Source: Chamaelirium japonicum
Taxonomy: Eukaryota > Streptophyta > Magnoliopsida > Liliales > Melanthiaceae
Direction of reading: 5' to 3'
Assembly: GCA_947650365.1 (NCBI GenBank)
Contig: CANTAL010000002.1
Coordinates: forward strand, 2,425,501-2,489,500
Length of the DNA: 64,000 nt
The notes beneath the pieces were generated by a model. That model was not told where the DNA came from. It made no database searches and saw only the letters and a program-made list of their open reading frames with translations. Of this stretch, positions 1 through 64,000 are shown piece after piece; position 1 is the stretch's first letter, and every line of letters begins with the position of its first letter. A program made the position numbers and the translations under genes.

Positions 1-98
1 CATTCATACGATCCATTCTAATTCATTCGTACAATCCATTCTAATTCATTCATACAATCCATTCTAATTCATTCATATGATCCATTCTAATTCATTCG
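1..98 (+). repeat. plus block, cut by window start
   Basis: Four monomers with CATACG and CATATG variants. The block turns over at about 98 through CATTCGTGCGAAGTAGAATGG. Confidence 0.85.
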
Positions 99-695
99 TG
101 CGAAGTAGAATGGATACCTTCGTGCAAATGAATTAGAATGGATCGTATGAATGAATTAGAATGAATCGTACGAATGAATTAGAATGGATCGTACGAATGA
201 ATTAGAATGGATCGTACGAATGAATTAGAATAGATGGTACGAATGAATTAGAATGGATCGTACGAAGGAATTAGAATGGATCGTACGAAGGAATTAGAAT
301 GGATAGTACGAATGAAGTAGAATGGATACCTTCGTGCGAATGAATTAGAATGGATCGTATGAATGAATTAGATTGGATCGTATGCATGAATTAGAATGGA
401 TCGTGCGAATGAATTAGAATGGATCGTACGAATGAATTAGGATGGATCGAACGAATGAATTAGAATGGATCGTACGAATGAGTAAGAATGGATCGTACGA
501 ATGAATTAGAGTGGATCGTACGAATGAATTAGAATGGATACATTCGTGCGAATGAATTAGAATGGATCGTACGAATGAATTAGAATGGATCGTTTGAGTG
601 AATGCGAATGGATCGTGCGAATGAATTAGAATGGATTATACGAATGAATTAGAATGGATCGTACGAATGAATTAGAATGGATACATTAGTGCGAA
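99..695 (-). repeat. minus block
   Basis: It opens with two CCTTCGTGCAAATG or CCTTCGTGCGAATG long monomers. At about 585-625 it holds the diverged monomer GTTTGAGTGAATGCGAATGG. It ends in the junction ATACATTAGTGCGAATCC. Confidence 0.9.
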
Positions 696-1552
696 TCCAT
701 TCTATTTCATTCGTACGATCCATTCTAATTCATTCGCACGATCCATTCTAATTCATTCATACGATCCATTCTAATTCATTCGTACGATCCATTCTAATTC
801 ATTCGTACGATCCATTCTAATTCATTCGCACAATCTATTCTAATTCATTCGTACGATCCATTCTAATTTATTCGCACGATCCATTCTAATTCATTCATAC
901 GATCCATTCTATTTCATTCGTACGATCCATTCTTACTCATTCGTACGATCCATTCTAATTCATTTGCACGAAGGTATCCATTCTAATTCATTCGTACTAT
1001 CCATTCTAATTCATTTGTACGATGCATTCTAATTCCTTCGTACGATCCATTCTAATTCATTCGTACGATCCATTCTAATTCATTCGTACGATCCATTCTA
1101 ATTCCTTCGTATGATCCATTCTAATTCATTCGTACGGTATGATTCATTCTAATTCATTCGTACGATTCTTTCTAATTCAATCCATTCTAATTCATTCATA
1201 CGATCCATTCTATTTCATTCGTACAATCCATTCTAATTCATTCGCACGATCCATTCGCATTCACTCAAACGATCCAATCTAATTCATTCATACGATCCAT
1301 TCTATTTCATTTGCACGAAGGTATCCATTCTAATTCATTCGTATTATCCATTCTAATTCATTTGTACGAATGTATCCTTTCTAATTCATTCATACGATCC
1401 ATTCTAATTCATTCGCACGATCTATTCTAATTCATTCATACGATCCATTCTAATTCATTAATACGATCCAATCTAATTCATTCATACGATCCATTCTAAT
1501 TCATTCGTACGATCCATTCTAATTCATTCATACGATCCTATTCTTACTCTAA
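696..1552 (+). repeat. plus block
   Basis: It carries the ordered variant string TATTTC, TTACTC, TTTGCACGAAGGTATCC, GTACTATCC at about 905-1010. The CGGTATGATTC plus TCAATCC marker is at about 1133-1190 and the CATTCGCATTCACTCAAACG monomer at about 1248-1272. It ends at a TAATTA fold centred on 1552. Confidence 0.9.
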
Positions 1553-1880
1553 TTAGAATAGATTGTGCGAATGAATTAGAATGGATCGTACGAATGAATT
1601 AGAATGGATCGTAGTAATGAATTAGAATGGATCCTACGAATGAATTAGAATAGATTGTGCGAATGAATTAGAATGATACATTCGTACGAAGGAATTAGAA
1701 TGCACCGTACGAAAGGAATTAGAATGGATAGTACGAATGAATTAGAATGGATTGAATTAGAATGAATCGTACGAATGTATTAGAATGGATCATACGAAGG
1801 AATTAGAATGGATCGTACGAATGAATTAGAATGGATCGTACGAATGAGTTAGAATGGATCGTACGATAAGAATGGATCGT
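1553..1880 (-). repeat. minus block
   Basis: It includes GTAGTAATG and ATCCTACG variants near 1610-1640, which recur at about 20991 and 36189. It ends at GGATCGTGTATCC, a shortened form of the common 19-bp junction. Confidence 0.9.
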
Positions 1881-2709
1881 GTATCCATTCTAATTCATTC
1901 GTACGATCCATTCTAATTCCTTCGTATGATCCATTCGTACGATCCATTCTAATTCATTCGCACGATCCATTCTAATTCATTCGTACGATCCATTCTATTT
2001 CATTCGTATGACCCATTCTAATTCATAAGTACGATCCATTCTAATTCATTCGCACGATCCATTCTAATTCATTCATACGAATCCATTCTATTTCATTCAT
2101 ATGATCTATTCTATTTCATTCGTACAATCTATTCTAATTCATTCATACGATCCATTCTAATTCATTCGTACGATCCATTCTAATTCATACGATCTATTCT
2201 AATTCATTCGTACGATCCATTCTAATTCATTCGCACAATCTATTCTAATTCATTCTAATTCATTCGCACGATCCATTCTAATTCATTCATACGATCCATT
2301 CTAATTCATTCGCACGAATGTATCCATTCTAATTCATTCGCACGATCCATTCTAATTCATTCATACAATCCATTCTTACTCATTCGTATTATCCATTTTA
2401 ATTCATTCACACGAATGTATCAACTCTAATTCATTCGTACGATTCATTCTAATACAATCCATTCTAATTCATTCGTACGATCCATTCTAATTCATTCATA
2501 CGATCCATTCTAATTCATTCGTACGATCCATTCTAATTCATTCGCACGAACCATTCGCATTCACTCAAACGATCCATTCTAATTCATTCATATGATCCAC
2601 TCATTCGTACGATCCATTCTTACTCATTCGTACGATCCATTCTAATTCATTTGCACGAAGGTATCCATTCTAATTCATTCGTACTATTCATGCGATCCAT
2701 TCATTCGTA
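1881..2709 (+). repeat. plus block, start of the 5.5-kb unit
   Basis: From about 2360 the order of variants matches that from about 7960. The CACACGAATGTATCAACTC monomer at about 2408-2427 is shared with about 6628, 12035 and 37015. The block ends in the unusual string ATTCATGCGATCCATTCATTCG, whose near-copy is at about 8283. Confidence 0.88.
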
Positions 2710-2958
2710 CGAAAGAATTAGAATGGATTGTATGAATGAATTAGAATGGATCGTGCGAATGAATTAGAATGCGAATGAATTAGAATGGATCGTACGAATG
2801 AATTAGAATAGATTGTGCGAATGAATTAGAATGGATCTGGATCGTGTATCCATTCTAATTCATTCGTACGACCCATTCTAATTCATTCGTACGATCCATT
2901 CTAATTCATTCGCATTCTAATTCATTCGCACGATCCATTCTAATTCATTCATATAATC
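2710..2958. repeat. short minus/plus mosaic
   Basis: Minus at about 2710-2840, then plus at about 2841-2958, with the 19-bp junction GGATCTGGATCGTGTATCC at 2833-2851. The same pair of short blocks is found at 8306-8556. Confidence 0.85.
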
Positions 2959-2960
2959 AA

Positions 2961-3316
2961 TTGAATTAGAATGGATCGTACGAATGAATTAGAATGGATC
3001 GTACGAATGAATTAGAATAGATTGTGCGTACGAATGAATTAGAATGGATCGTACGAATGAATTAGAATGGATCGTGCTAATGAATTAGAATGGATCGTGC
3101 GAATGAATTAGAATGGATCGTGCGAATGAATTAGAATGGATCGTGCGAATGAATTAGAATGGATCGTACGAATGAATTAGAATGGATACATTCGTGCGAA
3201 TGAATTAGAATGGATCGTGCGAATGAATTAGAATGGATCGTACGAATGAATTAGAATAGATTGTGCTAATGAATTAGAATGGATCGTATGAATGAATTAG
3301 AATGGATACATTCGTG
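2961..3316 (-). repeat. minus block
   Basis: A run of GTGCG-type monomers, ending in the ATACATTCGTGCGAATCC junction. It matches 8557-8914. Confidence 0.88.
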
Positions 3317-4190
3317 CGAATCCATTCTATTTCATTCGTACGATCCATTCTAATTCATTCGCACGATCCATTCTAATTCATATATACGATCTATTCTAAT
3401 TCCTTCGTACGATCCATTCTAATTCATTCGTACGATCCATTCTAATTCCTTTGTATGATCCATTCTAATTCATTCGTACGGTATGATTCATTCTAATTCA
3501 TTCGTACGATTCATTCTAATTCAATCCATTCTAATTCATTCGTACGATCCATTCTAATTTCTTCGTATGATCTATTCTAATTCCTTCGTACGATCCATTC
3601 TATTTCATTCGTATGATCCATTCTAATTCATTCGTACGATCCATTCTAATTCATTCGTACGATCCATTCTAATTCATTCGTACGATTCATTCTAATTCAA
3701 TCCATTCTAATTCATTCCATTCTAATTCATTCGCACGATCCATTCGCATTCACTCAAACGATCCATTCTAATTCAGTCATACAATCCATTCTAATTCTTT
3801 TGCACGAATGTATCCATTCTAATTCATTCGTACGATCCATTCTAATTCATTCGTATGATCTATTCTAATTCATTCGCATGATCCATTCTAATTCCTTCAT
3901 ACGATCCATTTTAATTCATTCGCACGATCCATTCTAATTCATTCATACGATCCATTCTAATTCATTCGTACGATCCATTCTAATTTCTTCGTATGATCTA
4001 TTCTAATTCCTTCGTACGATCCATTCTAATTCATTCGCACGATCTATTCTAATTCATTCATACGATCCATTCTAATTCATTCGTACGATCCATTCTAATT
4101 CCTTCGTATGATCCATTCTAACTCATTCGCATGATCCATTCTAATTCATTCACACAATCCATTCTAATTCATTCGTACGATCCATTCTAA
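3317..4190 (+). repeat. plus block
   Basis: The CGGTATGATTC marker is near 3476 and the CACTCAAACG monomer near 3745. Several TTTCTTCGTATGATC variants are present. It ends exactly at a perfect fold, TCCATTCTAATTAGAATGGA at 4181-4200. Confidence 0.9.
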
Positions 4191-6296
4191 TTAGAATGGA
4201 TCGTATGAATGAATTAGAATGGATCGTGCGAATGAATTAGAATGGATCGTACGAATGAAATAGAATGGATACATTCGTGCGAATGAATTAGAATGGATCA
4301 TATGAATGAATTAGAATGGATCGTTTGAGTGAATGCGAATGGATCGTGCGAATGAATTAGAATGGATTGTACGAATGAATTAGAATGGATCGTACGAATG
4401 AATTAGAATGGATACATTGGTGCGAATGAATTAGAATGGATCGTATGAATGAATTAAATTGGATCGTATGAATGAATTAGAATGGATTGTATGAATTAGA
4501 ATGGATACCTTCGTGCAAATGAAATAGAATGGATCGTACGAATGAATTAGAGTAGATTGTGCGAATGGATTAGAATGGATCATACGATTGAGTAAGGATG
4601 GATTGTACAAATGAAATAGAATAGATCGTGCGAATGAATTAGAATGGATCGTACGAATGAATTAGAATGGATCGTTCGAATGAATTAGAATAGATTTTGC
4701 GAATGAATTAGAATGGATCGTATGAATGAATTAGAATGGATCGTACGAATGAATTAGAATGGATCGTACGATTGAATTAGAATGGATCGTACGGATGAAT
4801 TGGAATGGATCGTGCGAATGAATTAGAATGGATCGTACGAATGAATTAGAATGGATCGTATGAATGAATTAGAATGGATCGTACGAATGAATTAGAATGG
4901 ATACATTCGTGCGAATGAATTAGAATGGATCGTATGAATGAATTAGAATCGATCGTACGAATGAATTAGAATCGATCATGCGAATGAATTAGAATGGATC
5001 GTGCGAATGAATTAGAATGGATCGTACGAATGAAATAGAATGGATCGTACGAATGAGATAGAATGGATCGTACGACTGAATTAGAATGGATCGTATAAAT
5101 GAATTAGAATGGATCGTGCGAATGAATTAGAATGGATCGTACGAATGAATTAGAATGGATCGTACGAAGGAATTAGAATGGATCGTACGAAGGAATTAGA
5201 ATGGATCGTACGAATGAATTTGAATGGATCGTACGAAGGAATTAGAATGGATCGTACGAAGGAATTAGAATGGATAGTACGAATGAATTAGAATGGATAC
5301 CTTCGTGCAAATGAAATAGGATGGATCGTACGAATGAGTAAGAATGGATCGTACGAATGAAATAGAATGGATCGTATGAATGCATTAGAATGGATCGTGC
5401 GAATGAATTAGAATGGATCGTACGAATGAATTAGAATGGATACATTCGTGTGAATGAATTAGAATGGATCGTATGAATGAATTAGAATCGATCGTACGAA
5501 TGAATTAGAATGGATCCTGTGAATGAATTAGAATGGATCGTGCGAATGAAGTAGAATAGATTGTGCGAATGGATTAGAATGGATCATACGATTGAGTAAG
5601 AAAGGATTGTACGACTGAATTAGAATGAATTAGAATGGATTCATTCGTGCGAATGAATTAGAATGGATCATACGGTTGATTAAGAATGGATTGTACGAAT
5701 GAAATAGAATAGATCGTACGAATGAATTAGAATGGATCATGCTAATGAATTAGAATTGATCGTACGAATGAATTAGAATAGATTGTGCGAATGAATTAAA
5801 ATGGATCGTATAAATGAATTAGAATGGATCGTATGAATGAATTGGAATGGATCGTGCGAATGAATTAAAATGGATCGTATGAATGAAATAGAATGGATCG
5901 TATGAATTAGAATGGATCGTACGAATGAAATAGAATGGATCGTATGAATGAATTAGAATGGATCGTGCGAATGAATTAGAATGGATCGTACGAAGGAATT
6001 AGAATGGATCGTACGAAGGAATTAGAATGGATAGTACGAATGAATTAGAATGGATACCTTCGTGCAAATGAATTAGAATGGATCGTACGAATAAGTAAGA
6101 ATGGATCGTATGAATGAAATAGAATGGATCGTATGCATGAATTAGAATGGATCGTGCGAATGAATTAGAATGGATCGTACGAATGAATTAGAATGGATCG
6201 TACGAAGGAATTAGAATGGATCGTATGAATGAATTAGAATTGATCGTGCGAATGAATTAGAATGGATCGTACGAATGAAATAGAATGGATTCGCAT
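4191..6296 (-). repeat. long minus block, copy 1
   Basis: About 90 monomers. The CCTTCGTGCAAATG long monomer occurs near 4507, 5299 and 6057. The GAAGTAGAATAG variant is near 5547. Homologous blocks lie at 9785-11700 and in 16326-18826; compared with the 9785 copy, this one has five more monomers between 4191 and 4901 and three more between 4901 and 5301. It ends in GGATTCGCATGAATGTATCC. Confidence 0.9.
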
Positions 6297-6950
6297 GAAT
6301 GTATCCATTCTAATTCATTCATACGAGTCATTCTAATTCATTCATACGATCCATTCTATTTCATTCGTACGATCCATTCTTACTCATTCGTACGATCCAT
6401 TCTAATTCAATTGCACGAAGGTATCCATTCTAATTCATTCGTACTATCCATTCTAATTCCTTCGTACGATCCATTCTAATTCATTCATACAATCCATTCT
6501 AATTCATTCGCACGAATGTATCCATTCTAATTCATTCGTACGATCCATTCTAATTCATTCATACGATCCATTCTAATTCTACGATCCATTCTTACTTATT
6601 CGTATTGTCCATTTTAATTCATTCACACGAATGTATCAACTCTAATTCATTCGTACGATTCATTCTAATTCAATCCATTCTAATTCATTCATACGATCCA
6701 TTCTAATTCATTCGTACGATCCATTCTAATTCTTTCATACGATCCATTCTAATTCATTCGTACGATCCATTCTAATTCATTCGTACAATCCATTCTAATT
6801 CATTCGCACGATCCATTCGCATTCACTCAAACGATCCATTCTAATTCATTCATATGATCCATTCATTCGTACGATCCATTCTTACTCATTCGTACGATCC
6901 ATTCTAATTCATTTGCACGAAGGTATCCATTCTAATTCATTCGTACTATT
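6297..6950 (+). repeat. plus block
   Basis: It holds the TATTTC/TTACTC/AAGGTATCC variant string at about 6350-6480 and the CACTCAAACG monomer near 6825. It ends GTACTATTCGTGCG. Its tandem homologue is 11701-12358. Confidence 0.9.
6340..6480 (+). repeat. ordered six-monomer variant string (type example)
   Basis: Successive monomers carry TATTTC, TTACTC, a long TTGCACGAAGGTATCC form, GTACTATCC and CCTTCGTACG. The same order appears in plus form near 905, 11760, 15235, 16160, 37790, 49715, 54910 and 62050, and partly near 44735. It appears reversed in minus blocks near 5270, 10680, 17400, 26105, 30060, 31690, 35100, 37380, 38380, 40300, 40540, 46380, 51000 and 54490. Confidence 0.88.
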
Positions 6951-7620
6951 CGTGCGAATGAATTAGAATGGATCATATGGTTGAGTAAGAATGGATTGTA
7001 CGAATGAAATAGAATAGATCGTACGAATGAATTTGAATGGATCATGCTAATGAATTAGAATTGATCGTACGAATGAATTAGAATAGATTGTGCGAATGAA
7101 TTAAAATGGATGCATTCGTGCGAATGGATTAGAATGGATCGTATGAATGAATTAGAATGGATCGTATGAATTAGAATGGATCGTATGAATGAATTAGAAT
7201 GGATCGTGTGAATGAAATAGAATGGATCGTACGAATGAATTAGAATGGATCGTGCGAATGAATTAGAATGGATCGTGCGAATGAGTAAGAATGCATCGTA
7301 CGAATGAAATAGAATGGATCGTATGAATGAATTAGATTGGATCGTATTAATGAATTAGAATGGATCGTACGAATGAATTAGAATAGATCGTACGAATGAA
7401 TTAGAATAGATACGAATGGATCGTATGAATGAATTAGAATGGATAGAACGAATGTATTAGAATGGATCGTACGAATGAATTAGAATGGATTGAATTAGAA
7501 TGAATCGTACGAATGAATTAGAATGAATCATACCGTACGAATGAATTAGAATGGATCACATGAATGAATTAGAATGGATCGTATGAATGAATTAGAATGG
7601 ATCGTACGAATGAATTAGAA
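6951..7620 (-). repeat. minus block, end of 5.5-kb copy 1
   Basis: It contains the minus form of the CATACCGTACG marker near 7530. It matches 12359-12976, with homology stopping near 7568. Confidence 0.88.
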
Positions 7621-8305
7621 TGTATCCATTCTAATTCATTCGTACGATCCATTCTAATTCATTTGTATGATCTATTCTAATTCATTCGCATGATCCATTC
7701 TAATTCCTTCGTACGATCCATTTTAATTCATTCGCACGATCCATTATAATTCATTCATACGATCCATTCTAATTCATTCGTACGATCCATTCTAATTTCT
7801 TTGTATGATCTTTTCTAATTCCTTCGTACGATCCATTCTAATTCATTCGCACGATCCATTCTAATTCATTCATACGATCCATTCTAATTCATTCGTACGA
7901 TCCATTCTAATTCATTCGTACGATCCATTCTAATTCATTCATACGATTCATTCTAATTCATTCATACAATCCATTCTTACTCATTCGTATGATTCATTCT
8001 AATTCAATCCATTCTTATTCATTCGTACGATCCATTCTAATTCATTCGTACGATCCATTCTAATTCATTCATACGATCCATTCTAATTCATTCGTACGAT
8101 CCATTCTAATTCATTCGTACAATCCATTCTAATTCATTCGCACGATCCATTCGCATTCACTCAAACGATCCATTCTAATTCATTCATATGATCCATTCAT
8201 TCGTACGATCAATTCTTACTCATTCGTACGATCCATTCTAATTCATTTGCACGAAGGTATCCATTCTAATTCATTCGTATTATTCGTGCGATCCATTCAT
8301 TCGTA
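7621..8305 (+). repeat. plus block, start of 5.5-kb copy 2
   Basis: The first 250 bp repeat the order seen at 3805-4030 and 9410-9630. From about 7960 the block matches copy 1 from about 2360, with a short collapse where copy 1 has the CAACTC monomer. Confidence 0.88.
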
Positions 8306-8556
8306 CGAAAGAATTAGAATGGATTGTATGAATGAATTAGAATGGATCGTGCGAATGAATTAGAATGCGAATGAATTAGAATGGATCGTACGAATGAATT
8401 AGAATAGATTGTGCGAATGAATTAGAATGGATCTGGATCGAGTATCCATTCTAATTCATTCGTACGACCCATTCTAATTCATTCGTACGATCCATTCTAA
8501 TTCATTCGCATTCTAATTCATTCGCACGATCCATTCTAATTCATTCATACAATCCA
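8306..8556. repeat. short minus/plus mosaic, copy 2
   Basis: Minus to about 8436, then plus, with the junction 19-mer at 8429-8447 (one base differs: GAGTATCC for GTGTATCC). Counterpart of 2710-2958. Confidence 0.85.
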
Positions 8557-8914
8557 ATGAATTAGAATGGATCGTACGAATGAATTAGAATGGATCGTAT
8601 GAATGAATTAGAATAGATTGTGCGTACGAATGAATTAGAATGGATCGTACGAATGAATTAGAATGGATCGTGCTAATGAATTAGAATGGATCGTGCGAAT
8701 GAATTAGAATGGATCGTGCGAATGAATTAGAATGGATCGTGCGAATGAATTAGAATGGATCGTACGTATGAATTAGAATGGATACATTCGTGCGAATGAA
8801 TTAGAATGGATCGTGCGAATGAATTAGAATGGATCGTACGAATGAATTAGAATAGATTGTGCTAATGAATTAGAATGGATCGTATGAATGAATTAGAATG
8901 GATACATTCGTGCG
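8557..8914 (-). repeat. minus block
   Basis: Same monomer order as 2961-3316 at an offset of about 5597, ending in the GTGCGAATCC junction. Confidence 0.88.
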
Positions 8915-9784
8915 AATCCATTCTATTTCATTCGTACGATCCATTCTAATTCATTCGCACGATCCATTCTAATTCATTCATACGATCCATTCTAATTCCT
9001 TCGTACGATCCATTCTAATTCATTCGTACGATCCATTCTAATTCCTTCGTATGATCCATTCTAATTCATTCGTACGGTATGATTCATTCTAATTCATTCG
9101 TACGATTCATTCTAATTCAATCTATTCTAATTCATTCGTATGATCCATTCTAATTTCTTCGTATGATCTATTCTAATTCCTTCGTACGATCCATTCTATT
9201 TCATTCGTACGATCCATTCTAATTCATTCGTACGATCCATTCTAATTCATTCGTACGATCCATTCTAATTCATTCGTACGATTCATTCTAATTCAATCCA
9301 TTCTAATTCATTTGATTCTAATTCATTCGCACGATCCATTCGCATTCACTCAAACGATCCATTCTATTTCAGTCATACAATCCATTCTAATTCTTTTGCT
9401 TATGTATCCATTCAAATTCATTCGTACGATCCATTCTAATTCATTCGTATGATCTATTCTAATTCATTCGCATGATCCATTCTAATTCCTTCGTACGATC
9501 CATTTTAATTCATTCGCACGATCCATTCTAATTCATTCATACGATCCATTCTAATTCATTCGTACGATCCATTCTAATTTCTTCGTATGATCTATTATAA
9601 TTCCTTCGTACGATCCATTCTAATTTATTCGCACGATCCATTCTAATTCATTCATACGATCCATTCTAATTCATTCGTACGATCCATTCTAAGTCCTTCG
9701 TATGATCCATTCTAACTCATTCGCACGATCCATTCTAATTCATTCACACAATCTATTCTAATTCATTCGTACGATCCATTCTAA
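8915..9784 (+). repeat. plus block
   Basis: Counterpart of 3317-4190. The TAATTA fold at its end is centred after 9784, exactly 5594 bp from the fold after 4190. Confidence 0.9.
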
Positions 9785-11700
9785 TTAGAATGGATTGTAT
9801 GAATGAATTAGAATGGATCGTGCGAATGAATTAGAATGGATCGTACGAATGAAATAGAATGGATACATTCATGCGAATGAATTAGAATGGATCATATGAA
9901 TGAATTAGAATGGATCGTTTGAGTGAATGCGAATGGATCGTGCGAATGAATTAGAATGGATTGTACAAATGAATTAGAATGGATCGTACGAATGAATTAG
10001 AATGGATACATTGGTGCGAATGAATTATAATGGATCGTATGAATGAATTAGATTGGATCGTATGAATGAATTAGAATGGATTGTATGAATTAGAATGGAT
10101 ACCTTCGTGCAAATGAAATAGAATGGATCGTACGAATGAATTAGAGTAGATTGTGCGAATGGATTAGAATGGATCATACGATTGAGTAAGAATGGATTGT
10201 ATGAATGAAATAGAATAGATCGTATGAATGAATTAGAATGGATCGTACGAATGAATTAGAATGGATCGTACGAATGAATTAGAATGGATCGTACGAATGA
10301 ATTAGAATGGATCGTGCGAATGAATTAGAATGGATCATATGAATGAATTAGAATGGATCGTACGAATGAATTAGAATGGATACATTCGTGCGAATGAATT
10401 AGAATGGATCGTATGAATGAATTAGAATCGATCGTACGAATGAATTAGAATGGATCATGCGAATGAATTAGAATGGATCGTGCGAATGAATTAGAATGGA
10501 TCGTACGAATGAAATAGAATGGATTGTACGAATGAGATAGAATGGTTCGTACGAATGAATTAGAATGAATCGTATGAATGAATTAGAATTTATCGTGCGA
10601 ATGAATTAGAATGGATCGTACGAAGGAATTAGAATGGATCGTACGAAGGAATTAGAATGGATCGTACGAAGGAATTAGAATGGATAGTACTAATGAATTA
10701 GAATGGATACCTTCGTGCAAATGAATTAGGATGGATCGTACGAATGAGTAAGAATGGATCGTACGAATGAAATAGAATGGATCGTATGAATGAATTAGAA
10801 TGGATCGTGCGAATGAATTAGAATGGATCGTACGAATGAATTAGAATGGATACATTCGTGCGAATGAATTCGAATGGATCGTATGAATGAATTAGAATCG
10901 ATCGTACGAATGAATTAGAATGGATCCTGCGAATGAATTAGAATGGATCGTGCGAATGAAGTAGAATAGATTGTGCGAATGGATTAGAATGGATCATACG
11001 ATTGAGTAAGAAAGGATTGTACGACTGAATTAGAATGAATTAGAATGGATTCATTCGTGTGAATGAATTAGAATGGATCATACGGTTGAGTAAGAATGGA
11101 TTGTACGAATGAAATAGAATAGATCGTACGAATGAATTAGAATGGATCATGCTAATGAATTAGAATTGATCGTACGAATGAATTAGAATAGATTGTATGA
11201 ATGAATTAAAATGGATCGTATAAATGAATTAGAATGGATCATATGAATGAATTAGAATCGATCGTGTGAATGAATTAAAATGGATCGTATGAATGAAATA
11301 GAATGGATCGTATGAATTAGAATGGATCGTACGAATGAAATAGAATGGATCGTATGAATGAATTAGAATGGATCGTGCGAATAAATTAGAATGGATCGTA
11401 CGAAGGAATTAGAATGGATCGTACGAAGGAATTAGAATGGATAGTACGAATGAATTAGAATGGATACCTTCGTGCAAATGAATTAGAATGGATCGTACGA
11501 ATAAGTAAGAATGGATCGTACAAATGAAATAGAATGGATCGTATGCATGAATTAGAATGGATCGTGCGAATGAATTAGAATGGATCGTACGAATGAATTA
11601 GAATGGATCATACGAAGGAATTAGAATGGATCGTATGAATGAATTAGAATGGATCGTGCGAATGAATTAGAATGGATCGTACGAATGAAATATAATGGAT
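9785..11700 (-). repeat. long minus block, copy 2
   Basis: Counterpart of 4191-6296, shorter by 184 bp (8 x 23). The CCTTCGTGCAAATG monomer lies near 10709 and 11467. It ends in GGATTCGCACGAATGTATCC. Confidence 0.9.
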
Positions 11701-12358
11701 TCGCACGAATGTATCCATTCTAATTCATTCATATGATCCATTCTAATTCATTCATACGATCCATTCTATTTCATTCGTACGATCCATTCTTACTCATTCG
11801 TACGATCTTTCTAATTCATTTGCACGAAGGTATCCATTCTAATTCATTCGTACTATCCTTCTAATTCCTTCGTACGATCCATTCTAATTCATTAATACGA
11901 TCCATTCTAATTCATTCGCACGAATGTATCCATTCTAATTCATTCGTACGATCCATTCTAATTCATTCATACGATCCATTCTAATTCTACGATCCATTCT
12001 TACTCATTCGTATTATCCATTTTAATTCATTCACACGAATGTATCAACTCTAATTCATTCGTACGATTCAATCTAATTCAATCCATTCTAATTCATTCGT
12101 ACGATCCATTCTAATTCATTCGTACGATCCATTCTAATTCATTCATACGATCCATTCTAATTCATTCGTACGATCCATTCTAATTCATTCGTACAATCCA
12201 TTCTAATTCATTCGCACGATCCATTCGCATTCACTCAACCGATCCATTCTAATTCATTCATATGATCCATTCATTCGTACGATCCATTCTTACTCATTCG
12301 TATGATCCATTCTAATTCATTTGCACGAAGGTATCCATTCTAATTCATTCGTACTATT
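11701..12358 (+). repeat. plus block, copy 2
   Basis: Matches 6297-6950 at an offset of 5408-5410, including the CAACTC and CACTCAACCG monomers. Confidence 0.9.
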
Positions 12359-12977
12359 CGTGCGAATGAATTAGAATGGATCATATGGTTGAGTAAGAAT
12401 GGATTGTACGAATGAAATAGAATAGATCGTATGAATGAATTAGAATGGATCATGCTAATGAATTAGAATTGATCGTACGAATGAATTAGAATAGATTATG
12501 CGAATGAATTAAAATGGATACATTCGTGCGAATGGATTAGAATGGATCGTATGAATGAATTAGAATGGATCGTATGAATTAGAATGGATCGTATGAATGA
12601 ATTAGAATGGATTGTATGAATGAAATAGAACGGATCGTACGAATGAATTAGAATGGATCGTGCGAATGAATTAGAATGGATCGTGCGAATGAGTAAGAAT
12701 GCATCGTACGAATGAAATAGAATGGATCGTATGAATGAATTAGATTGGATCGTATTAATGAATTAGAATGGATCGTACGAATGAATTAGAATAGATCGTA
12801 CGAATGAATTAGAATAGATACGAATGGATCGTATGAATGAATTAGAATGGATAGTATGAATGTATTAGAATGGATCGTACGAATGAATTAGAATGGATTG
12901 AATTAGAATGAATCGTACGAATGAATTAGAATGAATCATACCGTACGAATAAATTAGAATGGATCATATGAATGAAT
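12359..12977 (-). repeat. minus block, end of copy 2
   Basis: Matches 6951-7568 at an offset of 5408. At about 12976 it breaks into a short plus island, where the homology stops. Confidence 0.88.
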
Positions 12978-13016
12978 TCATTCGTACGATCCATTCTAAT
13001 TCATTCTACTTCATTC
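12978..13016 (+). repeat. plus island of under 2 monomers
   Basis: About 40 bp in the plus orientation inside minus repeats. It begins at GAATTCATTCG and ends CATTCGTACGAATG, so both edges are small palindromes. Confidence 0.8.
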
Positions 13017-14186
13017 GTACGAATGAAATAGAATAGATCGTACGAATGAATTAGAATGGATCGTATGAATGAATTAGAATGGATCGTACGAATGAATTAG
13101 AATGGATCGTACGAAGGAATTAGAATGGATCGTACGAATGAATTAGAATAGATCGTACGAATGAATTAGAATGGATACGAATGGATCGTATGAATGAATT
13201 AGAATGGATCGTACGAATGAAATAGAATGGATCGTAAGAAGGAATTAGAATGGATCATATGAATGAATTAGAATGGATCGTATGGATGAATTAGAATGGA
13301 TCGTGCGAATAAATTAGAATGGATCGTATGAATGAATTAGAATGGATCGTACGAATGAATTAGAATGGATCGTGCGAATGAATTAGAATGGATCGTACGA
13401 AGGAATTAGAATGGATAGTACGAATGAATTAGAATGGATACCTTCATGCAAATGAATTAGAATGGATCGTACGAATGTATCCATTCTAATTTGGATGGAT
13501 CGTACGAATGAATTAGAATGAATCATACCGTACGAATGAATTAGAATGGATCATATGAAGGAATTAGAATGGATCGTACGAATGAATTAGAATGGATCGT
13601 ATGAATGAATTAGAATGGATCGTACGAATGAATTAGAAAGGATACATTCGTGCGAATGAATTAGAATGGATCGTATGAGTGTGAATGAATTAGAATGGAT
13701 CGTGCGAATGAATTAGAATGGATCGTATTAATGAATTAGAATGGATCATGCGAATGAATTAGAATGGATCGTACGAATGAGTAAGAATGGATCGTGCGAA
13801 TGAATTAGAATGGATTGTACGAATGAATTAGAATGGATCGTACGAATGAATTAGAATAGATCGTACGAATGAATTAGAATGGATCGTGCGAATAAATTAG
13901 AATGGATCGTATGAATGAATTAGAATGGATCGTGCGAATGAATTAGAATGGATCGTACGAATGAATTAGAATGGATCATATGAATGAATTAGAATGGATC
14001 GTGCGAATGAATTAGAATGGATCGTACGAATGAATTAGAATAGGTTGTGCGAATGAATTAGAATCGATCGTACGAATGAATTAGAATGGATCGTACGAAT
14101 GAATTAGAATGGATCGTATGAATGAATTAGAATGGATCGTGCGAATGAATTAGAATGGATCGTACGAATGAAATAGAATGGATTCG
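13017..14186 (-). repeat. minus block
   Basis: It has a plus fragment of about 17 bp at about 13475-13491 and a GTATGAGTGTGAATG variant near 13675 that recurs near 38973, 42522 and 42980. It ends ATTCGCACGAATGTATCC. Confidence 0.88.
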
Positions 14187-15428
14187 CACGAATGTATCCA
14201 TTCTAATTCATTCGTACGATCCATTCTAATTCATTCGTACAATCCATTCTAATCATTCGCACGATCCATTCGCATTCACTCAAACGATCCATTCTAATTC
14301 ATTCATATGATCCATTCTAATTCATTCGCACGAATGTATCCATTCTAATTCATTCGTACGATCCATTCTAATTCATTCGTACGATCCATTCTTACTCATT
14401 TGTACGATCCATTCTAATTCATTCGTTCGATCCATTCTAATTCATTCGTACGATCCATTCTAATTCATTCGCACGATCCATTCTAATTCATTAGCATGAT
14501 CCATTCTAATTCATTCGTACGATCCATTCTAATTCATTTATACGATCCAATCTAATTCATTCATACGATCCATTCTAATTCTTTCGCACGAATGTATCCA
14601 TTCTAATTCATTCGCACAATCTATTTTAATTCATTCGTACGATCAATTCTAATTCATTAGCATGATCCATTCTAATTCATACGTATGATCTATTCTATTT
14701 CATTCGTACAATCCATTCTTACTCAATCGTATGATCCATTCTAATCCATTCGCACAATCTATTCTAATTCATTCGTACGATCCATTCTATTTCATTCGTA
14801 CGATCCATTCTAATTCATACGATCCATTCTATTTCATTCATACGATGCATTTTAATTCATTCGCACGATCCATTCTAATTCATTCATACGATCCATTCTA
14901 ATTCATTCGTACGATCCATTCTAATTTCTTCGTATGATCTATTCTAATTCCTTCGTACGATCCATTCTTACTCAATCGTATGATCCATTCTAATCCATTC
15001 GCACAATCTATTCTAATTCATTCATACGATCCATTCTAATTTATTCGCACGATCCATTCTAATTCCTTCGTATGATCCATTCTAATTCATTCGTACGATC
15101 CATTCTAATTCATTCGTACGATCCATTCTAATTCATGCGCACAATCTATTCTAATTAATTCGCACAATCTATTCTAATTCATTCGTACGATCCATTCTAA
15201 TTCATTCGCATGATCCATTCTAAATCATTCATACGATCCATTCTATTTCATTCGTACGATCCATTCTTACTCATTCGTACGATCCATTCTAATTCATTTG
15301 CACGAAGGTATCCATTCTAATTCCTTCGTACGATCCATTCTAATTCCTTCGTACGATCCATTCTAATTCATTCGTACGATCCATTCTAATTCATTCGTAA
15401 GATCCATTCTAATTCATTCGCACGATCC
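14187..15428 (+). repeat. plus block
   Basis: It includes ACTCAATCGTATG and ATCCATTCGCACAATC variants near 14720 and 14985. The TATTTC/TTACTC/AAGGTATCC string lies at about 15235-15350. Confidence 0.88.
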
Positions 15429-15976
15429 GAATGAATTAGAATGGATCGTACGAATGAATTAGAATGGATCGTATGAATGAATTAGAGTGGATCATATGAA
15501 TGAATTAAAATGGATCGTACGAATGAATTAGAATGGATACATTCATGCGAATGAATTAGAATGGATCGTGCGAATGCATTAGAATGGATCGTACGAATGA
15601 AATAGAATGGATCGTACGAATGAAATTGAATGGATTGTACGAATGAGATAGAATGGATCGTACGAATGAATTAGAATAGATTGTGCGAATGAATTAGAAT
15701 GGATCGTACGAATGAATTAGAATGGATCGTACGAATGAATTAGAATGGATCGTATGAATGAATTAGAATGGATCGTGCGAATAAATTAGAATGGATCGTA
15801 CGAATGAAATAGAATGGATACATTCGTGCGAATGAATTAGAATGGGTCATATGAATGAATTAGAATGGATCGTTTGAGTGAATGCGAATGGATCGTGTGA
15901 ATGAATTAGAATGGATTGTACGAATGAATTAGAATGGATCGTATGAATGAATTAGAATGGATACATTCGTGCGAAT
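15429..15976 (-). repeat. minus block
   Basis: The GTTTGAGTGAATGCG monomer is near 15870. It ends in the ATACATTCGTGCGAATCC junction. Confidence 0.88.
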
Positions 15977-16325
15977 CCATTCTATTTCATTCGTACGATC
16001 CATTCTAATTCTTTCGCACGATACATTCTAATTCATTCATACGATCCATTCTAATTCATTCGTACGATCCATTCTAATTCATTCGCACAATCTATTCTAA
16101 TTCATTCGTACGATCCATTTTAATTCATTCGCACAATCCATTCTAATTCATTCATACAATCCATTCTATTTCATTCGTACGATCCATTCTTACTCATTCG
16201 TACGATCCATTCTAATTCATTTGCACGAAGGTATCCATTCTAATTCATTCGTACTATCCATTCTAATTCCTTCGTACGATCCATTCTAATTCCTTCGTAC
16301 GATCCATTCTAATTCATTCATACGA
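15977..16325 (+). repeat. plus block
   Basis: It carries the TATTTC/TTACTC/AAGGTATCC/GTACTATCC string at about 16160-16280. It then turns over inside CATACGATTGAGTAAG. Confidence 0.88.
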
Positions 16326-18826
16326 TTGAGTAAGAATGGATTGTACGAATGAAATAGAATAGATCGTACGAATGAATAATAATGGATCATGCTAATGAAT
16401 TAGAATTGATCGTACGAATGAATTAGAATAGATTGTGCGAATGAATTAGAATGGATCATACGAATTAATTGGAATGGATACATTCGTGCGAATGAATTAG
16501 AATGGATCGTATGAATGAATTAGAGTGGATACATTCGTACAAATGGATTAGAATTGATCATACGAATGAATTAGAATGGATACATTCGTGCGAATGAATT
16601 AGAATGGATCGTTTGAATGAATTAGATTGGATCGTATGAATGAATTAGAATGGATTGTATGAATTAGAATGGATACCTTCGTGCAAATGAAATAGAATGG
16701 ATCGTACGAATGAATTAGAGTAGATTGTGCGAATGGATTAGAATGGATCATACGATTGAGTAAGAATGGATTGTACGAATGAAATAGAATAGATCGTACG
16801 AATGAATTAGAATGGATCGTACGAATGAATTAGAATGGATCGTTCGAATGAATTAGAATAGATTGTGCGAATGAATTAGAATGGATCGTATGAATGAATT
16901 AGAATGGATCGTACGAATGAATTAGAATGGATCGTACGAATGAATTAGAATGGATCGTAAGAATGAATTAGAATGGATCGTGCGAATGAATTAGAATGGA
17001 TCGTACGAATGAATTAGAATGGATCGTATGAATGAATTAGAATGGATCGTACGAATGAATTAGAATGGATACATTCGTGCGAATGAATTAGAATGGATCG
17101 TATGAATGCATTAGAATCGATCGTACGAATGAATTAGAATGGATCATGCGAATGAATTAGAATGGATCATGCGAATGAATTAGAATGGATCGTACGAATG
17201 AGATAGAATGGATCGTACGAATGAATTAGAATGGATCGTATGAATGAATTAGAATGGATCGTGCGAATGAATTAGAATGGATCGTACGAATGAATTAGAA
17301 TGGATCGTACGAAGGAATTAGAATGGATCGTACGAAGGAATTAGAATGGATCGTACGAAGGAATTAGAATGGATCGTACGAAGGAATTAGAATGAATAGT
17401 ACGAATGAATTAGAATGGATACCTTCGTGCAAATGAATTAAGATGGATCGTACGAATGAGTAAGAATGGATCGTACGAATGAAATAGAATGGATCGTATG
17501 AATGAATTAGAATGGATCGTGCGAATGAATTAGAATGGATCGTACGAATGAATTAGAATGGATACATTCGTGCGAATAAATTAGAATGGATCGTATGAAT
17601 GAATTAGAATCGATCGTACGAATGAATTAGAATGGATCCTGCGAATGAATTAGAATGGATCGTGCGAATGAAGCAGAATAGATTGTGCGAATGGATTAGA
17701 ATGGATCATACGATTGAGTAAGAAAGGATTATACGATTGAATTAGAATGAATTAGAATGGATTCATTCGTGCGAATGAATTAGAATGGATCATACGGTTG
17801 AGTAAGAATGGATTGTACGAATGAAATAGAATAGATCGTACGAATGAATTAGAATGGATCATGCAAATGAATTAGAATTGATCGTACGAATGAATTAGAA
17901 TAGATTGTGGGAATGAATTAGAATGGATCGTACGAATGAATTGGAATGGATACATTCGTGCGAATGAATTAGAATGGATCGTATGAATGAATTAGAGTGG
18001 ATACATTCATACAAATGAATTAGAATGGATCGTACGAATGAATTAGAATGGATACATTCGTGCGAATGAATTAGAATGGATCATATGAATGAATTAGAAT
18101 GGATCGTGCGAATGAAGCAGAATAGATTGTGCGAATGGATTAGAATGGATCATACGATTGAGTAAGAAAGGATTGTACGATTGAATTAGAATGAATTAGA
18201 ATGGATTCATTCGTGCGAATGAATTAGAATGGATCATACGGTTGAGTAAGAATGGATTGTACGAATGAAATAGAATAGATCATACGAATGAATTAGAATG
18301 GATCATGCAAATGAATTAGAATTGATCGTACGAATGAATTAGAATAGATTGTGCGAATGAATTAAAATGGATCGTATAAATGAATTAGAATGGATCGTAT
18401 GAATGAATTAGAATGGATCGTGCGAATGAATTAAAATGGATCATATGAATGAAATAGAATGGATCGTATGAATTAGAATGGATCGTACGAATGAATGAAA
18501 ATGGATTGTACGAATGAATTAGAATAGATTGTGCGAATGGATTAGAATGGATCATACGATTGAGTAAGAAAGGATTGTACGAATGAAATAGAATAGATCG
18601 TACGAATGAATTAGAATGGATCGTATGAATGAATTAGAATGGATCGTTCGAATGAATTAGAATAGATTGTGCGAATGAATTAGAATGGATCGTACGAATG
18701 AATTAGAATGGATCGTGCGAATAAATTAGAATGGATCGTATGAATGAATTAGAATGGATCATGCGAATGAATTAGAATATGGATCGTACGAAGGAATTAG
18801 AATGGATCGTACGAATGAATTTGAAT
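16326..18826 (-). repeat. long minus block, third relative
   Basis: About 109 monomers. The CCTTCGTGCAAATG landmarks near 16675 and 17421 correspond to 4507 and 5299 (offsets 12168 and 12122, a difference of 2 x 23). The GAAGCAGAATAG variant is at 17671 and again at 18115, marking an internal 444-bp duplication. Confidence 0.88.
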
Positions 18827-19815
18827 GTATCCTTTCTAATTCATTCGTACGATCCATTCTAATTCATTCGTACGATCCATTCTAATTCATTCGTACGATC
18901 CATTCTAATTCATTCGCACGATCCATTCTAATTCATTCGCACGATCCATTCTAATTTATTCATACAATCCATTCTAATTCTTTTGCACGAATGTATCCAT
19001 TCTAATTCATTCGTAAGATCCATTCTAATTCATTCGTACGATCCATTCTAATTCATTCGCACAATCCATTCTAATTCATTCACACTCATACGATCCATTC
19101 TAATTCATTCGCACGAATGTATCCTTTCTAATTCATTCGTACGATCCATTCTAATTCATTCGCACAATCTATTCTAATTCATTCGAACGATCCATTCTAA
19201 GTCATTCGTACGATCCATTCTAATTCATTCGTACGATCCATTCTAATTCATTCGCACGATCTATTCTATTTCATTCGTACGATCCATTCTAATTCATTCG
19301 CACGAATGTATCCATTTCAATTCATTCGTACGATCCATTCTAATTCATTCGCACAATCTATTCTAATTCATTCGTACGATCAATTCTAATTCATTCGCAC
19401 ATATCCATTCTAATTCAATTATACGATCCATTCTATTTCATTCGTACGATCCATTCTTACTCATTCGTACGATCCATTCTAATTCATTCGTACGATCCAT
19501 TCTAATTCATTCGTACGATCCATTCTAATTCATTCGCACAATCTATACGTTCCATTCTAATTCATTCGTAAGATCCATTCTAATTCATTCGCACGATCCA
19601 TTCTAATTCATTAATACGATCCAATCTAATTCATTCATACGATCTATTCTAATCCATTCGTATTCATTCGCACAATCTATTCTAATTCATTCATACGATC
19701 CATCCTAATTCATTCGCACGAATGTATCCATTCTAATTCATTCGTACAATCCATTCTATTTCATTCGTACGATCCATTCTTACTCATTCGTACGATCCAT
19801 TCTTACTCATTCGTA
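18827..19815 (+). repeat. plus block
   Basis: It opens with GTATCCTTTCTAATTC, a junction type also found near 35335, 51407, 61086 and 61552. It includes a shortened CAATCTATACGTTCC region near 19540 that has a relative near 46140. Confidence 0.88.
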
Positions 19816-21068
19816 CAAAGGAATTAGAATGGATCGTACGCAGGAATTAGAATGGTTTGTACGAAGGAATTAGAATGGATCGTACGAATGAATTAGAATG
19901 GATCGTACGCAGGAATTAGAATGGTTTGTACGAAGGAATTAGAATGGATCGTACGAATGAATTAGAATGGATACATTCGTGCGAATGAATTAGAATGGAT
20001 CGTACGAATGAGTAAGAATGGATCATACGAATGAAATAGAATGGATCGTACGGATAAATTAGAACGGATCGTGCGAATGAATTAGAATGGATCGTACGAA
20101 TGAGTAAGAATGGATCGTATGAATGAATTAGAATGGATCGTGCGAATAAATTAGAATGGATCGAACGAATGAATTAGAATGGATCATACGAATGAATTAG
20201 AATGGATCGTATGAATGAATTAGAATGGATCGTGCGAATGAATTAGAATGGATTATATGAATGAAATAGAATGGATTGTACGAATGAGATAGAATGGATC
20301 GTACGAATGAATTAGAATGGATAATTCATGCGAATGAATTAGAATGGATCATACAAATGAATTAGAATGGATTCATTCGTGTGAATGAATTAGAATGGAT
20401 CGTACGAATGAGTAAGAATGGATCGTACGAATGAATTAGAATGGATTGAATTAGAATGAATCGTACGAATGAATTAGAATGGATCATACGAATGAATTTG
20501 AATGGATCGTACGAATGAATTAGAATGGATTGAATTAGAATGAATCGTACGAATGAATTAGAATGAATCATACCGTACGAATGAATTAGAATGGATCATA
20601 TGAATGAATTAGAATGGATCGTATGAATGAATTAGAATGGATCGTGCGAATAAATTAGAATGGATCGTACGAATGAATTAGAATGGATCGTACGAATGAA
20701 TTAGTATGGATCGTACGAATGAATTAGAATGGATACATTCGTGCGAATGAATTAGAATGGATCATACGAATGAATTAGAGTTGATACATTCGTGTGAATG
20801 AATTAAAATGGATAATACGAATGAGTAAGAATGGATCGTAGAATTAGAATGGATCGTATGAATGAATTAGAATGGATACATACGAATGAATTAGAATGGA
20901 TCATCTGAATGAATTAGAATGGATCGTGCGAATGAATTAGAATGGATCGTACGAATAAATTAGAATGGATCGTACGAATGAATTAGAATGGATCGTAGTA
21001 ATGAATTAGAATGGATCCTACGAATGAATTAGAATAGATTGTGCGAATGAATTAGAATGGATCTGGAT
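19816..21068 (-). repeat. minus block
   Basis: Monomers of the GATTGAATTAGAATGAATCG type surround the CATACCGTACG marker near 20573. The GTAGTAATG and ATCCTACG pair at 20991-21020 leads into the 19-bp junction at 21059-21077. Confidence 0.88.
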
Positions 21069-22027
21069 CGTGTATCCATTCTAATTCATTCGTACGACCC
21101 ATTCTAATTCATTCGCACGATCCATTCTAATTCATTCGTACGATCCATTCTAATTCATTCATACGATTCATTCTAATTCAATCCATTCTAATTCATTCGT
21201 ACGATCGATTCTAATTTATTCATACGATCCATTCTAATTCATTCGTATGATCTATTCTATTTCATTCGTACAATCCATTCTTACTCAATCGTATGATCCA
21301 TTCTAATCCATTCGCACAATCTAGTCTAATTCATTCGTACGATCCATTCTAATTCATTCGTCCGATCCATTCAAATTCATTCGTACGATCTATTCTAATT
21401 CATTCGCACGATCCATTCTAATTCATTCGTACGATCCATTCTAATTCATTCGCACAATCTATTCTAATTCATTCGTACGATCCATTCTAATTCATTCGCA
21501 CGATCCATTCAAATTCATTCGCAGAATCTATTCTAATTCATTCGTACGATCCATTCTAATTCATTCGCACAATCCATTCTAATTCATTCATACGATCCAT
21601 TCTATTTCATTCGTACGATCCATTCTAATTCATTCGTACGATCCATTCTAATTCATTCGTACGATTCATTCTAATTCAATCCATTCTAATTCATTCGTAC
21701 GATCCATTACTCATTCGTACGATCCATTCTAATTCATTCGCACGAATGAAACCATTCTAATTCATTCGTATGATCCATTCTAATTTATTCGCATGAATGT
21801 ATCCATTCAAATTCATTCGTACAATCCATTCTAATTCATTCATATGATCCATTCTAATTCATTCGTATGATCTATTCTAATTCATTCGCACGAATGTATC
21901 CATTCTAATTCATTCGTACGATCCATTCTAATTCATTCGCACAATCTATTCTAATTCATTCATACGATCCATTCTAATTTATTCGCACGATCCATTCTAA
22001 TTCATTCATACGATCCATTCTAATTCG
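21069..22027 (+). repeat. plus block
   Basis: The first 260 bp (to CTAGTC at 21321) form a module repeated at 36267, 48013 and 63709. A shortened monomer, CGATCCATTACTCATTCG, lies near 21702. Confidence 0.88.
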
Positions 22028-23130
22028 TAGAATGGATCGTACGAATGAATTAGAATGGATACATTCGTGCGAATGAATTAGAATGGATTGTACGAATAAA
22101 TTAGAATGGATCGTACGAATGAATTAGAATATGGATCGTACGAAGGAATTAGAATGGATCGTACGAATGAATTAGAATGGATACATTCATGCGAAAGAAT
22201 TAGAATAGATCGTATGAATGAATTAGAATGGATCGTACGAAGGAATTAGAATAGATCATACGAAGAAATTAGAATGGATCGTACGAATGAATTAGAACTG
22301 ATTGTATGAATGAATTAGAATGGATCGTGTGAATGAATTAGAATGGACGTACGAATGAATTAGAATGGATTGTGCGAATGAATTAGAATGGATCATACGA
22401 ATGAAATAGAATGGATCGTACGGATGAATTAGAATGGATCATGCGAATGAATTAGAATGGATCGTACGAATGAGTAAGAATGGATCGTATGAATGAATTA
22501 GAATGGATCGTGCGAATGAATTAAAATTGATCGTATGAATGAAATAGAATGGATCGTATGAATTAGAATGGACCGTACGAATGAAATAGAATGGATCGTA
22601 CGAATGAATTAGAATAGATTGTGCGAATGGATTAGAATGGATCATACGATTGAGTAAGAATGGATTGTACGAATGAAATAGAATAGATCGTACGAATGAA
22701 TTAGAATGGATCGTATGAATGAATTAGAATAGATCGTGCGAATGAATTAGAATGGATCGTACGAATGAATTAGAATGGATCGTATGAATGAATTAGAATG
22801 GATCGTACGAATGAAATAGACTGGATTGTACAAATGAGATAGAATGGATCGTACGGATGAATTAGAATGGATACATTCATGCGAATGAATTAGAATGGAT
22901 CATACGAATGAATTAGAATGGATTCATTCGTGCGAAAGAATTAGAATGGATCGTACGAATGAGTAAGAATGGATCGTACGAATGAATTAGAATGGATTGA
23001 ATTAGAATGAATCGTACGAATGAATTAGAATGGATCGTACGAATGAATTAGAATGGATCGTATGAATGAATTAGAATGGATCGTGCGAATGAATTAGAAT
23101 GGATCGTACGAATGAAATTGAATGGATTCG
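22028..23130 (-). repeat. minus block
   Basis: Mixed GTACG, GTATG and GTGCG monomers with ATGAAATAG variants. It ends with AATGGATTCGCACGAATG. Confidence 0.88.
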
Positions 23131-23654
23131 CACGAATGTATCCATTCTAATTCATTCGTACGATCCGTTCTAATTCATTCGTACGATCCATTCGTACGAT
23201 CAATTCTATTTCATTCGTACGATCCATTCTAATTCATTCGCATGATCCATTCGCATTCACTCAAACGATCCATTCTAATTCATTCATATGATCCATTCTA
23301 ATTCATTCGCACGAATGTATCCATTCTATTTCATTCGTACGATCCATTCTAATTCATTCGTACGATCCATTCTAATTCATTCGCACAATCTATTCTAATT
23401 CATTAGTACGATCCATTCTAATTCATTCGTACGATCCATTCTAATTCATTCGTACGATCCATTCTAATTCATTCGTACGATCCATTCTAATTCATTCGCA
23501 CAATCTATTCTAATTCATTCGAACGATCCATTCTAATTCATTCGTACGATCCATTCTAATTCATTCGTACGATCTATTCTTTTTCATTCGTACAATCCAT
23601 TCTTACTCAATCATATGATCCATTCTAATCCATTCGCACAATCTACTCTAATTC
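23131..23654 (+). repeat. plus block
   Basis: The CACTCAAACG monomer is near 23260. From about 23402 its order matches about 29321 onward. It ends CTACTCTAATTCGAATGG. Confidence 0.88.
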
Positions 23655-23990
23655 GAATGGATCGTACGAATGAAATAGAATGGATTCGCACGAATGTATC
23701 TGAATGGATCGTACGAAGGAATTAGAATGGATCGTACGAAGGAATTAGAATGGATAGTACGAATAAATTAAAATGGATAGTACGAATGAATTAGAATGGA
23801 TACTACGAATGAATTAGAATGGATCGTACGAATGAATTAGAGTGGATCATATGAATGAATTAGAATGGATCGTATGAATGAATTAAAATGGATCGTGCGA
23901 ATGAATTAGAATGGATCATGCGAATGAATTAGAATGGATCGTACGAATGAATTAGAATGGGTCGTACGAATGAATTAGAATGGATACACG
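23655..23990 (-). repeat. minus block
   Basis: It contains a folded GATTCGCACGAATGTATC piece near 23685. It ends at the reverse 19-mer GGATACACGATCCAGATCC at 23982-24000. Confidence 0.88.
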
Positions 23991-24042
23991 ATCCAGATCC
24001 ATTCTAATTCATTCGCACAATCTATTCTAATTCATTCGTAGG
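23991..24042 (+). repeat. two-monomer plus island
   Basis: About 52 bp between the ACACGATCCAGATCC junction and CATTCGTAGGATCGTGCG. The same island recurs near 41320, 41830, 42025, 46770, 47212, 62495 and 62960. Confidence 0.88.
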
Positions 24043-24434
24043 ATCGTGCGAATGAATTAGAATGGATCGTGCGAATGAGTTAGAATGGATCGTACGAATG
24101 AATTAGAATGGATCGTACGAATGAATTAGAATGGATCGTACGAATGAATTAGAAAGGATACATTCGTACAAATGAATTAGAATGGATCGTACGAATGAAT
24201 TAGAGTAGATACATTCGTACAAATGAATTAGAATGGATCATACGAATGAATTAGTATGGATACATTCGTGCGAATGAAATAGAATAGATTCGTATGAATG
24301 AATTAGAATGGATCGTGCGAATGAATTAGAATGGATCGTACTTATGAATTAGAATGGGTCATACGAATGAAATAGAATGGATCGTACGAATGAATTAGAA
24401 TGGATCGTGCGAATGAATTAGAATGGATCTGGAT
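24043..24434 (-). repeat. minus block
   Basis: It includes AGAAAGGATACATTCGTACAAATG and two similar long monomers. It ends at the forward 19-mer at 24425-24443. Confidence 0.88.
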
Positions 24435-24725
24435 CGTGTATCCATTCTAATTCATTCGCACGATCCATTCTAATTCATTCGCACGATCCATTCTAATTCA
24501 TTCATACGATCCATTCTAATTCATTCATATGATCCACTCTAATTCATTCGTATGATCCATTCTAATTCATTCGTAGTATCCATTCTAATTCACTCGTACT
24601 ATCCATTCTAATTCATTCGTACTATCCATTCTAATTCCTTCGTATGATCCATTCTAATTCCTTCGTACGATCCATTCGGATACATTCATGCGAATCCATT
24701 CTATTTCATTCGTACGATCCATTCG
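24435..24725 (+). repeat. plus block with minus island
   Basis: A minus remnant of about 15 bp (GGATACATTCATGCG, about 24678-24692) interrupts it. Equivalent remnants sit near 37931 and 53358. Confidence 0.82.
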
Positions 24726-25334
24726 AATTAGAGTAGATTGTGCGAATGGATTAGAATGGATAATACGATTGAGTAAGAATGGATTGTACGAATGAAATAG
24801 AATAGATCGTACGAATGAATTAGAATGGATCGTACGAATGAATTAGAATGGATCGTTCGAATGAATTAGAATAGATTGTGCGAATGATTTAGAATGGATC
24901 GTACGAATGAATTAGAATGGATCGTACTAATGAATTAGAAAATAGAATGGATCGTATGAATGAATTAGAATGGATCGTGCGAATGAATTAGAATGGATCG
25001 TACGAATGAATTAGAATAGATTGTGCGAATGAATTAGAATGGATCGTGCGAATGAATTAGAATGGATCGTACGAATGAATTAGAATAGATTGTGCGAATG
25101 AATTAGAATGGATCGTACGAATGAATTAGAATGGATCATACGAATGAATTAGAATGGATCGTATGAATGAATTAGAATGGATCGTGCGAATGAATTAGAA
25201 TGGATCGTACGAATGAATTAGAATAGATTGTGCGAATGAATAAGAATAGATCATACGAAGAAATTAGAATGGATCGTACGAATGAATTAGAATGGATCGT
25301 ATGAATGAATTAGAATGGATACATTCGTGCGAAT
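24726..25334 (-). repeat. minus block
   Basis: It opens inside ATTCGAATTAGAGTAG and ends in the ATTCGTGCGAATCC junction. Confidence 0.88.
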
Positions 25335-25467
25335 CCATTCTATTTCATTCGTACGATCCATTCTAATTCATTCGCACGATCCATTCTTACTCATTCGTAC
25401 GATCCATTCTAATTCATTCATAAGATCTATTCTAATTCATTCGTACGATCCATTCTAATTCATTCCA
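25335..25467 (+). repeat. short plus block
   Basis: About six monomers, closing in the disordered string ATTCCATGCGAATGAATACG. Confidence 0.82.
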
Positions 25468-28400
25468 TGCGAATGAATACGAATGGATTAGAATGGATCG
25501 TACGAATGAATTAGATTGGATCAAATTAATGAATTAGAATGGATCGTGCGAATGAATTAGAATGGATCTTACGAATGAATTAGAATGGAACGTATAGATT
25601 GTGCGAATGAATTAGAATAGATCGTACGAATGAATTAGAATGGATCGTACGAATGAATTAGAATGGATCGTGCGAATGAATTAGAATGGATCGTGCGAAT
25701 GAATTAGAATGGATCGTACGAATGAATTAGAATGGATCGTACGAATGAATTAGAATGGATCGTACGAATGAATTAGAATGGATACATTCGTGCGAATGAA
25801 TTAGAATGGATCGTATGAATGAATTAGAATCGATCGTACGAATGAATTAGAATGGATTCGTGCGAATGAATTAGAATGGATCGTATGAATGAATTAGAGT
25901 GGATACATTCGTACAAATGGATTAGAATGGATCGTACGAATGAATTAGAATGGATACATTCGTGCGAATGAATTAGAATGGATCGTATGAATGAATTAGA
26001 ATGGATAGTATGAATTAGAATGGATACCTTCGTGCATATGAAATAGAATGGATCGTACGAATGAATTAGAGTAGATTGTGCGAATGGATTAGAATGGATC
26101 GTACGAAGGAATTAGAATGGATAGTACGAATGAATTAGAATGGATACCTTCGTGCAAATGAATTAGAATGGATCGTACGAATGAGTAAGAATGGATCGTA
26201 CGAATGAAATAGAATGGATCGTACGAATGAATTAGAATAGGTTCTGCGAATGGACTAAAATGGATCATACGATTGAGTAAGAATGGATTGTACGAATGAA
26301 ATAGAATAGATCGTACGAATGAATTAGAATGGATCGTATGAATGAATTAGAATGGATTGAATTAGAATGAATCGTACGAATGAATTAGAATGGATCGTAC
26401 TAATGAATTAGAATGGATCGTACGAATGAATTAGAATGGATTGAATTAGAATGAATCGTACGAATGAATTAGAATGAATCATACCGTACGAATGAATTAG
26501 TATGGATCATACGAAGGAATTAGAATGGATCGTGCGAATAAATTAGAATGGATCGTATGAATGAATTAGAATAGATCGTACGAATGAAATAGAATGGATC
26601 GTACGAATGAGTAAGAATGGATCGTGCGAATGAATTAGAATGGATCGTACGAATGAATTAGAATGGATCGAACGAATGAATTAGAATGGATACATTCGTG
26701 CAAAAGAATTAGAATGGATTGTTTGAATGAATTAGAATGGATCGTGCGAATGAATTAGAATGGATCGTACGAATGAATTAGAATGGATACATTCGTGCGA
26801 AAGAATTAGAATAGATCGTATGAATGAATTAGAATGGATCGTATGAATGAAATAGAATGGATCGTACGAATGAATTAGAATGGATCGTGCGAATGAATTA
26901 GAATGGATCGTACGAATGAATTAGAATAGATCGTACGAAGGAATTAGAATAGATCGTACGAATGAATTAGAATAGATCGTACGAATGAATTAGAATGGAT
27001 ACGAATGGATCGTACGAATGAGTAAGAATGGATCGTACGAATGAAATAGAATGGATCGTACGAATGAATTAGAATGGATTGAATTAGAATGAATCATACG
27101 AATGAATTAGAATGTATCGTACGAATGAATTAGAATGGATCGTACGAATGAATTAGAATGGATTGAATTAGAATGGATCGTACGATAAGAATGGATCGTA
27201 CGAATGAAATAGAATAGATTGTATGAATGAATTAGAATGGATCGTACGATAAGAATGAATTAGAATGGATACGAATGGATCGTACGAATGAGTAAGAATA
27301 GATCGTACGAATGAGTAAGAATGGATCGTACGAATGAAATAGAATGGATTGTACGAATGAATTAGAATGGATACATTCGTGCGAATGAATTAGGATGGAT
27401 CGTATGAATGAATTAGAATCAATCGTACGAATGAATTAGAATCGATCATGCGAATGAATTAGAATGGATCGTGCGAATGAATTAGAATGGATCGTATGAA
27501 TGAATTAGAATGGATCGTATGAATGAAATAGAATGGATCGTACGAATGAATTAGAATTGATCGTGCGAATGAATTAGAATGGATCGTACGAATGAATTTG
27601 AATGGATCGTATGAAGGAATTAGAATGGATAGTACGAATGGATTAGAATGGATACCTTCGTGCAAATGAAATAGAATGGATCGTACGAATGAATTAGAAT
27701 GGTTCGTTTGAGTGAATGCGAATGGATCGTGCGAATAAATTAGAATGGATCGTATGAATGAATTAGAATAGATCGTACGAATGAATTAGAATGGATCGTA
27801 CGAATGAGTAAGAATGGATCGTGCGAATGAATTAGAATGGATCGTATGAATGAATTAGAATGGATCGAACGAATGAATTAGAATAGATACATTCGTGCAA
27901 AAGAATTAGAATGGATTGTATGAATGAATTAGAATGGATCGTGCGAATAAATTAGAATGGATCGTACGAATGAATTAGAATGGATCGTATGAATGAAATA
28001 GAATGCATCGTACGAATGAATTAGAATGGATCATGCGAATGAATTAGAATGGATCGTACGAAGGAATTAGAATAGATCGTACGAATGAATTAGAATAGAT
28101 CGTACGAATGAATTAGAATGGATACGAATGGATCGTATGAATGAGTAAGAATGGATCGTACGAATGAAATAGAATGGATCGTACGAATGAATTAGAATGG
28201 AATGAATTAGAATGAATCGTACGAATGAATTAGAATGGATTGTACGAATGAATTAGAATGGATCGTACGAATGAATTAGAATGGATCGTACGAATGAATT
28301 AGAATGGATCGTACGAATGAATTAGAATGGATTGAATTCGAATGGATCGTATGATAAGAATGGATCGTACGAATGAAATAGAATAGATCGTATGAATGAA

Positions 28401-28945
28401 TTAGAATGGATCGTACTATAAGAATGAATTAGAATGGATACGAATGGATCGTACGAATGAGTAAGAATGGATCGTACGAATTAAATAGAATTGATTGTAC
28501 GAATGAATTAGAATGGATACATTCGTGTGAATGAATTAGGATGGATCGTATGAATGAATTAGAATGGATCGTACTAATGAATTAGAATGGATACATTCGT
28601 GCGAATGAATTAGAATGGATCGTATGAATGAATTAGAATCGATCGTACAAATGAATTAGAATGGATCATGCGAATAAATTAGAATGGATCGTGCGAATGA
28701 ATTAGAATGGATCGTATGAATGAAATAGAATGGATCGTACGAATGAATTAGAATGGATCGTGCGAATGAATTAGAATGGATCGTACGAATGAATCAGAAT
28801 GGATCGTATGAAGGAATTAGAATGGATAGTATGAATGAATTAGAATGGATTGAACGAATGAATTAGAATGGATCGTACGAATGAGTAAGAATGGATCATG
28901 TGAATGAATTAGAATGGATCGTACGAATGAAATTGAATGGATTCG
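25468..28945 (-). repeat. longest single-orientation run (minus, 3.5 kb)
   Basis: About 150 monomers without a detected flip. It contains a tandem higher-order repeat of about 1197 bp: the GATCGAACG variant is at 26666 and 27863, and the GATAAGAATG landmarks near 27250 and 28420. The minus CATACCGTACG marker is near 26482. It ends AATGGATTCGCACGAATG. Confidence 0.9.
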
Positions 28946-29596
28946 CACGAATGTATCCATTCTAATTCATTCATAAGATCCATTCTAATTCATTCGTACG
29001 ATCCATTCTAATTTCTTCGTATGATCTATTCTTATTCATTCGCACAATCTATTCTAATTCATTTGTACGATACATTCTAATTCATTCGCACGATCCATTC
29101 TAATTCATTCATACGATCCATTCTAATTCATTCGTACGATCCATTCTAATTCATTCGCACAATCTATTCTAATTCATTCGTACGATCCATTCTAATTCAT
29201 TCGCACGATCCATTCTAATTCATTCGCACAATCTATTCTAATTCATTCGTACGATCCATTCTAATTCATTCGCACGATCCATTCTAATTCATTCATACGA
29301 TCCATTCTATTTTCTAATTCATTAGTACGATCCATTCTAATTCATTCGTACGATCCATTCTAATTCATTCGTACGATCCATTCTAATTCATTCGTACGAT
29401 CCATTCTAATTCATTCGTACGATCCATTCTAATTCATTCGCACAATCTATTCTTATTCATTCGAACGATCCATTCTAATTCATTCGTACGATCCATTCTA
29501 ATTCATTCATACGATCTATTCTATTTCATTCGTACAATCCATTCTTACTCAATCGTATGATCCATTCTAATCCATTCGCACAATCTACTCTAATTC
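28946..29596 (+). repeat. plus block
   Basis: The part after 29321 matches 23402-23654, with a 23-bp change in offset between the two ends. It ends CTACTCTAATTCGAATGG like that copy. Confidence 0.88.
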
Positions 29597-30371
29597 GAAT
29601 GGATCGTACGAATGAAATAGAATGGATTCGCACGAATGTATCCGAATGGATCGTACGAAGGAATTAGAATGGATCGTATGAAGGAATTAGAATGGATAGT
29701 ACGAATGAATTAGAATGGATACTACGAATGAATTAGAATGGATCGTACGAATGAATTAGAGTGGATCATATGAATGAATTAGAATGGATCGTATGAATGA
29801 ATTAGAATGGATCGTGCGAATGAATTAGAATGGATCGTGCGAATGAATTAGAATGGGTCGTACGAATGAATTAGAATAGATTGAATTAGAATGAATCGTA
29901 CGAATGAATTAGAATGAATCATACCGTACGAATGAATTAGAATGGATCATACGAAGGAATTAGAATGGATCGTACGAATGAATTAGAATGGATCGTACGA
30001 ATGAATTAGAATGGATCGTACGAAGAAATTAGAATGGATCGTATGAAGGAATTAGAATGGATAGTACGAATGAATTAGAATGGATACCTTCGTGCAAATG
30101 AATTAGAATGGATCGTACGAATGAGTAAGAATGGATCGTACGAATGAAATAGAATGGATCGTATGAATGAATTAGAATGGATCGTGCGAATGAATTAGAA
30201 TGGATCGTACGAATGAATTAGAATAGATTGTTCGAATGAATTAGAATGAATCGTACGAATGAATTAGAATGGATCGTACGAATGAATTAGAATGGATCGT
30301 ATAAATGAATTAGAATGGATCGTGCGAATGAATTAGAATGGATCGTACGAATGAAATAGAATGGATTCGCA
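29597..30371 (-). repeat. minus block
   Basis: A folded CGCACGAATGTATCCG piece lies near 29629. The minus CATACCGTACG marker is near 29917 and the AAGGTATCC-type string, in minus form, at about 30060-30170. Confidence 0.88.
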
Positions 30372-31270
30372 CGAATGTATCCATTCTAATTCATTCGTAC
30401 GATCCATTCTAATTCATTCGTACAATCCATTCTAATTCATTCGCACGATCCATTCTAATTCATTCGCACGAATGAATCCATTCTAATTCATTCGTATGAT
30501 CCATTCTAATTCATTAGCATGAATGTATCCATTCTAATTCATTCTAATTCATTCGTACGATCCATTCTAATTCATTCGCACAATCCATTCTAATTCATTC
30601 ATACGATCCATTCTAATTTATTCGTACGATCCATTCTAATTTATTCACACGATCCATTCGAATTCATTCATACGATCCATTCTAATTCATTCATATGATC
30701 CATTCTAATTCATTCGCACGATCCATTCTTACTCATTCGTACGATCCATTCTAATTCATTCGCACGATCCATTATAATTCATTCGTACGATCCATTCTAA
30801 TTCATTTGCACGATCCATTCTAATTCATTCATACGATCCATTCTAATTCATTCGTACGATCCATTCTAATTCATTTGTACTATCCATTCTAATTCCTTCG
30901 TACGATCCATTCTAATTCCTTCGTACGATCCATTCTAATTCATTCGTACGATCCATTCTAATTCATTCGTACGATCCATTCTAATTCATTCGCATGATCC
31001 ATTCTCCATTCTAATTCCTTCGTACGATCCATTCTAATTCCTTCGTATCCATTCTAAGTCACTCATACGATCCAATCTAATTCATTCATACGATCCATTC
31101 TAATTCATTCGCATGAATGTATCCATTCTAATTCATTCGTATGATCCATTCTAATTCATTCATACGATCCATTCTAATTCATTCATACGATCCATTCTAA
31201 TTCATTCGCATGAATGTATCCATTCTAATTCATTCGTACGATCCATTCTAATTCATTCGTACGATCCATT
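30372..31270 (+). repeat. plus block
   Basis: Several CGCACGAATG and CGCATGAATG long monomers. A partial duplication, CATTCTCCATTC, is near 31010. It ends abruptly at ATCCATTGAATTAG. Confidence 0.88.
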
Positions 31271-32007
31271 GAATTAGAATGGATCATACGAAGGAATTAG
31301 AATGGATCGTACGAATGAATTTGAATGGATCGTACGAATGAATTAGAATGGATCGTACGAAGGAATTAGAATGGATCGTACGAAGGAATTAGAATGGATA
31401 GTACAAATGAATTAGAATGGATCGTACGAATGAATTAGAATGGATCATATGAATGAATTAGAATGGATCGTGCGAATGAATTAGAATGGATCGTGCGAAT
31501 GAAATAGAATGGATGGTATGAATGAATTCGAATGGATTGAATTAGAATGAATCGTACGAATGAATTAGAATGGATCGTACGAATGAATTAGAATGGATCG
31601 TACGAATGAATTAGAATGGATTGAATTAGAATGGATCGTACGATAAGAATGGATCGTACGAATGAAATAGAATAGATCGTACGGATAATTAGAATGGATA
31701 GTACGAATGAATTAGAATGGATACTTTCGTGCAAATGAATTAGAATGGATCGTACGAATGAGTAAGAATAGATCGTACGAATGAAATAGAATGGATCGTA
31801 TGAATGAATTAGAATGGATCGTGGGAATGAATTAGAATGGATCGTACGAATGAATTAGAATAGATTGTGCGAATGAATTAGAATGGATCATACGAATGAA
31901 TTAGAATGGATCGTACGAAGGAATTAGAATGGATCGTATGAATGAATTAGAATGGATCGTGCGAATGAATTAGAATGGATCGTACGAATGAAATAGAATG
32001 GATTCGC
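31271..32007 (-). repeat. minus block
   Basis: The GATAAGAATGG monomer near 31635 has a close relative near 50583. The CTTTCGTGCAAATG variant string is at about 31690-31800. Confidence 0.88.
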
Positions 32008-32573
32008 ACGAATGTATCCATTCTAATTCATTCATACGATCCATTCAAATTCATTAGCACAATCTATTCTAATTCATTCGTATGATCCATTCTAATTCAT
32101 TCGCACGATCCATTCTAATTCATTCGCACGAATGTATCCATTCTAATTCATTTGTACGAATGTATCCACTCTAATTCATTCGTACGATCCATTCTAATTC
32201 ATTAGCACGATCCATTCTAATTCATTCGTACGATCCATTCTAATTCATTTATACGATCCAATCTAATTCATTCATACGATCCATTCTAATTCATTCGTAC
32301 GATCCATTCTAATTCATTCGTACGATCCATTCTAATTCGTGCGAATGTATCCATTCTAATTCATTCGTACGATCCATTCTAATTCATTCGTACAATCCAT
32401 TCTAATTCATTCGCACGATCCATTCTAATTCATTCGCATGATCCATTCTAATTCATTCGTACGATCGATTCTAATTCATCCATTCTAATTCATTCGTACT
32501 ATCCATTCTAATTCCTTCGTACGATCCATTCTAATTCATTCGCACGAATGTATCCATTCTAATTCATTCGTAC
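32008..32573 (+). repeat. plus block, copy 1 of local triplication
   Basis: The TTAGCAC / TTTATACGATCCAATC / AATTCGTGCG order ends at CGTGCG, 32338. The same order follows at 33391 (offset 1053) and 33655 (a further 264 bp). Confidence 0.9.
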
Positions 32574-33060
32574 GAATGGATCGTATGAATGAATTAGAAT
32601 GGATCGTACGAATGAATTAGAATGGATCGTGCTAATGAATTAGAATGGATCGTACGAATGAATTAGAATAGATTGTGCGAATGAATTAGATTGGATCGTA
32701 CGAATAAATTAGAATGGATCGTACGAATGAATTAGACTAGATTGTGCGAATGGATTAGAATGGATCATACGATTGAGTAAGAATGGATTGTACGAATGAA
32801 ATAAAATAGATCGTACGAATGAATTAGAATGGATCGTATGAATGAATTAGAATCGATCGTACGAATGAGTAAGAATGGATCGTACGAATGAATTAGAATG
32901 GATTGAATTAGAATGAATCGTACGAATGAATTAGAATGGATCGTACGAATGAATTAGAATGGATCGTACGAAGGAATTAGAATGGATCGTATGAATGAAT
33001 TAGAATGGATCGTGCGAATGAATTAGAATGGATCGTACGAATGAAATAGAATGGATTCGC
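32574..33060 (-). repeat. minus block
   Basis: It starts at the palindromic switch CATTCGTACGAATGG. It contains the TTAGACTAGATTGTGCG variant, which recurs near 34050 and 60017. Confidence 0.88.
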
Positions 33061-33890
33061 ACGAATGTATCCATTCTAATTCATTCATACGATCCATTCA
33101 AATTCATTAGCACAATCTATTCTAATTCATTCGTACGATCCATTCTAATTCATTCGCACGATCCATTCTAATTCATTCGCACGAATGTATCCATTGTAAT
33201 TCATTTGTACGAATGTATCCACTCTAATTCATTCGTACGATCCATTCTAATTCATTAGCACGATCCATTCTAATTCATTCGTACGATCCATTCTAATTCA
33301 TTTATACGATCCAATCTAATTCATTCATACGATCCATTCTAATTCATTCGTACGATCCAGTCTAATTCATTCGTACGATCCATTCTAATTCGTGCGAATG
33401 TATCCCTTCTAATTCATTCGTACGATCAATTCTAATTCATTCGTACGAATGTATCCATTCTATTTCATTTGTACGAATGTATCCACTCTAATTCATTCGT
33501 ACGATCCATTCTAATTCATTAGGATGATCCATTCTAGTTAATTCGTACGATCCATTCTAATTCATTTATACGATCCAATCTAATTCATTCATACGATCCA
33601 TTCTAATTCATTCGTACGATCCATTCTAATTCATTCGTACGATCCATTCTAATTCGTGCGAATGTATCCATTCTAATTCATTCGTACGATCCATTCTAAT
33701 TCATTCGTACAATCCATTCTAATTCATTCGCACGATCCATTCTAATTCATTCGCATGATCCATTCTAATTCATTCGTACGATCGATTCTAATTCATCCAT
33801 TCTAATTCATTCGTACTATCCATTCTAATTCCTTCGTACGATCCATTCTAATTCATTCGCACGAATGTATCCATTCTAATTCATTCGTAC
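33061..33890 (+). repeat. plus block, copies 2 and 3 of local triplication
   Basis: Two TTTATACGATCCAATC modules, 264 bp apart. From about 33120 the block matches 59100-59855. It ends CATTCGTACGAATGG. Confidence 0.9.
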
Positions 33891-34620
33891 GAATGGATCG
33901 TATGAATGAATTAGAATGGATCGTACGAATGAATTAGAATGGATCGTGCTAATGAATTAGAATGGATCGTACGAAAGAATTAGAATAGATTGTGCGAATG
34001 AATTAAAATGGATCGTACGAATAAATTAGAATGGATCGTACGAATGAATTAGACTAGATTGTGCGAATGGATTAGAATGGATCATACGATTGAGAAAGAA
34101 TGGATTGTACGAATGAAATAGAATAGATCGTACGAATGAATTAGAATGGATCGTATGAATGAATTAGAATCGATCGTACGAATGAGTAAGAATGGATCGT
34201 ACGAATGAATTAGAATGGATTGAATTAGAATGAATCGTACGAATGAATTAGAATGGATCGTACGAATGAATTAGAATGGATCGTGCGAATGAATTAGAAT
34301 GGGTCGTACGAATGAATTAGAATGGATACACGATCCAGATTCATTCTAATTCATTCGCACAATCTATTCTCATACGATCCATTCTAATTCATTCGCACGA
34401 ATGTATCCATTCTAATTCATTCGTACGATCCATTCTAATCCATTTGTACGAATGTATCCACTCTAATTCATTCATACGATCCATTCTAATTCATTCGCAC
34501 GAATGTATCCATTCCAATTCATTCGTACGATCCATTCTAATTCATTCGCACAATCTATTCTAATTCATTCGTACGATCAATTCTAATTCATTAGCATGAT
34601 CCATTCTAATTCATTCGTAC
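33120..34620. repeat. segmental copy of 59100-60585
   Basis: Landmarks 33391, 33655, 33891 and 34325 match 59370, 59634, 59856 and 60290. The offset is 25979 and becomes 25965 after one 14-bp difference near 33790. Two strand switches are included. The few mismatches seen suggest a recent copy. Confidence 0.9.
33891..34333 (-). repeat. minus block
   Basis: It matches 59856-60298 at a constant offset of 25965 and ends at the reverse 19-mer (34324-34342, one base different). Confidence 0.9.
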
Positions 34621-35091
34621 GATCTATTCTATTTCATTTGTACAATCCATTCTAATTCATTCGTACTATCCATTCTAATTCCATCGTACGATCTATTCTA
34701 ATTCATTCATACGATCCATTCTAATTCATTCGCACGATCCATTCTAATTCATGCATACGATCCATTCTAATTCATTACTACGATCCATTATAATTCATTC
34801 GTACGATCCATTCTAATTCCGTCGTATGATCCATTCTAATTTATTCGCACGATCCATTCTAATTCATTCGTACGATCCATTCTATTTTATTCGTACGATC
34901 CATGCTAATTCATTCGCACAATCTATTCTAATTCATTTATACGATCCATTCTAATTTATTCGTACGATCCATTCTAATTCATTCGCACGATCCATTCTAA
35001 TTCATTCGTACGATCCATTCTATTTCATTCGTACGATCCATTCTATTTTGTTCATACGATCCATTCTTACTCATTTGTACGATCCATCATT
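34334..35091 (+). repeat. plus block
   Basis: It starts with a shortened ATTCTCATACGATCC monomer, shared with about 60332. Homology to the 60-kb copy stops near 34620. It ends in a broken monomer, ATCCATCATTCGTGCG. Confidence 0.88.
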
Positions 35092-35329
35092 CGTGCGATA
35101 CCTTCGTGCAAATGAATTAGGATGGATCGTACGAATGAGTAAGAATGGATCGTACGAATGAAATAGAATGGATCGTATGAATGAATTAGAATGGATCGTA
35201 CGAATGAGTAAGAATGGATCGTGCGAATAAATTAGAATGGATCGTATGAATGAATTAGAATGGATCGTGCGAATGAATTAGAATATGGATCGTACGAAGG
35301 AATTAGAATGGATCGTACAAATGAATTCG
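35092..35329 (-). repeat. minus block
   Basis: It begins with the CCTTCGTGCAAATG, GAGTAAG, GAAATAG string and ends CGAATGTATCCTTTC. Confidence 0.85.
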
Positions 35330-35707
35330 AATGTATCCTTTCTAATTCATTCGTACGAACCATTCTAATTCCTTCGTATGATACATTCTAATTCATTCGC
35401 ACGATCTATTCTAATTCATTCGCACAATCTATTCTAATTCATTCGTACGATCCATTCTAATTCATTCGTACGATCCATTCTAATTCATTCGCACGCTATT
35501 CTAATTCATTCGCACACTATTCTAATTCATTCGTACGATCCATTCTAATTCATTCGTATGATCCATTCTAATTCATTCGTACGATCCATTCTTACTCATT
35601 CGTACGATCCATTCTTACTCCTTCGTACGATCCATTCTAATTCATTCATACGATCCATTCTTACTCATTCGTATGATCCATTCGTATCTATTCTAATTCA
35701 TTCGTAC
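35330..35707 (+). repeat. plus block
   Basis: Two truncated CGCACGCTATTC / CGCACACTATTC monomers lie near 35490-35525, followed by a run of TTACTC types. Confidence 0.88.
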
Positions 35708-36266
35708 AAATGGATTAGAATGGATCGTACGAATGAATTAGAATGGATACATTCGTGCGAATGAATTAGAATGGATCGTATGAATGAATTAGATTGGATC
35801 GTATGAATGAATTAGAATGGATTGTATGAATTAGAATGGATACCTTCGTGCAAATGAAATAGAATGGATCGTACGAATGAATTAGAGTAGATTGTGCGAA
35901 TGGATTAGAATGGATCATACGATTGAGTAAGAATGGATTGTACGAATGAAATAGAAAAGATCGTACGAATGAATTAGAATGGATCGTACAAATGAATTAG
36001 AATGGATCGTTCGAATGAATTAGAATAGATTGTGCGAATGAATTAGAATGGATCGTACGAATGAATTAGAATGGATCGTACGAATGAATTAGAATGGATC
36101 GTACGAATGAATTAGAATGGATCGTATGAATGAATTAGAATGGATCGTGCGAATGAATTAGAATGGATCGTACGAATGAATTAGAATGGATCGTAGTAAT
36201 GAATTAGAATGGATCCTACGAATGAATTAGAATAGATTGTGCAAATGAATTAGAATGGATCTGGAT
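35708..36266 (-). repeat. minus block
   Basis: It resembles 16560-16860 in variant order (GATTGTATGAATTAG, CCTTCGTGCAAATGAAATAG, GAGTAG). The GTAGTAATG and ATCCTACG pair lies near 36189, before the 19-bp junction at 36257-36275. Confidence 0.88.
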
Positions 36267-37376
36267 CGTGTATCCATTCTCATTCATTCGTACGACCCAT
36301 TCTAATTCATTCGCACGATCCATTCTAATTCATTCGTACGATCCATTCTAATTCATTCGTACGATTCATTCTAATTCAATCCATTCTAATTCATTCGTAC
36401 GATCCATTTTTACTCAATCGTACGATCGATTCTAATTCATTCATACGATCCATTCTAATTCATTCGTATGATCTATTCTATTTCATTCGTACAATCCATT
36501 ATTACTCAATCGTATGATCCATTCTAATCCATTCGCACAATCTAGTCTAATTCATTCGTACGATCCATTCTAATTCATTCGTACGATCCATTCTAATTCA
36601 TTCGCACAATCTATTCTAATTCATTCGTACGATCCATTCTATTTCATTCGCACGATCCATTCTAATTCATTCGTACGATCCATTCTAATTCATTTATACG
36701 ATCCAATCTAATTCATTCATACTATCCATTCTAATTCATTCGTACGATCCATTCTAATTTATTCGTACGATCCATTCTAATTCGTGCGAATGTATCCATT
36801 CTAATTCATTCGTACGATCCATTCTAATTCATTCGTACAATCCATTCTAATTCATTCGTACGATTCATTCTAATTCATTCGCACGATCCATTCTAATTCA
36901 TTCATACGATCCATTCTAATTCATTCGTATGTATCCATTCTAATTCATTCATACGATCCATTCTAATTCTATGATCCATTCTTACTCATTCGTATTATCC
37001 ATTTTAATTCATTCACACGAATGTATCAACTCTAATTCATTCGTATGATCCATTCTAATTCATTCGCACGAATGTATCCATTCTAATTCAATCCATTCGA
37101 ATTCATTCATACGATCCATTCTTACTCATTCGTACAATCCATTCTAATTCATTCGCACGAATGAATCCATTCTAATTCATTCGTACGATCCATTCTAATT
37201 CATTCGTACGATCCATTCTAATTCATTCGTACGATCCATTCTAATTTATTCGCACGATCCATTCTAATTCATTCATACGATCCATTCTAGTTCATTCATA
37301 TGATCCATTATAATTCATTCACACGATCCATTCTAATTCATTCGTAGGATCCATTCTATTTCATTCATACGATCCA
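36267..37376 (+). repeat. plus block
   Basis: It opens with the CTAGTC module (CTAGTC at 36542), one monomer longer than at 21069. The TTTATACGATCCAATC / CGTGCG order lies at about 36690-36790 and the CAACTC monomer near 37027. Confidence 0.88.
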
Positions 37377-37541
37377 TTAGAATGGATACCTTCGTGCAAA
37401 TGAATTAGAATGGATCGTACGAATGAGTAAGAATGGATCGTACGAATGAAATAGAATGGATCGTATGAATGAAATAGAATGGATCGTATGAATGAAATAG
37501 AATGGATCGTATGAATGAATTAGAATGGATACATTCGTGCG
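37377..37541 (-). repeat. short minus block
   Basis: Seven monomers: CCTTCGTGCAAATG, GAGTAAG, then three GAAATAG types, then the GTGCGAATCC junction. Confidence 0.86.
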
Positions 37542-38176
37542 AATCCATTCTATTTCATTCGTACGATCCATTCTAATTCATTCCCACGATCCATTCTAAT
37601 TCATTCATACGATCCATTCTAATTCATTCACACGAATGTATCCATTCTAATTCATTCGTACGATCCATTCTAATTCATTTGTATGAATGTATCCACTCTA
37701 ATTCATTCGTACGATCTATTCTAATTCATTCGTACGATCCATTCTAATTCATTCGCACGATCCATTCTAATTCATGCATACGATCCATTCTATTTCATTC
37801 GTACGATCCATTCTTACTCATTCGTACGATCCATTCTAATTCATTTGCACGAAGGTATCCATTCTAATTCATTCGTACTATCCATTCTAATTCCTTCGTA
37901 CGATCCATTCTAATTCCTTCGTATGATCCATTTGGATATATTCGTGCGAATCCATTCTATTTCATTCGTACGATCCATTCTAATTCATTCGCACGATCCA
38001 TTCTAATTCATTCGTACGATCCATTCTAATTCATTCGTACGATCCATTCTAATTCATTCACACAATCTATTCTAATTCATTCGTACGATCCATTCTAATT
38101 CATTCGCACGATCCATTCTTACTCATTCGTACGATCCATTCTAATTCATTCGCACGATCCATTCTAATTCATTAAT
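37542..38176 (+). repeat. plus block with minus island
   Basis: The TATTTC/TTACTC/AAGGTATCC string lies at about 37790-37925. A minus remnant of about 20 bp, GGATATATTCGTGCG, is near 37934-37948. Confidence 0.85.
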
Positions 38177-40110
38177 ATGAGTTAGAATGAATTAGAATGG
38201 ATCGTACGAATGAATTAGAATGGATCGTACGAATGAATTAGAATGGATCGTGCAAATGAATTAGAATGGATCGTACGAATGAAATAGAATGGATTCGCAC
38301 GAATGTATTCGAATGGATCGTACGAAGGAATTAGAATGGATCGTACGAAGGAATTAGAATGGATAGTACGAATGAATTAGAATTGATAACTTCATGCAAA
38401 TGAATTAGAATGGATCGTACGAATGAGTAAGAATGGATCGTACGAATGAAATAGAATGGATCGTATGAATGAATTAGAATGGATCGTGCGAATGAATTAG
38501 AAAGGAATAGAATGGATTCATTCTAATTCATACGATCGTACTAATGAATTAGAATAGATTGTGCGAATGAATTAGAATGGATCGTACAAATGAATTAGAA
38601 AGGATATATTCGTGCGAATGAATTAGAATAGATCGTACGAATGAGATAGAATGGATCGTACGAATGAATTAGAATGGATACATTATGCGAATGAATTAGA
38701 ATGGATCATACGAATGAATTAGAATGGATCGTACGAATGAAATAGAATGGATTGTACGAATGAGATAGAATGGATCGTACTAATGAATTAGAATGGATAC
38801 ATTCATGTGAATGAATTAGCATGGATCGTACGAATGAATTAGAATGGCTACATTCGTGCGAATGAATTAGAATGGATCATACGAAGGAATTAGAATGGAT
38901 CGTACGAATGAATTAGAATGGATACACGATCCAGATCCATTCTAATTCATTCGTGCGAACGAATTAGAATGGATCGTATGAGTGTGAATGAATTAGAATG
39001 GATTGTGCGAATGAATTAGAATGGATCGTACGAATGAATTAGAGTGGATCGTACGAATGAATTAGAATGGATACATTCGTGCAAAAGAAGTAGAATGGAT
39101 TGTATGAATGAATTAGAATGGATCGTGCGAATAAATTAGAATGGATCGTACGAATGAGTAAGAATGGATCGTACGAATGAATTAGAATGGATCGTACGAA
39201 TGAATTAGAATGGATCATATGAATGAATTAGAATAGATCGTGCGAATGAATTAGAATAGATTGTGCGCATGAATTAGAATGGATCGTACGAATGAATTAG
39301 AATGGATCGTACGAATGAATTAGAATGGATCGTACGAATGAATTAGAATGGATCATAGTAATGAATTAGAATGGATCCTATGAATGAATTAGAATAGCGT
39401 GCGAATGAATTAGAATGGATCGTACGAATGAATTAGAATGGATCGTATGAATGAATTAGAATAGATTTTACGAATGAAATAGAATAGATCGTACGAAGGA
39501 AATAGAATAGATTCGTATGAATGAATTAGAATGGATCGTGCGAATGAATTAGAATGGATCGTACTTATGAATTAGAATGGGTCATACGAATGAAATAGAA
39601 TGGATCGTACGAATGAATTAGAATGGATCGTGCGAATGAATTAGAATGGATCGTACGAATGACTTAGAATGGATCGTTCGAATGAATTAGAATAGATTGT
39701 GCGAATGAATTAGAATGGATTGTACGAATGAATTAGAATGGATCGTACGAAGGAATTAGAATGGATCATACGAATGAATTAGAATGGATCGTACGAATGA
39801 ATTAGAATGGATTGAATTAGAATGAATCGTACGAATGAATTAGAATGGATTGTACGAATGAATTAGAATGGATCGTACGAATGAAATAGAATGGATCGTA
39901 TGAATGAATTAGAATGGATCGTGCGAATGAATTAGAATGGATCGTACGAATGAATGAGAATAGATTGTGCGAATGAATTAGAATGGATCGTACGAATGAA
40001 TTAGAATGGATCGTACGAATGAATTAGAAAGGATACATTCGTGCGAATGAATTAGAATGGATACCTTCGTGCAAATGAATTAGGATGGATCGTACGAATG
40101 AGTAAGAATG
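38177..40110 (-). repeat. minus block with two tiny plus islands
   Basis: Plus islands of about 20-25 bp lie near 38518-38537 and 38931-38955, the latter created by the reverse 19-mer at 38920-38938. GTATGAGTGTG and AAGAAGTAG variants near 38973 and 39085 match those in 42268-43470. Confidence 0.85.
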
Positions 40111-40259
40111 CATTCTAATTCATTCGTACGATGCATTCTAATTCATTCGTACGATGCATTCTAATTCATTCGTACGATCCATTCTAATTCATTCGTACGA
40201 TCCATTCTTACTCATTCGTACGATCTATTCTAATACATTCGTACGATCCATTCTAATTC
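40111..40259 (+). repeat. short plus block
   Basis: About six monomers, including two GATGCATTC variants. It begins GTAAGAATGCATTC. Confidence 0.83.
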
Positions 40260-41161
40260 ATGCGAATGAATTAGCATGGATCGTACGAATGAATTAGAAT
40301 GGATACCTTCGTGCAAATGAATTAGAATGGATCGTACGAATGAGTAAGAATGGATCGTACGAATGAAATAGAATTGATCGTATGAATGAATTAGAATGGA
40401 TCGTGCGAATGAATTAGAATGGATCGTACGAATGAATTAGAATAGATTGTGCGAATGAATTAGAATGGATCGTACGAATGAATTAGAATGGATCGTACGA
40501 ATGAATTAGAAAGGATAAATTCGTGCGAATGAATTAGAATGGATACCTTCGTGCAAATGAATTAGGATGGATCGTACGAATGAGTAAGAATGGATCGTAC
40601 GAATGAAATAGAATGGATCGTATGAATGAATTAGAATGGATCGCACGAATGAACTGGAATGGATACATTCATGCGAATGAATTAGAATGGATCATATGAA
40701 TGAATTAGAGTGGATACATTCGTACAAATAGATTAGAATGGATCGTACGAATGAATTAGAATGGATACATTCGTGCGAATGAATTAGAATGGATCGTATG
40801 AATGAATTAGATTGGATCGTATGAATGAATTAGAATGGATTGTATGAATTAGAATGGATACCTTCGTGCGAATGAATTAGACTGGATCGTACGAAAAAAA
40901 TAGAATGGATTGTGTGAATGAATTAGAATGGATCATGCGAATGAATTAGAATGGATCGTTTTAATGAATTAGAATGGATCGTGCGAATGAATTAGAATGG
41001 ATCATACGAATGAGTAAGAATGGATCGTACGAATGAATTAGAATGGATTAACTTAGAATGAATCGTACGAATGAATTATACTGGATCGTGCGAATGAATT
41101 AGAATGGATCGTACGAATGAATTAGAATGGATCGTATGAATGAATTAGAATGGATACACGA
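40260..41161 (-). repeat. minus block
   Basis: Two copies of the CCTTCGTGCAAATG, GAGTAAG, GAAATAG string, near 40306 and 40545. From about 40885 it is the first half of the 508-bp duplication. Confidence 0.88.
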
Positions 41162-41880
41162 TCCAGATCCATTCTAATTCATTCGTACGATCCATTCTAA
41201 TTCATTCGTACGATCCATTCTAATTCATTCGCATGATCCATTCTAATTCATTCGCACGATCCAGTCTAATTCATTCGCATGAATTAGAATTAGAATGGAT
41301 ACACGATCCAGATCCATTCTAATTCATTCGCACAATCTATTCTAATTCATTCGTAGGATCGTGCGAATGAATTAGAATGGATCATGCGAATGAATTAGAA
41401 TGGATCGTACGAATGAAATAGAATGGATTGTGTGAATGAATTAGAATAGATCGTGCGAATGAATTAGAATGGATCGTATTATTGAATTAGAATGGATCGT
41501 GCGAATGAATTAGAATGGATCGTACGAATGAGTAAGAATGGATCGTACGAATGAATTAGATTGGATTGAATTAGAATGAATCGTACGAATGAATTAGACT
41601 TGATCGTGCGAATGAATTAGAATGGATCGTACGAATGAATTAGAATGGATCGTATGAATGAATTAGAATGGATACACGATCCAGATCCATTCTAATTCAT
41701 TCGTACGATCCATTCTAATTCATTCGTACGATCCATTCTAATTCATTCGCACGATCCATTCTAATTCATTCGCACGATCCAGTCTAATTCATTCGCATGA
41801 ATTAGAATTAGAATGGATACACAATCCAGATCCATTCTAATTCATTCGCACAATCTATTCTAATTCATTCGTAGGATCGT
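40885..41880. repeat. 508-bp tandem higher-order repeat
   Basis: Two units, about 40885-41364 and 41393-41880. CCAGTC at 41271 and 41779 sets the spacing. Each unit includes a minus run, a plus run, a minus piece of under 30 bp and the two-monomer plus island. Confidence 0.88.
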
Positions 41881-42267
41881 GCGAATGAATTAGAATGGAT
41901 CGTGCGAATGAGTTAGAATGGATCGTACGAATGAATTAGAATGAATCGTGCGAATGAATTAGAATGGATCGTACAAATGAATGAGAATGGGTCGTACGAA
42001 TGAATTAGAATGGATACACGATCCAGATCCATTCTAATTCATTCACACAATCTATTCTAATTCATTCGTAGGATCGTGCGAATAAATTAGAATGGATCGT
42101 GCGAATGAGTTAGAATGGATCGTACGAATGAATTAGAATGGATCGTACGAATGAATTAGAATGGATCGTACGAATGAATTAGAAAGCATACATTCGAATT
42201 CATTCGTACGATCCATTCTAACTCATTTGTACGATCTATTCTAATTCATTAGTACGATCCATTCTAA
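41162..42267. repeat. fine strand-switch mosaic
   Basis: Approximate pieces: plus 41162-41280, minus 41281-41305, plus 41306-41354, minus 41355-41678, plus 41679-41798, minus 41799-41824, plus 41825-41874, minus 41875-42020, plus 42021-42070, minus 42071-42189, plus 42190-42267. Reverse junction 19-mers lie at 41152, 41297, 41670, 41815 (one base different) and 42012. A TAATTA fold closes it at 42267. Confidence 0.85.
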
Positions 42268-43470
42268 TTAGAATAGATTGTATGAATTAGAATGGATCGT
42301 ATGAATGAATTAGAATAGATCGTACGAATGAATTAGATTGGATTGAATTAGAATGAATCGTACGAATGAATTAGAATGGATCGTGCGAATGAATTAGAAT
42401 ATGGATCGTACGAAGGAATTAGAATGATACACTCATACGAATAGATTGTGCGAATGAATTAGAATGGATCGTACGAATAAATTAGAACGGATACATTCGT
42501 GCGAATGAATTAGAATGGATCGTATGAGTGTGAATGAATTAGAATGGATTGTGCGAATGAATTAGAATGGATCGTACGAATGAATTAGAATGGATCGTAC
42601 GAATGAATTAGAATGGATACATTCGTGCAAAAGAAGTAGAATGGATTGTATGAATGAATTAGAATGGATCGTGCGAATGAATTAGAATGGATCGTACAAA
42701 TGAGTAAGAATGGATCGTATGAATGAATTAGAATGGATCGTACGAATGAATTAGAATGGATACATTCGTGCGAATGAATTAGAATGGATCATATGAATGA
42801 ATTAGAATGGATCGTTTGAGTGAATGCGAATGGATCGTGCGAATGAATTAGAATGGATTGTACGAATGACTTAGGATGGATCGTTCGAATGAATTAGAAT
42901 AGATTGTGCGAATGAATTAGAATGGATCGTACGAATGAATTAGAACGGATATATTTGTGCGAATGAATTAGAATGGATCGTATGAGTGTTAATGAATTAG
43001 AATGGATTGTGCGAATAAATTAGAATGGATTGTACGAATGAATTAGAATGGATCGTACGAATGAATTAGAATGGATACATTCGTGCAAAAGAAGTAGAAT
43101 GGATTGTATGAATGAATTAGAATGGATCGTGCGAATGAATTAGAATGGATCGTGCGAATGAATTAGAATGGATACATTCATGCGAATGAATTAGAATGGA
43201 TCGTACGAATGAATTAGAATGGATCGTACGAATGAATTAGAATGGATCGTATGAACGAATTAGAATGGATCGTGCGAATGAATTAGAATGGATCGTATTA
43301 ATGAATTTGAATGGATCGTACGAATGAATTAGAATGGAACGTACGAATGAATTAGAATGGATCGTAGAATGGATCGTATGAATGAATTAGATTGGATCGT
43401 ACGAAAGAGTAAGAATGGATCATACGAATGAATTAGAATGGATCGTACGAATGAATTAGAATGGATACAT
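42268..43470 (-). repeat. minus block with 458-bp tandem repeat
   Basis: The GTATGAGTG landmarks at 42522 and 42980 are 458 bp apart, each followed by the AAGAAGTAG long monomer. The GTTTGAGTGAATGCG monomer is near 42806. Confidence 0.88.
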
Positions 43471-43610
43471 TTCGTACGATCCATTCTAATTCATTCGTAC
43501 GATCTATTCTAATTCATTCATGCAATCCAGTCTAATTCATTCGTACGAAGGAATTAGAAAGGATCGTATGAATGAATTAGAATGGATCGTACGAATGAAA
43601 TAGAATGGAT
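43471..43610. repeat. short plus/minus mosaic
   Basis: Plus to about 43545, then minus to about 43610. It ends in AATGGATCCATTC, a monomer folded directly on its GATC. Confidence 0.82.
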
Positions 43611-44189
43611 CCATTCTTACTCATTCGTACGATGCATTCTAATTCAATCCATTCTAATTCATTCGCATGATCCATTCTAATTCATTCGTACGATCGATTC
43701 TAATTCATTCATACGATCCATTCTTCTAATTCATTCGTACGATTCATTCTAATTCATTAGTACGATCCATTCGATCCAGATCCATTCTAATTCATTCGTA
43801 CGACCCATTCTAATTCATTCGTACGATCCATTCTAATTAATTCATACGATCCATTCTATTTCATTCGTACGATCCATTCTAACTCATTCGTACGATCCAT
43901 TCTAATTCATTCGCACGATCCATTCTAATTCATTCATATGATCCATTCTAATTCATTCGCACGAATGTATCCATTCTAATTCATTCGTACGATCCATTCT
44001 AATTCATTTGTAAGAATGTATCCACTCTAATTCATTCGTACGATCCATTCTAATTCATTTGTACGAATGTATCCTTTCTAATTCATTCGTACGATCCATT
44101 CTAATTCATTCGTATGATCCATTCTAATTCATTCGTACGATCCATTCTAACTCATTCGCACGATCCATTCTAATTCATTCGCACGATCC
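43611..44189 (+). repeat. plus block
   Basis: At about 43768-43785 the string CGATCCAGATCC retains half of the 19-bp junction without its minus partner, as though the minus block had been lost. From CGACCC at 43801 it matches 61282 onward. Confidence 0.86.
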
Positions 44190-44238
44190 TACGAATGAAT
44201 TAGAAAAGATTGTACGAATGAATTAGAATGGATCTGGA
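44190..44238 (-). repeat. two-monomer minus island
   Basis: It lies between CGATCCTACG and the 19-mer at 44230-44248. Counterparts are at about 61206 and 61672. It is the inverse of the two-monomer plus islands. Confidence 0.87.
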
Positions 44239-45152
44239 TCGTGTATCCATTCTAATTCATTCGTACGACCCATTCTAATTCATTCGTACGATCCATTCTA
44301 ATTCATTCGCACGATCCATTCTAATTCATTCGCACGATCCACTCTAATTCATTCATATGATCCATTCTAATTCATTCATAAGATCCACTCTAATTCATTC
44401 ATACGATCCATTCTAATTCATTCATACGATCCATTCTAATTTATTCGCACGATCCATTCTAATTCATTCGTACGATCTATTCTATTTCATTCGTACAATC
44501 CATTCTTACTCAATCGTATGATCCATTCTAATCCATTCGCACAATCTACTCTAATTCATTCATACGATCCATTCTAATTCATTCGTACGATCCATTCTAA
44601 TTCATTCGCACAATCTATTCTAATTCATTCATACGATCCATTCTAATTTATTCGCACGATCCATTCTAATTCATTCATACAATCCATTCTAATTCATTCA
44701 TATGATCCATTCTAATTTATTCGCATGATCCATTGTTACTCATTCGTACGATCCATTCTAATTCATTTGCACGAAGGTATCCATTCTAATTCATTCGTAC
44801 TATCCATTCTAATTCCTTCGTACGATCCATTCTAATTCCTTCGTACGATCCATTCTAATTCATTCGTACGGTCCTTTCTAATTCATTCGTACGATCCATT
44901 CTAATTCCTTCGTATGATCCATTCTAATTCATTCGTACGGTATGATTCATTCTAATTCATTCGTACGATTCATTCTAATTCAATCCATTCTAATTCATTC
45001 GTACGATCCATTCTAATTCATTCGTACGATCCATTCTAATTCATTCATACGATCCATTCTAATTCATTCATACGATCTATTCTAATTCTTTTGCACGAAT
45101 GTATCCATTCTAATTCATTCATACGATCTATTCTAATTCATTCGCATGATCC
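44239..45152 (+). repeat. plus block
   Basis: Up to about 44450 it matches 61723-61930. TTACTC/AAGGTATCC/GTACTATCC monomers lie at about 44735-44840 and the CGGTATGATTC marker near 44938. Confidence 0.88.
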
Positions 45153-45560
45153 GAATTAGAATGGATCATACGAAGGAATTAGAATGGATCGTGCGAATAA
45201 ATTAGAATGGATCGTATGAATGAATTAGAATAGATTGTGCGAATGGATTAGAATGGATCATACGATTGAGTAAGAATGGATTGTACGAATGAAATAGAAT
45301 AGATCGTACGAATGAATTAGAATGGATCGTGCGAATAAATTAGAATGGATCGTATGAATGAATTAGAATGGATCGTGCGAATGAATTAGAATATACATCG
45401 TACGAATGAATTAGAATAGATCGTATGAATGAACTAGAATGGATCGTGCGAATGAATTAGAATGGATCATACGAATGAAATAGAATTGATCGTACGAATG
45501 GATCGTACGAATGAATTAAAATGGATCGTACGAATGAATTAGAATGGATACATTCGTGCG
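45153..45560 (-). repeat. minus block
   Basis: It opens abruptly at GATCCGAATTAG and ends GTGCGAATCC. A duplicated half-monomer, GTACGAATGGATCGTACG, is near 45491. Confidence 0.86.
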
Positions 45561-46368
45561 AATCCATTCTATTTTATTCGTACGATCCATTCTAATTCAT
45601 TCGCATGATCCATTCTAATTCATTCATATGATCCATTCTAATTCATTCGTACGATCCATTCTAATTCATTCGTACGATCCATTCTAATTCATTCGTACGA
45701 TTCATTCTAATTCAATCCATTCTAATTCATTCGTACGATCCATTCTTACTCATTCGTTCGATCCATTCTAATTCATTCGCACGAATGAATCCATTCTAAT
45801 TCATTCGTATGATCCAATCTAATTCATTCGTACGATCCATTCTAATTCATTCACACGATCCATTCTATTTCATTCGTACGATCCATTCTAATTCATTCGC
45901 ACGAATGTATCCATTCCAATTCATTCGTATGATCCATTCTAATTCATTCTCACAATCTATTCTAATTCATCCGTACGATCAATTCTAATTCATTCGCACG
46001 TATCCATTCTAATTCATTCATACGATCCATTCTATTTCATTCGTACGATCCATTCTTACTCATTCGTACTATCCATTCTAATTCATTCGTACGATCCATT
46101 CTAATTCATTCGTACGATCCATTCTAATTCATTCGCACAATCTATACATTCCATTCTAATTCATTCGTAAGATCCATTCTAATTCATTCGCACGATCCAT
46201 TCTAATTCATTAATACGATCCAGTCTAATTCATTCGTACGATCCATTCTAATCCATTCGTATTCATTCGCACAATCTATTCTAATTCATTCATACGGTCC
46301 ATCCTAATTCATTCGCACGAATGTATCCATTCTAATTCATTCGTACAATCCATTCTATTTCATTCGTA
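45561..46368 (+). repeat. plus block
   Basis: A CAATCTATACATTCC compressed monomer near 46138 parallels 19540. The block flips at the palindrome CATTCGTACGAATG near 46368. Confidence 0.88.
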
Positions 46369-46766
46369 CGAATGAATTAGAATGGATACCTTCTTGCAAA
46401 TGAATTAGGATGGATCGTACGAATGAGTAAGAATGGATCGTACGAATGAAATAGAATGGATCGTATGAATGAATTAGAATGGATCGTACGAATGAATTAG
46501 AATGGATTGTACGAATGAATTAGAATGGATCGTATGAATGAAATAGAATGGATCGTACGAATGAAATAGAATGGATCGTACGAATGCATTATAATAGATT
46601 GTGCGAATGGATTAGAATGGATCGTATGAATGAATTAGAGTGGATCATATGAATGAATTAGAATGGATCGTATGAATGAATTAGAATGGATCGTGCGAAT
46701 GAATTAGAATGGATCGTACGAATGAATTAGAATGGGTCGTACGAATGAATTAGAATGGATACACGA
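46369..46766 (-). repeat. minus block
   Basis: It opens with CCTTCTTGCAAATG, a variant of the usual CCTTCGTGC. From about 46505 it matches 62207 at an offset of 15702. It ends at the reverse 19-mer, 46757-46775. Confidence 0.88.
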
Positions 46767-47536
46767 TCCAGATCCATTCTAATTTATTCGCACAATCTAT
46801 TCTAATTCATTCGTAGGATCGTGCGAATGAATTAGAATGGATCGTGCAAATGAGTTAGAATGGATCGTACGAATGAATTAGAATGGATCGTACGAATGAA
46901 TTAGAAAGGATACATTCGTACAAATGAATTAGAATGGATCGTACGATTGAATTAGAGTGGATACATTCGTACAAATGAATTAGAATGGATCGTACGAATG
47001 AATTAGAATGGATACATTCGTGCGAATGAATTAGAATGGATCATATAAATGAATTAGAATGGATCGTGAGAATGAATTAGAATGGATCGTACGAATGAGT
47101 AAGAATGGATCGTACGAATGAAATAGAATGGATCGTATGAATAAATTAGAATGGATCGTACGAATGAATTAGAATGGGTCGTATGAATGAATTAGAATGG
47201 ATACACGATCCAGATCCATTCTGATTCATTCGCACAATTTATTCTAATACATTCGTAGGATCGTGCGAATGAATTAGAATGGATCGTGCGAATGAGTTAG
47301 AATGGATCGTACGAATGAATTAGAATGGATCGTACGAATGAATTAGAAAGGATACATCCGAATTCATTCGTACGATCCATTCTAATTCCTTCGTACGATC
47401 CATAGTCTAATTCATTCGCACGATCCATTCTAATTCATTCGTACGATTCATTCTAATTCAATCCATTCTAATTCATTCGTACGATCTATTCTAAATCATT
47501 CATACGATCCATTCTAATTCATACAATCTATTCTAA
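46767..47536. repeat. fine strand-switch mosaic
   Basis: Plus to about 46814, minus to about 47203, plus to about 47258, minus to about 47358, plus to a TAATTA fold at 47536. Reverse 19-mer at 47199-47217. The same order lies at 62491-63307, each block gaining 23 bp of offset. Confidence 0.86.
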
Positions 47537-48012
47537 TTAGAATGGATCGTACTAATGATTTAGAATAGATCGTACGAATGAATTAGAATGGGTCGTACGA
47601 ATGAATTAGAATGGATTGAATTAGAATGAATCGTACGAATGAATTAGAATGGATCGTGCGAATGAATTAGAATGGATCGTACGAATGAATTAGAATGGAT
47701 CGTACGAATGAATTAGAATAGATCGTACGAATGAATTAGAATGGATCATGCTAATGAATTAGAATTGATCGTACAAATGAATTAGAATAGATTGTGCGAA
47801 TGAATTAGAATGGATCGTACGAATGAATTGGATTGGATACATTCGTGCGAATGAATTAGAATGGATCGTATGAATGAATTAGAGTGGATACATTCGTACA
47901 AATGGATTAGAATGGATCGTACGAATGAATTAGAATGGATACATTCGTGCGAATGAATTAGAATGGATCGTATGAGAATAGATTGTGCGAATGAATTAGA
48001 ATGGATCTGGAT
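47537..48012 (-). repeat. minus block
   Basis: It contains ATACATTCGTACAAATGG and a short GTATGAGAATAG fusion near 47972, both shared with 63308-63708. It ends at the 19-mer, 48003-48021. Confidence 0.88.
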
Positions 48013-48457
48013 CGTGTATCCATTCTAATTCATTCGTACGATCCATTCTAATTCATTCGCACGATCCATTCTAATTCATTCGTACGATCCATTCTAATTC
48101 ATTCGTACGATTCATTCTAATTCAATCCATTCTAATTCATTCGTACGATCCATTCTTACTCATTCGTACGATCGATTCTAATTCATTCATATGATCCATT
48201 CTAATTCATTCGTAGGATCTATTCTATTTTATTCGTACAATCCATTCTTACTCAATCGTATGATCCATTCTAATCCATTCGCACAATCTAGTCTAATTCA
48301 TTCGTACGATCCATTCTAATTCATTCGTACGATCCATTCTAATTCATTCGCACAATCTATTCTAATTCATTCGTACGATCTATTCTAATTCATTAGCACG
48401 ATCCATTCTAATTCATTCGTACGATCCATTCTAATTCATTCATACGATCCATTCGTA
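48013..48457 (+). repeat. plus block
   Basis: The CTAGTC module (CTAGTC at 48288). It flips at ATTCGTACGAATG near 48457. Confidence 0.88.
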
Positions 48458-49178
48458 CGAATGAATTAGAATGGATACATTCGTGCGAATGAATTAGAAT
48501 GGATCGTACGAAGGAATTAGAATGGATAGTACGAATGAATTAGAATTGATGAATTAGAATCGATCGTACGAATGAATTAGAATGGATCATGCGAATGAAT
48601 TAGAAAGGATCGTGCGAATGAATTAGAATGGATTGTACGAATGAATTAGAATGGATCGTACGAATGAATTAGAATCGATACATTCGCACGAATGAATTAG
48701 AATGGATCATGCTAATGAATTAGAATGGATCGTACGAATGAATTAGAGTGGATACATTCGTACAAATGAATTAGAATGGATACATTCGTACGAATGAATT
48801 AGAATGGATCGTACGAATGAATTAGAATGGATACATTCGCACGAATTTGAATGGATCGTACGAATGAATTAGAATGGATCGTACGAATGAATTAGAATGG
48901 ATCGTATGAATGAATTAGATTGGATCGTATAAATGAATTAGAATGGATCGTACGAATGAATTAGAATGGATCGTGCTAATGAATTAGAATGGATCGTACG
49001 AATGAATTAGAGTGAATACATTTGTACAAATGAATTAGAATGGATACATTCGTGCGAATGAATTAGAATGGATCGTGCGAATGAATTAGAATGGATCGTA
49101 CGAATGAATTAGAATAGATTGTGCTAATGAATTAGAATGGATCGTATGAATGAATTAGAATGGATACATTCGTGCGAA
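48458..49178 (-). repeat. minus block
   Basis: Several ATACATTCGCACG and ATACATTCGTAC long monomers, and a monomer shortened to GAATTGATGAATTAG near 48540. It ends GTGCGAATCC. Confidence 0.87.
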
Positions 49179-50036
49179 TCCATTCTATTTCATTCGTACG
49201 ATCCATTCTAATTCATTCGCACGATCCATTCTAATTCATTCATACGATCCATTCTAATTCCTTCGTACGATCCATTCTAATTCATTCATACGGTCCATTC
49301 TAATTCCTTCGTATGATCCATTCTAATTCATTCGTACGATATGATTCATTCTAATTCATTCGTACGATTCATTCTAATTCAATCCATTCTAATTCATTCG
49401 TACGATCCATTCTAATTTCTTCGTATGATCTATTCTAATTCCTTCGTACGATCCATTCTATTTCATTCGTACGATCCATTCTAATTCATTCGTACGATCC
49501 ATTCTAATTCATTCGTACAATCCATTCTAATTCATTCGTACGATTCATTCTAATTCAATCCATTCTAATTCATTCCATTCTAATTCATTCGCACGATCCA
49601 TTCGCATTCACTCAAACGATCCATTCTAATTCATTCATACGATCCATTCTAATTCATTCGTACAATCCATTCTAATTCAATCGTACGATCCATTCTAATT
49701 CATTCATACGATCCATTCTATTTCATTCGTACGATCCATTCTTACTCATTCGTACGATCCATCCTAATTCATTTGCACGAAGGTATCCATTCTAATTCAT
49801 TCGCACGATCCATTTTAATTCATTCATAATATCCATTCTAATTCATTCGTACGATCCATTCTAATTCATTCGTACGATCCATTCTAATTCATTCACACAA
49901 TCTATTCTAATTCATTCGTACGATCCATTCTAATTCATTCGCACAATCCATTCTAATTCATTCATACGATCCATTCTATTTCATTCGTACGATCCATTCT
50001 TACTCATTCGTACGATCCATTCTAATTCATTCGCAC
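49179..50036 (+). repeat. plus block
   Basis: The first 440 bp follow 3317-3760 in order (CGATATGATTC marker near 49337, CACTCAAACG near 49608). The AAGGTATCC string is at about 49715-49800. Confidence 0.88.
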
Positions 50037-51400
50037 GAATGGATCGTACGAATGAATTAGAATGGATCGTACGAATGAGTAAGAATGGATCGTACGAATG
50101 AGTAAGAATGGATCGTACGAATGAAATAGAATGGATCGTATGAATGAATTAGAATGGATCGTGCGAATGAATTAGAATGGATTGTACGAATGAATTAGAA
50201 TGGATCGTACGAATGAATTAGAATGGATACATTCGTGCGAATGAATTAGAATGGATCATATGAATGAATTAGAATGGATCGTTTGAGTGAATGCGAATGG
50301 ATCGTGCGAATGAATTAGAATGGATCGTACGAATGAATTAGAATAGATTGTGCGAATGAATTAGAATGGATCGTACGAATGAAATAGATTGGATCGTACG
50401 AATGAATTAGAATGGATCGTACGAATGAGTAAGAATGGATTGAATTAGAATGAATTAGAATGGATACATTCGTGCAAAAGAATTAGAATGGATCGTACGA
50501 ATGAAATAGAATGGATCGTACGAATGTATTAGAATGGATCGTACGAATGAATTGGAATGGATTGAATTAGAATGGATCGTACGATAAGAATGGATCGTAC
50601 GAATGAAATAGAATAGATCGTACGGATAAATGAATTTGGATCGTACGAATGAGTTAGAAAGGATACATTCGTGCAAAAGAATTAGAATGGATTGAACGAA
50701 TGAATTAGAATGGATCGTTTGAGTGAATGCGAATGGATCGTGCGAATGAATTAGAATGGATTGTACGAATGAAATAGAATGGATCGTATGAATGAATTAG
50801 AATGGATTGAATTAGAATGAATCGTACGAATGAATTAGAATGAATCATACCGTACGAATGAATTAGAATGGATCATACAAAGGAATTAGAATGGATCGTA
50901 CGAATGAATTAGAATGGATCGTACGAATGAATTAGAATGGATCGTACGAAGGAATTAGAATGGATCGTATGAAGGAATTAGAATGGATAGTACGAATGAA
51001 TTAGAATAGATACCTTCGTGCAAATGAATTAGAATGGATCGTACGAATGAGTAAGAATGGATCGTACGAATGAAATAGAATGGATCGTATGAATGAATTA
51101 GAATGGATTGTGTGAATGAATTAGAATGGATCGTACGAATGAATTAGAATGGATCGTACGAATGAATTAGAATGGATCGTATGAATGAATTAGAATGGAT
51201 CGTGCGAATGAATTAGAATGGATTGTACGAATGAAATAGAAAATGGGTCATACGAATGAAATAGAATGGATCGTACGAATGAATTAGAATGGATCGTATG
51301 AATCGTATGATTCATTCTAATTAGAGTGGATACATTCGTACAAATGAATTAGAATGGATCGTATGAAGGAATTAGAATGGATCGTACGAATGAATTCGAA
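50037..51400 (-). repeat. minus block
   Basis: GTTTGAGTGAATGCG monomers lie near 50280 and 50707, a GATAAGAATG monomer near 50583 and the CATACCGTACG marker near 50846. A plus island of about 15 bp with a TAATTA fold sits at about 51306-51320. Confidence 0.87.
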
Positions 51401-52473
51401 TGTATCCTTTCTAATTCATTCGTACGATCCATTCTAATTCCTTCGTACGATCCATTCTAATTCATTCGTACGATCCATTCTAATTCATTCGTACGATCCA
51501 TTCTAATTCATTCGTACGATCCATTCTAATTCCTTCATACGATCCATTCTAATTCATTCGTACGATCCATTCTAATTCATTCGTACGATCCATTCTAATT
51601 CATTCATACGATCCATTCTAATTCATTCGCACGATCCATTCTAATTCATTCGTACGATCCATTCTATTTCATTCGTATGACCCATTCTAATTCATAACTA
51701 CGATCCATTCTAATTCTTTCGTACGATCCATTCTAATTCATTCGCATGATCCATTCTAATTCATTCGTACGATCCATTCTATTTCATTCGTATGACCCAT
51801 TCTAATTCATAAGTACGATCCATTCTAATTCATTCGCACGATCCATTCTAATTCATTCATACGAATCCATTCTATTTCATTCGTACGATCTATTCTATTT
51901 CATTCGTATGATCTATTCTAATTCATTCATACGATCCATTCTAATTCATTCGTACGATCCATTCTAATTCATTCGCACGCTATTCTAATTCATTCGTAGG
52001 ATCCATTCTAATTCATTACTACGATCCATTCTAATTCATTCGTACGATCCATTCTAATTCATTCGTACGATCCATTCTAATTCATGCGCACAATCTATTC
52101 CAATTCATTCACACGATCTATTCTAATTCATTCGTACGATCCATTCTAATTCATTCGTACGATCCATTCTTACTCATTCGTACGATCCATTCTAATTCAT
52201 TCGCACGATCCATTCTAATTCATTCATACAATCCATTCTACTTCTTTTGCACGAATGTATCCATTCTAATTCATTCGTACGATCCATTCTAATTCATTCG
52301 TACGATCCATTCTAATTCCTTCGTACGATCCATTCTAATTCATTCCTACGATCCATTCTAATTCATTCGTACGATCCATTCTAATTCATTCGTACGATCC
52401 ATTCTAATTCATTCGTACGATCCATTCTAATTCATTCGTACGATCCATTCTAATTCCTTCGTATGATCCATTC
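51401..52473 (+). repeat. plus block
   Basis: It contains an internal duplication: the TATGACCCATTC / ATAACTACG or ATAAGTACG pair near 51685 and 51795. The CGCACGCTATTC truncated monomer is near 51973. Confidence 0.88.
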
Positions 52474-52567
52474 GAATGGATCTGGATCGTGTATCCATTC
52501 GAATGGATCTGGATCGTGTATCCATTCGTACGATCCATTCGAATGGATCTGGATCGTGTATCCATTC
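52474..52567. repeat. three tandem hairpin junction units
   Basis: A 27-bp unit that starts GAATGGATCTGG and ends GTATCCATTC stands at 52474-52500 and 52501-52527. After 13 bp of monomer it stands again at 52541-52567. Each unit is a stem of GAATGGAT against ATCCATTC around the asymmetric CTGGATCGTGT centre. Elsewhere this junction appears once per strand switch; here minus DNA is reduced to the stem alone. Confidence 0.93.
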
Positions 52568-52727
52568 TAATTCATTCGTACGATCCATTCTAATTCCTTC
52601 GTATGATCCATTCTAATTCATTCGCACGAATGTAGCCATTCTAATACATTCGTACGATCCATGCTAATTCATTCATACGGTATGATTCATTCTAAACGAT
52701 CCATTCTAATTCATTCGCACAATCATT
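52568..52727 (+). repeat. short plus block
   Basis: It includes GTAGCC and GCACGAATG variants and a damaged GTATGATTC marker near 52679. Confidence 0.83.
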
Positions 52728-52937
52728 CGTGCGAATGAATTAGAATGGATCGTATGAATGAATTAGAGTGGATACATTCGTACAAATGAATTAGAATGGA
52801 TCGTACGAATGAATTAGAATTCGCACGAATGAGTAAGAATGGATCGTGCGAATGAATTAGAGTGGATCATATGAATGAATTAGAATGGATCGTATGAATG
52901 AATTAGAATGGATCGTGCGAACGAATTAGAATGGATC
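52728..52937 (-). repeat. short minus block
   Basis: It opens ATCATTCGTGCGAATG and has a folded GAATTCGCACGAATGAG near 52817. It ends where GGATC meets ATTCTAATTC. Confidence 0.82.
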
Positions 52938-53659
52938 ATTCTAATTCCTTCGTACGATCCATTCTAATTCATTCGCACGATCCATTCTAATTCATTCGCA
53001 CGATCCATTCTAATTCATTCATACGATCCATTCTAATACATTCGTACGATTCATTCTAATTCAATCCATTCTAATTCATTCGTACGATCCATTCTAATTC
53101 ATTCGTACGATCCATTCTAATTCATTCATACGATCCATTCTAATTCATTCGCATGAATGTATCCATTCTAATTCATTCGTACGATCCATTCTAATTCATT
53201 CGCACAATCTATTCTAATTCATTCGTACGATCAATTCTAATTCATTCGCACGTATCAATTCTAATTCATTTGCATGAAGGTATCCATTCTAATTCCTTCG
53301 TACTATCCATTCTAATTCCTTCGTACGATCCATTCTAATTCCTTCGTACAATCCATTCGGATACATTCGTGCGAATCCATTCTATTTCATTCGTACGATC
53401 CATTCTAATTCATTCGCACGATCCATTCTAATTCATTCATACGATCCATTCTATTTCATTCGTACGATCCATTCTTACTCATTCGTACGATCCATTCTAA
53501 TTCATTCGCACGATCCATTCTACCATTCTATTTCATTCGTACGATCTATTCTAATTCATTCGCACGATCCATTCTAATTCATTCATACGATCCATTCTAA
53601 TTCCTTCGTACGATCCATTCTAATTCATTCTTACGATCCATTCTAATTCATTCGCACGA
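52938..53659 (+). repeat. plus block with minus island
   Basis: The GGATACATTCGTGCG minus remnant lies at about 53358-53373. A short ATTCTACCATTC deletion product is near 53518. Confidence 0.85.
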
Positions 53660-53927
53660 TGGATCGTACGAATGAAATAGAATGGATTGTACGAATGAGA
53701 TAGAATGGATCGTACGAATGAATTAGAATGGATAATTCATGTGAATAAATTAGAATGGATCGTACGAATGAATTAGAATAGATTGTGCGAATGAATTAGA
53801 ATGGATCGTACGAATGAATTAGAATGGGTCGTACGAATGAATTAGAATGGATCGTATGAATGAATTAGAATGGATCTTGCGAATGAATTAAAATGGATCG
53901 TACGAATGAAATAGAATGGATTCGCAC
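53660..53927 (-). repeat. minus block
   Basis: GAGATAG and ATAATTCATGTG variants resemble 20290-20340. It ends ATTCGCACGAATGTATCC. Confidence 0.85.
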
Positions 53928-54234
53928 GAATGTATCCATTCTAATTCATTCGTACGATCCATTCTAATTCATTCGTACAATCCATTCTAATTCATTCGCA
54001 CGATCCATTCGCATTCACTCAAACGATCCATTCTAATTCATTCATATGATCCATTCTAATTCATTCGCACGAATGTATCCATTCTAATTCATTCGTACGA
54101 TCCATTCTAATTCATTTGTACGAATGTATCCACTCTAATTCATTCATACGATCCATTCTAATTCATTCGCACGAATGTATCCATTCTAATTCATTCATAC
54201 GATACATTCTAATTCATTCATAAAATCCATTCTA
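53928..54234 (+). repeat. plus block
   Basis: The CACTCAAACG monomer is near 54010, with three CGAATGTATCC long monomers. It parallels 14187-14350. Confidence 0.86.
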
Positions 54235-54850
54235 ATGGATCGTGCGAATGAATTAGAATGGATCGTACGAATGAATTGGAATTGATACATTCGTGTGAAT
54301 GAATTAGAATGGATCGTACGAATGAAATAGAATGGATCGTATGAATGAATTAGAATGGATCGTGCGAATGAATTAGAATGGATCGTACGAATGAAATAGA
54401 ATGGATTCGCACGAATGTATCCGAATGGATCGTACGAAGGAATTAGAATGGATTGTACGAAGGAATTAGAATGGATAGTACGAATGAATTAGATTGGATA
54501 CCTTCGTGCAAATGAATTAGAATGGATCGTACGAATGAGTAAGAATAGATCGTACGAATGAAATAGAATGGATCGTATGAATGAATTAGAATGGATCGTG
54601 CGAATGAATTAGAATGGATCGTACAAATGAATTAGAATAGATGGTGCGAATGAATTAGAATGGATCGTACGAATGAATTAGAATGGATCGTACGAATGAA
54701 TTAGAATGGATCGTATGCATGAATTAGAATGGATCGTACGAATGAATTAGAATGGATCGTACGAAGGAATTAGAATGGATCGTATGAATGAATTAGAATG
54801 GATCGTGCGAATGAATTAGAATGGATCGTACGAATGAAATAGAATGGATT
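54235..54850 (-). repeat. minus block
   Basis: It has a folded CGCACGAATGTATCCG piece near 54407, like the one near 29629. The CCTTCGTGCAAATG string is at about 54500-54580. It ends ATTCGCACGAATGTATCC. Confidence 0.86.
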
Positions 54851-55491
54851 CGCACGAATGTATCCATTCTAATTCATTCATACGATCCATTCTAATTCAT
54901 TCATATGATCCATTCTATTTCATTCGTACGATCCATTCTTACTCATTCGTACGATCCATTCTAATTCATTTGCACGAAGGTAGCCATTCTAATTCATTCG
55001 TACTATCCATTCTAATTCCTTCGTACGATCCATTCTAATTCCTTCGTATGATCCATTCTAATTCATTCGTACGATCCATTCTAATTCATTCGTACGATCC
55101 ATTCTAATTCCTTCGTATGATCCATTATAATTCATTCGTACGGTATGATTCATTCTAATTCATTCGTACGATTCATTCTAATTCAATCCATTCTAATTCA
55201 TTCGTACGATCCATTCTAATTCATTCGTACGTACGATCCATTCTATCTCATTCGTACAATCCATTCTATTTCATTCGTACGATCCATTCTAATTCATTCG
55301 CACGATCCATTCTAATTCATTCGCGTGATCCATTCTAATTCATTCGTACGATCGATTCTAATTCATTCATACGATCCATTCTAATTCATTCGCACGAATG
55401 TATCCATTCTAATTCATTCGTACGATCCATTCTAATTCATTCGTACGATCCATTCTAATTCCTTCGTATGATCCATTCTAATTCATTCGCA
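54851..55491 (+). repeat. plus block
   Basis: The first 180 bp repeat 6297-6480 (TATTTC/TTACTC/AAGGTAGCC string). The CGGTATGATTC marker is near 55140 and a doubled CGTACGTACGATCC near 55227. Confidence 0.88.
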
Positions 55492-55796
55492 GGAATGAAT
55501 TAGAATGGATCGTACGAATAAGTAAGAATGGATCGTACGAATGAATTAGAATGGATTGAATTAGAATGAATCGTACGAATGAATTAGAATGGATCTTACG
55601 AATGAATTAGAATGGATTGAATTAGAATGAATCGTACGAATGAATTAGAATGAATCATACCGTACGAATGAATTAGAATGGATCATACGAAGGAATTAGA
55701 ATAGATCGTACAAATGAATTAGAATGAATTAGAATAGATTGTGCGAATGAATTAGAATGGATCGTACGAATGAATTAGAATGGATCGTATGAATCG
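55492..55796 (-). repeat. minus block
   Basis: It carries the minus CATACCGTACG marker near 55658. It turns over through the palindrome ATCGTACGAT. Confidence 0.86.
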
Positions 55797-56113
55797 TACG
55801 ATCCATTCTAATTCATTCGTACGATCCATTCTAATTCGTTCGTACGATCCATTCTAATTCCTTCGTATGATCCATTCTAATTCATTCGTACGGTATGATT
55901 CATTCTAATTCATTCGTACGATTCATTCTAATTCAATCCATTCTAATTCATTCGTACGATCCATTCTAATTCATTCGTACGATTCATTCTAATTCAATCC
56001 ATTCTAATTCATTCGTACGATTCATTCTAATTCAATCCATTCTAATTCATTCGTACGATCCATTCTTACTCATTCGTACGATCCATTCTAATTCATTCAT
56101 GCGATCCATTCAA
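55797..56113 (+). repeat. plus block
   Basis: The CGGTATGATTC marker near 55890 is followed by three successive TTCAATCC 15-mers near 55935, 55995 and 56034. Confidence 0.87.
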
Positions 56114-56930
56114 ATTAGAATAGATCGTATGAATGAATTAGAATGGATCGTGCGAATGAATTAGAATGGATCGTACGAATGAAATAGAATGGATACATTC
56201 GTGCGAATGAATTAGAATGGATCATATGAATGAATTAGAATGGATCGTACAAATGAATTAGAATGGATTGCATTAGAATGAATCGTACGAATGAATTAGA
56301 ATGAATCATACCGTACGAATGAATTAGCATGGATTGAATTAGAATGAATCGTACGAATGAATTAGAATGAATCATACCGTACAAATGAATTAGAATGGAT
56401 CATACGAAGGAATTAGAATGGATCGTACGAATGAATTAGAATGGATCGTACGAATGAATGGATTGTATGAATGAATTAGAATGGATCGTTTGAGTGAATG
56501 CGAATGGATCGTGCGAATGAATTAGAATGGAATGAATTAGAATGGTTTGAATTAGAATGAATCATATGAATGAATTAGAATGGATCGTACGAATGAATTA
56601 GAATGGATCGTACGAATGAATTAGAATCGTACGAATGAAATAGAATGGATCGTACGAACGAATTTGAATAGATCATACGAAGAAATTAGAATGGATCGTA
56701 CGAATGAATTAGAATGGATTGAATTAGAATGAATCGTACGAATGAATTAGAATGAATCATACCGTACGAATGAATTAGAATGGATCATACGAAGGAATTA
56801 GAATGGATCGTACGAATGAATTAGAATAGATCGTACGAAGGAATTAGAATGGATCGTATGAATGAATTAGAATGGATCGTGCGAATGAATTAGAATGGAT
56901 CGTACGAATGAAATAGAATGGATTCGCACG
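56114..56930 (-). repeat. minus block
   Basis: The CATACCGTACG marker occurs three times (near 56310, 56373 and 56760). The GTTTGAGTGAATGCG monomer is near 56488. Confidence 0.87.
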
Positions 56931-59855
56931 AATGTATCCATTCTAATTCATTCATACGATCCATTCTAATTCATTAGCACAATCTATTCTAATTCATTCG
57001 TACGATCCATTCTAATTCATTCGCACGATCCATTCTAATTCATTCACACGAATGTATCCATTCTAATTCATTTGTACGAATGTATCCACTCTAATTCATT
57101 CGTACGATCCATTCTAATTCATTAGCACGATCCATTCTAATTCATTCATACGATCCATTCTAATTCGTTTATACGATCCAATCTAATTCATTCATACGAT
57201 CCATTCTAATTCATTCGTACGATCTATTCTAATTCATTCGTACGATCCATTCTAATTCATGCGAATGTATCCATTTTAATTCATTCGTACGATCCATTCT
57301 AATTCATTCGTACGAATGTATCCATTCTAATTCATTTGTATGAATGTATCCACTCTAATTCATTCTAATTCATTCGCATGATCTATTCTAATTCATTCAT
57401 ACGATCCATTCTAATTCATTCATATGATCCATTCTAATTCATTCGCACGATCCATTCTTACTCATTCCTATGATCCATTCTAATTCATTCGCACGAATGT
57501 ATCCATTCTAATTCATTCGTACGATCCATTCTAATTCATTCGTACGATCCATTCTAATTCATTCGTACGATCCATTCTATTTCATTCGCACGATCTATTC
57601 TAATTCATTCATATGATCCAATCTAATTCATTCGCACGATCCATTCTAATTCATTCATACGATCCATTCTAATTCCTTCGTACGATCCATTCTAATTCAT
57701 TCGCACGATCCATTCTAATTCATTCTAATCCATTCTAATTCATTCGTACGATCTATTCTAATTCATTCATACGATCCATTCTAATTCATTCGTACAATCC
57801 ATTCTAATTTATTCGCACGATCAATTCTAATTCATTCGCACGATCCATTCTAATTCATTCGCACGAATGAATCCATTCTAATTCATTCGTACGATCCATT
57901 CTAATTCATTCATACGATCCATTCTAATTTATTCACACGATCCATTCTAATTCATTCGTACGATCTATTCTATTTCATTCGTACAATCCATTCTTACTCA
58001 ATCGTATGATCCATTCTAATCCATTCGCACAATCTATTCTAATTCATTCATACGATCCATTCTAATTCAATCGCACGATCCATTCTATTTCATTCGTATG
58101 ATTCATTCTAATTCAATCCATTCTAATTCATTCGCATGATCCATTCTAATTCATTCGTACGATCGATTCTAATTCATTCATATGATCCATTCTAATTCAT
58201 TCGCACGAATGTATCCATTCTAATTCATTCGTACGATCCATTCTAATTCATTCGCACAATCTATTCTAATTCATTCATACGATCCATTCTAATTTATTCG
58301 CACGATCCATTCTAATTCATTCATACGATCCATTCTAATTCATTCATATGATCCATTCTAATTCATTCGCACGATCCATTCTTACTCATTCGTACGATTC
58401 ATTCTAATTCATTCGCACGAATGTATCCATTCTAATTCATTCGTACGATCCATTCTAATTCATTCGTACGATCCATTCTAATTCCTTCGTATGATCCATT
58501 CTAATTCATTCACACGAATGTATCCATTCTAATTCATTCCTACGATCCATTCTAATTCATTCGCACGATCCATTCTAATTCATTCATACGATCCATTCTA
58601 ATTCCTTCGTACGATCCATTCTAATTCATTCGTACGATCCATTCTAATTCATTCGCACGATCCATTCTAGTTCATTCGTACGATCCATTCTTTTTCATTC
58701 ATACGATCCATTCTAATTCATTCATACGATCCATTCTAATTCATTCGCACGATCCATTCTAATTCATTCGCATGATCCATTCTAATTCATTCGTACGATC
58801 GATTCTAATTCATTCATACGATCCATTCTAATTCATTCGCACGAATGTATCCATTCTAATTCATTCGTACGATCCATTCTAATTCATTCATACGATCCAT
58901 CCTAATTCATTCGCACGAATGTATCCATTCTAATTCATTCGTACAATCCATTCTATTTCATTCATACGATCCATTCTTACTCATTCGTACGATCCATTCG
59001 TATCCATTCTAATTCATTCGTACGATCTATTTTAATTCATTCGTACGATCCATTCTAATTCATTAATATGAACCAATCTAATTCATTCATACGATCCATT
59101 CTAATTCATTCGTACGATCCATTCTAATTCATTCGCACGATCCATTCTAATTCATTCGCACGAATGTATCCATTCTAATTCATTTGTACGAATGTATCCA
59201 CTCTAATTCATTCGTACGATCCATTCTAATTCATTAGCACGATCCATTCTAATTCATTCGTACGATCCATTCTAATTCATTTATACGATCCAATCTAATT
59301 TATTCATACGATCCATTCTAATTCTTTCGTACGATCCATTCTAATTCATTCGTACGATCCATTCTAATTCGTGCGAATGTATCCATTCTAATTCATTCGT
59401 ACGATCCATTCTAATTCATTCGTACGAATGTATCCATTCTAATTCATTTGTACGAATGTATCCACTCTAATTCATTCGTACGATCCATTCTAATTCACTA
59501 GCACGATCCATTCTAATTCATTCGTACGATCCATTCTAATTCATTTATACGATCCAATCTAATTCATTCATATGATCCATTCTAATTCATTCGTACGATC
59601 CATTCTAATTCATTCGTACGATCCATTCTAATTCGTGCGAATGTATCCATTCTAATTCATTCGTACGATCCATTCTAATTCATTCGTACAATCCATTCTA
59701 ATTCATTCGCACGATCCATTCTAATTCATTCGCATGATCCATTCTAATTCATTCGAACGATCGATTCTAATTCATTCGTACTATCCATTCTAATTCCTTC
59801 GTACGATCCATTCGAATTCATTCGCACGAATGTATCCATTCTAATTCATTCGTAC
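56931..59855 (+). repeat. longest plus run (2.9 kb)
   Basis: About 127 monomers without a detected flip. The TTAGCACG / TTTATACGATCCAATC / GCGAATG module appears near 57120-57270, 59225-59380 and 59490-59640; the last two are 264 bp apart. It ends at the palindrome CATTCGTACGAATGG. Confidence 0.9.
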
Positions 59856-60585
59856 GAATGGATCGTATGAATGAATTAGAATGGATCGTACGAATGAATT
59901 AGAATGGATCGTGCTAATGAATTAGAATGGATCGTACGAATGAATTAGAATAGATTGTGCGAATGAATTAGAATGGATCGTACGAATGAATTAGAATGGA
60001 TCGTACGAAAGAATTAGACTAGATTGTGCGAATGGATTAGAATGGATCATACGATTGAGTAAGAATGGATTGTACGAATGAAATAGAATAGATCGTACGA
60101 ATGAATTAGAATGGATCGTATGAATGAATTAGAATCGATCGTACGAATGAGTAAGAATGGATCGTACGAATGAATTAGAATGGATTGAATTAGAATGAAT
60201 CGTATGAATGAATTAGAATGTATCGTACGAATGAATTAGAATGGATCGTGCGAATGAATTAGAATGGGTCGTACGAATGAATTAGAATGGATACACGATC
60301 CAGATCCATTCTAATTCATTCGCACAATCTATTCTCATACAATCCATTCTAATTCATTCGCACGAATGTATCCATTCTAATTCATTCGTACGATCCATTC
60401 TAATCCATTTGTACGAATGTATCCACTCTAATTCATTCATACGATCCATTCTAATTCATTCGCACGAATGTATCCATTCCAATTCATTCGTACGATCCAT
60501 TCTAATTCATTCGCACAATCTATTCTAATTCATTCGTACGATCAATTCTAATTCATTAGCATGATCCATTCTAATTCATTCGTAC
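59100..60585. repeat. segmental copy of 33120-34620
   Basis: Right edge near 60585, where CCTTCGCACG replaces the TATTTC monomer of the other copy. Left of about 59100 the monomer order differs. Confidence 0.9.
59856..60298 (-). repeat. minus block
   Basis: Counterpart of 33891-34333 at offset 25965, with the TTAGACTAG variant and the reverse 19-mer at 60289-60307. Confidence 0.9.
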
Positions 60586-60727
60586 GATCCATTCTAATTC
60601 CTTCGCACGATCCATTCTAATTCATTCGTACGATTCATTCTAATTCAATCCATTCTAACTCATTCGTACGATCCATTCTAATTCATTCGTACGATCCATT
60701 CTAATTCATTAGTACGATCCATTCTAA
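60299..60727 (+). repeat. plus block
   Basis: It matches 34334-34620, then diverges near 60585 into CCTTCGCACG and TTCAATCC monomers. It ends at a TAATTA fold. Confidence 0.88.
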
Positions 60728-61256
60728 TTAGAATAGATTGTATGAATTAGAATGGATCATATGAATGAATTAGAATAGATCGTACGATCCATTCTAATTC
60801 CTTCGCACGATCCATTCTAATTCATTCGTACGATTCATTCTAATTCAATCCATTCTAATTCATTCGTACGATCCATTCTAATTCATTAGTATGGTCCATT
60901 CTAATTAGAATAGATTGTATGAATTAGAATGGATCGTATGAATGAATTAGAATAGATCGTACGAATGAATTAGAATGGATTGAATTAGAATGAATCGTAC
61001 GAATGAATTAGAATGGATCGTGCGAATGAATTAGACTATGGATCGTACGAAGGAATTAGAATGGATCGTACGAATGAATTCGGATGTATCCTTTCTAATT
61101 CATTCGTACGATCCATTCTAATTCATTCGTACGATCCATTCTAATTCATTCGTACGATCCATTCTAACTCATTCGCACGATCCATTCTAATTCATTCGCA
61201 CGATCCTACGAATGAATTAGAATAGATTGTACGAATGAATTAGAATGGATCTGGAT
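60728..61256. repeat. fine strand-switch mosaic
   Basis: Minus to about 60785, plus to a TAATTA fold at 60904, minus to about 61083, plus to about 61205, minus to about 61256. The plus-to-minus fold with ATTGTATGAATTAG is present twice here (60727, 60904) and at 42267. The 19-mer is at 61247-61265. Confidence 0.85.
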
Positions 61257-61671
61257 CGTGTATCCATTCTAATTCATTCGTACGACCCATTCTAATTCAT
61301 TCGTACGATCCATTCTAATTCATTCATACGATCCATTCTATTTCATTCATACGATCCTTTCTTACTCATTCGTACGATCCATTCTAATTCATTCGCACGA
61401 TCCATTCTAATTCATTCATATGATCCATTCTAATTCATTCGCACGAATGTATCCATTCTAATTCATTCGTACGATCCATTCTAATTCATTTGTACGAAAT
61501 GTATCCACTCTAATTCATTCGTACGATCCATTCTAATTCATTTGTACGAATGTATCCTTTCTAATTCATTCGTACGATCCATTCTAATTCATTCGTACGA
61601 TCCATTCTAATTCATTCGTACGATCCATTCTAACTCATTCGCACGATCCATTCTAATTCATTCGCACGATC
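61257..61671 (+). repeat. plus block
   Basis: It matches 43780-44189 and forms most of a 466-bp tandem unit: GTATCCTTTC at 61086 and 61552, GATCCTACG at 61202 and 61668. Confidence 0.9.
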
Positions 61672-61722
61672 CTACGAATGAATTAGAATAGATTGTGCGA
61701 ATGAATTAGAATGGATCTGGAT
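61672..61722 (-). repeat. two-monomer minus island
   Basis: The same island as 44190-44238, closed by the 19-mer at 61713-61731. Confidence 0.88.
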
Positions 61723-62145
61723 CGTGTATCCATTCTAATTCATTCGTACGACCCATTCTAATTCATTCGTACGATCCATTCTAATTCATTCGCACGATCC
61801 ATTCTAATTCATTCGCACGATCCATTCTAATTCATTCATACGATCCATTCTAATTCATTCATATGATCCACTCTAATTCATTCATACGATCCATTCTAAT
61901 CCATTCGCACAATCTATTCTAATTCATTCGTACGATCCATTCTATTTCATTCGTACGATCCATTCTATTTCATTCGTATGATCCATTCTAATTCATTCGT
62001 ACAATCCATTCTAATTCATTCGTACGATCCATTCTAATTCATTCATATGATCCATTCTATTTAATTCGTACGATCCATTCTTACTCATTCGTACGATCCA
62101 TCCTAATTCATTTGCACGAAGGTATCCATTCTAATTCATTCGTAC
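61723..62145 (+). repeat. plus block
   Basis: It ends with the TTACTC, TTTGCACGAAGGTATCC string and flips at CATTCGTACGAATG. Confidence 0.88.
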
Positions 62146-62490
62146 GAATGAAATAGAATGGATTGTACGAATGAAATAGAATGGATCGTACGAATGAATT
62201 AGAATGGATTGTACGAATGAATTAGAATGGATCGTACGAATGAAATAGAATGGATCGTACGAATGAAATAGAATGGATCGTACGAATGAATTAGAATAGA
62301 TTGTGCGAATGGATTAGAATGGATCGTATGAATGAATTAGAGTGGATCATATGAATGAATTAGAATGGATCGTGTGAATGAATTAGAATGGATCGTGCGA
62401 ATGAATTAGAATGGATCGTGCGAATGACTTAGAATGGATCGTACGAATGAATTAGAATGGGTCGTACGAATGAATTTGAATGAATACACG
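62146..62490 (-). repeat. minus block
   Basis: From about 62207 it matches 46505-46766. It ends in a reverse 19-mer with one change (62482-62500). Confidence 0.88.
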
Positions 62491-63307
62491 ATCCAGATCC
62501 ATTCTAATTCATTCGCACAATCTATTCTAATTCATTCGTAGGATCGTGCGAATGAATTAGAATGGATCGTGCGAATGAGTTAGAATGGATCGTACGAATG
62601 AATTAGAATGGATCGTACGAATGAATTAGAATGGATCGTACGAATGAATTAGAAAGGATACATTCGTACAAATGAATTAGAATGGATCGTACGAATGAAT
62701 TAGAGTGGATACATTCGTACAAATGAATTAGAATGGATCGTACGAATGAATTAGAATGGATACATTCGTGCGAATGAATTAGAATGGATCATATGAATGA
62801 ATTAGAATGGATCGTGCGAATGAATTAGAATGGATCGTACGAATGAGTAAGAAAGGATCGTATGAATGAAATAGAATGGATCGTATGAATGAATTAGAAT
62901 GGATCGTACGAATGAATTAGAATGGGTCGTACGAATGAATTAGAATGGATACACGATCCAGATCCATTCTAATTCATTCGTACAATCTATTCTAATTCAT
63001 TCGTAGGATCGTGCGAATGAATTAGAATGGATCGTGCGAATGAGTTAGAATGGATCGTACGAATGAATTAGAATGGATCGTACGAATGAATTAGAATGGA
63101 TCGTACGAATGAATTAGAAAGGATACATCCGAATTCATTCGTACGATCCATTCTAATTCCTTCGTACGATCCATAGTCTAATTCATTCGCACGATCCATT
63201 CTAATTCATTCGTACGATTCATTCTAATTCAATCCATTCTAATTCATTCGTACGATCTATTCTAATTCATTCATACGATCCATTCTAATTCATACAATCT
63301 ATTCTAA
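62491..63307. repeat. fine strand-switch mosaic, copy 2
   Basis: Plus to about 62541, minus to about 62956, plus to about 63005, minus to about 63130, plus to a TAATTA fold at 63307. CATAGTC at 63172 corresponds to 47401. Reverse 19-mer at 62947-62965. Confidence 0.87.
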
Positions 63308-63708
63308 TTAGAATGGACCATACTAATGAATTAGAATGGATCGTACGAATGAATTAGAATGGATTGAATTAGAATGAATCGTACGAATGAATTAGAATGG
63401 ATCGTGCGAAGGAATTAGAATGGATCGTACGAATGAATTAGAATGGATCGTACGAATGAATTAGAATAGATCGTACGAATGAATTAGAATGGATCATGCT
63501 AATGAATTAGAATTGATCGTACGAATGAATTAGAATAGATTGTGCGAATGAATTAGAATGGATCGTATGAATGAATTAGAGTGGATACATTCCTACAAAT
63601 GGATTAGAATGGATCGTACGAATGAATTACAATGGATACATTCGTGCGAATGAATTAAAATGGATCGTATGAGAATAGATTGTGCGAATGAATTAGAATG
63701 GATCTGGA
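63308..63708 (-). repeat. minus block
   Basis: Counterpart of 47537-48012, lacking about three monomers. It contains the GTATGAGAATAG fusion near 63669. It ends at the 19-mer, 63700-63718. Confidence 0.88.
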
Positions 63709-64000
63709 TCGTGTATCCATTCTAATTCATTCGTACGACCCATTCTAATTCATTCGCACGATCCATTCTAATTCATTCGTACGATTCATTCTAATTCAAT
63801 CCATTCTAATTCATTCGTACGATCCATTCTTACTCATTCGTACGATCGATTCTAATTCATTCATACGATCCATTCTAATTCATTCGTACGATCTATTCTA
63901 TTTCATTCGTACAAACCATTCTTACTCAATCGTATGATCCATTCTAATCCATTCGCACAATCTAGTCTAATTCATTCGTACGATCTATTCAAATTCATTC
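63709..64000 (+). repeat. plus block, cut by window end
   Basis: The CTAGTC module (CTAGTC at 63962). The array clearly continues past the window. Confidence 0.88.

Follow-up and report, generated by a model that had tools for sequence, protein, structure and literature searches.

Chio1 and Chio2 are the centromeric satellites of Chionographis japonica, with monomers of 23 and 28 bp; relative to the 28-bp monomer, the 23-bp one lacks 5 bp and carries a single substitution (Kuo et al., 2023; PMC10264360). The Chio monomer carries an 8-bp dyad with hairpin potential, CENH3 nucleosomes sit on Chio DNA, and forward and reverse arrays are intermingled (PMC10264360). In the sister genus, the centromeric satellite of Chamaelirium luteum, Chama, contains the same 9-mer as the Chio monomer, TTCGTACGA, but its arrays keep one consistent orientation and form higher-order structure over several hundred kilobases, which the authors contrast with Chio (PMC12722358). 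Centromeric satellites differ between species in the upkeep of a single orientation, and Chionographis and Chamaelirium form a published contrasting pair. Two further systems bear on strand alternation. The macro-dyad satellites TmSat1 and TmSat2 of the beetle Tribolium madens, with monomers of 225 and 704 bp, form kilobase-scale inverted subarrays whose inversion sites are few, highly conserved (98.9% for INV_1a and 98.2% for INV_1b) and confirmed on raw HiFi reads (PMC13081366). In yeast, foldback inversions involve single-stranded DNA hairpins that seed inverted duplications (PMC7467729).

The window, the whole 64,000-nucleotide stretch analyzed here, consists throughout of a 23-bp satellite and its 28-bp variant. 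A two-strand Viterbi segmentation assigned every one of the 64,000 bases to the unit GAATTAGAATGGATCGTACGAAT on one or the other strand (Table 1). This 23-mer has 498 exact copies in the window (246 plus, 252 minus) and the 28-mer GAATTAGAATGGATACATTCGTGCGAAT has 68 (33 plus, 35 minus); among 1,900 spacings, 1,222 equal 23 and 114 equal 28. The window thus has both Chio monomer sizes, with 23 bp dominant. Removal of 5 bp from the 28-mer leaves a sequence at Hamming distance 1 from the 23-mer, which is the relation described for Chio1 and Chio2. The unit also contains TTCGTACGA (466 and 547 occurrences by strand) as well as the dyads TCGTACGA, AATT and GATC, of which TCGTACGA fits the Chio dyad as it is described rather than by its published letters, and orientations are intermingled in 129 strand blocks. 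The satellite therefore fits Chio1/Chio2 by described properties, as distinct from a letter-by-letter match to the published consensus, and the species call drawn from these properties is that the window almost certainly belongs to the centromere DNA of C. japonica, a holocentric lilioid. The likeness to Chio covers monomer sizes, the deletion and substitution, the hairpin dyad and the mixed orientations (PMC10264360), whereas Chama shares TTCGTACGA and differs in its 60-bp monomer and consistent orientation (PMC12722358). Exact 30- and 21-base satellite patterns gave no identification from viral and prokaryote genome contigs, nor did a distant blastn search of plasmid and phage sequences with one 3,491-base block, and Rfam at gathering thresholds returned 0 matches over the whole window. 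A literature match of a unit fragment in a trypanosome paper was a PCR primer. Coding potential was dismissed, as the open reading frames that reach 60 aa, 8 in number and 64-73 aa long, are all repeat read-through.

The sequence-only reading described one 23-bp satellite that alternates between plus and minus strands about 100 times in 64 kb. Segmentation bears this out, and a 28-bp variant accompanies the unit. The plus strand takes up 35,066 b in 64 blocks and the minus strand 28,934 b in 65; these blocks are from 7 to 3,491 bp long, are separated by 128 switches and draw on one monomer pool. Eleven blocks shorter than 50 bp are uncertain; 108 switches are left without them, so that "about 100" stands. 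Five segmentation parameter sets gave 128, 147, 236, 134 and 118 boundaries, the counts for sets 2, 3 and 4 including boundaries with a background state (70, 213 and 10 bases). Three simulated arrays of random one-strand monomers yielded 1, 0 and 0 switches, and the shuffled window was background throughout. Turning blocks of at least 200 bp to one orientation and joining them left 0 switches, a control that is partly circular because the orientation comes from the same segmentation model.

The alternation itself is already known, since published work describes the "frequently alternating orientation" of Chio arrays. What is new here is that a few old junctions, mostly situated in one repeat variant, seem to have been copied to give most of the switches. 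The window adds junction sequences, switches per kilobase and a location in Chio2, none of which is given in the available passages of PMC10264360. With a probability of roughly 0.85, we read it as the interior of a Chio1/Chio2 centromere unit of C. japonica, or of a very close relative, in which a few founding switches arose and were then copied.

Table 1. Coordinates of the array, its monomers, junctions and duplicated segments in the window.
Feature	Position	Strand	Basis
Chio-like satellite array, unbroken	1..64000	.	64 plus and 65 minus blocks, 0 background bases
23-bp monomer example, Chio1-like, GAATTAGAATGGATCGTACGAAT	176..198	+	sequence
28-bp monomer example, Chio2-like, GAATTAGAATGGATACATTCGTGCGAAT	526..553	+	sequence
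Direct duplication, first copy, 7 switches	2600..7600	+	aligned to 8196-12975
Convergent junction type A, exact copy, core GGATACATTCGTGCGAATCCATTC	3304..3327	+	core matching
Direct duplication, second copy, same 7 switches	8196..12975	+	alignment
Longest single-strand block, 3,491 bp	25466..28956	+	two-strand Viterbi segmentation
Junction cassette B-a	46754..46830	+	segmentation and core matching
Segment with inverted copy at 59048-60787, 3 switches	47477..49165	+	alignment
Convergent junction type C, exact copy, core GAAAGGATACATTCGAATTCATTCG	51387..51411	-	core matching
Most alike palindrome found, left arm, internal switches	60780..62073	+	aligned to inverted 62140-63432
Most alike palindrome, right arm; 66-bp spacer between arms	62140..63432	-	alignment

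Convergent junctions are concentrated in sequence and position. Three linked sequence classes hold 60 of the 64, and 53 of the 64 lie within 8 bp of GGATAC/GTATCC, a count that does not amount to 53 independent events because junction copies are related by descent. The corresponding share at random is 7.1%, with a maximum of 20.3% in 500 random sets, and only 2 of 64 divergent junctions lie at this motif. The GGATAC site marks the start of the Chio2-specific insertion in the 28-bp variant; AGAATGG continues as ATAC in only 191 of 2,026 cases. Divergent junctions show greater variety, with 21 classes of which 14 have one member, and have no tie to Chio2. These class counts depend on the threshold, and at 3 edits single linkage merges nearly all junctions (3 and 6 classes). 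When junctions were grouped by alignment score, at thresholds of 36, 40 and 44, many were chained into one another, and core matching that tolerated up to 1 error was used in place of this grouping; so low a tolerance favors uniform copies. By our own estimate from the alignment-score clustering, there may have been some three to six independent switches in Chio2-type monomers.

Type A consists of an entire 28-bp monomer with minus array directly behind it. With up to 1 error allowed, it occurs at 26 sites (11 forward, 15 reverse), and 19 of these coincide with a called switch. Type B, with core AATGGATACACGATCCAGATCCATTC, also has 26 sites, 13 in each orientation and 22 exact, while type C has 7 at the same tolerance, one exact. 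The divergent type a follows 53 bp on from type B in a cassette. Of its 11 sites, 3 run forward and 8 reverse, 9 are exact, and each lies 53-55 bp from a type-B site. Mean pairwise core identity is 0.978 for A, 0.988 for B and 0.988 for a, values favored high by the choice of sites at up to 1 error. Array 26-mers starting AATGGAT have a mean pairwise identity of 0.78, with a maximum of 0.913 in 200 samples, against 0.988 for the B core; the contrast is approximate because the control 26-mers include length variants, which lower identity. With up to 4 errors, type B gains no additional site in the window, and types A and C rise to 147 each, an over-count because ordinary 28-bp monomers match. 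Flanks of type a, compared ungapped, have median similarities of 0.9-1.0 from about -100 to +120, and their drop away from the core partly reflects indels.

This short list of recurrent junction sequences makes the alternation of orientation countable and allows each type to be followed in raw reads and in the published assembly. Recurrence of A, B and a also makes the window like the Tribolium macro-dyads, which have inverted subarrays with conserved inversion sites. However, Tribolium arrays are predominantly of two subarrays, whereas the window switches about twice per kilobase (PMC13081366; a comparison of layout, not of sequences). In place of two subarrays of a few kilobases to tens of kilobases, the window has unequal blocks, the longest of 3,491 bp. 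The Tribolium macro-dyad is a resemblance, not the same organization.

Foldback transposons have long terminal inverted repeats built of short tandem units. Nested elements of this type could account for conserved convergent centers and variable divergent joins, which recall a fixed center with variable ends, yet we regard them as a highly improbable source of the blocks. The window has no non-repeat stretch and its longer reading frames are all repeat read-through, and median similarity around junction copies wanes at distances that differ by type, with no evident common edge in these summaries over pairs. Chio is, moreover, without similarity to annotated transposable elements in the account of Kuo et al. 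(PMC10264360).

A different origin would have each switch arise as a separate fold-back, through hairpin-primed synthesis or template switching at short palindromes such as TCGTACGA. The dyads of the unit suit such a process. At divergent junctions, the reflection axis by our reckoning falls on TCGTACGA in 9 of 64 cases and on AATT in 14 of 64 (for example, CATTCGTACGAATG and TCTAATTAGA), and the folding energies of four typical junction sequences are -13.4 to -18.7 kcal/mol, against -6.8 for plain array. In addition, the inverted duplication at 60780-63432 has arms that are about 99% identical. At convergent junctions, however, the axis is on TCGTACGA in only 1 of 64, whereas 53 lie at GGATAC. 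Junction arms are also no closer to each other than to shuffled partners, with medians of 0.907 versus 0.900 over 140 bp and 0.883 versus 0.883 over 230 bp; the control's 95% point, above which 6.3 of 126 junctions are expected, is exceeded by 9 and 7, respectively. Near-identical junction sequences, furthermore, recur in both orientations. Since the arms are not mirror copies and many junctions are copies of a few sequences, a flip-by-flip process is unsupported for most switches, and we consider it unlikely. The switches could conceivably be old fold-backs whose arms were later reshuffled. The earlier proposal of fold-back or palindrome-driven inversion is thus unsupported for the majority of switches, and fits one young inverted duplication and the divergent junctions, which often sit on short unit palindromes. 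Its companion claim, that neighboring kilobases can pair, applies to imperfect inverted repeats, with median arm identities of 0.81 to 0.91 depending on arm length and method; one palindrome is nearly perfect. The first arm test allowed 0 spacer, so that this young palindrome was invisible to it, and the second allowed up to 250 bp. The yeast hairpin route is a candidate for a founding switch here (PMC7467729), although yeast foldbacks should leave mirrored arms and most window junctions have none.

Duplicated segments carry their switches with them. The direct pair aligns with 4,686 matches, 94 mismatches and 221 gap bases, and all 7 switches coincide. The palindrome arms align with 1,283 matches, 10 mismatches and 1 gap base, with 6 of 7 left-arm and 6 of 6 right-arm switches coinciding, and the segment with a distant inverted copy has 1,597 matches, 46 mismatches, 143 gap bases and 3 of 3 switches. 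Across three inverted pairs, 6/7, 3/3 and 2/3 of the first-copy switches are kept. Shared switches occur in all 8 duplicated pairs examined, and some switches are unshared within pairs. An assembly artefact, in which mis-joined or palindromic reads created most switches, has to be weighed here, as satellite arrays are difficult to assemble and these switches are read from assembled sequence. Random mis-joins would not recur in diverged copies, and both the direct pair, with its many differences, and the inverted pairs keep the same switches. The published C. japonica assembly, if it is the source of the window, used PacBio HiFi reads at 58.5x and hifiasm (PMC10264360). We therefore judge an artefact to be very unlikely, and assembly error, which the sequence-only reading allowed as a partial cause, is not favored by the substitution-rich copies. 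When 284 segments, each of 184 bp, were paired with their best matches (median identity 97.2%), 130 of these matches were inverted, including 21 of 83 at 1-6 kb and 102 of 189 beyond 6 kb. Copies at 1-6 kb are mostly direct, and farther copies have either orientation.

Under the preferred reading of a few founding switches later copied, strand alternation would stem from a small number of events, of which many took place within a 28-bp, Chio2-type monomer or at its end. These may have occurred by hairpin- or microhomology-driven template switching, the convergent ones at the extra Chio2 dyad. Duplication and exchange, in either orientation, would then have multiplied the array pieces that already carried switches, possibly through tandem duplication at short range and gene conversion, inversion or re-insertion at long range. 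More tentatively, and with considerable doubt, the Chio2-type monomer could itself be the strand-switch seed, the extra dyad CATTCG-TG-CGAATG behind GGATA making the replication or repair machinery turn round and junction cassettes spreading in either orientation across holocentromere units. A plant holocentromere and beetle centromeres would in that case have acquired conserved inversion sites independently, and the alternation of strands would be a maintained feature rather than debris.

Transitions amount to about 5-19% at four CpG positions versus about 1-9% at four other G positions. Because satellite copies are related, this excess is not decisive; it is compatible with methylated CpG.

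Every base of the window, none of whose 64,000 bases is N, fits the unit GAATTAGAATGGATCGTACGAAT when segmented by a two-strand circular HMM that includes a background state, with 35,066 bases on the plus strand and 28,934 on the minus strand. Period 23 forms the autocorrelation peak (0.746), and its multiples peak as well. The HMM divides the array into 129 strand blocks joined by 128 switches, half convergent (plus to minus) and half divergent (minus to plus); this boundary count ranges from 118 to 236 as parameters vary, the high counts including background-state boundaries. One-strand controls gave 0 switches with re-oriented blocks and 1, 0 and 0 with random-monomer arrays, bearing out the sequence-only reading of a 23-bp satellite that reverses strand about 100 times. 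Rfam at gathering thresholds identified no family in the window, and its 8 ORFs of at least 60 aa all read as repeat. Plus and minus strands share exact monomer variants to the extent that a single pool would predict; 83.0% of plus copies are variants also present on minus, against 85.7% under random strand labels. Window-wide, two other monomer variants recur: the 15-mer GAATTAGAATGGATT, present 47 times, and a second 28-mer carrying ACCTTCGTGCAAAT, present 26 times, 13 per strand.

Passages of Kuo et al. (2023; PMC10264360) describe Chio, the centromeric satellite of Chionographis japonica, as comprising 23- and 28-bp monomers, the shorter differing from the longer by a 5-bp deletion and one substitution, with an 8-bp dyad and arrays of mixed forward and reverse direction. 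Parts of a 2025 report (PMC12722358) add that TTCGTACGA is common to Chio and the 60-bp monomer of Chama, the satellite of Chamaelirium luteum, and that Chio arrays show "frequently alternating orientation," whereas Chama arrays are consistently oriented. The window shows both monomer lengths, the deletion and substitution that separate them, the 9-mer common to Chama and mixed orientation. By described anatomy rather than consensus letters, the satellite is very probably Chio of Chionographis japonica, which NCBI names Chamaelirium japonicum. Exact 30- and 21-base unit patterns had zero matches among the viral and prokaryote contigs searched, and one 3,491-base block was not found in plasmids or phages. 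The alternation is real and, provided the identification holds, already published for this satellite. The junction anatomy adds to that description; no account of Chio junction sequences was found in the portions of the literature searched.

The switches are mostly copies. With cores linked at up to 2 edits, 60 of the 64 convergent junctions fall into three classes (31, 26 and 3) and the divergent junctions into 21, of which the largest three hold 42/64 and 14 are single; class numbers vary with threshold, single linkage at 3 edits giving 3 convergent and 6 divergent classes. The sharpest junction type, convergent type B, has 26 sites, 13 per orientation and 22 exact across 26 bases, with zero extra sites in the window at up to 4 errors. 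Its core identity is 0.988, against an array-site mean of 0.78 and maximum of 0.913 (200 samples of 26), a contrast inflated by site selection and by length variants in the control. Each of the 11 divergent type-a junctions (9 exact) is separated by 53-55 bp from a type-B site, with which it forms one B-a cassette.

Eight pairs drawn from BLAST lists were aligned to compare switch positions (table). Assembly error, previously raised as a partial cause, is not favored: because diverged copies share switches at matching positions, random mis-joining would be an unlikely source. Part of a report on Tribolium madens (PMC13081366) describes a comparable organization verified on raw HiFi reads.

Duplicated segments and junction features, in window coordinates
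Feature	Coordinates	Divergence or detail	Shared switches
Direct pair	2600-7600; 8196-12975	4,686 matches, 94 mismatches, 221 gap bases	7/7
Inverted pair	60780-62073; 62140-63432	10 mismatches	6/7 and 6/6
Inverted pair	47477-49165; 59048-60787		3/3 and 3/3
Inverted pair	23650-24426; 43805-44579		2/3 and 2/2
Four other direct pairs		second-copy totals 5, 2, 6, 4	first copy 2/3, 1/2, 3/3, 4/4
Of these four, an overlapping direct duplication	40867-41497; 41385-42015	shift 518 bp, about 95% identity	4/4
Type-A core within one-strand block	23678-23701		
Type-A core within one-strand block	24678-24701		
Type-A core within one-strand block	29620-29643		
Type-A core within one-strand block	37934-37957		
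Type-A core within one-strand block	38287-38310		
Type-A core within one-strand block	53359-53382		
Type-A core within one-strand block	54399-54422		
Tiny nested-switch cluster	52474-52566	three type-B cores inside 93 bp	

Each of 284 segments, 184 bp long, was paired with its best match elsewhere; identity across these pairs has a median of 97.2%, and 130 of the 284 are inverted, against 49.4% expected if strand were irrelevant. The inverted share varies with distance (7/12 below 1 kb, 21/83 at 1-6 kb and 102/189 beyond 6 kb), matches at 1-6 kb being mostly direct and the others not, which suggests short-range tandem duplication together with long-range exchange blind to orientation.

Fold-back or palindrome-driven inversion had been proposed as the origin of the alternation. 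A recent fold-back at each switch would predict near-identical arms, but with spacers of up to 250 bp median arm identity was 0.907 over 140 bp (0.900 for shuffled partners) and 0.883 over 230 bp (likewise 0.883); 9 and 7 of 126 junctions, respectively, exceeded the control's 95% point, where 6.3 were expected. Arms without spacers gave medians of 0.814, 0.826 and 0.838 against 0.821, 0.830 and 0.843 (69, 57 and 42 junctions). The palindrome at 60780-63432, with near-identical arms, is the clear exception, and a recent fold-back at every switch is not supported. Founder switches may nevertheless have arisen from hairpins, as the hairpin energies of four typical junctions lie at -13.4 to -18.7 kcal/mol and that of plain array at -6.8.

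GGATAC, which in the 28-bp monomer starts the stretch missing from the 23-bp monomer, is present in the recurrent convergent cores A, B and C; type A is a whole 28-bp monomer followed directly by minus-strand CCATTC. GGATAC or its reverse complement GTATCC lies within 8 bp of 53/64 convergent junctions, against 7.1% of random positions (maximum 20.3%, 500 sets), and AGAATGG continues into ATAC in only 191 of 2,026 motifs. Because junction copies share descent, the excess points to a few founding switches in 28-bp (Chio2-type) monomers, not 53. A one-strand control including 28-bp monomers (164/1,523) yielded almost no switch; therefore, the HMM is not simply mistaking these monomers for switches. 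Divergent junctions behave differently: 2/64 lie as close to the motif, and by our own reckoning 14/64 share the axis of AATT and 9/64 that of TCGTACGA. At the seven type-A cores within one-strand blocks, the plus side is replaced by minus-strand sequence, whose last bases just before the core are CCATTC or CCATTT; these look like former switches healed by later deletion.

Window-wide, C-to-T and G-to-A variants are raised, to about 5-19%, at the CpG unit positions 14, 15, 18 and 19 (0-based), which is compatible with the high CpG methylation published for Chio.
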